NCBI GenBank assembly: GCA_021201905.1
Contig: JAJQEA010000030.1
Coordinates: forward strand, 1-35,995
Origin: Clostridia bacterium
GTDB taxonomy: Bacteria; Bacillota; Clostridia; Lachnospirales; Lachnospiraceae
Direction: 5' to 3'
DNA: 35,995 bases
Part shown: positions 1-35,995 of the stretch, piece after piece
How positions within the stretch are numbered: the stretch's first letter is position 1
How the letters are laid out: every line of letters begins with the position of its first letter
Notes under the pieces: generated by a model
The model's database searches: none
Seen by the model: the letters and a program-made list of their open reading frames with translations, nothing else
Told to the model about the DNA's origin: nothing
Position numbers and translations under genes: made by a program

Positions 1-155
1 GCCTCCAGCCCCTGAAGGCCTACATGGATTCCTGTGAAAAGAACTTTCTGGCAGCGGCCCTGTGCTGCCACAGCAACAATATCACGGCCACTGCCCGTTC
101 CTTACAGATTACCCGGCAGGCCCTCCAGCACAAAATCAGGAAATATGGATTATAG
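1..155 (+). CDS. C-terminal fragment of a Fis-type (probably sigma-54-dependent) transcriptional activator
   Basis: Only the last 50 or so codons are in the window, in the frame beginning at base 3 and ending with TAG at 153-155. The translation contains a helix-turn-helix ending in RQALQHKIRKYGL, which is the classic C-terminal Fis-type DNA-binding helix of sigma-54 enhancer-binding proteins (family knowledge). The central AAA+ domain and any sensory domain lie outside the window and cannot be seen. A well-formed -24/-12 promoter starts 142 bases downstream and drives the next operon, so the simplest inference is that this protein is the dedicated activator of the downstream transporter/peptidase operon. 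Other Fis-domain proteins are possible but less likely in this position. Confidence 0.75.
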   Translation, partial: LQPLKAYMDSCEKNFLAAALCCHSNNITATARSLQITRQALQHKIRKYGL

Positions 156-296
156 CGTATACTATCTTTGCGGTGACAATTTTATTTGCGCCAAAATCAT
201 TTACGTGTTCTCCCAATTTTCCTTTTTATTCCAAATTTTGTCCCAAATTCACCCCTTTTTCCCATAAAAGCGTTCTTTTGCCGCTATGTCTCATTC
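156..296 (+). promoter_or_regulatory. AT-rich upstream region with CCAAATTT-like repeats, candidate enhancer (UAS) region
   Basis: This AT-rich stretch lies between the activator stop codon and the sigma-54 promoter. It holds three similar blocks, TCCCAATTTTCC (211-222), CCAAATTTTG (231-240) and TCCCAAATTCACC (241-253). Their position about 60-110 bases upstream of the start point is where an enhancer-binding protein usually binds. This is inference from placement; no clear dyad was found. Confidence 0.3.
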
Positions 297-312
297 TGGC
301 ATAAAATTTGCT
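297..312 (+). promoter_or_regulatory. sigma-54 (RpoN) -24/-12 promoter
   Basis: The sequence TGGCATAAAATTTGCT matches the RpoN consensus TGGCAC-N5-TTGCW, with the invariant GG at 298-299 and GC at 310-311, which are exactly 12 bases apart as required. The start point is expected near 322. It lies directly downstream of a Fis-type activator gene and upstream of the transporter operon starting at 412. Confidence 0.8.
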
Positions 313-322
313 TTTAATATTA

Positions 323-336
323 CTGTACATGTACAG
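323..336. promoter_or_regulatory. perfect 14-bp palindrome at the sigma-54 start site
   Basis: CTGTACATGTACAG is its own reverse complement. It sits on or just after the predicted start point of the sigma-54 promoter, where a bound protein would block transcription. It could be a repressor operator. It is too short and loop-less to be an RNA hairpin of note. Confidence 0.45.
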
Positions 337-411
337 AAGGGGTAACCGCGGACCTGCCTCCTGCAAGCCTGCGCACGTCCCGGACAATTTATTAAATAAG
401 GGGGACTGAAA

Positions 412-1749
412 ATGGAAAACAAAAAACTGACCATGAAGGAAATGATCTGCTACGGTATCGGAGACATCACCGCCAATGTATACCTGCAGTTCATCGCCCT
501 GTTCGCCATCGTGTTCTACACCGATGTGCTGGGTATCTCCGCCACCCTGGCCGGCCTGATATTTATGGGAAGCCGGGTCTTTGACGACATCAACGACATT
601 GCGGTGGGTTACATCTCCGACCGGTACGGCCACTATAAGCGGTGGATTCTATACGGCTCTGTCGCCACGGCCGTGGCCTTTGTCATCATGTTCACCAATT
701 TTCACCTGAGCACCAAAATGCAGGCTGTTTACGCCCTGGCCGCTTTCTGCTTCTGGACTTTGATGTATACGTGCTACGCCATTCCTTTTAACGCCTTTGC
801 GTCTACCATGACCCAGGATACAGAGGAACGGACCCTCCTCAATTCCATCCGCTTTGCCATTGTGGCGGTCCCGTCCCTGATTATATCCCTGGCCACGCCA
901 TACCTGAAAAGCGGCACCCAGGGCAGCAACAGCACCTACGGCAATATAGCGGTGGTATTCGCGGTCATTGCCACCATCTGTACCTTGATATGCGTCGCAG
1001 GAATCGTGGAGCGCGCCAAGGCGCCCACTGCCAGGCAGCGCACCTCCGGCAAAGAGTATTTAAAGGCCATCCTCATGAACAAGCAGCTTCTGGTGGTCAG
1101 CGCGGCCTTCTTCTGCAGGACCCTTGGATATTATATCTACTCCTCGTCCATGGCATATTATTTCAATTACTACCTGGGTTCGGCTAAGCTGATGGGCATT
1201 ATCCTGGGCATATCGGCCCCCATCTCCGCGGTGGCGGCTCTCTGCGTGACTCCCGTGTCCAGGCGCATTGGCAAGAAAAAATCCCTGATGGGCTGCGGCA
1301 TCATCTTTGCCCTGTCCAGTGTTATACGCTATTTTATGCCCTTAAACACAGCGGTGGTGGCAGTCACCTGCTGGACTGGCATGTTTGTCATGAGCGCCAC
1401 CCTGGCTATCTTCTTTACCATGATAGCGGACACAACCGATTACGGCATGTGGCTCACGGGTAAGAATGTAAGGGCTGTAAACTATGGCTTCTATACCTTC
1501 TGCCAGAAGATTGGAATGGCCTTCTCCGGAACCATTGTGGGACTCCTGCTGGACATGGCCGGCTATGTTCCCAATCAACAGCAGTCAGCCGCCACACTGC
1601 GGGGCATCCTCAATATATACTGTCTGATACCAGCTGCCATTTATCTCATCATGACGGCCTTCATGCTGCTGTGGAAACTGGATGAGGACAGGATGCATGA
1701 AATCGTGGCCGAGCTGGACGTGAGGAGGCGCCTGGAAACCAATGACTAA
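412..1749 (+). CDS. GPH-family (MelB-like) sugar:cation symporter, MFS superfamily
   Basis: This 445-residue protein has twelve predicted hydrophobic segments and the family hallmark around residues 55-70 (RVFDDINDIAVGYISDRY), corresponding to the Asp-rich cation-site loop of MelB-type glycoside-pentoside-hexuronide transporters. The length is normal for the family. It should import a glycoside, uronide or similar solute with a cation across the cytoplasmic membrane. The start is supported by the GGGGGA sequence eight bases upstream. Its stop codon overlaps the next gene's ATG, so it is translationally coupled to an EamA exporter and then a C69 peptidase. Expression is probably RpoN-dependent through the promoter at 297-312. 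Given the peptidase partner, a peptide or amino-acid derivative as solute cannot be excluded. The substrate is unknown. Confidence 0.85.
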   Translation: MENKKLTMKEMICYGIGDITANVYLQFIALFAIVFYTDVLGISATLAGLIFMGSRVFDDINDIAVGYISDRYGHYKRWILYGSVATAVAFVIMFTNFHLSTKMQAVYALAAFCFWTLMYTCYAIPFNAFASTMTQDTEERTLLNSIRFAIVAVPSLIISLATPYLKSGTQGSNSTYGNIAVVFAVIATICTLICVAGIVERAKAPTARQRTSGKEYLKAILMNKQLLVVSAAFFCRTLGYYIYSSSMAYYFNYYLGSAKLMGIILGISAPISAVAALCVTPVSRRIGKKKSLMGCGIIFALSSVIRYFMPLNTAVVAVTCWTGMFVMSATLAIFFTMIADTTDYGMWLTGKNVRAVNYGFYTFCQKIGMAFSGTIVGLLLDMAGYVPNQQQSAATLRGILNIYCLIPAAIYLIMTAFMLLWKLDEDRMHEIVAELDVRRRLETND

Positions 1750-2638
1750 TCAGGTCCGCAAAGGATATGGCTCTGTCATCCTGGCGTCCCTGGCTTATGG
1801 CATAATGCCTGTGGTGTCCAAGGTTTTGCTATTGTCGGGAATGAACTCAGAGAGTGTGGTGTTCTACCGTTTTTTTCTCACATGTCTGTTCTCGGCTCTG
1901 ATTCTGGCGGTTTCAGGGAGATTTAAGGCCGTGACTCTCCTGCAGGCGGTTACGCTGGCACTCTTTGGAGTACTGGGCTTTGGTCTCACCATGCAGTTTC
2001 TGACCATTTCCTATCAGTATATTCCCATTGGGCTGGCCACCGTACTGCATTTCGCCTATCCTCTGTTTGTGACCGTCATCATGCTGGCCGTTTACGGAGA
2101 AAAACCAGGTCCGGCCAGGCTGTGGGGATGCGCTGCGGCCCTGGCCGGCATATGCCTGATGGTAGATCTGAAAGGCAATTTTTCCCTCCGGGGCGTTGTA
2201 TATGCCCTGTTGTCCGCCGTCACCTACTCTGCCTTCGTGGTCTCCAACAAGAAGGCGTCCTTTGGCAGTCTGAGCCCTCTGCTGTGCCTGTTCACATTCA
2301 GTCTGGCCGCCAGCCTGTTCTTCGGGTCTGGCTGTGCCCTTACAGGCACACTGCAGGTTCCCGGCTCCCTGTCCCAATGGGGATGCCTGCTGGCTGTCAG
2401 CCTTCTGTGCACGGTCTTTGCTTTCTGCACCCTTATGACCGGCGTACGGATTCTGGGGGCAGCCAGGGCATCCGTCATCAATATGCTGGAGCCTGCGACC
2501 GGAGTGATATTGGGAGTCATACTATTTAAGGAAACACTATCGTTAAAAATCATGCTTGGCTGTGCCTGCATACTGGTATCCACCCTGATTACGGTGCTGG
2601 CCAGGGACAGCCGCAAAGATGGAGGTAAGAAAAAATGA
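1742..2638 (+). CDS. EamA/DMT-family metabolite transporter
   Basis: This 298-residue integral membrane protein shows ten hydrophobic segments arranged as two repeated EamA halves. The first runs to about residue 140; the second begins near GVVYALLSAVTYSAFVVSNKK and ends with the typical ARASVINMLEPATGVILGVILFKE block. The family exports amino acids, nucleotides or other metabolites by drug/metabolite exchange. The start codon overlaps the preceding gene by eight bases and its TGA overlaps the next ATG in an ATGA junction, so the three proteins are made as one translationally coupled unit. A role in exporting a product of the C69 peptidase or of the solute imported by the GPH permease is plausible but unproven. 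Confidence 0.85.
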   Translation: MTNQVRKGYGSVILASLAYGIMPVVSKVLLLSGMNSESVVFYRFFLTCLFSALILAVSGRFKAVTLLQAVTLALFGVLGFGLTMQFLTISYQYIPIGLATVLHFAYPLFVTVIMLAVYGEKPGPARLWGCAAALAGICLMVDLKGNFSLRGVVYALLSAVTYSAFVVSNKKASFGSLSPLLCLFTFSLAASLFFGSGCALTGTLQVPGSLSQWGCLLAVSLLCTVFAFCTLMTGVRILGAARASVINMLEPATGVILGVILFKETLSLKIMLGCACILVSTLITVLARDSRKDGGKKK

Positions 2639-3951
2639 ATGAATGTTTGTCATGCGATACCATAGTCGCCCTGGGAAACTGCACGGAATCCGGCAATGTT
2701 ATATTTGCCAAGAACAGCGACCGGCCCCTGGGAGAAGCCCAGCCCCTGTGCCTGTTTGAGGCCAGGGACTACCCGGACCAGGAGCTGTTACCATGCACCT
2801 ACATATCCATACCCCAGGCAAGCCACACCTATAAGGTGCTGGGGTCAAAGCCATACTGGATATGGGGATTTGAACACGGCATGAACGAGTGGGGCGTAGC
2901 CATTGGAAATGAAGCCGTATGGTCACGGGAGGAGGAGGAACGGGAAAACGGCCTGCTGGGCATGGACCTGGTGCGCCTGGGGCTGGAACGGGCCAAAACC
3001 GCCCACGAAGCCCTCCATGTAATCACGGACCTTCTCAAAACCTACGGCCAGGGCGGCAACGCCTCTGTGACCATGGATTTCCGCTACCACAATTCGTTCC
3101 TGATTGCCGATACCTGTGAAGCCTGGATCCTGGACACGGTAAACAGACGATGGGTTGCCAGGCGGGTAAAAAATGCGGAGGGCATATCCAACTGCTACGG
3201 CACTGGCCAACACTGGGATGAGGACTCCGGCGACATTCAGGAACATGCCTATGAGATGGGTTACGCGGACAGAGGACAGATCTTTGATTTTGCCAGGGCC
3301 TACGGCGCCGTAAACTTCAAGCTGCGGGCGGCCTATCCCCGTTACAAAAGGCTTAACCAGCTCCTGGACAGAAGAAAGGGTGCCCTGACGCCAGACTACA
3401 TGAGAGATATACTGAAGGACCATTTTGAGGGAGAAATCATCGCGCCCCGGTGGAGTCCCACAGACGGAATCCTGGCGTCTGTCTGCATGCACAATATGGA
3501 TGAATCCTCCAGCAAGACCGTTGCGGGTTCCGTGGTAGAACTGTCCAGGGATAAAATGCCTGTCTGGTGGAGCTGCATGTCAAATCCCTGTATCTCGGTT
3601 TTCCTTCCTTTTATCATGGAAACCGCCATTCCTCAGAAGGTATCCTGCGGCGGCGCTATGTACAGTGAGGATTCCCTTTGGTGGAAATTAGAACGGCTCT
3701 CCTATGAGCTGGAAGAGGATTATCCGCGCAATACCGCCCTCTGGAATCCTGTAAAGGAAGCATTGCAGGAGTATGTCTGTTCCCGGGCAGAAAAAGGGCT
3801 GGACGGCGCCCTTCTCCGGGAAATGGTTTCCAAGCTGGAAGAAAAGGCGGATGAAATGTATCTGCTGCTCCGCGATACCAATGTCTCCGGCAGCCAGCCC
3901 CAAAGGAAGGAAGTGCTGAGAACAGCCCGCTCCAGGGCCGGCATTCTATAA
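2635..3951 (+). CDS. peptidase C69 / secernin-like family protein (Ntn-type)
   Basis: This is a 438-residue protein of the C69 family, whose members are N-terminal-nucleophile dipeptidases and related amidohydrolases. The start reads MNECLSCDTIVALGN followed by VIFAKNSDR, which matches the family pattern in which Cys7 (the CDT motif) becomes the free N-terminal nucleophile after removal of a very short propeptide. Asn and Arg of KNSDR are the usual oxyanion and substrate residues. There is no signal peptide, so it acts in the cytoplasm. It overlaps the upstream exporter gene by four bases and ends just before a strong terminator, so it is the last gene of the RpoN-type operon. Cleavage of a dipeptide or amide brought in by the first gene is the likely role. 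The exact substrate is unknown. Confidence 0.8.
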   Translation: MNECLSCDTIVALGNCTESGNVIFAKNSDRPLGEAQPLCLFEARDYPDQELLPCTYISIPQASHTYKVLGSKPYWIWGFEHGMNEWGVAIGNEAVWSREEEERENGLLGMDLVRLGLERAKTAHEALHVITDLLKTYGQGGNASVTMDFRYHNSFLIADTCEAWILDTVNRRWVARRVKNAEGISNCYGTGQHWDEDSGDIQEHAYEMGYADRGQIFDFARAYGAVNFKLRAAYPRYKRLNQLLDRRKGALTPDYMRDILKDHFEGEIIAPRWSPTDGILASVCMHNMDESSSKTVAGSVVELSRDKMPVWWSCMSNPCISVFLPFIMETAIPQKVSCGGAMYSEDSLWWKLERLSYELEEDYPRNTALWNPVKEALQEYVCSRAEKGLDGALLREMVSKLEEKADEMYLLLRDTNVSGSQPQRKEVLRTARSRAGIL

Positions 3952-4022
3952 CCGGCACCTCTGCCGTATCATCCCTGTATCATTCCCGTATAATTCCACT
4001 TACAGGGCGGACTTTTTCATAA

Positions 4023-4073
4023 AAAACAGGCTGAGTCACTCCGCGCCAAAAGGCGCGGTCCTCAGCCTGTTTT
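4023..4073. terminator. bidirectional intrinsic terminator
   Basis: Two nested stems are present: AAAACAGGCTGAG (4023-4035) pairs with CTCAGCCTGTTTT (4061-4073), and CCGCGCC (4041-4047) pairs with GGCGCGG (4052-4058) around an AAAA loop. A runs on one side and T runs on the other allow it to stop both the peptidase operon and the convergent wall-protein gene. Confidence 0.9.
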
Positions 4074-4126
4074 CTTATCGTTTCATTCTGTTTGGTTTTT
4101 CCGTTTCCCAGACATCCGCCCCCTGC

Positions 4127-4942
4127 CTACTTGTACAGCGACAGACCGTCCATGAGTATAATGGGATCATCCCACTCATTATCCGTAACCAGGGAAACCT
4201 CAACACGGATCTCATTCTGTCCGGTCACATCCACGCCAAAGTACATCAGCTTTTCATTGTAATGGATATCCTGTGACGTGTAGAGTACGGTATCATTGTC
4301 ACCATATACGGTTACTTTAGCCATGATTCCGCTGCTGAACTGGGAGGACGGAGCCAGGACGCCGGATAAAAGCCGGTACTGTCCGTTGGCGGCATACTTC
4401 ACATAGCTTCCCTTGCCCTTCAGGCGGATGGCATTATTCCAACGCTCGCCGGTGGATGTCTTGCCGGAGGTAATGATATTGTATCCCTTGGTAGAAAGGC
4501 CGTCCAACAGGTTCTGCACCAGATATGGTATGGACAGGTCTGTAATATTGGCCGGTTCCACCTCACCCTCCGCTGCAATCCATACGCCGTCCGCGCCAAT
4601 CTGGCGTCCGTCAATCACTGTATTCGTGGCCATGGCTCCGTTGGGAAGCAGGAAATACCATTTGTCGTTATCCTTAAACCATCCCCTCTGCATGACACCT
4701 GCCTGGTCCATGTAATACCACTGGCCGTCAATCTGCTGCCAGCCCGTGGTCATGACGCCGTTGTTGTCCATATAGTACCAGTTGCCGTTATCCTCAATCC
4801 ATTCCTTGTAGGCAAACTTGTTGGCGCCTCTCTGATACTTCCACTGATCATTCACATATTTCCATGTACCTGCATAGGCCGGAACCGCCATAACCACACT
4901 GAGAGCCAATGCCGCCAATGTAACCGCCAAACGTTTCTTCAT
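4127..4942 (-). CDS. secreted choline-binding-repeat protein with C-terminal NPCBM-like domain
   Basis: The protein is 271 residues from the ATG at 4942, chosen because AAAGGAG lies just upstream and a clean signal peptide follows (MKKRL, hydrophobic core, cleavage after AYA at residue 24). Residues about 25-125 contain tandem cell-wall-binding repeats of the GNWYYMDNNGVMTTGW type, which bind choline or other wall polymers. Residues about 138-271 form a beta-rich module resembling the NPCBM carbohydrate-binding domain, with the pattern IRLKGKGSYVKY and VTVYGDND. It is therefore an exported wall-attached glycan-binding protein without an evident catalytic domain. The reading frame stays open upstream to 5119, but that part lies inside a palindromic repeat and is not credible protein. 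Its leader RNA carries that repeat only some 22 bases before the start codon. Confidence 0.8.
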   Translation of the reverse strand: MKKRLAVTLAALALSVVMAVPAYAGTWKYVNDQWKYQRGANKFAYKEWIEDNGNWYYMDNNGVMTTGWQQIDGQWYYMDQAGVMQRGWFKDNDKWYFLLPNGAMATNTVIDGRQIGADGVWIAAEGEVEPANITDLSIPYLVQNLLDGLSTKGYNIITSGKTSTGERWNNAIRLKGKGSYVKYAANGQYRLLSGVLAPSSQFSSGIMAKVTVYGDNDTVLYTSQDIHYNEKLMYFGVDVTGQNEIRVEVSLVTDNEWDDPIILMDGLSLYK

Positions 4943-4964
4943 TCTGAATCTCCTTTCATTCTCC

Positions 4965-5130
4965 CTATAGCGTGTTTGAAAATTGCTTTCTGCCAGATGT
5001 GCGTCACACTTTGTGGTAGATTTTGCCCAAATGAACGCGGCGTAGCGGGCTACGTTAAGTGAATTTGGGCAAAATATACCGCGAAGTGGGGCGTGCAGAT
5101 GGCGGGAATGAATATTCAAACACGCTATAG
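4965..5130. repeat. 166-bp long imperfect palindrome, MITE-like or large intergenic repeat
   Basis: The element begins with CTATAGCGTGTTTGAA and ends with the exact reverse complement TTCAAACACGCTATAG. The two arms can be paired through most of their length, including ATTTTGCCCAAAT facing ATTTGGGCAAAAT and GCGTAGC facing GGGCTACG near the centre. A long self-complementary element with short perfect ends and no gene of its own is typical of miniature inverted-repeat elements or mobile intergenic hairpins. No target duplication could be identified with confidence. It lies in the predicted 5' leader of the wall-binding protein. Confidence 0.75.
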
Positions 5131-5173
5131 CTGCCTAATGACAGACAGATAATATTCATCCTGCACTTATTAC

Positions 5174-5202
5174 ATTATAATTCATTCTTTATTTTTATGC
5201 AA
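5174..5202 (-). promoter_or_regulatory. predicted sigma-70-type promoter for the wall-binding protein
   Basis: On the minus strand TTGCAT (5197-5202) is followed by a 17-base spacer and TATAAT (5174-5179). Transcripts would begin near 5167 and include the whole 166-bp palindrome before the start codon at 4942. Confidence 0.6.
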
Positions 5203-5215
5203 CTGTGTGTTCAAA

Positions 5216-5318
5216 CTGTAATTAAACTGTAAAGATTAAATACTTCCGGGAAATACCTTGACAAATCAATCTGTAAGAATTATAGTTACAGTATTAAATG
5301 TATTTTTCCAAGTTACAG
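5216..5318. promoter_or_regulatory. cluster of five CTGTAA/TTACAG half-sites, candidate operator
   Basis: CTGTAA occurs at 5216-5221, 5227-5232 and 5271-5276, and its reverse complement TTACAG at 5286-5291 and 5313-5318. The first two are 11 bp apart, one helical turn. The pair at 5271/5286 makes an inverted repeat over the -10 box of the plus-strand promoter. This looks like cooperative binding of one regulator controlling both divergent genes. The regulator is unknown. Confidence 0.45.
5258..5286 (+). promoter_or_regulatory. strong sigma-70-type promoter for the beta-lactamase-fold gene
   Basis: A consensus TTGACA (5258-5263) is separated by exactly 17 bases from TATAGT (5281-5286). The start would fall near 5293, giving a leader of about 70 bases before the ATG at 5362. 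The -10 box is embedded in a CTGTAA-N9-TTACAG inverted repeat. Confidence 0.75.
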
Positions 5319-5361
5319 TTTTTAATCTGTCTGTTAACAGCATTGAGAAAGGAGCTTCCCT

Positions 5362-6885
5362 ATGAATACCCGCGAACACACAACCATGAAGATGAGAGGA
5401 AACCCGGATATCTCCTATCTGGGGCATACCGTTGATCAGATGATATGGAGTTTTATGGAAAAGGAAAAAATTGATGGACTCACCTTAGCCATTGTACAGG
5501 CGCCCTACATACCCAGGGTGGCGGGGTATGGCTATTCAGACAGCCAGAGGCGGCGCCTGGCTTCCCCTAACACCATGTGGCCGGCCGGCCCTGTCTCCCA
5601 GGCCTTTGCGGCTGTGGCCGTCATGCAGCTTCATGAGGACGGCAGACTGGATGTACACCGTCCGGCTTCGGCCTATATACCGGAGCTTCCCGATACCTGG
5701 AAGGATATCACAGTTCTTCAGCTTCTGCGTCATGCGTCAGGACTGCCGGATTACCGCCGCGCGCCTGAATTCCGTTGGGACATACCGTGGACATTTGACG
5801 CCCTGCTTCACCTGGCAGCCGGTCATCCCCTGCATTTTGTTCCTGGTACGGATGTGGAGCAGAGCGCCACCAATTTCCTGCTGCTGACGGAGATTGTGGA
5901 ACGGGTCAGCCGCCTGAGTTACCATGATTTCGTAACCAAAGGACAGATTGAGTTCCTGGGCCTTGAGCACACAGGCTTTAAGGAGGATTTAGGCCGGTTC
6001 CATTATGAGGACATATCCCGGACAGCCGATATACACCAGTTATTTAAAAAGGACAGACTCTATATCAATCCCACGGAGCCAGCCGTATCCTATGACCGAA
6101 ACGGCGCTCCCATTGCGGAAGCGGAAACCACGGCCCTCCGCGGCTTTTCCGACATTTGGGCCTCTGCCCAGGATATTTCCTTCTGGGACATCGGTCTGGC
6201 TGGCTCTGTCCTGATTCATCAGCCGGAAAACCGCGCCCTTATATATGCTCCCTGGAACCTTCCCGACGGCAGGACGGTGCCTGCCGCAGCCGGATGGCAG
6301 TTTTATCATCACCGCGGACTCATGGATATAAAGGGATCCGTCAATGGATATTCTTCCTTCCTGAGCCGCTTTACAGACGCCTCCGAGCTGGTCTGCGTCA
6401 CCCTCATGTGCAATAAGGAGGGGGTGGACTTTACCAACCTGGGACGGCGGATAGCCGGCGCCTACGGCGATCTCCTGTCCACTGGATATGACGACAACCG
6501 CCTCTATCTTCTGGAAGGCCAGTTCCCAGTGGAGGAAACAGTATCACGCCTGGAAACAGCGCTAAAGGACCGGAACATCCCTGTATTTGCCAAATTCGAC
6601 CATGGACAGAACGCGGCCGGCGCCGGGCTTTTCCTCCGCCCCACCACCGTACTTGTATTCGGTTCCCCCCAGGTTGGCACCGGACTCATGGCAGAAAACC
6701 AGAGCGTATCCTTGGAACTGCCCCTGCGCATCAGCGTATGGGAGGATGAGACCGGAAGCACATGGCTGGCCTTCCCCCGCCTGGACAGGTTATTCAGTGA
6801 ATACGGTCTAGAAAACCATCCCGCCGTGTCCGGGATGCAGAACCTTCTTGAACATCTGGTACATATAGGAGGCAGCATCTATTAG
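5362..6885 (+). CDS. serine beta-lactamase/penicillin-binding-fold protein lacking catalytic residues (pseudoenzyme)
   Basis: The first 370 or so residues follow the class C beta-lactamase/esterase fold: AVMQLHEDGRLDVHRPASAYIPELP, ITVLQLLRHASGLPDY and the PGTDVEQSATNFLLLTEIVERVSRLSY block align directly with that family. The active site does not survive. The usual GSVSK is GPVSQ (the nucleophile Ser is Pro77 and the Lys is Gln80), and the Y-x-N motif is Q167-S168-A169. The third-motif region reads HHRGLMDIKGSVNGYSS. Residues about 370-507 form a second domain I do not recognise. No signal peptide is present, so it is probably cytoplasmic. AAGGAG precedes the ATG. The role may be binding rather than hydrolysis. 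It is divergent from the wall-binding protein and shares its control region. Confidence 0.75.
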   Translation: MNTREHTTMKMRGNPDISYLGHTVDQMIWSFMEKEKIDGLTLAIVQAPYIPRVAGYGYSDSQRRRLASPNTMWPAGPVSQAFAAVAVMQLHEDGRLDVHRPASAYIPELPDTWKDITVLQLLRHASGLPDYRRAPEFRWDIPWTFDALLHLAAGHPLHFVPGTDVEQSATNFLLLTEIVERVSRLSYHDFVTKGQIEFLGLEHTGFKEDLGRFHYEDISRTADIHQLFKKDRLYINPTEPAVSYDRNGAPIAEAETTALRGFSDIWASAQDISFWDIGLAGSVLIHQPENRALIYAPWNLPDGRTVPAAAGWQFYHHRGLMDIKGSVNGYSSFLSRFTDASELVCVTLMCNKEGVDFTNLGRRIAGAYGDLLSTGYDDNRLYLLEGQFPVEETVSRLETALKDRNIPVFAKFDHGQNAAGAGLFLRPTTVLVFGSPQVGTGLMAENQSVSLELPLRISVWEDETGSTWLAFPRLDRLFSEYGLENHPAVSGMQNLLEHLVHIGGSIY

Positions 6886-6906
6886 CTCAGAAACCATACC
6901 GCGAAA

Positions 6907-6941
6907 AAGGCATCGCTCCCTCAATCCGGGAACGGTGCCTT
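6907..6941. terminator. stem-loop terminator between convergent genes
   Basis: AAGGCATCGCTCCC pairs with GGGAACGGTGCCTT around the loop TCAATCC, with two mismatched positions. On the minus strand the stem is followed by TTTTT, so it should end the PiT/DUF47 transcript. On the plus strand the T content is weaker, but it can also stop the 5362-6885 gene. Confidence 0.7.
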
Positions 6942-7001
6942 CTCACATTCTTTTATGATTCTTCTATATACGCCCCGGGGCTGTTCTGGACGCGCCGGGC
7001 A

Positions 7002-7625
7002 TCAGGTATTCTTCATGATAACGCTTTCCACCACATCCGCCACATGCTCGCAGGCATCGCAGCATTTCTCCAGGTATACGTAAATCTCCCTCCAGGCAAT
7101 GATTTCAATGGGGTCCGTCACCTCGGCGTGGAGACTGCGCATGGAATCGATAAACAGCCTGTCGCCTTCCTCCTCCAGAGCGTTAATCTCGATAATCAGA
7201 CCGTGAAGGGTCTTGGATTTCCTGAAGTCTGCAAATTCCTCCATGACCTCCTTAAGCGCCTCACAGCAGCGGATGATGACCTTTATGAAGGCAAGGGCCT
7301 CGGGGCGGATTCGCTGGACATTGTTTATGTAAATACGAATCAGCACATCCTCAATCTTGTCCGTCACCTCGTCAATACTCTGGCTCAAAAGGATGATATC
7401 CTCCCGCTCAATCGGGGTGATAAATGCCTTGACCAGCACCGCCGTCATCTCATGCTTCTTCTTATCCGCGTCATGCTCAATCCGGTGCAGCTCGTCCAGC
7501 TTGTCCTGTAAAAGTCCTGTATCAAAATGGTTCAGATTGTCCTCCAGCATTTTAGCTGCCTGGCATCCGCACTCAATGCACTCAATAAAATTCTGAAAAT
7601 AATAACTATCACTTTTCTTAGACAT
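7002..7625 (-). CDS. DUF47 (PhoU-like) accessory protein of PiT phosphate transport
   Basis: The protein is 207 residues, all-helical, with the repeated acidic E/D-x-x-D patterns of the PhoU/DUF47 fold (HDADKKKHE near residue 51 and EEEGDRLF near residue 150). DUF47 proteins are cytoplasmic and almost always paired with PiT permeases, whose activity they are thought to regulate through metal-binding acidic clusters. Here it starts 17 bases after the PiT stop codon and is clearly in the same operon. The GGAGAAGATAAG sequence before the ATG gives a ribosome site. The transcript ends at the stem-loop at 6907-6941. Confidence 0.9.
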   Translation of the reverse strand: MSKKSDSYYFQNFIECIECGCQAAKMLEDNLNHFDTGLLQDKLDELHRIEHDADKKKHEMTAVLVKAFITPIEREDIILLSQSIDEVTDKIEDVLIRIYINNVQRIRPEALAFIKVIIRCCEALKEVMEEFADFRKSKTLHGLIIEINALEEEGDRLFIDSMRSLHAEVTDPIEIIAWREIYVYLEKCCDACEHVADVVESVIMKNT

Positions 7626-7642
7626 CTTATCTTCTCCTTTGC

Positions 7643-8701
7643 TTATCCATGGAACAACATCATAAACAGCTTTGCCATCAGGAATCCAATGATACCGCAG
7701 CCAGGGAATGTCATGACCCAGGTCATCACCATGTCCTTGACCACGCTGAAGTTAATGGCCGACAGACGTTTCACCGCTCCCACACCCATGATGGCTGTGG
7801 TTTTTGTATGTGTGGTACTGACAGGAATACCGAAAATGGAAAATCCCAGAAGGCAGGCGGCTCCCGCCATATCTGCGGAAAAGCCCTGGTATTTCTCCAG
7901 CCGTACCATATCCATACCCACGGATTTGATGATTTTCTTTCCTCCAATGGAAGTTCCCAGGGCCATGGCGGCCGATCCCAGCAAAAGCATCCACAGGGGG
8001 AACTGCACTCCCTGGGTATTGCTAGACCCGTTCACCATACAGATACCTAACAGCATGACTCCCATGAATTTCTGTCCGTCCTGGGCGCCGTGCATGAATG
8101 CCATGGCGGCGGCTCCGCCAATCTGGGCATACCGGAAGAATCCGGTGGTTTTCCGGCGATCCATATCCTGGCAGGTCCAGGCCACCAGCTTACAGGAAAG
8201 GTAGCCGCTTAAAAATCCCAATACAATGGAAAAAATAAGACCATAGACCACCTTCATCCACTCTGCCCCGTTAATGGCTGAAAATCCTCCGCGGATAGCC
8301 ACGGCAGCCCCTGTAAGGCCCGCTATGAGAGCATGGCTCTCACTGGTAGGACATCCAATGGAAACAGCAAAGGACGACCAGACCACAATGGAAAAAAGCG
8401 CGGCACACAGGGCAACCAGAGCAATCGAAGTATCTTCCCCAAAATTGACCATATTGGAAATGGTCATGGCAACCGTGGAATTCACCATAGTCATCACAAC
8501 TACCCCTGCGCAGTTGCATACCGCCGCCATGACAATGGCCAGATTCACATCCAGGGATCTGGTTGACACGCATGTGGCAATGGCATTGGGCGCATCCGTG
8601 ATACCATTGACACAGATGACCCCAAGGGTCAGAAGAACGGTTATCAACAGTGCCGGATTAGTCACCAGCTGCCGCAGGAAAAAGGAAAACGACATGTCCA
8701 T
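7643..8701 (-). CDS. pit: PiT-family inorganic phosphate transporter
   Basis: The protein is 352 residues with about ten membrane segments. It carries both PiT signature copies: VNGITDAPNAIATCVSTRS near residues 31-50 and the second-half signature around GIPVSTTHTKTTAIMGVG, plus the MHGAQDGQKFMGV segment in the middle loop region. It transports phosphate, or metal-phosphate, with H+ or Na+ into the cell. The ribosome site before the ATG is weak (GAGTAGG region), so a start two codons further in is possible. DUF47 follows in the same operon. Three TTTAC repeats spaced 11 bp lie 30-60 bases upstream and may be a Pho box. Confidence 0.9.
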   Translation of the reverse strand: MDMSFSFFLRQLVTNPALLITVLLTLGVICVNGITDAPNAIATCVSTRSLDVNLAIVMAAVCNCAGVVVMTMVNSTVAMTISNMVNFGEDTSIALVALCAALFSIVVWSSFAVSIGCPTSESHALIAGLTGAAVAIRGGFSAINGAEWMKVVYGLIFSIVLGFLSGYLSCKLVAWTCQDMDRRKTTGFFRYAQIGGAAAMAFMHGAQDGQKFMGVMLLGICMVNGSSNTQGVQFPLWMLLLGSAAMALGTSIGGKKIIKSVGMDMVRLEKYQGFSADMAGAACLLGFSIFGIPVSTTHTKTTAIMGVGAVKRLSAINFSVVKDMVMTWVMTFPGCGIIGFLMAKLFMMLFHG

Positions 8702-8729
8702 AATTCTTTTTTACCTACTCTCTTAATTA

Positions 8730-8762
8730 TTTACTTTATCTTTACGTAAACTTTACAAACTC
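8730..8762. promoter_or_regulatory. three direct TTTAC repeats with 11-bp period, candidate Pho box
   Basis: The units TTTACTTTATC, TTTACGTAAAC and TTTACAAACTC follow each other without a gap, each 11 bp long. PhoP-type regulators bind direct TTAACA-like repeats with an 11-bp period. The placement just upstream of a phosphate permease fits. The hexamers are only approximate, so this is a candidate. Confidence 0.4.
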
Positions 8763-9216
8763 ACGATTTTAATTCTAACACGGTTTTTTATGGTAGTAAA
8801 GTTCAATTTCGTTAAGAAACAGAGGAAATTATTCGTTTTTGGATAATAGAAATGTTATGGAATAAAATGGAAAACGCCCGTATTATCCATATCTAGATAA
8901 TATAGGCGGTGCAGGCCGGACGGAAATGTCTGCGGTCTCTTTCAGATATTTTTAGGGAAAATATGCCCCAATTATTGATAATGTTTTATCCCTCATCCGG
9001 TTCCCTGGAGGATCCGGCGTGGGAAGGGGCGGATTAGCAAGGAAGAGGAGTGGGGGCTTGTAGGGGCCGGAGGCCTGGTTATTCTTAGTTCTCCGAGCCC
9101 CCTTTTCCAGTCCGGTCCTCACAAGACAGACAGTCCAATCCTCACAAGCCAGACAGTCCAATCCTCACAAGACAGATAGCCCGGTCTGTTTTACCAGCCC
9201 ATACTTCCTGTGTCGG
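8763..9216. other. non-coding interval between pit and larE
   Basis: No credible gene is seen. The left part (to about 8980) is AT-rich and should hold the pit promoter, but I could not place a clear -35/-10 pair. It includes a hairpin-capable palindrome at 8875-8908 (CGCC, TATTATC, then GATAATA, GGCG). The right part is GC-richer, with a possible stem-loop at 9063-9104 and a 23-bp tandem repeat. A 69-codon open frame on the minus strand here (8952-9161) runs through the repeat, lacks a ribosome site and looks spurious. Confidence 0.6.
9109..9188. repeat. 23-bp tandem repeat, about 3.5 copies
   Basis: Units start at 9109, 9132 and 9155 with a partial fourth at 9178. The core is AGTCC(A/G)(A/G)TCCTCACAAG followed by ACAGAC with one to three differences per copy. 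The copies are contiguous with no spacers. The repeat lies immediately downstream of the larE stop codon. Confidence 0.85.
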
Positions 9217-10077
9217 TCAGCTCAGTCCGGTCACCCCCACATCCATGCTCCCGGAACGAAATCCTTCTGCATCCAGGGTTATATATACGAACCCCATTTC
9301 CTTCAGACGGCTGACGATTTCTTTCCGGCATTTCATAAATGCACCAAATGCTTCCGGGTCCAGTTCCAGGCGCGCGATATCTCCGTGAAGCCTGAGACGT
9401 ACATTGCCGGGGACCATGGTTCTGACGTAGGCTTCCCCCGCTCCGATTCTTTCCAGCACCTCATAATCCAGGACAGCGCCGTAGGGCAGGCGGGTCGCCA
9501 TACAGGGAGTGGACGGGCGGGATGCCACTGATATCCCGTACTCTGACGCCAGGGCCTTTACCTGGGCCTTGGTTATGTGGAGCTCTGCCAAGGGACTTAT
9601 GATCCCCAGCTCCTTAAGCGCCTGGATTCCAGGGCGGTATACATGCATATCGTCCTCATTGGTGCCGTCCAGGATATACCGGATTCCCCTGGCCTGCGCC
9701 AGTTCTGCCAGCTTGGAGAACAGATGGCGCTTACACAGGTAACAGCGGTTTACCGGGTTATGTTTGATTGCCTCCTGCTCCAGCTCATCCACGGTAATGA
9801 CTTCATGGATTCCCCCCAGCTCCCCTGCCACGCGCCTGGCTATCTCTAGGTCGCAGGATGGATGCAGGCGGCTGTCAAACGTCACGGCATACACGTTTCT
9901 TCCCGTATGGGCGGCTGCGTCTGCGGCTGTCTTTAGAAGCAGGCTTGAGTCCACTCCGCCGGAAAATGCAAGGCATATATCCTCTTGGGTCAGCTGCTCC
10001 ATCCTGGCCTCCAGGCACTTTTTCATATGTTCCAGAGATGGCCTCTCATCGCTGTAGCTGTTATTTACCGTATTCAT
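9217..10077 (-). CDS. larE: LarE, sulfur transferase for nickel-pincer nucleotide synthesis
   Basis: LarE adenylates the pyridinium dicarboxylate mononucleotide made by LarB and converts its carboxylates to thiocarboxylates. The 286-residue protein has the PP-loop AFSGGVDSS at residues 37-45 and the family's closing region. The cysteine equivalent to the sacrificial residue of Lactiplantibacillus LarE lies in PSTPCMATRLPYG (Cys192). Two additional cysteines form CYLC at residues 112-115. LarE proteins with a CxxC plus the third Cys are the type known to bind a [4Fe-4S] cluster that carries the donated sulfur, so this one is probably catalytic rather than single-turnover. It starts 33 bases after larC and is the last gene of the nik-lar operon. 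Confidence 0.93.
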   Translation of the reverse strand: MNTVNNSYSDERPSLEHMKKCLEARMEQLTQEDICLAFSGGVDSSLLLKTAADAAAHTGRNVYAVTFDSRLHPSCDLEIARRVAGELGGIHEVITVDELEQEAIKHNPVNRCYLCKRHLFSKLAELAQARGIRYILDGTNEDDMHVYRPGIQALKELGIISPLAELHITKAQVKALASEYGISVASRPSTPCMATRLPYGAVLDYEVLERIGAGEAYVRTMVPGNVRLRLHGDIARLELDPEAFGAFMKCRKEIVSRLKEMGFVYITLDAEGFRSGSMDVGVTGLS

Positions 10078-10110
10078 ACGAATCTCCTAATCTGACATTA
10101 TCTGTATCCA

Positions 10111-11793
10111 TTAATCCTGCCGGCTTTCCTCCGCCTTCCTGCGCGCCTGATAATACGCGGTCTGAAAATCCACGCCCTGCTCCATACAGATACGCCGGAT
10201 GCTTTCATATTCCGGATAGAAGAACTTTCTGCCCTTGTAAGCACACACCTTCACATCCACTGGCCCGTAACTGGTTTCCACCTGGATTTCGCTCCGCTCA
10301 AGAACAGTCCTCTCCGTTGGATAACGACGGATTCCGATGGTGGTGGTCTGGGTCAGTATGATTTCCTCCATGGCCTCTATGGATGACTCACGGCAAAGCA
10401 CGGACAGCATATAGGCAGGACGGTTTTTCTTCATGTGAATCGGGGTATACCACACATCCGCGGCCCCGGCATCAAGGAGCATCTCCATGGTAAGGCCCAG
10501 CATTTCCCCTGTACAGTCATCCAGGTTCGTCTCCAACACCCACATGGCACGGTCCTCATCCTGTGAAGTCTCCAGCAGCATGGCCCTGAGCACGTTCGCC
10601 TGTTTAAAGACCTTGTTCCCCGCACCCATTCCTATCTTAAGCAGACGGCAGGAAGCAGGAAGCCGGTCCTTTGTCCGCAGCGCGGCGGCAATGGCTGCCC
10701 CGGTAGGCGTAACCATTTCCCCGTCATTGTCTGTAAAATGCAGCTTAAGCCCATAGGCGGAAACAATATTAGCCGTAGCCGGTACAGGAACCGGCAGTAC
10801 ACCGTGCTGGCAATGGACATGACCGTGACCTTCAGACAATGCAGAAACCACCACATCCTCCACGCCCAGATTGTCCATGCAGACCGCCACGCTGATAATG
10901 TCCACAATGGAATCAATGGCCCCCACTTCATGGAAATGAACCTGCTCAACAGAAAGCCCATGGGCCTTTGATTCCGCCTCCGCCACAATGCGGAACATGG
11001 TTCGGGCCATTTCCTTCACCCTTTCATTGGAATCCAGATGGTCTATGATATGAAAAATATCGTGGAGGTTACGGTGAATGTGGGAGTGAGGATGATTGTG
11101 AGCGTGGACATGGCTATGCTCATGATCGTGGAGGTGCTCATGGTCATGGCTGTGTCCAGGCTCATGGTCGTGGCTATGCCCAGGCTCATGGCTGTGTCCA
11201 TGGTCATGGTCGTGGCTATGCTCGTACTCATGATCGGGCCCATATTCATGGTCGTGGCTATGCCCATACTCATGGCTGTGTCCATGGTCATGGCTATGCC
11301 CATCCCCATGGTTGTGTCCATGGTCGTGGCTATGCTCATCCTCATGGTTGTGCCTATGGTCATGGCCAGTCTCATCCTCATGACTGTGCCCAGGCTCATG
11401 GTGGTGGCTATGCCCATCTTCATGGCTGTGCCCAGGCTCATGTTCATGCCTGTGCTCATCCTCATGGCCATCCTCATCCTTCTCCCCATGACAATGCTCA
11501 TGCACCTCTGAATGCCCGCATCTGCCTACTCGCTCATACGCAACCTCATGCTGATGCGTATGCTCATGGCCGTGCCCAGGCTCATGCCCATCCGCCTCCA
11601 AATGCACATCAAAATCAAAGGCATCCAGACCGCACACCACCTTCCGGCCAAAATGCAGATGGTATCCATCCACTCCCAGGCTCTCCAGCGCATGCTCCAG
11701 CACCTGCCTGTTCGCTCCCAGGTCAAGCAGGGCTCCTACCGTCATGTCCCCGCTGATACCCAAATTACACTCCAGATATAAAATCTTTCCCAT
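10111..11793 (-). CDS. larC: LarC, nickel insertion enzyme, single ORF with long His-rich insert
   Basis: LarC is the CTP-dependent cyclometallase that inserts nickel into the pincer nucleotide. The N-terminal core (ECNLGISGDMTVGALLDLG, residues 8-26) and C-terminal core (VEQVHFHEVGAIDSIVDI onward, ending in the VETNLDDCTGEMLG and YTPIHMKKNRPA blocks) are complete. The protein is 560 residues, well above the usual 400-430, because residues about 64-240 are an insert with about 64 histidines in 177 positions, mostly GHSHDHEPGHSHDHE-like units. In Lactiplantibacillus the two halves are joined by programmed frameshifting; here they are one continuous frame. The ATG lies one base after the larB stop codon. 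The insert probably stores or delivers nickel. Confidence 0.93.
   Translation of the reverse strand: MGKILYLECNLGISGDMTVGALLDLGANRQVLEHALESLGVDGYHLHFGRKVVCGLDAFDFDVHLEADGHEPGHGHEHTHQHEVAYERVGRCGHSEVHEHCHGEKDEDGHEDEHRHEHEPGHSHEDGHSHHHEPGHSHEDETGHDHRHNHEDEHSHDHGHNHGDGHSHDHGHSHEYGHSHDHEYGPDHEYEHSHDHDHGHSHEPGHSHDHEPGHSHDHEHLHDHEHSHVHAHNHPHSHIHRNLHDIFHIIDHLDSNERVKEMARTMFRIVAEAESKAHGLSVEQVHFHEVGAIDSIVDIISVAVCMDNLGVEDVVVSALSEGHGHVHCQHGVLPVPVPATANIVSAYGLKLHFTDNDGEMVTPTGAAIAAALRTKDRLPASCRLLKIGMGAGNKVFKQANVLRAMLLETSQDEDRAMWVLETNLDDCTGEMLGLTMEMLLDAGAADVWYTPIHMKKNRPAYMLSVLCRESSIEAMEEIILTQTTTIGIRRYPTERTVLERSEIQVETSYGPVDVKVCAYKGRKFFYPEYESIRRICMEQGVDFQTAYYQARRKAEESRQD
11065..11604 (-). repeat. degenerate DNA repeat encoding the LarC His-rich tract
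   Basis: Short units such as CATGGTCGTGGCTATGCC and CATGGCTGTGTCC (plus-strand reading) recur through this segment, encoding His-x-His runs on the minus strand. The period is irregular but in multiples of three. Such a tract is prone to slippage, so its length may vary among strains and may be misassembled. Confidence 0.8.
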
Positions 11794-11794
11794 T

Positions 11795-12538
11795 TTATCT
11801 CACCGCCATTCTGTTAATTTGGGTGGCCAGGTAGCCGGCCCCGTATCCATTGTCAATATTAACCACCGATATCCCGTTGGCGCAGGAATTAAGCATTGTA
11901 AGAAGAGCCGACAACCCATGGAAGCTGGCGCCGTATCCCACGGAGGTTGGGACTGCCACCACCGGGCATTCCACCAGACCTGCTATCACCGTGCCCAGGG
12001 CGCCTTCCATTCCGGCCACCGCCACAATGCAGCTGGCCTTGTCCAGGCGCTCCCTCTGGGCCAGAAGCCTGTGGATTCCGGCAACTCCCACATCAAATAT
12101 CCGGTCCACCCTGCATCCGAAATATTCAGCAGTCTGGGCCGCTTCCTCGGCCACCGGTATGTCCGCCGTGCCTCCCGTGCACACTGCCACACATCCCTTG
12201 TGCTCCTTACCCGGCTTCTCCACCTTGAGTATTCGTGATATGGGATCATACACCACCTCCGGCACCGCTGTTCTCACCAGCTCAGCCTGGCTCTCAGAAG
12301 CCCTGGTTCCCAGGACCTCCCCGTCTCTCTCATAAAATTTCTTATAAATTTCCAGCAAATACGCATCCGGCTTTCCCTGGCAGAATACGGTTTCCCCAAA
12401 ACCGGAGCGCAGCTTCCTGTGATGGTCCAGCTTGGCATATCCCAAATCCTCATATGGCAGGTTCTTAAGCAGCTTCTGCGCATCCTCTATCTCAACACTG
12501 CCGAACTTTACCTGTTCCAGTAATTCCCTGACATCCAT
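11795..12538 (-). CDS. larB: LarB, pyridinium-3,5-biscarboxylate mononucleotide synthase
   Basis: LarB carboxylates nicotinic acid adenine dinucleotide at C5 and hydrolyses it to the dicarboxylated mononucleotide, the first step of nickel-pincer cofactor synthesis. The 247-residue protein has the PurE-like core from about residue 115 (CVAVCTGGTADIPVAEEAA), the VAGMEGALGTVIAGLVECPVVAVPTSVGYG block and the catalytic Cys near the end (LNSCANGI, Cys219, corresponding to Cys221 of the characterised enzyme). The N-terminal 100 residues carry the usual helical LarB extension. It follows the ABC importer genes by 35 bases and is one base from larC. Confidence 0.93.
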   Translation of the reverse strand: MDVRELLEQVKFGSVEIEDAQKLLKNLPYEDLGYAKLDHHRKLRSGFGETVFCQGKPDAYLLEIYKKFYERDGEVLGTRASESQAELVRTAVPEVVYDPISRILKVEKPGKEHKGCVAVCTGGTADIPVAEEAAQTAEYFGCRVDRIFDVGVAGIHRLLAQRERLDKASCIVAVAGMEGALGTVIAGLVECPVVAVPTSVGYGASFHGLSALLTMLNSCANGISVVNIDNGYGAGYLATQINRMAVR

Positions 12539-12573
12539 CTTTCGTTCTCCTCTCTCAAATCCATACGGTTAAG

Positions 12574-13182
12574 CTAATCCGTTCTCAAATCAACCACCCT
12601 GCCGCAAACACGTTCCAGCAGCTCATCTGAATGGCTGACCACCAGAAGACCCAGCCTCCGGGTTTTCACTTCCTCCAAAAGGAATCCCCAGATTTGGCTC
12701 TGGGTGATAAGGTCCAGCATGGTGCTTATCTCATCTGCCAGAATAAACCGGGTGCGCTTTCCCAGGGCCCTGGCTATACAAAACCGCTGCAGCTCCCCGC
12801 CGGACAGCTCTCCCGGATACCGGTTCAGCCAGTCCGGTTCGATTCCCAGGCCGCGGACCACCCGCTCCTCCACGCAGTCCCCTTCCCTCAACACCTCCCG
12901 CATCTTGAGGCGGGGATTTACCGACAGTTCCGGATGCTGCCATATCATCTGCACAGGATTGTAACCGTTCCAGGAAGAAATGTTTTTTCCATCCAAAGTC
13001 ACGGCCCCATGGTCTGGCTTCTCATAACCAGCCAGTATCTTGCAAAAAGTAGTCTTCCCAAAACCGCTGGGAGCCGTCAGTCCCACGCGTTCCCCGCTCT
13101 CCAGACTCATGCTTACATTGTTCAGTATTTTCCTGTTCCCATTGTCGTATTGAAACGAAATATTCACTGCTTCCAGTCTCAT
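12574..13182 (-). CDS. ABC transporter ATP-binding protein (NikE/OppF-like), probable nickel importer
   Basis: The protein has 202 residues from the ATG at 13182, preferred over the one at 13200 because it makes an ATGA overlap with the upstream gene and has AAGGTGG at the right distance. The Walker A motif APSGFGKT, signature LSGGELQR and Walker B FILADE are all present. It lacks the long C-terminal oligopeptide-family extension found in its partner, so it is the shorter NikE/OppF-type subunit. Together with the preceding ATPase, two permeases and a binding lipoprotein it makes a complete five-part importer. Nickel as cargo is inferred from the lar genes that follow directly. Confidence 0.85.
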   Translation of the reverse strand: MRLEAVNISFQYDNGNRKILNNVSMSLESGERVGLTAPSGFGKTTFCKILAGYEKPDHGAVTLDGKNISSWNGYNPVQMIWQHPELSVNPRLKMREVLREGDCVEERVVRGLGIEPDWLNRYPGELSGGELQRFCIARALGKRTRFILADEISTMLDLITQSQIWGFLLEEVKTRRLGLLVVSHSDELLERVCGRVVDLRTD

Positions 13183-14111
13183 ACTCCCACCTTCCTGCAT
13201 TTTACCATGCCGCCGCGAAAACTGCGATAGGAAATTTCCTGGAGACAGCCCTCGTCCATATCCGGGCAGCGGGGCCTATAGGGACATCCCGCGGGCATAT
13301 CCGCCGCATAGGGCTGTGTACCGGACGCCCCTTTAAAACCGTGGCGGGGCATAGCCCTGAAAAGAGCTCTGGTATAGGGATGACGAAGCCTCTGCTCATC
13401 CCCAAAATCCTCTGCCAGGGCCTCCTCCACATTGGTACCCGCATAAAATACCACGATTCTGTCAGCCACCTCCAGGGCCAGCTCCAAATCATGGGTGATG
13501 AGAAGGACCCCTGCCCCCTGGTCCGCTATCTCCCGGAAATGGGAGAGCACGCGCCTGGCCGCGCTGATATGAAGCCCTGGCGTGGGCTCGTCCGCAATGA
13601 CCAGTCTGGGTTGCTCCATCACTGCCGTGGAAATCAGAACCCTTCTGGTCATTCCTCCTGACAGTTCAAACGGATACAGCCCCTCCGTATCCTCTCCCAG
13701 CCCATAGCGCCCCAGAGACTCACGGCAGTGCTTCACACTCTCCTTATCCTTCTGTCCCCTCCGTACCTGCTCCCCCACCTTCATGAGCGGATCCAGATAG
13801 GACACGCTCTGGGGTACCAGTACCATCCGGCTCCCACGGAGCTGTTCCTTCCGCTTCTGGTTCAGGATTTCCCCCTCAAAGGAAACCGTTCCCTGACAGG
13901 CGGCATTCTGCGGCAGCAGTCCCATGACCGCGTGGGCCAAAAGGCTTTTTCCCGAACCGCTGGAACCGGCTACAGCCACCACCTCATGCTCCCGCACCTT
14001 TATATTCAGGTCCCGAATCACGGGAAGCTCCCTCTGGCGCCATCCCCCCACATACTGGGAAAATGAAATCATCAGGTGCTCCACCGACAATATGACTTGT
14101 TTTTCTTCCAT
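13179..14111 (-). CDS. ABC transporter ATP-binding protein (NikD/OppD-like), probable nickel importer
   Basis: This 310-residue ATPase has Walker A GSSGSGKS near residue 51, signature LSGGMTRR and Walker B LVIADEP. It ends with the Cys-containing oligopeptide/nickel-type C-terminal domain (CPYRPRCPDMDEGC), in which Cys clusters in some members bind iron-sulfur centres. It couples ATP hydrolysis to import through the two permeases encoded just upstream. The stop codon overlaps the next ATPase start by four bases. Assignment to nickel rather than peptide rests on operon context. Confidence 0.87.
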   Translation of the reverse strand: MEEKQVILSVEHLMISFSQYVGGWRQRELPVIRDLNIKVREHEVVAVAGSSGSGKSLLAHAVMGLLPQNAACQGTVSFEGEILNQKRKEQLRGSRMVLVPQSVSYLDPLMKVGEQVRRGQKDKESVKHCRESLGRYGLGEDTEGLYPFELSGGMTRRVLISTAVMEQPRLVIADEPTPGLHISAARRVLSHFREIADQGAGVLLITHDLELALEVADRIVVFYAGTNVEEALAEDFGDEQRLRHPYTRALFRAMPRHGFKGASGTQPYAADMPAGCPYRPRCPDMDEGCLQEISYRSFRGGMVKCRKVGV

Positions 14112-14158
14112 GACAACCTCCTACAGAACGAACCCCCGCAGCCGTGCAGGCAGAGATT

Positions 14159-14995
14159 CTACAGATGAGCCTGGGCCGGGTCCAGCAGACGGCTCAGCGT
14201 ATCCCCGATAAAATGGAACAGGACCACCACAAATACCAGCAGCAGCCCCGGAAACAGGGCCAGCCACCATTTTCCCATGACCAGGTATTTCATGCTCTCA
14301 GACAGGATAACGCCCACCGCAGGCTGCTCCGGCGGCAGTCCGAAGCCCAGGAAGGTTATGCTGGCCTCATGAAGGATTGCATGGGGAAACAGCAGAACCA
14401 TGCCCACAAACAGCTGGGGCAGCAGATGAGGCGTCATATGTTTGAAGGCAATATAAAACCTTCCCTTTCCCAGCTTCCTGGCAACCTGTATGTACTGGCT
14501 CTCACGAAGCTGCATGACCTCCCCCCGCAGGAGCCTGGCCAGGGATGTCCAGTGGGTCAGTGAAATGCCAATCAGTACACCCCAGAATCCCTTGCCCACT
14601 GCAAAGGAAATGAGAATCAGCAGCAGGATATGGGGTATTCCCATGACCAGATCAATGATTCCCCCTATGACAGCGTCCGTGACCCTGCCCAGACAGGCGG
14701 CCATGGTTCCCATGATAAAGGCCACCACCGCGCTGATGCATGCTGTCAAAAGCCCGATGCGTATGCTGATGGATAAGCCTGTAAGGCTGCGGACGAACAT
14801 ATCCCTTCCCATCCAGTCTGTTCCAAAGGGATAGGCCAGGCTGGGCGGCAGATTCTTTCTGGTGAAATCCGTGGCCAGAGCCTGGTCCTTTAACACCTGG
14901 CCGGCAATGGCAATGGCCGCCAGCAGGACCACCGATACCGCCAGCAGCACCGCCATGGCCTTGCGGCGGTTCCATCTGTGTCTTTGTGCGCTCAT
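14159..14995 (-). CDS. ABC transporter permease (NikC/DppC-like)
   Basis: The protein is 278 residues starting at the ATG at 14995, which overlaps the upstream permease stop as ATGA; the open frame continues upstream but only as a shadow of that gene. An N-terminal anchor helix, a periplasm-side segment containing AYPFGTDWMGRDMFVRSL (typical of the DppC/NikC group) and five further membrane spans are visible. The cytoplasmic coupling loop is LLRGEVMQLRESQYIQVARKLG. It forms the channel with the NikB-like subunit. Confidence 0.88.
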   Translation of the reverse strand: MSAQRHRWNRRKAMAVLLAVSVVLLAAIAIAGQVLKDQALATDFTRKNLPPSLAYPFGTDWMGRDMFVRSLTGLSISIRIGLLTACISAVVAFIMGTMAACLGRVTDAVIGGIIDLVMGIPHILLLILISFAVGKGFWGVLIGISLTHWTSLARLLRGEVMQLRESQYIQVARKLGKGRFYIAFKHMTPHLLPQLFVGMVLLFPHAILHEASITFLGFGLPPEQPAVGVILSESMKYLVMGKWWLALFPGLLLVFVVVLFHFIGDTLSRLLDPAQAHL

Positions 14996-15972
14996 CCCCT
15001 GGTCCTCCTGATTCTGGGATCCACCGCTCCATACAAGAGGTTGGCGGTGAAGTTCCCTAAAAATACAATGGCCGCGCTGATGATAGTAATTCCCATCAAA
15101 AGGGGCACATCCCCGCCCAGTCCGGCCGTCACAGCAGCCTGTCCCAGACCCGGATAGGAAAATACCTGCTCCACCAGCACGGATCCTCCGAATATCTCGC
15201 TGACAGAGGCAAACTGGAGCGTCATGGCAGGAAGCAGGATGTTGCGGATTCCATGCCTGCGGATAATGGACCATTCCGACTCCCCCCTGGCCCTGGCAAA
15301 CAGTACATAATCACTTTCCATGACCTCTGCCATCTTCTCCCTTGTGTGGAGGGCAATGTTGGAGATGCCTGTAATGGACAATGCCGCCGCAGGCAGTATG
15401 CCATGAATCAGGCGGTCCTTCATGGTCACAGCCGACGCCTCCACCCCGATTGGAACGGAAAGTCCTATGGGGAGCACCTTAAGCCAGACCGCGAATACAA
15501 CCAACAGCACCAGGGCCACCCAAAAGGCCGGCGTACTGGCAGTGACCAGGGCATAGGAAGAAATAATTCGGTCCGCTGCCTTTCCCTTCTTTGCCCCGGC
15601 TATGATTCCCATAAGGAACCCAATGAATCCGGACAAAATCCATGCCGCCGCCATAATCCAAAGGGAATTGGCCAGCTTCTCCCCGATTACCTGGGCCACA
15701 GGCCTGCGGTACAAAAGGGAGATACCCATATCTCCCTTAAGAAAATCACTGGCCCAGGCCAGATAACGGGTTACAGGCGGTGTGTTGACGCCCCAGTATT
15801 CCTGGAGCCTGGCAATCTGCTCGCTGCTCATGCTGCCAAGGGCCGCCTGCCCCACATTGGTGGTAAGCGGGTCCAGGGGAGAGACCGACACCAGGAAAAA
15901 CGCCGCCATACTCACCAGCACCAGCAAAACCGCCATCCGTATGAAATTAACACCCGCCTGTTTCCAACTCAT
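14992..15972 (-). CDS. ABC transporter permease (NikB/DppB-like)
   Basis: This 326-residue protein has the N-terminal membrane anchor, the LDPLTTNVGQAALGSMSSEQIARLQEYWGVNTPPVTRYLAWASDFLKGDMGISLLYRRPV segment that typifies DppB/NikB permeases, and five more spans. The EAA-type coupling loop reads DYVLFARARGESEWSIIRRHGIRN. It follows the binding lipoprotein by 39 bases and overlaps the NikC-like gene by four. Cargo is inferred to be nickel or a nickel chelate from the lar genes downstream. Confidence 0.88.
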   Translation of the reverse strand: MSWKQAGVNFIRMAVLLVLVSMAAFFLVSVSPLDPLTTNVGQAALGSMSSEQIARLQEYWGVNTPPVTRYLAWASDFLKGDMGISLLYRRPVAQVIGEKLANSLWIMAAAWILSGFIGFLMGIIAGAKKGKAADRIISSYALVTASTPAFWVALVLLVVFAVWLKVLPIGLSVPIGVEASAVTMKDRLIHGILPAAALSITGISNIALHTREKMAEVMESDYVLFARARGESEWSIIRRHGIRNILLPAMTLQFASVSEIFGGSVLVEQVFSYPGLGQAAVTAGLGGDVPLLMGITIISAAIVFLGNFTANLLYGAVDPRIRRTRG

Positions 15973-16011
15973 GATTTTATCCTTCCTGCAACCATATAAC
16001 TCTGTTCTCTT

Positions 16012-17700
16012 TTATTCCCAGCTCCACTGGTCCACATTATTCACAATGGACCATCCGTGGCCATGGGGATGGATTTTCTGCTCCGCTACCTTAAGTCCGT
16101 CCCTGGACCAGTACAGATGGTCTATATTAACCAGCCAAATCCAAGGTATATCCCCGTCCTGGGTCACTCCTGCGGTCCCGTCCCACTGTGCCTTCTTCCA
16201 CAGCTCGTAGGAATCCTCCAGATTACCGCTGGCCAGGGCCTCGTCCATGTACCGGTCCACACTGTCATTGGCATAGGGAGAATACTCCGCCAGGCCGGTA
16301 TCCTTCATGGTATGGTAAATATTGTAGAGCTCCATAGGCGTATGGGCTCCCCAGCCCCACATAAGCGGCTCCGTCTGGGCGCGGTCATAGGCGTCATCCC
16401 AGCCAACGCCCTCTATCTTCACATCAATTCCCACTTCCTTGAGCTGGTTGGCAGTATCCGCCGCCAGGGCCTGGCGCACCGAATCGCTGGCCGGGTACAT
16501 CAGTGTAAATCCGGCCCTGACGCCGTCCTTTTCCCTGATTCCGTCTGAACCAGCCTTCCATCCGGCTTCCTCTAAAAGCTCTGCTGCTTTTGCCGGATCA
16601 TACTCTGTCTTTGCAGACTCATTGTACCAGGGCATCTTATCACACACGCTGTACGCAGGACTTCCGTACCCGTTCAGCACATGTTCAATCATTTCATCCC
16701 TGTCAATCCCAATATTCACAGCCCTTCTCACCTGTACATCCGACGTAAAATCATTTCCAACAACGGTTTTGCCGTCCGATACCGTGCCGGCCTTAACAGC
16801 CGGAAGGTTGAAGCCCCGGTTATCTACTGTCTCAAAGGAAAGGAGCTCGTATCCGGGAAGCGTCTGGTCCGAATAGGACGCAGCCGTATAGGCCAGGTCC
16901 ACCTGCCCGGACATAACAGCCGCGTAAGCCGCGTCCTCTTCCATGAAAAGGATGGTCACCTTCTTCATTTTCGGCTCTGTCCCGTAATAATCCGGGTTTG
17001 CCTCAAATATGACCTGCTGTCCCTTATCCCACTGTTTCATGATATATCTGCCGGAACCAATGGGATGTGAACCATAATCCGCCCCGTAGGCATGTTCCGG
17101 TACGATTCCCACGATTGCCATGGTATAGGGCCAGATGGAATAGGGCCGGTTCATGTGAAATACCACCGTGGTATCATCCAGCGCCTCTGCACTCTCCAAC
17201 ATGGTAAAATCATTGACAGAGCTGGTGTCCCAGAGTGTGTTGTATGTAAATGCCACATCCTGTGCTGTCAGCTTCTCTCCGTCTGTGAACTTAACATCAT
17301 CCCGTATATTCACGGTCCAGGTAAGACCGTCCCGGCTCACCTCCATACCAGTTGCCAGGTCATATCCTATTTTCAGGTCGGCTGTGGTCACGGTCAGCGT
17401 ACTCTGAATCAGCGGCTCATGGACATGTTCCCCTGCCCCCCATCCGTAGGCAGGATCAAATCCGGCCTCCGGCTCTGAGGTTGGCCCCATGACAACCACC
17501 ACATCGTCCCTTGTCCCATTGTTTGCCGTCTCCGGGGCGCTATTTTCCCCGCTGTTTCCTGTACCGTTTCCCGCACTGTCTGCGGCCGCAGATGTCCCGC
17601 TGTCCTTGATGCCGCTTCCCGTTTTGCTGCCCGCGCAGCCCGTCACAGCCATGGACACGGCCAGCATAGCTGCCACAGCGTATTTCATTCCGTTTCTCAT
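16012..17700 (-). CDS. extracellular solute-binding lipoprotein, SBP_bac_5 (NikA/OppA-like)
   Basis: This 562-residue lipoprotein has a signal peptide ending in the lipobox VTGCAG (Cys22), a Ser/Gly/Asn-rich linker to about residue 65, and the family-5 binding fold starting at DDVVVVMGPTSEPEAGFDPAYGWG. The landmarks WTVNIRDDVKFTDGEKLTAQDVAFTYNTLWD and the GIDRDEMIEHVLNGYG block place it in the peptide/nickel group. It captures the solute outside the cell for the permease/ATPase genes that follow. It is the first gene of the nik-lar operon, so nickel or a nickel complex is the likely ligand; the metal-binding residues cannot be assigned from sequence. The leader before it is about 260 bases and structured. 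Confidence 0.87.
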   Translation of the reverse strand: MRNGMKYAVAAMLAVSMAVTGCAGSKTGSGIKDSGTSAAADSAGNGTGNSGENSAPETANNGTRDDVVVVMGPTSEPEAGFDPAYGWGAGEHVHEPLIQSTLTVTTADLKIGYDLATGMEVSRDGLTWTVNIRDDVKFTDGEKLTAQDVAFTYNTLWDTSSVNDFTMLESAEALDDTTVVFHMNRPYSIWPYTMAIVGIVPEHAYGADYGSHPIGSGRYIMKQWDKGQQVIFEANPDYYGTEPKMKKVTILFMEEDAAYAAVMSGQVDLAYTAASYSDQTLPGYELLSFETVDNRGFNLPAVKAGTVSDGKTVVGNDFTSDVQVRRAVNIGIDRDEMIEHVLNGYGSPAYSVCDKMPWYNESAKTEYDPAKAAELLEEAGWKAGSDGIREKDGVRAGFTLMYPASDSVRQALAADTANQLKEVGIDVKIEGVGWDDAYDRAQTEPLMWGWGAHTPMELYNIYHTMKDTGLAEYSPYANDSVDRYMDEALASGNLEDSYELWKKAQWDGTAGVTQDGDIPWIWLVNIDHLYWSRDGLKVAEQKIHPHGHGWSIVNNVDQWSWE

Positions 17701-17751
17701 TCCTCATCTCATTTTCCTCTCCATTTCTTTTTTATGCCCTGCCCAGACTTC

Positions 17752-17849
17752 ATACGCTTATATCGATAGGCCCGGTTTCAAGCCCTGCCTCCACAAACCT
17801 CATCCATTTCCCGGCGCAAAAAGCATAAAAAATACCAGAATAAGCGTAT
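17752..17849 (-). other. long-range complementary segments in the nik-lar leader
   Basis: ATACGCTTAT (17752-17761) and ATAAGCGTAT (17840-17849) are perfect reverse complements 78 bases apart. In the RNA the second segment overlaps the terminator-like hairpin at 17832-17880, so the two structures are mutually exclusive. This suggests an RNA switch, but no known riboswitch class was recognised. Confidence 0.45.
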
Positions 17850-17880
17850 TCCTTGAGAATACATCCTACCTTCCTGGTAT
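17827..17880 (-). terminator. terminator-like hairpin in the nik-lar leader, candidate attenuator
   Basis: Read on the minus strand, ATACCAG and CTGGTAT (plus positions 17874-17880 and 17832-17838) close a stem that also contains the inner hairpin GTATTC-N5-GAATAC, and is followed by six Ts. It lies about 130 bases before the binding-protein start codon, inside the predicted leader RNA. Confidence 0.5.
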
Positions 17881-17939
17881 CCCTTACTTCTTAGATGATT
17901 CAATTTTACTTCATCGAATTTGTCTGATTCTGTCTGAAT

Positions 17940-17955
17940 GTTGACTTCTGTCAAC
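17940..17955. promoter_or_regulatory. palindrome GTTGAC-N4-GTCAAC next to the nik-lar start point
   Basis: A perfect dyad with 6-bp arms covers about +4 to +19 relative to the predicted start near 17959. This is a typical repressor position. The regulator is unknown. Confidence 0.45.
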
Positions 17956-17965
17956 CGTTAGGAAA

Positions 17966-17994
17966 ATTATACGTAAAAGTCCCCAAAAGGTCAA
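17966..17994 (-). promoter_or_regulatory. predicted promoter of the nik-larBCE operon
   Basis: On the minus strand TTGACC (17989-17994) and TATAAT (17966-17971) are separated by 17 bases. It is the best promoter match in the interval upstream of the binding-protein gene. Confidence 0.75.
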
Positions 17995-18006
17995 CGCTTT
18001 TCTTGC

Positions 18007-18016
18007 CAAACGTTTG
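18007..18016. promoter_or_regulatory. LacI-family operator core CAAACGTTTG upstream of the nik-lar promoter
   Basis: The palindromic core CAAACGTTTG ends 12 bp from the -35 box of the nik-lar promoter, centred near -52. The same core with the same 12-bp offset occurs at the two promoters around 30450 and 30590, next to a LacI-family gene. Confidence 0.65.
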
Positions 18017-18066
18017 CCCATATATTAAACACTCAGCCGGCCGGCTTCATAGCGCATTATCGACTA

Positions 18067-18095
18067 TAGACGTGCGCCTTGTCATTTATTATAAT
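18067..18095 (+). promoter_or_regulatory. predicted promoter of the 27-codon mini-ORF
   Basis: TATAAT (18090-18095) is preceded at 17 bases by TAGACG (18067-18072), a weak -35. It leads to a short leader ending in an AGGAGG ribosome site. Confidence 0.5.
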
Positions 18096-18137
18096 GGATC
18101 CACTGTTGACTCTTTCCAGTAGGAGGGAGGTGTATCT

Positions 18138-18221
18138 ATGCAGTACATAAGTTCCTTCATACTCTCTGTCACGGCAGGTATTGTCTGCTACTATATCTGC
18201 AAATGGCTAGACAGGAGATAA
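18138..18221 (+). CDS. 27-residue single-span membrane peptide
   Basis: The ORF encodes MQYISSFILSVTAGIVCYYI followed by CKWLDRR. It has its own ribosome site (AGGAGGGAGG, centred about 12 bases upstream), its own -10 box and a strong terminator 40 bases after the stop. One hydrophobic helix followed by a charged tail is the architecture of small regulatory membrane peptides and type I toxins in Firmicutes; peptides ending in a YYICKWLD-like motif recur in this phylum as far as I recall. No antisense RNA could be identified. The function is unknown. Confidence 0.6.
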   Translation: MQYISSFILSVTAGIVCYYICKWLDRR

Positions 18222-18258
18222 TCATCAACAGTTAGCCTGAACCATCCCCATGATGGGG

Positions 18259-18297
18259 AAAAGTCCCCAGGGAGCCAACACCTCCCTGGGGACTTTT
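18259..18297. terminator. perfect 16-bp bidirectional terminator
   Basis: AAAAGTCCCCAGGGAG (18259-18274) pairs without mismatch with CTCCCTGGGGACTTTT (18282-18297) around the loop CCAACAC. It can terminate both the mini-ORF and the long minus-strand operon that ends with larA. Confidence 0.92.
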
Positions 18298-18406
18298 ATG
18301 TGTGTATCTATGCACATAAGTTCTTTTATGTTACCATCATAAAACATATCTGTACGATTGTCAATAGCCATTTTATTTTTCCTTTTTACTTTTTACTCCG
18401 CACCAT

Positions 18407-19900
18407 CTACCCATGCATATGGCACGCACACCCGCAGTCCTCCTGCCCCTTGCCTTCATACGCCTCATCCTTCATCATCAGATGGACCGCGCCCAGCTTA
18501 AAGGTCTGGGGAAGGGCCAGGATATTGGGATTTTTTCCCACAAACTTTTTCCTGGCGTCAGCCAGCGCTTCCTCGATGGTGGCCCTGGTTTTAAGTCCCA
18601 TTCCTCTGGCATAGCCCGGTTCCTGGGCGCCGCACAGATAGATGGCGGAGGTATTCATTTCCGCTATATGGCCGCAGCTAATCATGGAGAAGCCGTGAAA
18701 TGGATGGAACGCATTGCAGTAACGGTATTTTCTGATATATTCCTCATTGGTGGCAAAGTATTCGCCGTACCGGTTCATGTCCGGCAGGGTGTTCATAAAA
18801 TCGTGCTGGAACAGATCATACATTTCCCTGGTGTAAGGCCACAGCTCATCGTGGAAATAACCGTTGCACAGGGAGGAACAGATAATCACGCAGTTATCGC
18901 TCATAATGCGCTTATGCCGGATGACCTGGGCCGAGATGGCCTGCATCAGCATAATGGGATTGGTGCCCATGCCCTCGCCGTAGTGGAAGAACTGGGGCAT
19001 ACCGAATATCATCACATCATACTTCTTTTCGGCCCACGGCACATAGGTCCTCTTATCCGCCGTAATCCAGGAATGGGGCTGCATGACCTTGGCATATCCG
19101 CTGTTAATCTCTATCTGGCGGGACTTGGTGTCCAGCACGGCGTCACAGCAGAAGAACTTCTTTCCCATGCACTTTTCCATATATTGGCCAATCTCATCGA
19201 ATTTCGTCCTCATAAGCGACTTCCCGCTGACCGGAGTAAAATCCTTCCGGTGCATGACCTCCGGCACATGATGGGAGGCAATGGAACGCCAGTGGGTGAT
19301 GCCTGTGGCACAGTGCTTATACCCCCCGGAGTAGCCGCCGTAGGGATTGCCCTGGGTGTGGCCGATGAGGATTGCCACGTCGCTGTCATACACATATTTG
19401 TTCATGAGCACCGGGTCGCCGCGGTCCGTGGTGCCCAGGTCCACCAGATGCTCATAATCCTCGCTGTCATGGTTGATAATCTGGTGTGTGTGCCAGAACT
19501 CATGAAACAGCTCATCCCCAAGTATATTGTGGATTTCCGTCTCCGTGTTCTTCCGGTGAAGTCCGTTGGAACAGATTAAAAGGATGTCCTTCTTCTCCAC
19601 TCCCGCGTCGTACAGCTCCTTCAGTATCAGTTTAATGGATATTTTCCTGTGGGAAGTGGGCTGTTCCCCTCCTTTTACCCTGTCCGGGAAAATAATGGTC
19701 ACCTTGGATCCCTTGTGGGCCAGCTTTGACAACGGCTCCATTCCCATGGGATTGCGTATGGATTCCAGGGTCCTTTCCACCAGCTGGTCCTCCGGGATAC
19801 AGGGCGGGTCTGCCACAGTCTCGCCGGGTATGAACACATCGGTGTTGTCTGGAAGCTCTGCCGCCATAAGCCCCGCGCCGTATTCAAATGATAACTTCAT
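18407..19900 (-). CDS. larA: LarA-family nickel-pincer-dependent 2-hydroxyacid racemase/epimerase
   Basis: LarA-type enzymes racemise or epimerise the alpha carbon of hydroxyacids by hydride transfer to a lysine-bound nickel-pincer nucleotide. The key residues are visible: Arg74 (FPDRVKGG), His115 (SNGLHRKN), His181 (LIGHTQGN), the cofactor-anchoring Lys195 (GGYSGGYKHCATG) and His210/211 (RSIASHH). At 497 residues it is longer than lactate racemase (about 424) and diverges between motifs, so lactate is not assured; relatives act on malate, 2-hydroxyglutarate, phenyllactate and aldonates. The last ten residues, DCGCACHMHG, form a compact Cys/His cluster. It is the final gene of a sugar-catabolism-like operon, 41 bases after the TIM-like gene, preceded by AGGAGG. 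Confidence 0.9.
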   Translation of the reverse strand: MKLSFEYGAGLMAAELPDNTDVFIPGETVADPPCIPEDQLVERTLESIRNPMGMEPLSKLAHKGSKVTIIFPDRVKGGEQPTSHRKISIKLILKELYDAGVEKKDILLICSNGLHRKNTETEIHNILGDELFHEFWHTHQIINHDSEDYEHLVDLGTTDRGDPVLMNKYVYDSDVAILIGHTQGNPYGGYSGGYKHCATGITHWRSIASHHVPEVMHRKDFTPVSGKSLMRTKFDEIGQYMEKCMGKKFFCCDAVLDTKSRQIEINSGYAKVMQPHSWITADKRTYVPWAEKKYDVMIFGMPQFFHYGEGMGTNPIMLMQAISAQVIRHKRIMSDNCVIICSSLCNGYFHDELWPYTREMYDLFQHDFMNTLPDMNRYGEYFATNEEYIRKYRYCNAFHPFHGFSMISCGHIAEMNTSAIYLCGAQEPGYARGMGLKTRATIEEALADARKKFVGKNPNILALPQTFKLGAVHLMMKDEAYEGKGQEDCGCACHMHG

Positions 19901-19941
19901 ATGATAATCCTCCTGTGATTTTCAATTGCGTTCCAAAGGAT

Positions 19942-20781
19942 TCAGTCCTGCTCCAGATAGGTATGCACGATCTCCAGATATTTCTCCGGATAGAATCCAA
20001 TCTCGCCCTGGAACCGGGTGAGGGCAATCAGGCCGCCGTCCATGACCGGAACCGAAGCCAGCATCCTGGCGTTGTCCGTCTTGAGGCCGCCTCCATAGAC
20101 CACATCCATTCCTCCGGTTATCTCCTTAATATAGGAACCAATCTTCGTGATATATGCTTCATCTGGCGGCGTCTTGCCTGGTCCGATGGCCCATATGGGT
20201 TCATAGGCAATGACCGCCTTCTCCTTATCCACATCCTTAAGCCCTGTCTCCAGCTGCGCTTTCAGCACTTCCTGCCATTGCTCCTGCTCCCCTGCCGTTT
20301 CCCCGATACAGTAGAGCACGGAAAGACCTGCCTGGATTGCCGCCTTGATTTCCTGATTCAGCAGCCTTCCTACTGCGCCTTCATCCGTGACTCCGGCCTC
20401 CTTCAGAATTCCGGTCTTGTCCTTTCGCTCCTCGCAGTGGCCGATGATAACGGAACTGCACCCCATTGCCTTAGCCGCATTGGCTGTGCGGTTGGTGGTA
20501 AATGCGCCGAAATTGCCGTTTTCAGCCGTATCGTCCCTGTACACTCCCTGGCAGCCAATCTTAACCGGGCTGTCCTCGCACAGGGCTTTTACCGCCGGAA
20601 TCAGATGGGTTTCCGGGAAATACATGACGAACTCCACATCTTCTGCGCCGTACGCCTTCAGCTTTTCCTGGGTCTTCTGCACAATGTAGTTCCCCCATTC
20701 CTCCATGGGCGCCACACCGTTGACCCCTCCGTACTCCCTGGGTATATCAAACCGTTTCAGGTTCAGAAATATGTGTTTCAT
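19942..20781 (-). CDS. tpiA: triosephosphate-isomerase family protein (divergent)
   Basis: The protein is 279 residues with the TIM catalytic set: Lys9 (NLKRF), His115 (IIGHCEER) and Glu194 (IAYEPIWAIG), plus the flexible loop GPGKTPP. Several otherwise constant positions differ: the Asn after the catalytic Lys is Phe, IGHSERR is IGHCEER and the phosphate loop YGGSV is YGGGL. The protein therefore probably isomerises a phosphorylated ketose/aldose pair, but perhaps not the normal triose pair; TIM paralogues for erythrulose phosphates are known. The start lies inside the end of the phosphofructokinase gene (35-base overlap), which is needed to retain Lys9, so the two are translationally coupled. 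Confidence 0.8.
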   Translation of the reverse strand: MKHIFLNLKRFDIPREYGGVNGVAPMEEWGNYIVQKTQEKLKAYGAEDVEFVMYFPETHLIPAVKALCEDSPVKIGCQGVYRDDTAENGNFGAFTTNRTANAAKAMGCSSVIIGHCEERKDKTGILKEAGVTDEGAVGRLLNQEIKAAIQAGLSVLYCIGETAGEQEQWQEVLKAQLETGLKDVDKEKAVIAYEPIWAIGPGKTPPDEAYITKIGSYIKEITGGMDVVYGGGLKTDNARMLASVPVMDGGLIALTRFQGEIGFYPEKYLEIVHTYLEQD

Positions 20782-21970
20782 TTTCCCACTCCCATCTTTT
20801 CATCTCTTCTTTAAAATCTATAAAATCCCTCAGTTCAGGTCCAATCAGCGGCCTGCACCATTCCAAAAATGCGCTGGTCACATCATTGCCCCTGTCATTT
20901 ATGTATTCATCGGGCAAAACCCGCTCATGGAGCATCACCTCTTTGATGGGTATGGCCGAGGTATGGACATGATACCCGCCATCCTCATTTTCATCCCGTA
21001 TAAGCCCAATCATGACGCCGCTCCCGCCGGCCATGACTGTGCGCAGGGCTTCCCTGCCGGCCAGAACTGCCTCGTCCCGGTCCACAGGAGACTGCCAGGC
21101 AATGGACGCCCTTCCGCAAAGGCCGGGCTTCTCACTCCTGGCCTTGATTCCCAGCCTCTGTATGACCAGATTCGCCAGATAAGCGCTGACATCCCCATAA
21201 TAGGTGGCTCTCCCCACCTTAAAAATAGGCGGCACAATGGGCTCACCATTTTCATTCTTAAGCCCCTCGCTGGCAACCACCACCACGCCTCCCTTTTCTT
21301 CGTAAAGGCGTTTTACATCCTCCAGAAATTCCTCCTCATGGAAGGGACGCTCCGGCAGATAAATCAGATGGGGCGCATCCCCCGGCTTCTTCCTGGCCAG
21401 GGCGGATGCAGCCGTTATCCATCCGGCGTTGCGGCCCATGGCTTCCATGACGCACACATGGATGGGCAGGGCCCTGACATCCGCGCCCACCTCTGCCGTG
21501 GAAGCGGCGATAAACCTGGCCGCGCTTCCATATCCCGGTGTATGGTCTGTTATGGCAATGTCGTTGTCAATGGTCTTGGGAATTCCCACCACATAGATGT
21601 CCTCTCCCCTGCATGCCTCAAAGATGCGGCCGCAGGTGTCCATGGTTCCGTTTCCGCCGTTCAGGAGCACATACCGGATCCCATATTTCCTGAAGATTCC
21701 CGCCATGGCATCATAGTCCTCCTGTTCCAGGGCATACCGTGAGGAGCCGATTGCGGTGGCCGGCGTCTGAAGCAGAAGGCTCAGCTTTTCCTCCGGATAT
21801 TGCATCAAATCCAGAAAATTCTCCTTCAGGATTCCCTCGCTTCCACCAATTGCCCCGTACACCTTCCCTATGCTGCCGGATCTCTTGGCTTCCTCCACCA
21901 CGCCGTACAGGGAAGCATTGATAACCGCCGTGGGGCCGCCTCCATGGACCACCAGAACATTTGCCGACAT
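20747..21970 (-). CDS. 6-phosphofructokinase, PPi-dependent type
   Basis: This is a group A phosphofructokinase of 407 residues from the ATG at 21970, favoured over 21991 because AAAGGTGG sits nine or so bases upstream. It carries GGNGTMDT (residues 105-112) in place of the ATP-type GGDGS and PKTIDND (residues 131-137) in place of PGTIDND. The Lys in the latter is the mark of pyrophosphate-using enzymes. MEAMGRNAGW and the closing region are normal. It phosphorylates fructose 6-phosphate or a related ketose phosphate, probably reversibly. It is the middle of an aldolase/kinase/isomerase block, starting 25 bases after the first aldolase gene. The actual substrate may be another ketose phosphate. 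Confidence 0.85.
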   Translation of the reverse strand: MSANVLVVHGGGPTAVINASLYGVVEEAKRSGSIGKVYGAIGGSEGILKENFLDLMQYPEEKLSLLLQTPATAIGSSRYALEQEDYDAMAGIFRKYGIRYVLLNGGNGTMDTCGRIFEACRGEDIYVVGIPKTIDNDIAITDHTPGYGSAARFIAASTAEVGADVRALPIHVCVMEAMGRNAGWITAASALARKKPGDAPHLIYLPERPFHEEEFLEDVKRLYEEKGGVVVVASEGLKNENGEPIVPPIFKVGRATYYGDVSAYLANLVIQRLGIKARSEKPGLCGRASIAWQSPVDRDEAVLAGREALRTVMAGGSGVMIGLIRDENEDGGYHVHTSAIPIKEVMLHERVLPDEYINDRGNDVTSAFLEWCRPLIGPELRDFIDFKEEMKRWEWENETHISEPETV

Positions 21971-21994
21971 TGCCTTTACCACCTTTCTCATGTA

Positions 21995-23152
21995 TTATAT
22001 CTGCATTTTCTTATAGCGCTCAGCCATCTCCTCCAGGGAAACCTGTTCCACCAGAGGCGCCTTGCCGTAGGAGCCAAACTGTACGATGAGGGTGCCCACC
22101 ACTTCCTTGACGCCCCGCTCAATACAGTCTGTTATGGCTGCCGTATCCTCATCCGGTATAACGCTGGTCATCACCGTATCCATGATTGGAGTAAGGAATA
22201 CCCTGGGGTCAAACTGCTCCCTCTTGGACTCTAAAAGTTCGTAGATGCCCCCGATGGAGCTGCTGTTTCTCTTATCCGGGTTCCGGGCGAAAAACTCCTT
22301 CATATTGCGGGTAACCGCCAGTCTGATATCCGTATCCACATTAATCTTGTTGATACCGCATCTGGCCGCTTCCTGCAGTTCATGGATGGCAATTCCGTAG
22401 GTGCCGGTCAGCGTGCCTCCCAGCCCGTTAATCTCATTCACAATATATTCCGGAACCGTGGACGATCCATGGGATACCAGGGCACCGAAAATTCCCTCAT
22501 GGTTCAGGCACTCCCGTATAGCCACCGCAATCTCCTTGCGCAGCTTTACATCCTTTCCCTTGGAGGCCCCGTGCATGGTTCCGTAGGATATGGCCAGTGC
22601 GTCCACTCCGGTCTTGCGGAAAAATTCAACCGCCTTTAAGGGATTGGTATAAGTGGAGCCCTCTGAAAACACATGGTCCTCCACTCCGGCCAGCACTCCC
22701 AGCTCCCCTTCCACGCTGACGCCTCTTGCATGTGCGTATTTCACCACTTCCCGGGTCAGCTCCACATTTTCGTCAAAGGCAAGGGACGACCCGTCAATCA
22801 TCACGGAGGTGTATCCCCCTGCAATGGCGGCCGCGCAGGAATCAAAATCCCGCCCGTGGTCCAGATGAAGGACAATGGGGACAGGACTGTTCTCCCCATA
22901 TTTCTTTACGGCCCTGGCAATATTTTTGGCGCCCTTTTTCTTATCCTCCAGGGTTGCGTTCATAAAGTCGCATCTTCCCCCCATGAAGCCGTTTGCCAGA
23001 TCCGCTCCCTGCAATATGGCAGCGGAGCGGAACATCTCATGGACCCCGATGGCGGCCTTTGCCTGTGCCACCGCGTTGACGTTGAAAGCGCCCTGGGCAA
23101 ATCCATGTTTAACAGAAGCCTCCATGAGAGGTCTTAATGGAATCAATGTCAT
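21995..23152 (-). CDS. class II fructose-bisphosphate aldolase family protein (long form)
   Basis: The protein has 385 residues and carries class II zinc aldolase motifs: LHLDHG (zinc ligands, near residue 95), MIDGSS, VEGELG, a modified SYGTMHGASKG in place of the usual GTSHG, SHGSSTVP and INVDTD. It cleaves a ketose 1,6-bisphosphate (or 1-phosphate) to dihydroxyacetone phosphate plus an aldehyde. The length and the C-terminal extension match the long bacterial/archaeal-like subgroup. GGAAGG precedes the ATG. It is one of two different class II aldolases in this operon, which implies either two substrates or a two-component enzyme. Confidence 0.85.
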   Translation of the reverse strand: MTLIPLRPLMEASVKHGFAQGAFNVNAVAQAKAAIGVHEMFRSAAILQGADLANGFMGGRCDFMNATLEDKKKGAKNIARAVKKYGENSPVPIVLHLDHGRDFDSCAAAIAGGYTSVMIDGSSLAFDENVELTREVVKYAHARGVSVEGELGVLAGVEDHVFSEGSTYTNPLKAVEFFRKTGVDALAISYGTMHGASKGKDVKLRKEIAVAIRECLNHEGIFGALVSHGSSTVPEYIVNEINGLGGTLTGTYGIAIHELQEAARCGINKINVDTDIRLAVTRNMKEFFARNPDKRNSSSIGGIYELLESKREQFDPRVFLTPIMDTVMTSVIPDEDTAAITDCIERGVKEVVGTLIVQFGSYGKAPLVEQVSLEEMAERYKKMQI

Positions 23153-23192
23153 ATTTTACCTTCCTTTTCCGGCTGTTTATCTCTGGACAGGG

Positions 23193-24032
23193 TCATGCCT
23201 TTTCCCGGGAGCCTGCCAGCCGGATAATGTCTTTAATGTCCTCGCGCAGCCGCAGTTCTGCATACTGTGATAATTTCCAGGCGTGGCCCTGGTCCTTACC
23301 CTCAGCCAGCCCCTCTTTCAGATAGTTCACATACTGGCAGCGCACCTGGGTCCCAAAATTAATCTTGGCCACTCCGCTGTCAATGGAACGCTTCACCAGT
23401 TCCTCATCCATGCCCGTGCAGCCGTGAAGAACAAAGGGGATGTCCGTAAACTTCCTGCACTCCTCCAGCACCTCCACCCGGATATCCACAGGCCCGTTGT
23501 AAAACCCGTGTGCATTACCGATGCCGATGGCCAGTGAATCGGGACGGCAGAGCTTAAGATACTGCCTCACCACATCCGGATCCGCGATGTTGGACGCTCC
23601 CATCTTATTTCCCTTGTCATCCAGGTGGCACAGCTCGCCGATTTCCGCCTCCAGGGGCACGCCAAAGGACCTGCACACCCTGGCCACCGCCTCTGTGGCA
23701 GCTGCATTTTCCTCCACAGGCAGGGCGGAACCGTCAAACATGATAGAGGTGAATCCCAGCTTCAGCATCTCCATGCAGCGCTCAAAGCTGTCTCCGTGGT
23801 CCAGATGGATTGCAACCGGCACAGATACCTTGCCGGCCATCCATTTTGCCGTCTCATAAAACCAGTCATGGCCTGAATAAGCCCCGGTATTCACATAGTG
23901 GGCCAGTATGACCGGGGAGCGAAGCTCCTCCGCGGCCATGCACATGGCCCGTATGATGTCATAGGTTCCTCCCTGGGTATTGATGGCGGGAACCGCATAA
24001 TGTCCTTTTATAGGCATTCTGAAGCATTTCAT
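23193..24032 (-). CDS. class II aldolase, KbaY/GatY type, with probable frameshift at its N-terminus
   Basis: The open frame from 24032 gives 279 residues with AVPAINTQGG, AIHLDHG (zinc site), MFDGS, EAEIGEL, AIGNAHG, LHGCTGM and KINFGT, all typical of the ketose-bisphosphate aldolases that include tagatose-bisphosphate aldolase. The true start appears to be elsewhere. AAGGAG stands six bases before an ATG at 24048 whose frame reads MLTTTYEMLQNAYK, the standard family N-terminus, and then loses frame in an AAAA tract (plus positions 24006-24009). Removing one A would give QNAYKGHYAVPAIN, matching the family exactly. Either the gene is damaged, translation uses a poorly positioned internal ATG, or one base is a sequencing error. 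Confidence 0.8.
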   Translation of the reverse strand: MKCFRMPIKGHYAVPAINTQGGTYDIIRAMCMAAEELRSPVILAHYVNTGAYSGHDWFYETAKWMAGKVSVPVAIHLDHGDSFERCMEMLKLGFTSIMFDGSALPVEENAAATEAVARVCRSFGVPLEAEIGELCHLDDKGNKMGASNIADPDVVRQYLKLCRPDSLAIGIGNAHGFYNGPVDIRVEVLEECRKFTDIPFVLHGCTGMDEELVKRSIDSGVAKINFGTQVRCQYVNYLKEGLAEGKDQGHAWKLSQYAELRLREDIKDIIRLAGSREKA

Positions 24033-24061
24033 AAGTGGTTGTCAGCATGCTATTCTCCTTC

Positions 24062-25078
24062 TCAGATGTTCACGATGACTTTCAGATAATCGGAGGGGGA
24101 CTGGATCATGTCCTTTATGGTATCCTCCACCTGGTCCAGTTCAATCATCTTTGTTATGATTGCGTCCGTTGGTACCCTGCCCTCGTTTACCAGACTGATT
24201 GCCTCCGGGAACTTTCCGTTGGAATTCCTGGAAGGGCACACGTCAATTTCCTTCTGCATCAGGCGTACCGTGTTGATCCGCACCGGGTCATGAGGCCATC
24301 CCACCAGGGCAATCCTTCCTCCATGGCACACGTAATTATGCATGTTCTCCAGAATGATCGGAGCTCCTGTACAGTCAATCATGGCCTCAGGCAGCTTGCC
24401 GCCTGTCACCTCCCGCAGATACTCCTCCACATTTCCATCCCTGGAATTAAAGGTGCATGGCACTCCCAGCTCCTTTGCGTAATCCAGACGCTTTTGCAGC
24501 ACATCCACCAGAATAGGGGTGGCTCCGTAGTTGATGCAGGCAAATGCAGCCATGAGGCCGATGATGCCGGCTCCGAACACAACGCAGTGCTCTCCCTCCG
24601 ATACCCTGGCCCTGGTGGCCCCGTGAAGGCCGATGGTTAAGGGTTCCACCAGGGCTGCGTGGGTAAAGGTCAGTTCATCGGGAAGCTTATATAAAAGCTG
24701 CACCGGATGAAGGAAGTACTCGGACATCATGCCGTCCTTGTGTACGCCGCACACATGAAGGTCCGCGCAGTTATTGAAGCGCCCAGCCGCGCACATATGG
24801 CACTTGTTGCAGGGCACATAGGGTTCCAGGGCCACCCGGTCCCCTGGCTTTAACCCTTTGTCATTCTCCCCGATTTCCTCAATGACGCCCACGCCCTCAT
24901 GGCCCAGCCCGTTAATGGGATAGCGCATGGTGGGGTTCACCCCTCTGTAGGCAGTCACGTCCGAACCGCAGATACCGCACATTTCCATCTTTATGATTGC
25001 CTGGCCTTCCTTCAGCTCCGGCATGGGCAAATCCTTTATCACCAGGTTTCCTGGCTCCGGCAGACATAATACCTTCAT
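24062..25078 (-). CDS. zinc-dependent medium-chain alcohol/polyol dehydrogenase
   Basis: The protein is 338 residues from the ATG at 25078, chosen because GAGGAGG precedes it; the longer frame to 25156 overlaps the SDR gene and is not needed. Catalytic zinc ligands are Cys37 (CGICGSD) and His60-Glu61 (GLGHEG). The structural zinc site uses Cys90, 93, 96 and 104 (CNKCHMCAAGRFNNC). The nucleotide fold has VVFGAGIIGLMAA. It resembles the L-galactonate, sorbitol and L-idonate dehydrogenase group and should oxidise a secondary alcohol of a sugar, polyol or aldonate with NAD(P). It starts four bases after the SDR stop codon. Together they could invert a hydroxyl through a keto intermediate. Confidence 0.87.
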   Translation of the reverse strand: MKVLCLPEPGNLVIKDLPMPELKEGQAIIKMEMCGICGSDVTAYRGVNPTMRYPINGLGHEGVGVIEEIGENDKGLKPGDRVALEPYVPCNKCHMCAAGRFNNCADLHVCGVHKDGMMSEYFLHPVQLLYKLPDELTFTHAALVEPLTIGLHGATRARVSEGEHCVVFGAGIIGLMAAFACINYGATPILVDVLQKRLDYAKELGVPCTFNSRDGNVEEYLREVTGGKLPEAMIDCTGAPIILENMHNYVCHGGRIALVGWPHDPVRINTVRLMQKEIDVCPSRNSNGKFPEAISLVNEGRVPTDAIITKMIELDQVEDTIKDMIQSPSDYLKVIVNI

Positions 25079-25082
25079 GTTC

Positions 25083-25880
25083 TCAATCCTCCTCATTCTC
25101 TCTGATATAGTCAAGCGCGTGGGGCATGATGCCCAGGGACCAGCCTCCATCGGCAAATATCACCTGGCCCACAATGTAGTCCGATTCTTTACAGGCAAGG
25201 AAACAGGCCAGACTGGCAATTTCCTCTGTCTTTCCGAAGCGTCCCACAGGCGACACGGACAATATGGCCTCCTCATCCAGTATTCCTGATTTAAGGGGCT
25301 TTTCCACCATCTCCGTCCGAATCCAGCCCGGAGCAATGGCATTTACTTTGATGTTGTACAGGGCCCATTCTGCTCCCAGCTGCTCTGTCAGCAGATTCAC
25401 AGCACCCTTTGTGATGCCGTAGGGCACCCGGCCCACATTAATCATCCTGGTGTTTCCGGAGGAGATATTGACAATGCTCCCTCCCCCGTCCCGTCTCATA
25501 TAAGCTCCCACGGCCTGGCAGCAGAACAGCGGGGCCTTCATGTTGATGTCGATGACCTCGTCCAGCACTTCCTCCGTCAGCTTCAGGGCGGGACAGGCAC
25601 GGGCCACCCCCGCACAGTTTACCAGTATATCAATATGCCCGTATGTTTTATGTACATAATCCGCCATGGCGAATATCTGCCCTCTGTCCCGCAGATTAAT
25701 GTGATAAAACTCCGCCACAGGGCCGATGTCCATGGCAGCCTTTCTGCCCTCTTCCTCCAGCACGTCTGCAATGACCACCCTGGCTCCTTCGTCCGCATAT
25801 CTGGAAGCAATTCCAAACCCGATTCCTCTGGCTCCGCCTGTGACGATGGCTGTCTTTCCATTTAACCGTCCTGATTCCAT
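25083..25880 (-). CDS. short-chain dehydrogenase/reductase (SDR), gluconate-5-dehydrogenase-like
   Basis: This 265-residue classical SDR has the Rossmann motif TGGARGIG (residues 14-21), NCAG (88-91), catalytic Ser141, Tyr154 and Lys158 (YGITK), and the closing FADGGW. It reduces or oxidises a carbonyl/secondary alcohol with NAD(P). Subgroup placement near 5-keto-gluconate reductases is by general resemblance only. It follows the ABC ATPase by four bases and precedes the zinc dehydrogenase by four, so all three are in one transcript. A redox pair of SDR plus zinc dehydrogenase is common in polyol and sugar-acid pathways. Confidence 0.87.
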   Translation of the reverse strand: MESGRLNGKTAIVTGGARGIGFGIASRYADEGARVVIADVLEEEGRKAAMDIGPVAEFYHINLRDRGQIFAMADYVHKTYGHIDILVNCAGVARACPALKLTEEVLDEVIDINMKAPLFCCQAVGAYMRRDGGGSIVNISSGNTRMINVGRVPYGITKGAVNLLTEQLGAEWALYNIKVNAIAPGWIRTEMVEKPLKSGILDEEAILSVSPVGRFGKTEEIASLACFLACKESDYIVGQVIFADGGWSLGIMPHALDYIRENEED

Positions 25881-25884
25881 ATTC

Positions 25885-26643
25885 CTACCACCATTTTATC
25901 TTGTCTGTTATATAGTTTCGGTACTCAATAAACCGTGAGGATGTGATATCCCTGGGTCTTGGCAGGTCAATCCGCACCTCCTCCTTGATTTTAGCCGGTT
26001 TGTTGCTGAGAATGAGCACGCGCTCCGCCAGATACACGGCTTCCTCTATGTTGTGGGTAATGAATACCACCGTGCTCCCCAGCTCCTTCCACAGGCGTAT
26101 GACCTCATCCTCCAGATAAAAGCGCATCTTTACATCCATCTGTCCGTAGGGCTCATCCATCAGCAGCAGGTCCGGCTGCATGGCAAAGGAACGTCCGATG
26201 ATGATTCTCTGCTCCGCTGATACGGACAGCTCACCTGGATACGCCTTCCTGAACTCCTGAAGTCCCATCAGGTCCAGTATCTGATCCACCCTGCGGTCGA
26301 TTTCAGCCTTGGGGATTCTCTTAATCTTAAGTCCATAGGCCAGGTTATCCTCCACGGTCAGCCACGGAAGGGCGCTTGGCTCCTGGAACACAAAGGAAAT
26401 GTTGTGTTTGCGCGGGTCCGCAGGGACTCCGTCTATATACAGGTCGCCCTCACTGGGCATATGAATCCTGGTAAGGCAGTTTAAAAACGTGGTCTTTCCG
26501 CAGCCTGTAGGCCCCACTACACACACGAACTCGCCTTTGCGGATATTAAATGACATGTCGTCCAGCACCAGCAGGTCGCCGAACCGCTTTGTAAGATTCC
26601 TGACCTCGACTTTTATGGGTCGGGTATCCTCTCTCTCAGGCAT
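25885..26643 (-). CDS. ABC ATPase (TauB/SsuB-like) with degenerate signature motif
   Basis: The protein has 252 residues with Walker A GPTGCGKT (44-51), Q-loop Gln87, Walker B LLLMDE (catalytic Glu164) and H-loop His197. The signature, normally LSGGM, is LSVSA (139-143). It belongs to the nitrate/sulfonate/taurine family of importers. The next-upstream gene encodes a second ATPase with the opposite defect, so the two should form a heterodimer with one active and one degenerate ATP site. It is separated from that gene by 13 bases and followed directly by the SDR gene. Confidence 0.87.
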   Translation of the reverse strand: MPEREDTRPIKVEVRNLTKRFGDLLVLDDMSFNIRKGEFVCVVGPTGCGKTTFLNCLTRIHMPSEGDLYIDGVPADPRKHNISFVFQEPSALPWLTVEDNLAYGLKIKRIPKAEIDRRVDQILDLMGLQEFRKAYPGELSVSAEQRIIIGRSFAMQPDLLLMDEPYGQMDVKMRFYLEDEVIRLWKELGSTVVFITHNIEEAVYLAERVLILSNKPAKIKEEVRIDLPRPRDITSSRFIEYRNYITDKIKWW

Positions 26644-26656
26644 TTTTGTCCTCCTA

Positions 26657-27424
26657 TTAAATTGCTAAATCAGTGTTGTCGGAAATAACCGTACGCAGCT
26701 TCAGGAATTCCCCGCTTACCATATCCCTTGGCCTGGGTATGCTGATGGGATATACTTCCTTTACAGTGGCCGGGCAGTCGCTGAGAAGGATGATTCTGTC
26801 TCCCAGATAGCAGGCTTCCTCTATATTGTTGGTGACGAAAATGACGGTACGCTTTTCCTTTTCCCAGATTCTTAAGATTTCCTCCTGCATCTGGTACCGG
26901 GTCTGGGCATCCAGCTGTCCAAAGGGCTCGTCCATGATTAACAGCTTGGGGTCCGCCGCATACGCCCTGGCGATTCCCACCCTCTGCTTCATGCCGCCTG
27001 ACAGCTGGGTGGGATAGGATTTCTCAAAACCCTTAAGGCCCACCAGCTCTATGTAATGCTGTGCAATCTCCCTGCGCTTCCCCTTGGGCATTCCCCGGAA
27101 TTTAAGGCCCAGCTCCACATTTTCCATAACCGTCTTAAAGGGCATCAGGGCCAGCTTCTGGAACACCATGCTGATTTCCGGGTTTACGCCCTTCCACTCT
27201 CTGCCGTTGTACACAACCCTTCCCTCTGTCTGCTGCTCCAGCCCAGCGATGATATTGAGCAGCACGGTCTTGCCGCAGCGCCCCGGCCCCAGGATTACCA
27301 GAAATTCGCCGTCGTTCACATCAAAGCTCACATCTTTTATGGCTGTAAAATATCCCTTGTCGCTGAAAAACGTCTTGGATATCCCATTTATTTCCATTCG
27401 TTTGTTTAATTGTTCCACGGACAC
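26657..27424 (-). CDS. ABC ATPase (TauB/SsuB-like) lacking the H-loop histidine
   Basis: The 255-residue protein has Walker A GPGRCGKT (46-53), a canonical signature LSGGM (141-145) and Walker B LLIMDE (Glu166), but the H-loop reads FVTNNIEEA, with Asn199 where His is expected. The start is a GTG at 27424 overlapping the permease gene by 19 bases, with GAAGGTGG close upstream; an ATG nine codons later lacks a ribosome site. It is the partner of the downstream ATPase in a four-component importer with two different permeases. Confidence 0.85.
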   Translation of the reverse strand: MSVEQLNKRMEINGISKTFFSDKGYFTAIKDVSFDVNDGEFLVILGPGRCGKTVLLNIIAGLEQQTEGRVVYNGREWKGVNPEISMVFQKLALMPFKTVMENVELGLKFRGMPKGKRREIAQHYIELVGLKGFEKSYPTQLSGGMKQRVGIARAYAADPKLLIMDEPFGQLDAQTRYQMQEEILRIWEKEKRTVIFVTNNIEEACYLGDRIILLSDCPATVKEVYPISIPRPRDMVSGEFLKLRTVISDNTDLAI

Positions 27425-28191
27425 ACCACCTTCTCAAGTTTTTGAAGCCCCAGTGACAAAAGGGCGCCAATAATTGCAATGGTTATGACAGAGACAAGTA
27501 CCAGGGCCATATCGCTTCCCTGCCAGCCTCTGGTCACCAGCGCTCCCAGTCCTTTCTGGGCGCCTAACATCTCGGCCGCCAGCACCGTTGTCCAGCCTGA
27601 GCTGACCGAGGTGCGGATTCCCGCAAAGATGGAGGACAGGGCAGTGGGGATAACAATATCCGTCAGTATCTGCCTGTTATTTCCGCCAAATACATGGCCT
27701 ACATCCAAATTGATTTTATCCACCATCTCAATTCCCGTGGAGGTGTTGATGACCAACGGCACAAAGGTTCCGATAAACACCAGCAATACCTTTGGAAATT
27801 CACCGATGCCGAACCACATGATTACAATGGGAATCCAGGCAATGGGCGGAATGGGGCGGATAACCTCAAATATGCTGTCAAAGAATGCCTTGCATTTCTT
27901 ATTCCATCCAATGAGAATGCCAAAGGAAATACCAAAGGCCCACGCGATGAGCAGCGCCATGAGCACACGCCTTAAGCTGGCCCATGCGTGTCCTGCCAGG
28001 GAGGTCTTTGCAATGGGTTTGGTAAATGTTTTCACAAATCGCGCCCATACGTCAGCCGGGGCGGGCATCAGCTCCGGGTGGCTGGCTGAGAACAGGACCC
28101 AGCCCACGGCAATCATCAGGATTGCCAATACAGGCAGGCCGTAATACAGGACGTTTCTCAATGTTTTCTGCTGTTTGCTTGCTACATCCAT
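27406..28191 (-). CDS. ABC transporter permease (TauC/SsuC-like)
   Basis: This 261-residue protein has six membrane segments and the BPD_transp_1 coupling segment. The PIPPIAWIPIVIMWFGIGEFPKVLLVFIGTFVPLVINTSTGI stretch is a hallmark of nitrate/sulfonate/taurine-type permeases. It pairs with the different permease encoded just upstream (gap of 15 bases), so the channel is probably a heterodimer. The imported solute is unknown; family members carry sulfonates, nitrate, cyanate, pyrimidine precursors and aromatic acids. Confidence 0.88.
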   Translation of the reverse strand: MDVASKQQKTLRNVLYYGLPVLAILMIAVGWVLFSASHPELMPAPADVWARFVKTFTKPIAKTSLAGHAWASLRRVLMALLIAWAFGISFGILIGWNKKCKAFFDSIFEVIRPIPPIAWIPIVIMWFGIGEFPKVLLVFIGTFVPLVINTSTGIEMVDKINLDVGHVFGGNNRQILTDIVIPTALSSIFAGIRTSVSSGWTTVLAAEMLGAQKGLGALVTRGWQGSDMALVLVSVITIAIIGALLSLGLQKLEKVVCPWNN

Positions 28192-28206
28192 ATTCCTTAC
28201 TCCCTC

Positions 28207-29040
28207 CTACCTGTTTACCTTCCAGCGCAGGAAATATTTTTCTGCCCTGGACAAAAATCCTGAAAGAATGGCTCCGATGGCTCCAATCACCACCATACCC
28301 ACGATTACAATATCCGGGCGTGCCACGGTACGGCCAATCTGAATCATGTATCCCAGTCCGGCGCTGGCTGCCAGCATCTCTGCCGCCACCAGGGTGGACC
28401 AGGAATTTCCCAATGCCACACGGATTCCGGCAAATACCATGGGAAGGGAGGAAGGTACCCCCACCTTCCAGAATATCTCCGCGTTGGAGGCCCCAAAGGT
28501 CCTGGACACATTGATCAGCATCTTGTTGGTCAGCTTTATGCCTGTGTAGGAATTGATGACACAGGGCACAAAGGCGGTAAAAAAGATGATGAGCGCCTTT
28601 GCCTTCAGACCGATTCCCATCCACACCACTACCAGGGGAATCCAGGCAATGGGGGGAACCGGCCTCACCAGCTCAAAGATGGGGCGGATGAAACGGTCCG
28701 CATAGGTCCACCAGCCCATGACCAGTCCCAGGGGAACGCCGATGATGATGGCTGCCAGGAAACCGGATAAGGCAACCTGGAGACTGGCCAGTATATTCAC
28801 CCAAAGGACGTTGCCGTCCGGGGCCTTATTCGCAAACTTATACATCAGGGTCTCAAAAATCTGAGTGGGCGCGGGAAGCATCCTTTCATTGACAAGACCC
28901 ACACTTACCACCAGCTGCCACACGGCCAGCAGCGTGATGATGCCTGCCGCGCTTAGCAGGGCGTAATTCAGGCCTTCCTTTGATTTCTGCTTTTTCCACT
29001 CCAAAAGGCCAGCCTCTAATTTCTCATTTCCAGTTGCCAT
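28207..29040 (-). CDS. ABC transporter permease (TauC/SsuC-like), second subunit
   Basis: This 277-residue protein has an N-terminal charged region, then six spans with the conserved PVPPIAWIPLVVVWMGIGLKAKALIIFFTAFVPCVINSYTGIKL block and a coupling segment around SRTFGASNAEIFWKVGVP. It is homologous to the next permease but clearly distinct, as in heteromeric importers. It begins 20 bases after the binding-protein stop codon and has an AGGAGTTGAGATACCG region upstream. The operon then continues to the ATPases. Confidence 0.88.
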   Translation of the reverse strand: MATGNEKLEAGLLEWKKQKSKEGLNYALLSAAGIITLLAVWQLVVSVGLVNERMLPAPTQIFETLMYKFANKAPDGNVLWVNILASLQVALSGFLAAIIIGVPLGLVMGWWTYADRFIRPIFELVRPVPPIAWIPLVVVWMGIGLKAKALIIFFTAFVPCVINSYTGIKLTNKMLINVSRTFGASNAEIFWKVGVPSSLPMVFAGIRVALGNSWSTLVAAEMLAASAGLGYMIQIGRTVARPDIVIVGMVVIGAIGAILSGFLSRAEKYFLRWKVNR

Positions 29041-29060
29041 ATCGGTATCTCAACTCCTTT

Positions 29061-30224
29061 TTAATTTGCGGTTTCGGTCAGTACCTCATTTAACAGCTTT
29101 CCATCCGTATGTCCCACGAATCTCTCCTGGTCGCCTTCCTTGTAGTTGCCCACGCTGATGAAGAAATCAAGTACGTCCAGAAGTCTCTGGTCCATAACCG
29201 TATTGTCGGAGCCCTCTGCCTTGTCATTCAGCATGCCGCATGCCTCCTGAAGAGTGTAATATGTATCGGCCTCCAGATATTTTGCAGTTGTCTCCCTGTC
29301 CATGGAGCTTCCGTTCTCATCGTTCATGTCCACACAGTAGTCAATGGCCTTTTCCTTGTTCTCCTTCATCCAGTCCATGGTCTTAAAGTACACTTCCATG
29401 AACACCTTCATGGCCTCGTATTTATCCGGATCCGCGTAGCTGTTCTTATTTGCCACAAAGCTGCACATCAGACCGGAGTCAGCCATGGGACCGCTGGCCA
29501 CTGGCGTATACTTATCGGATTCAGCCAGCATCTTGAAGGTGCCGCCAGATCCTGTCAGCACGCACACGTCGCCCTCGCCGGCCAGGAATGCGCTGTAAGC
29601 CGTTGCCGGGTCCATGGCGATGAAGTTCACATCGTCAACCGTAAGCCCAAAGCCTTCCAGTACCTTAATCAGCACGTACTGGGTAACGCTTCCCGTGTTG
29701 CACAGGATGGATTTTCCCTTCCAGCTGTCCGCATCCCCGTAAATTTCATCACTCAGGCTGTTATGTCCCTTGCCGGCTTTCACGATATCCGAATCATTTC
29801 TGGCAAATACATACTGTGTTCCGTCATCCGTATTGCTGGAGCCAAGGACCAGGGCATCGTACCCCAGAACGCCTGCGAACACGCCGCCCACGCCGGTACA
29901 GCCGATATCCCATCCGTCCGATGAAAGGGACTCCATCTGCACCGGGCCGTTGGTGAACAGCACTTCCTCAATATCCAGTCCCTTTTCCTTAAACTACCCT
30001 TCCTGCTCCGCTATGTAGATAGGAAGATAATTAAGGCTGCCTCCAATGCCGGACACCGTAAGCTCATAGCTCTTGTCCGCTGTTTTGCCGTCACCTGTTC
30101 CCGATGCCTGAGCCTGTGTATCCGCCTTCTTGGAATCCGAACCTGCCCCGCAGCCTGATACCAGTCCGGCGCACATAACTGCTGCCATGGTCACTGCCAA
30201 TGTCTTTACTAATGATTTTCTCAT
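29061..30224 (-). pseudogene. NMT1/SsuA-like substrate-binding lipoprotein interrupted by an in-frame TAG
   Basis: The start at 30224 has a perfect AGGAGGT and a lipoprotein signal (MRKSLVKTLAVTMAAVMCAG, lipobox SGCGAG with Cys25). Codon 77, plus positions 29994-29996, is TAG, giving ...YIAEQEG-stop-FKEKGLDIEEV. The frame then continues without another stop for about 310 codons, through VQMESLSSDGWDIGCTGVGGV to TETAN. Family members usually have an aromatic residue at this place (EQEGWFKEKGL style), so one G-to-A change in TGG explains it. The full product would be 387 residues and is the binding component for the two permeases that follow. Without it the importer should be inactive unless the codon is suppressed or is a sequencing error. 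Confidence 0.82.
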
Positions 30225-30425
30225 AACGTTTGACCTCCTGTCCCCAAATGGTTCTCTCATTTTTGCTACCTGTTTTGCGTAATAAACAGCCGCCTTTACC
30301 CTTTATAAAAGTTGCATATTTTTTTCTTTGTTTATGTTAAACTGTTAACATTTACACCATTAAAACATCATGCATCCACGGTGTATTATTGATTTTTGAC
30401 TATTTATTACCCAACTCGCAAGGTC

Positions 30426-30454
30426 ATTATAGCAATATGACCATTTCAAGGCAA
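30426..30454 (-). promoter_or_regulatory. predicted promoter of the importer-aldolase-larA operon
   Basis: On the minus strand TTGCCT (30449-30454) is followed by 17 bases and TATAAT (30426-30431). The start would be near 30419, about 195 bases before the binding-protein ATG. Confidence 0.7.
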
Positions 30455-30466
30455 GGCAATTCAAAC

Positions 30467-30476
30467 CAAACGTTTG
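30467..30476. promoter_or_regulatory. operator core CAAACGTTTG, operon side
   Basis: This palindromic LacI-family-type core lies exactly 12 bp upstream of the -35 hexamer of the minus-strand operon promoter. An identical core lies 92 bp away at 30559-30568. Confidence 0.7.
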
Positions 30477-30558
30477 CGTATCGGAATTGTTTGAAAAACC
30501 TTTGAAATACTATGATTCATCTCCCGTTTCCTCCCGTTCCCGCCGGCAGTTTTTTACG

Positions 30559-30568
30559 CAAACGTTTG
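30559..30568. promoter_or_regulatory. operator core CAAACGTTTG, lacI side
   Basis: This is an identical copy of the core at 30467 and 18007. It lies 12 bp upstream of the weak -35 (TAGTAA) of the predicted lacI promoter. Confidence 0.7.
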
Positions 30569-30580
30569 TGTATTATTTTA

Positions 30581-30609
30581 TAGTAATCCAGGTACATTTT
30601 TTGTATACT
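30581..30609 (+). promoter_or_regulatory. predicted promoter of the LacI-family regulator gene
   Basis: TATACT (30604-30609) is preceded by a 17-base spacer and the poor -35 hexamer TAGTAA (30581-30586). A weak -35 next to an upstream operator fits an activated or autoregulated promoter. Confidence 0.5.
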
Positions 30610-30688
30610 TAAGGCAAAGAAGATATGCTGTCTGAACTGCTGCAGATTGAGACATTTCCATAAAATGCCCCGGAAGAGGAGGGTTGAC

Positions 30689-31741
30689 ATGACATTAAAA
30701 GAAATCGCCCGGGAAGCAGGGGTATCTATCTCCACCGTATCCCGGGTTATAAACAAAAACAGCACCAATGTTGCCAGCAAGGAGGTCCAGGACCGCATCT
30801 GGGAGATTGTCCGGCGCACCGGCTATACCCCAAATCCCACGGCCCGCAGCCTGAAAACAGGGGCCGCCAAAGCCGTTGACGCCCCCACCCGCTCCATTGC
30901 CTGCCTTTACGCCAGGGCCGAAGATTCCAATTCAGACCTGTTCTTCTCCACGCTGGCCCGCAGTATTGAAAAGGAGGCCTTCAAGCACAACTACGTCTTA
31001 AAATATTCCTTTACCGCCATTGACATACACCACCCCAATACCTTCCGTCTCATAACGGATAACCATGTGGACGGCGTGGTGGTTCTGGGCCGGTGCGACA
31101 AACAGACACTGAGCTTTTTAAAGAAATACTTTAACTGCGTGGCCTACACGGGACTCAACCTGTTGGAGGCCAAGTACGACCAGATAATCTGCGACGGGTA
31201 CCAGGCCAGCCTGGCCGCCATGAATACCCTCATCGGCCTGGGCCATACGAGAATCGGCTTCATTGGGGAAACCCAGTTTGAGGACGGGTACACAGGTTAC
31301 TGCGCAGCCCTAAGCGCCCACAATCTGCGCCCGGCCAAATCCTACATCGTCAATGTCCCCCTGTCCTCCGAGGGAGGATACAAGGGGGCCAAGGAGCTTC
31401 TGTCCCGCAAAACCGATGTGTCCGCCGTGTTCTGCTGCAACGACAACACAGCCATCGGCGCTATGAGGGCCATCAAGGAAGCCGGTCTGGTGATTCCGGA
31501 CGACCTCTCCGTCATCAGCATCGACGACATAGACACGGCCCAGTATCTCTCCCCCATGCTCACCACCATCCACATACCGGTGGAAGAAATGGGACAGATG
31601 ACAGCCAAAATCCTCATTGACCGGATAGAGGAAGGCCACAAGCTTCCCATTAAGATGAATCTTCCCTTCTATCTGGCAAACAGGGAAAGCTGCGCCCCTT
31701 ATAAAGAAAAAACAGCTTCCCGTAACACGGACACAGAATAA
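30689..31741 (+). CDS. LacI-family transcriptional regulator
   Basis: The protein is 350 residues from the ATG at 30689, preceded by GAGGAGGG; a 14-codon longer frame lacks a ribosome site and would precede the helix-turn-helix. Residues 2-50 are the LacI headpiece (TLKEIAREAGVSISTVSRVINK), followed by the hinge helix (TPNPTARSLKTG) and a periplasmic-binding-protein-like effector domain with the DDLSVISIDDIDTAQYLSPMLTTIHIPVEEMG block. It is divergent from the importer operon and flanked by two CAAACGTTTG operators, so it most likely controls that operon and itself, and possibly the nik-lar operon, which has the same site. The effector is probably a sugar or sugar-acid derivative. Confidence 0.92.
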   Translation: MTLKEIAREAGVSISTVSRVINKNSTNVASKEVQDRIWEIVRRTGYTPNPTARSLKTGAAKAVDAPTRSIACLYARAEDSNSDLFFSTLARSIEKEAFKHNYVLKYSFTAIDIHHPNTFRLITDNHVDGVVVLGRCDKQTLSFLKKYFNCVAYTGLNLLEAKYDQIICDGYQASLAAMNTLIGLGHTRIGFIGETQFEDGYTGYCAALSAHNLRPAKSYIVNVPLSSEGGYKGAKELLSRKTDVSAVFCCNDNTAIGAMRAIKEAGLVIPDDLSVISIDDIDTAQYLSPMLTTIHIPVEEMGQMTAKILIDRIEEGHKLPIKMNLPFYLANRESCAPYKEKTASRNTDTE

Positions 31742-31761
31742 TAAGAAAAGAGGAATAAACC

Positions 31762-32642
31762 ATGCTGATTACAATTAAGGATTCCAAAACAACTGCTGTC
31801 ATTGACTCCACAGGCGCCCAGCTCATTTCCCTGAAGGACGCCTCCTGCCGTGAATATATCTGGCAGCGGGACCCGGACTACTGGAAAAAATGCTCCCCCT
31901 CCTGTTTCCCGTAGTGGGCAACTGCCGGAATGACAGGACCATACTGGAGGACCGCATCTACGCCATTGAAAAACACGGGTTCTGCCGTGAGCGGGACTTT
32001 GACGTGTGGCAGGAGTCCTCATCCAAGGCAGTGTTCTCCATGGATGACACGCCGGACACACACAGGTCATATCCCTATGCCTTCCGCCTCTCCCTGGCAT
32101 ATGAGCTCAGGGACGGCATTCTGTCCATGGAATATCAGGTGGAAAACAGGGACCAGCGCACCATGTGGTATGCCATAGGCGCGCACCCGGGATTTAACTG
32201 TCCCATGGAGGACGGCTTTGCCTTTGAGGATTACCAGCTGGTATTTGAAAAGGAGGAGAACACCGTCAGCATTCCCTATGATTTGGAGCAGCTCCACTTC
32301 TCCCCCTCCCAAAGAGGCATCACAGTCCAGGGACGCACCCTGCCCCTGAACCGTGAACTGTTTAAAAATGATGCCGTATTCTTTGACAAGCTGAATTCCC
32401 GCAGGGTATCCATCCTCAACCCCGCCACCGGACGCGGCGTGGAGGTGGGCTTTCCCGGCTTTGAAACCGTTGCCTTCTGGACCTTGTGCCCGGAACCGGC
32501 CCCATACCTGTGCGTGGAGCCCTGGAACGGCTCCGGCATCTATGAAAACGAGGACGACCAGCTCTCCCACAGGCATCACATACAGCGCCTCTGTCCGGGG
32601 GACAGCCGGAGCTACGCCATGACCATACAAATCCTGGGATAA
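31762..32642 (+). pseudogene. galM: aldose 1-epimerase (LacX/GalM-like) with a one-base frameshift
   Basis: The gene starts at 31762 (AGAGGAA upstream) as MLITIKDSKTTAVIDSTGAQ and runs in frame through REYIWQRDPDYWKKCSP, then hits TAG at 31912-31914. The family sequence continues in another frame as LLFPVVGNCRNDRTILEDRIYAIEKHGFCRE to the stop at 32640-32642. Adding one C to the CCCCC tract at 31895-31899 joins the two parts as KKCSPLLFPVVG, which is the standard family sequence. Catalytic landmarks survive in the second part: HGF, HPGF (His) and the Glu of CVEPWNG. Intact enzymes interconvert alpha and beta anomers of sugars. It is downstream of lacI by 20 bases, in the same direction. The cause may be a real deletion, slippage in the C tract or a sequencing error. 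Confidence 0.82.
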
Positions 32643-32660
32643 TGTCCGGACAGCAAAACT

Positions 32661-34736
32661 CTATCCCCTGAAAAACACCGCCAGCAGGTACCCCAGCGTC
32701 AGGCACAGTCCAATGCAGAAAAGCATCAGGCCAAAGGAAAAGCTCTCCTCCACCAGGCGGCTGGTGCGCTTAACCTCCTCCTCCGCCTCCATAAGCCCCG
32801 GTATCAGAGATTTCCGGGGCTTATGTCTCCTTCCGGGAACCAACCGTTCCACTGACGCCAGCCTGTCCAGGGCCCGTCCCAGCACAACCGCAATCAGGTC
32901 CCCGCCCCCTCTTCTCCGGCTTCCGTCCATCTGCCTGTGGGTGGTCTTTCTGGCCATCCGGATCATGCCGTCTCCCAGAGAGTCCATGGCCCGGCAAACC
33001 ACCGCAGATACAGACAGCAGTATCCTGACGGCTGCGGACAGCAGATATCGGTCCACGGCCCGGCATATGGCGCCGCAGACAGCGGGAAGCAGGGTCAGTA
33101 TCACGGGACGGTACACCAATTCCTCCAGATCCAGCCACGCAGGCCAGCGGTCCGCGTAATCCTTAGTCCCATCCGGGCCATTCCCTTGTTTCATGAGAAA
33201 TCCCCTGACCACCAGCCCATACAATACCAGCCCAATGCCCACAGATACCCCTGCCCCCTTCAGATTGCCAAAAGAAAAGTAGGAAACAGGATATACCGCC
33301 ATATCCGTATGGAAAAATCCCTGTCCCAGGTCTGCCAGATAATCCATAAGCCTATGGGGCGCCATCCCCAAAACCACCAGGGCAACGGACGGAACCACCA
33401 GCGCCAGCCGGCTCATACGTCCCATATAGTTTCCCGACATATCGTCGAATTCTTTCTGTCTGGTGGGATGACGCTCCACAAACAGCGCCACAAACAGCTT
33501 GGCCATATAGGCCAGCGTCATGCCTCCGGTGATAAGAAACAGCCACTCTGCGGCCTTCCACATTCCCGGAGAGGCCAGGACAAATCGGATCCCCTGCCAG
33601 CTCCACGGCCCCGCAGAGGTTACAGACCCCAGGGCCCCTTCCCGTACGGCATTTATATATTCCACGATTCCCTCATGCAGCAGGGTCTTACTCACATATC
33701 CATTCCAGAAAGGAATTCCGCTGATACCCAGAGCCCCCATCAGAAAGCAGAAGCACAGACAGGGCTTTTTCCGCCCAAACCCTCTGATATCATTGAGCTT
33801 CAGCTGGTGCAGGTTCATGAATACAGCGCCAGCGCTCAAAAACAGCACCAGCTTAAGAAGGGAATGGTTTACCATATGCAAAAACGCGCCTCTGACAGCC
33901 AGGGATCCATCCTCCCCCGCTGCCCTTAAAAGGCAGGACATCCCGATGCCCGTAAAGATAAAACCAATCTGTGACACGGAGGAACAGGCCAGCGTCCGTT
34001 TCAGGTCAACCGAGAACAGTGCCAGCAATGCACCCAGAAACATGGTGACGAACCCCAGCGCGGTAATCAGAAGCCCCCATATCCCGTCCGAGCCAAACAG
34101 GCCGCAGGAAACAGCGATGACGCCGAATACCCCTGCCTTTGTCAGTATGCCTGAGAGCAGCGCGCTGGCCGGAGCAGGAGCCACGGGATGGGCCTTGGGA
34201 AGCCAGATATGAAGCGGGAAACAGCCCGCCTTTGCTCCGAATCCAAACAACAGCATTCCCCCGGCCGCATACAGCATCCCCGTCTTCCCGGTTTTCCCGG
34301 CAATTTCCCGAGCCTGCCCCAGCGCATCCATTTCCAGCGTGCCTAACATGGCGTGGAGCATGAATAATCCCATCAGCATCACCAGACCGCCTGTCACCGC
34401 AACTGCCAGATACGTATTGGCGGCCCGCAGGCTCTCTCCTTTGCCGTCAAAGGCCACCCACACGTAGGATGTAAAGGACATGATTTCAAAAAATATAAAG
34501 GCAGAGTACAAGTCCCCAGACAGAAACACGCCGGCCGTGGCCGGAAGTGTGGCCCAAAAGAACACATAATAGTTTCTCCTGTTCCTGTAATGTCTCATAT
34601 ACTCCATGGAAAACAGCCCGCAGCAGGTCCACATGACAACTGCAATCAGGACATAGACCAGACGGAATCCATCCAGGCGGAAATGAATCCCAAGCCCGCA
34701 GATTTCCGGAAGCACCCAATCCATTGTCTCAATCAT
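32661..34736 (-). CDS. proton-antiporter membrane subunit (Mrp/NuoL-M-N/HyfB family), 691 residues
   Basis: This is a large integral membrane protein with about 14 hydrophobic segments and the Proton_antipo_M core. Key ion-path residues are present: Glu in SAFIFFEIMSFTSYVW, Lys in GFGAKAGCFPLHIWLPKAHPVAPAPASALLSGILTKAG and the conserved His/Lys in VNHSLLKLVLF. Residues from about 500 onward form a long linker with charged stretches and a final membrane helix (FGLMLFCIGLCLTLGYLLAVFF). The start at 34736 is preferred because its ATGA overlaps the upstream subunit's expected stop; the longer open frame to 35153 is a shadow. Such subunits pump H+ or Na+ in Mrp antiporters or hydrogenase/oxidoreductase complexes; which complex this is cannot be told without the genes to the right. 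Confidence 0.85.
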   Translation of the reverse strand: MIETMDWVLPEICGLGIHFRLDGFRLVYVLIAVVMWTCCGLFSMEYMRHYRNRRNYYVFFWATLPATAGVFLSGDLYSAFIFFEIMSFTSYVWVAFDGKGESLRAANTYLAVAVTGGLVMLMGLFMLHAMLGTLEMDALGQAREIAGKTGKTGMLYAAGGMLLFGFGAKAGCFPLHIWLPKAHPVAPAPASALLSGILTKAGVFGVIAVSCGLFGSDGIWGLLITALGFVTMFLGALLALFSVDLKRTLACSSVSQIGFIFTGIGMSCLLRAAGEDGSLAVRGAFLHMVNHSLLKLVLFLSAGAVFMNLHQLKLNDIRGFGRKKPCLCFCFLMGALGISGIPFWNGYVSKTLLHEGIVEYINAVREGALGSVTSAGPWSWQGIRFVLASPGMWKAAEWLFLITGGMTLAYMAKLFVALFVERHPTRQKEFDDMSGNYMGRMSRLALVVPSVALVVLGMAPHRLMDYLADLGQGFFHTDMAVYPVSYFSFGNLKGAGVSVGIGLVLYGLVVRGFLMKQGNGPDGTKDYADRWPAWLDLEELVYRPVILTLLPAVCGAICRAVDRYLLSAAVRILLSVSAVVCRAMDSLGDGMIRMARKTTHRQMDGSRRRGGGDLIAVVLGRALDRLASVERLVPGRRHKPRKSLIPGLMEAEEEVKRTSRLVEESFSFGLMLFCIGLCLTLGYLLAVFFRG

Positions 34737-34840
34737 CCTGCCCTCCTCCCTATCTCTGTGAGAATTCCCATGACCGGCCCGGAATACAGTCCCAGACCTA
34801 TGATTGCCGCGGCAAATAAAACCAGAGGCGCCAGCATCAT

Positions 34841-35995
34841 CTAGTTGGGATCCCGTATCCCACGGCATGTGCCCGGCGTCATCTCCTTTCCGCTTATCTG
34901 AATGTCTCCCTCCCTCTGCCTGTCTGCCCCGGGAAAATACGCCCGGACCAGCACCGTAAACATGTATACAGCCGTCATAAGTGCAGAATACAGAAGGACT
35001 CCCGCCGCCGCATAGGCAAGCCATCCCCCGCTGCTGCCGGCCGCCTTCAGGTCTGCCCCGCAACCAAAGGCTGCCTGGGCTATGTTCCATTTGCTGATAA
35101 AACCTGCAAAGGGAGGTATGCCTGCCAGCGAAAAGCTGGCTATAGCCAGACATCCGAAGGTCACGGGCATATATCTTCCCATGCCGTCCAGCTCATACAC
35201 ATATGTCTTTCCTGACTGGTGCATCACAGAACCGGCGCAGAAAAAGGAACATATTTTCATGAATGCATGGAACACCATATGGCTTAAGGCAGCGGCCAGC
35301 CCCAGCGGGCTCATCATCACTGTTCCCAGAAGGATGTACGACAGATTGCTGATGGTGGAATAGGCCAGACGCCGCTTCCAGTGTATTTCCCTCACCGCCA
35401 TGGTGGAGCCGAACACAATGGTCACCATCACGGCGCACATGACCGCCATATGGGCCCAGGTCCCCCTTAAAAACGCGGTCCCAAAGCTGAAATAGGTAAG
35501 CCGGATAACTGCAAATGCCCCGGACTTTACCACTGCCACCGCATGAAGCAGCGCTGTTACCGGCGTGGGAGCCACGGTTGCCTCCGGAAGCCACCCATGA
35601 CAGGGAAACAGGGCCGCCTTCACCCCAAACCCGAAAAAGGCCAGCACATACACGAAAAGCAGCGTGTTCCGCCTTCCCCGGGCCGCTGTCAGGTCCAGCA
35701 TGCCTCCGGGCACAAACTGTGTATTGCCGGATGCAGAATAGCTCAGAACGAAAATGATTCCGATAAACGCGAACGCGGCGCCTCCAATGGCATAATACAG
35801 ATATTTCCGGCTGGCCCTGGCAGCCTCCCTGGTCATAGGATGAAGCACCAGAGGAAAGGTTACAAAGGTCAGCAGCTCATAAAACAAATACAGAGTCATC
35901 AGATTTCCGGCAAAGGCGATTCCCACAGTCACGCCATATGTCATGAGATAATAAGCAAAAAAGGCGGTTCTGCGCTCCTCATTCCTCATATACTC
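34841..35995 (-). CDS. proton-antiporter membrane subunit (MrpD/NuoN-like), partial, with early TAG near the C-terminus
   Basis: The gene enters from the right edge in the frame EYMRNEERRTAFFAYYLM, so its start is outside the window. The core is intact: the Glu of LMTLYLFYELLTFVTFPLVLHP, Lys in GFGVKAALFPCHGWLPEATVAPTPVTALLHAVAVVKSGAF and the His region LSHMVFHAFMKICSFF. Translation stops at TAG (plus 34841-34843) after GIRDPN, but the same frame continues MMLAPLVLFAAAIIGLGLYS to a TGA at 34733-34735 that overlaps the next gene's ATG. That overlap shows the original end. Trp is usual after DPN in this family, so a TGG-to-TAG change is likely. The loss of about 36 residues removes the last membrane helix. 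Confidence 0.82.
   Translation of the reverse strand, partial: EYMRNEERRTAFFAYYLMTYGVTVGIAFAGNLMTLYLFYELLTFVTFPLVLHPMTREAARASRKYLYYAIGGAAFAFIGIIFVLSYSASGNTQFVPGGMLDLTAARGRRNTLLFVYVLAFFGFGVKAALFPCHGWLPEATVAPTPVTALLHAVAVVKSGAFAVIRLTYFSFGTAFLRGTWAHMAVMCAVMVTIVFGSTMAVREIHWKRRLAYSTISNLSYILLGTVMMSPLGLAAALSHMVFHAFMKICSFFCAGSVMHQSGKTYVYELDGMGRYMPVTFGCLAIASFSLAGIPPFAGFISKWNIAQAAFGCGADLKAAGSSGGWLAYAAAGVLLYSALMTAVYMFTVLVRAYFPGADRQREGDIQISGKEMTPGTCRGIRDPN

Follow-up and report, generated by a model that had tools for sequence, protein, structure and literature searches.

The window analysed here is a stretch of 35,995 nucleotides from a Clostridia bacterium of the Lachnospiraceae (contig JAJQEA010000030.1). 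Every gene named in the initial annotation was recovered on the minus strand where it had been placed, and the gene set and order were borne out: an importer, an SDR, a zinc-dependent alcohol dehydrogenase, two aldolases, a phosphofructokinase (PFK), a TIM-like enzyme and LarA, followed after approximately 0.7 kb by a Nik/Opp-type importer, larB, larC and larE (Table 1). G005 and G015, both closely related, carry the block as well. This recurrence, together with the presence of a LarA-TIM-aldolase-PFK core in many other loci, places the arrangement beyond chance.

Table 1. Features of the window and the matches on which each assignment rests.
Feature	Position	Strand	Evidence
larE	9217..10077	-	TIGR00268 270.4 bits, cut-off 150
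larC, one frame, long His-rich insertion	10111..11793	-	TIGR00299, NF052512 above cut-off
larB	11795..12538	-	NF033503 294.9 bits, cut-off 175
NikE/Opp-type ATPase	12574..13200	-	profile match far below equivalog cut-off
NikD/Opp-type ATPase	13179..14111	-	NikD 142.2 bits, cut-off 319
NikC/Opp-type permease	14159..15274	-	NikC 161 bits, cut-off 358
NikB/Opp-type permease	14992..15972	-	NikB 167.8 bits, cut-off 447
NikA/Opp-type binding protein	16012..17700	-	Pfam SBP_bac_5; NikA 158.6 bits, cut-off 393
Operator-like site CAAACGTTTG, before nik-larBCE cluster, beside promoter-like site	18007..18016		sequence match; also in L104, L107
LarA, single-histidine (Asn185) subfamily	18407..19900	-	Pfam Lar_N; 880.5 bits to 9q2u/9q3k
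TIM-like isomerase	19942..20781	-	Pfam TIM 125.2 bits; TIM equivalogs below cut-off
PFK paralogue, PRK14072 subfamily	20747..21991	-	416.4 bits, cut-off 273
Class II aldolase A, form found in most related loci	21995..23152	-	Pfam F_bP_aldolase 240.2 bits
Class II aldolase B, GatY/KbaY-like	23193..24032	-	Pfam F_bP_aldolase 230.8 bits; PDB relatives
Zn-dependent alcohol/polyol-type dehydrogenase	24062..25078	-	Pfam ADH_N + ADH_zinc_N
SDR	25083..25880	-	Pfam adh_short_C2 193.7 bits; glucose 1-dehydrogenase subfamily 219.2, cut-off 215
ABC ATPase, SaoA/sulfonate type	25885..26643	-	profile matches
ABC ATPase, SaoA/taurine type	26657..27424	-	profile matches
ABC permease, TauC-like	27406..28191	-	Pfam BPD_transp_1; TauC 159 bits, below cut-off 342
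ABC permease, TauC-like	28207..29040	-	Pfam BPD_transp_1; TauC is the top NCBIfam match at 183.6 bits, under the cut-off of 342
SsuA-like substrate-binding lipoprotein gene, in-frame TAG near 29996	29061..30224	-	SsuA_fam TIGR01728 62.6 bits, below cut-off 163.5
Operator-like site CAAACGTTTG, before catabolic operon	30467..30476		sequence match
Operator-like site CAAACGTTTG, between operon and lacI-type gene	30559..30568		sequence match
LacI-family regulator, divergent	30647..31741	+	Pfam LacI + Peripla_BP_3
Aldose-1-epimerase-like gene	31890..32642	+	Pfam Aldose_epim 68.5 bits

Several of the earlier gene names hold in part. The genes of the importer described as sulfonate-type are present, but the reading frame of its binding protein is broken by an in-frame TAG; the counterpart frame is intact in G005 and G015. 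The importer described as nickel-type adjoins larBCE, yet all five subunits fall far under the Nik equivalog cut-offs, and nickel is its putative cargo because of this linkage. The PFK paralogue fits a PPi-type NCBIfam subfamily as proposed, but it carries GGNG where four of the six other copies in the genome carry GGND, so that PPi is a candidate phosphoryl donor. Two gene starts should be read with care. The ORF-caller start of the zinc-dependent dehydrogenase is at 25156, yet NCBIfam family matches begin only at residue 27, and the real start of the NikC/Opp-type permease is probably downstream of its ORF start, which runs into the preceding gene. LarB, LarC (LarC1 200.4 bits, cut-off 90; LarC2 157.1 bits, cut-off 50) and LarE are all above the NCBIfam equivalog cut-offs and make up a set for NPN cofactor biosynthesis.

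The LarA of this operon is the only one in the window, as first reported; genome-wide, however, there are seven Lar_N matches. It matches LarABw (Blautia wexlerae, PDB 9Q3J) and LarASp (Streptococcus plurextorum, PDB 9Q3K and 9Q2U) over the full length, with 865.8 and 880.5 bits. Grouping with lactate racemases had been named as grounds for giving up the proposed role, and LarA does not group among them (54.6 bits to L. plantarum LarA). Lactate racemase identity was rejected on a score of 110.9 bits to NF033504 (cut-off 460) and on the replacement of the second catalytic histidine by Asn185. This Asn is found in 62 of 62 LarA proteins including that of the window, and the label “racemase/epimerase” was given up on this ground. 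In LarASp numbering, Asp73, Lys76, His115, Lys195, the nickel ligand His211, His306 and Tyr307 are each kept in 62/62, and the C-terminal histidines at 399 and 402 in 61/62. The system resembles lactate racemase LarA with larBCDE in larB, larC and larE and in the cofactor lysine and nickel-ligand histidine, and differs from it in the second catalytic histidine.

LarABw and LarASp share with the window protein the Asn at this position, identical active-site residues and glycolysis-like gene neighbours (PMC12611868); as a further mark of the subfamily, the window protein would be octameric with NPN bound. The pathway was first called undescribed, which is partly so: the carbohydrate-gene context of the subfamily was published in 2025 (PMC12611868). 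Relative to the passages of that account consulted, the window adds an operator common with the nickel and cofactor genes and a sulfonate-type importer. New here is a neighbour census over 61 LarA neighbourhoods, in which paralogues next to LarA have lost phosphate sites, a change on which those passages are silent.

Three copies of CAAACGTTTG, a LacI-type operator, occur in the window, at both gene clusters. A copy lies within 400 bases of 29 of the 31 genes in this lacI-type cluster. That the cofactor genes and the catabolic operon are coupled, as proposed, is upheld in this genome by the common operator, with the same layout in G005 and G015; this suggests that a catabolic operon can share its control with nickel import and NPN synthesis. 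Coupling of cofactor genes to LarA is not universal across genomes: LarC is absent from 10 of 48 genomes with a single-histidine LarA, and 9 of the 48 have neither LarC nor a LarB above cut-off.

Among the 61 LarA neighbourhoods, which share descent, a TIM-like protein is found in 54, PFK in 44, NagB in 29, NagA in 24, PGI in 12 and aldose-1-epimerase-like relatives in 17, and a ketohexokinase-family protein in some (Lacrimispora-type). The recurring TIM-aldolase-PFK core agrees with the earlier proposal of a glycolysis-like cleavage pathway linked to LarA. Conservation of the LarA-aldolase-importer linkage, suggested as a check, was found for the class II aldolase (47/61) but not for the importer type, as an SsuA-type SBP is present in 26/61.

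Homologues of classical glycolysis and amino-sugar-phosphate catabolism are thus present in a plausible order, but the TIM, NagB, NagA and PGI paralogues lack phosphate-binding residues. In the TIM-like proteins, catalytic Lys, His and Glu are kept (53/53 and the window protein), whereas the phosphate-binding Ser/Gly/Gly has become Gly/Ala/Leu (again 53/53 and the window protein), and 50/53 carry an Arg. NagB-like proteins, found in other loci and not in the window (TIGR00502 99 bits, cut-off 236.9), keep catalytic D72, H143 and E148, lose T41, T44, R172 and K208, and gain new invariant Arg residues, each in 28/28. In NagA-like proteins His replaces R227 (24/24) with the metal ligands retained. 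In PGI-like proteins the Ser of SKTFTT has become Ala (10/10); K208 and T212 of the loop are retained in all ten, which counts against the pathway proposed below. Canonical TIM (L090), PGI (L130) and NagA (L131) of the genome itself retain the phosphate-binding residues. Against the proposed pathway, another NagA of this genome (L132) also has His at 227, and its NagB (L101) has no clean alignment at R172.

These proteins could be divergent paralogues in ordinary sugar-phosphate metabolism that bind phosphate differently, with LarA acting on a phosphorylated sugar. A linear phosphorylated aldose has been modelled into unexplained density of the LarA structure, a proposal termed highly speculative (PMC12611868). 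The NagA-like protein is above the TIGR00221 cut-off (313.7 against 225.65). Of the 6-phosphate site residues R162, R243 and H249, PFK keeps R243, while R162 and H249 are absent here and also from the other PPi-type copies of the genome. PFK keeps R252 as well, and aldolase A apparently retains arginines that line up with those of the Giardia enzyme; these basic residues argue against the non-phosphate pathway proposed below. We nevertheless give ordinary metabolism a low probability, since phosphate-binding residues are gone side by side in four unrelated enzyme families and a related genome holds separate copies that still carry them.

We tentatively propose, at somewhat less than even chances, that the operon is one version of a “shadow” Embden-Meyerhof route, taking hexoses whose C6 bears an acidic group other than phosphate, most likely a sulfate ester. 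The C6-substituted sugar would be imported intact, here via the sulfonate-type ABC importer, and converted to a 6-substituted ketose, in other loci by paralogues of NagA/NagB, PGI or ManA and in the window probably by the SDR and zinc-dependent dehydrogenase. The absence of NagA, NagB and PGI paralogues from the window itself counts against this scheme, as do the in-frame stop in the binding-protein gene, the shared descent of the loci and the nine genomes that have neither LarC nor a LarB above cut-off. The PFK paralogue, or the ketohexokinase-family protein in Lacrimispora-type loci, would phosphorylate C1, and the class II aldolase would split the product into DHAP and a C3 aldehyde still bearing the substituent. 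This C3 piece would be handled by the TIM-like enzyme and by LarA, a putative one-histidine nickel-pincer hydride-transfer enzyme, and the LacI regulator would govern the operon plus nickel import and cofactor synthesis. Gene content and its conservation, the lost phosphate-binding residues in relatives, the enrichment of sulfur-linked neighbours and the common operator sequence are observed; the order of steps, the sulfate identity, the place of LarA at the C3 stage and regulator binding are inferred. The scheme resembles sulfo-EMP and sulfo-EMP2, which isomerise a C6-modified glucose, phosphorylate C1 and by aldol cleavage give DHAP plus a C3 aldehyde that bears the modification (PMC12890257), and differs in its PFK, TIM, NagA/NagB and PGI paralogues, its LarA and a C6 group that is putative.

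The sulfur-linked neighbours bear on this group. TSUP is found in 21/61 loci (enriched, 14/47 loci against 0.58 expected), sulfatase in 11/61 (15 genes against 1.2 expected, all 15 of Cys type with CxPxR) and sulfatase maturase in 5/61. Against sulfate, 12/61 loci lack SsuA-type SBP, TSUP and sulfatase altogether, and one common arrangement accounts for 6 of the 11 sulfatase loci. A sulfate ester matches phosphate in size, and the TIM phosphate site, occupied by larger side chains, would suit a smaller group. A sulfonate would be shorter, and in a new sulfoglycolysis branch for sulfoquinovose-type sugars TIM and LarA would act on 3-sulfolactaldehyde, perhaps with sulfite release. The importer type, TSUP (named sulfite exporter in Pfam) and a relative of sulfolactaldehyde reductase, a 3-hydroxyacid dehydrogenase, which adjoins LarA in L082, L125 and L127, agree with this. 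We consider it unlikely, as that dehydrogenase scores 172.2 bits to NF012005, below the cut-off of 348, against 197.4 bits to tartronate semialdehyde reductase, and the frequent NagA and NagB point to N-acetylated amino sugars. We know of no common 6-sulfonate of such sugars. Enterocloster is moreover reported with a transaldolase route for sulfoquinovose (PMC12330013).

The best fit of the L125 dehydrogenase, to tartronate semialdehyde reductase, would suit a carboxylate instead, also small enough for the filled TIM site. Hexuronates or aminohexuronates would yield DHAP and tartronate semialdehyde, and TIM (giving hydroxypyruvate) or tartronate semialdehyde reductase would, with LarA, handle 2-hydroxyacids, the substrates of LarA enzymes of known substrate (PMC11770544, PMC7583248). 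This is improbable, however: it leaves the enrichment of sulfatase, TSUP and sulfonate-type importer unaccounted for, and the positions that hold Arg and His in hydroxyacid racemases are Lys and Asn in LarA. The Cys-type sulfatases and the ketohexokinase-family protein could also mean that desulfation comes first and the paralogues act on neutral sugars, from GlcNAc through GlcN, fructose and fructose-1-phosphate to DHAP and glyceraldehyde, the latter to be turned into dihydroxyacetone by the TIM-like enzyme. Sulfatases are near few loci, and the new Arg residues of NagB and TIM suggest an anion, so that this route, too, has a low probability.

Returning to the main reading, our guess for the LarA reaction is not a racemisation but a rearrangement or an elimination, redox-neutral in either case. 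More specifically, though this is quite unlikely, LarA of this subfamily may use its nickel-pincer cofactor to remove sulfate (or sulfite) from the C3 piece, leaving methylglyoxal. It would abstract a hydride from the carbon that carries the hydroxyl in glyceraldehyde-3-sulfate or TIM-made dihydroxyacetone sulfate and return it to the substituent-bearing carbon, expelling sulfate or sulfite. One histidine would then be enough because the hydroxyl is oxidised permanently. If true, such chemistry would be novel for the NPN cofactor and would allow oxygen- and sulfatase-independent use of 6-sulfated host sugars, e.g. GlcNAc-6-sulfate.

Structures of single-histidine LarA have been solved, and the search for its role would narrow from “carbohydrates” to enzymes that, judged by their residues, no longer bind phosphate. 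Testable candidate substrates are GlcNAc-6-sulfate, glucose-6-sulfate, fructose-6-sulfate, glyceraldehyde-3-sulfate and the sulfonate or uronate analogues. The names GlcNAc-6-phosphate deacetylase, glucose-6-phosphate isomerase and triosephosphate isomerase given to such operon genes in databases may be wrong. If the sulfate reading is true, gut Lachnospiraceae would be able to run sulfated host sugars through a glycolysis of their own without desulfating them first.

The LarA that closes the operon (see table) does not group with lactate racemase, in keeping with the initial annotation, which had looked beyond that group. Over almost its full length it aligns with the two single-histidine LarA proteins of known structure (880.5 and 865.8 bits), against 73.5 bits for malate racemase Mar2 and 54.6 bits for L. 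plantarum lactate racemase. Assignment as a lactate, malate or LarAH10-type racemase was rejected, as the scores fall far under the cut-offs and the second histidine is absent. All 62 LarA proteins compared retain the first catalytic histidine as well as the cofactor lysine and nickel-ligand histidine, and all have Asn at the position of the second catalytic histidine. LarA therefore probably does not racemise, and the racemase or epimerase role first proposed for it is not supported. PMC12611868 and its preprint PMC12393405 describe LarASp as binding a ligand of 316.5 Da that was left unidentified and as not racemising lactate, and they report glycolysis-like gene neighbours for single-histidine LarA. 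Membership in this subfamily is thus already known. Such homologues are rare (9 of 398 genomes sampled across the phylum at E <= 1e-60, the source genome included).

Features of the window discussed here
Feature	Position	Strand	Description
Operon		minus	SsuA-like binding protein, two permeases, two ATPases, SDR, Zn-dehydrogenase, two class II aldolases, PFK, TIM-like enzyme, LarA
Binding-protein gene	29061-30224	minus	In-frame TAG near 29996
nik-larBCE cluster		minus	After LarA; Nik/Opp-type importer, then larB-larC-larE
larC	10111-11793	minus	Single frame, not split into LarC1/LarC2; very long His-rich insertion at about residues 65-240
LacI-family regulator and aldose-1-epimerase-like gene			Divergent, upstream of the operon
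Frame with DUF6783 and choline-binding parts	4127-5119		
Variant palindrome CAAACGTTTC	4928-4937		Between the DUF6783 and choline-binding parts

The source genome assembly comprises 5.85 Mb in 431 contigs, with completeness put at 99.77% and contamination at 8.01%. Since the binding-protein gene is open in two relatives, its internal stop is either a strain-specific loss or an assembly error. The His-rich insertion of LarC perhaps serves in nickel binding or storage; "nickel importer" was not accepted as a firm name for the adjoining Nik/Opp-type system. Two near-relative loci (L104, L107) have, separating LarA from the nik genes, an extra ABC-importer-like set that the window does not have. 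Elsewhere in the source genome there is a second PFK-TIM pair (L108, C98:38000-47954), whose TIM lacks the second Gly of the phosphate site but retains its Ser and first Gly. A divergent LarA homologue (L138, C246:1-14000) lies among LacI-type, TRAP-transporter-like, Gfo/Idh-like, NagB-like and NagA-like genes, the last names given partly by eye. Two further homologues are found on C37 and C326 (L141, L140), one beside a four-carbon-acid-sugar-kinase-like gene and the other, a 641-aa frame, beside aconitase/LeuCD-like genes, with neighbours named by eye.

The proposed linkage of LarA to sugar-catabolism genes held up in a survey of 61 LarA loci (49 named ones and 12 more), several of them cut by contig ends (e.g. 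L061 and L073 begin inside LarA). L129, with a LarA 32% identical, and L104-L107, which share their block with the window and L038, were set aside. One representative of most neighbour families was confirmed with Pfam or NCBIfam, and other members were assigned by similarity to it. A TIM-like gene accompanies LarA in 54 loci, an aldolase in 47, PFK in 44 and a ketohexokinase-type gene in seven; NagB-like (29), NagA-like (24), PGI-like (12), ManA-like (4) and AGE-type (2) genes, aldose-1-epimerase (17) and LarC (11) are also found. Lacrimispora-type loci lack PFK but have a member of the prokaryotic ketohexokinase family, which fits phosphorylation at C1. Seven loci have no TIM-like gene: two begin inside LarA, three (L082, L125, L127) carry a 3-hydroxyacid dehydrogenase instead, and two (L109, L110) have neither. 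In these last two (the second copy in G015, and G008), a close LarA relative directly follows an SsuA-type importer, accompanied either by two aldolases or by SDR and Zn-dehydrogenase, and PFK is absent too.

These genes suggest a pathway in which an intact 6-substituted sugar would be imported, converted to a ketose and then phosphorylated on C1. Cleavage would give DHAP plus a C3 aldehyde still carrying the substituent, and the TIM-like enzyme and LarA, placed at this stage because they form the most constant pair, would act on that aldehyde. Methylglyoxal dismutation was considered as an alternative end step by LarA. The window has SDR and Zn-dehydrogenase in the place that NagA/NagB or PGI occupy in other loci, and the sugar it handles may therefore be a different one; a galactose-type sugar would be a guess.

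Phosphate-binding residues were compared with E. coli enzymes and own-genome copies, counting only proteins of sufficient length and score (53 TIM-like, 28 NagB-like, 24 NagA-like and 10 PGI-like) and using the E. coli positions and their active-site roles in TIM, NagB, NagA, PGI and PFK. Catalytic Lys, His and Glu are kept in all 53 TIM-like proteins, and all of them read Gly, Ala and Leu at the Ser, Gly and Gly positions that bind phosphate. After these come Thr and a residue that is Arg in 50 proteins, Lys in two and Asn in one. All 28 NagB-like proteins keep D72, H143 and E148. In each of them T41 is replaced by Val and K208 by His, the alignment has a gap at 43-44, and Arg is missing from position 172; Arg 205, Trp 207 and Arg 209 are invariant. 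The NagA-like proteins keep E131, H195, H216, H251 and D273, with His for R227 in 24/24. The PGI-like Ser-Lys-Thr-Phe-Thr-Thr reads Ala, Lys, Asn/Asp, Phe, Glu/Gly/Asn/Gln, Thr in 10/10, and two loop residues are kept. Among own-genome references, PGI has SKSGTT, TIM (L091) retains just the Ser and the first of the two Gly, NagB (L101) aligns uncleanly at R172, and NagA (L132) has His at 227 like the NagA-like set; a distant TIM-like protein (L093) was left out as a control, its alignment not being trustworthy. PFK is mixed, with R243 and R252 kept, H249 lost and the GHK-containing stretch absent. The 104/124 rule is known for PFKs, and "PPi-phosphofructokinase" was not accepted as a firm name for the window enzyme. 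Compared with the Giardia aldolase site, aldolase A apparently keeps the arginines; 8q57 and 8q58 are SqiA-type aldolases. Within this set, the window itself holds only TIM-like and PFK members. A 6-phosphate substrate is hard to reconcile with these alignments, because four unrelated families appear to lose one function side by side.

It is rather probable that the C6 substituent is a non-phosphate acidic group, taking three such groups jointly. Sulfate is the most likely, with sulfonate and carboxylate as rivals, and the filled TIM site would even favour a group smaller than sulfate. GlcNAc-6-sulfate is common in mucin. The window importer resembles taurine/sulfonate importers, and the surveyed loci include SsuA-type binding proteins (26, a raw count), TSUP (21), sulfatases (11) and anaerobic sulfatase maturases (5). 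With a profile seeded from L122 and L124 proteins, both places also being Pfam matches, TSUP-family genes occur in 14 of the 47 loci for which a genome-wide count was available, against 0.58 expected from the number per genome, the Poisson tail ignoring shared descent; the lineages bearing them have little mutual similarity. Fifteen sulfatase genes, all with CxPxR, compare with about 1.2 expected from a background of 17 same-genus genomes only, and the same arrangement is seen in six of the eleven sulfatase loci. The N-termini of these sulfatases, inspected by eye, show no signal peptides, and the enzymes appear to be cytosolic. SsuA-type binding protein, TSUP and sulfatase are all absent from 12 of the 61 loci, and none of these neighbours proves sulfate.

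The window contains three copies of CAAACGTTTG: two lie in the interval that separates the operon from the lacI-type gene, and the third is upstream of a promoter-like site of nik-larBCE. With the variant palindrome this makes four operator-like copies, a number reached in 0/100 shuffles. As the variant lies within a frame, the true start of that gene is hinted to be further downstream. At least one SAAACGTTTS occurs in 38 of the 49 named loci (47 sites, about 4 expected from base composition). Of the 31 lacI-type genes in this cluster, 29 start within 400 bases of such a site, and the site before the nickel cluster recurs in L104 and L107. This common sequence supports joint control of operon and nik-larBCE through a putative operator. 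The coupling first proposed between the two clusters is therefore favoured, but it is not strict: LarC is absent from 10 of 48 genomes with single-histidine LarA, and nine of these (L058, L062, L063, L068, L069, L075, L082, L083, L084) also have no LarB above the cut-off, in a search of 18 genomes whose weak matches are presumably PurE. Among the nine, Breznakiella homolactica (L082) is a complete chromosome; several other LarC-less genomes are drafts. In such genomes the cofactor may be supplied by neighbours, or LarA may serve in another way.

The logic is like that of sulfo-EMP as described in PMC12890257; PMC12330013 reports a transaldolase route for sulfoquinovose in Enterocloster. "Sulfolactaldehyde" and "LarA" both occur in PMC12421959 and PMC13232883. 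Titles and abstract openings in the literature searched, which included few subscription papers, yielded no report tying LarA to sulfated or sulfonated sugars; titles and abstract openings likewise yielded none of phosphate-site loss, sulfur-linked neighbours or a common operator. The LarA subfamily and its carbohydrate-gene context are already published. What emerges is a real and conserved pathway of putative function, and what is new beside the published subfamily, as far as the searched literature shows, is the loss of phosphate sites, the sulfur-linked neighbours and the common operator.
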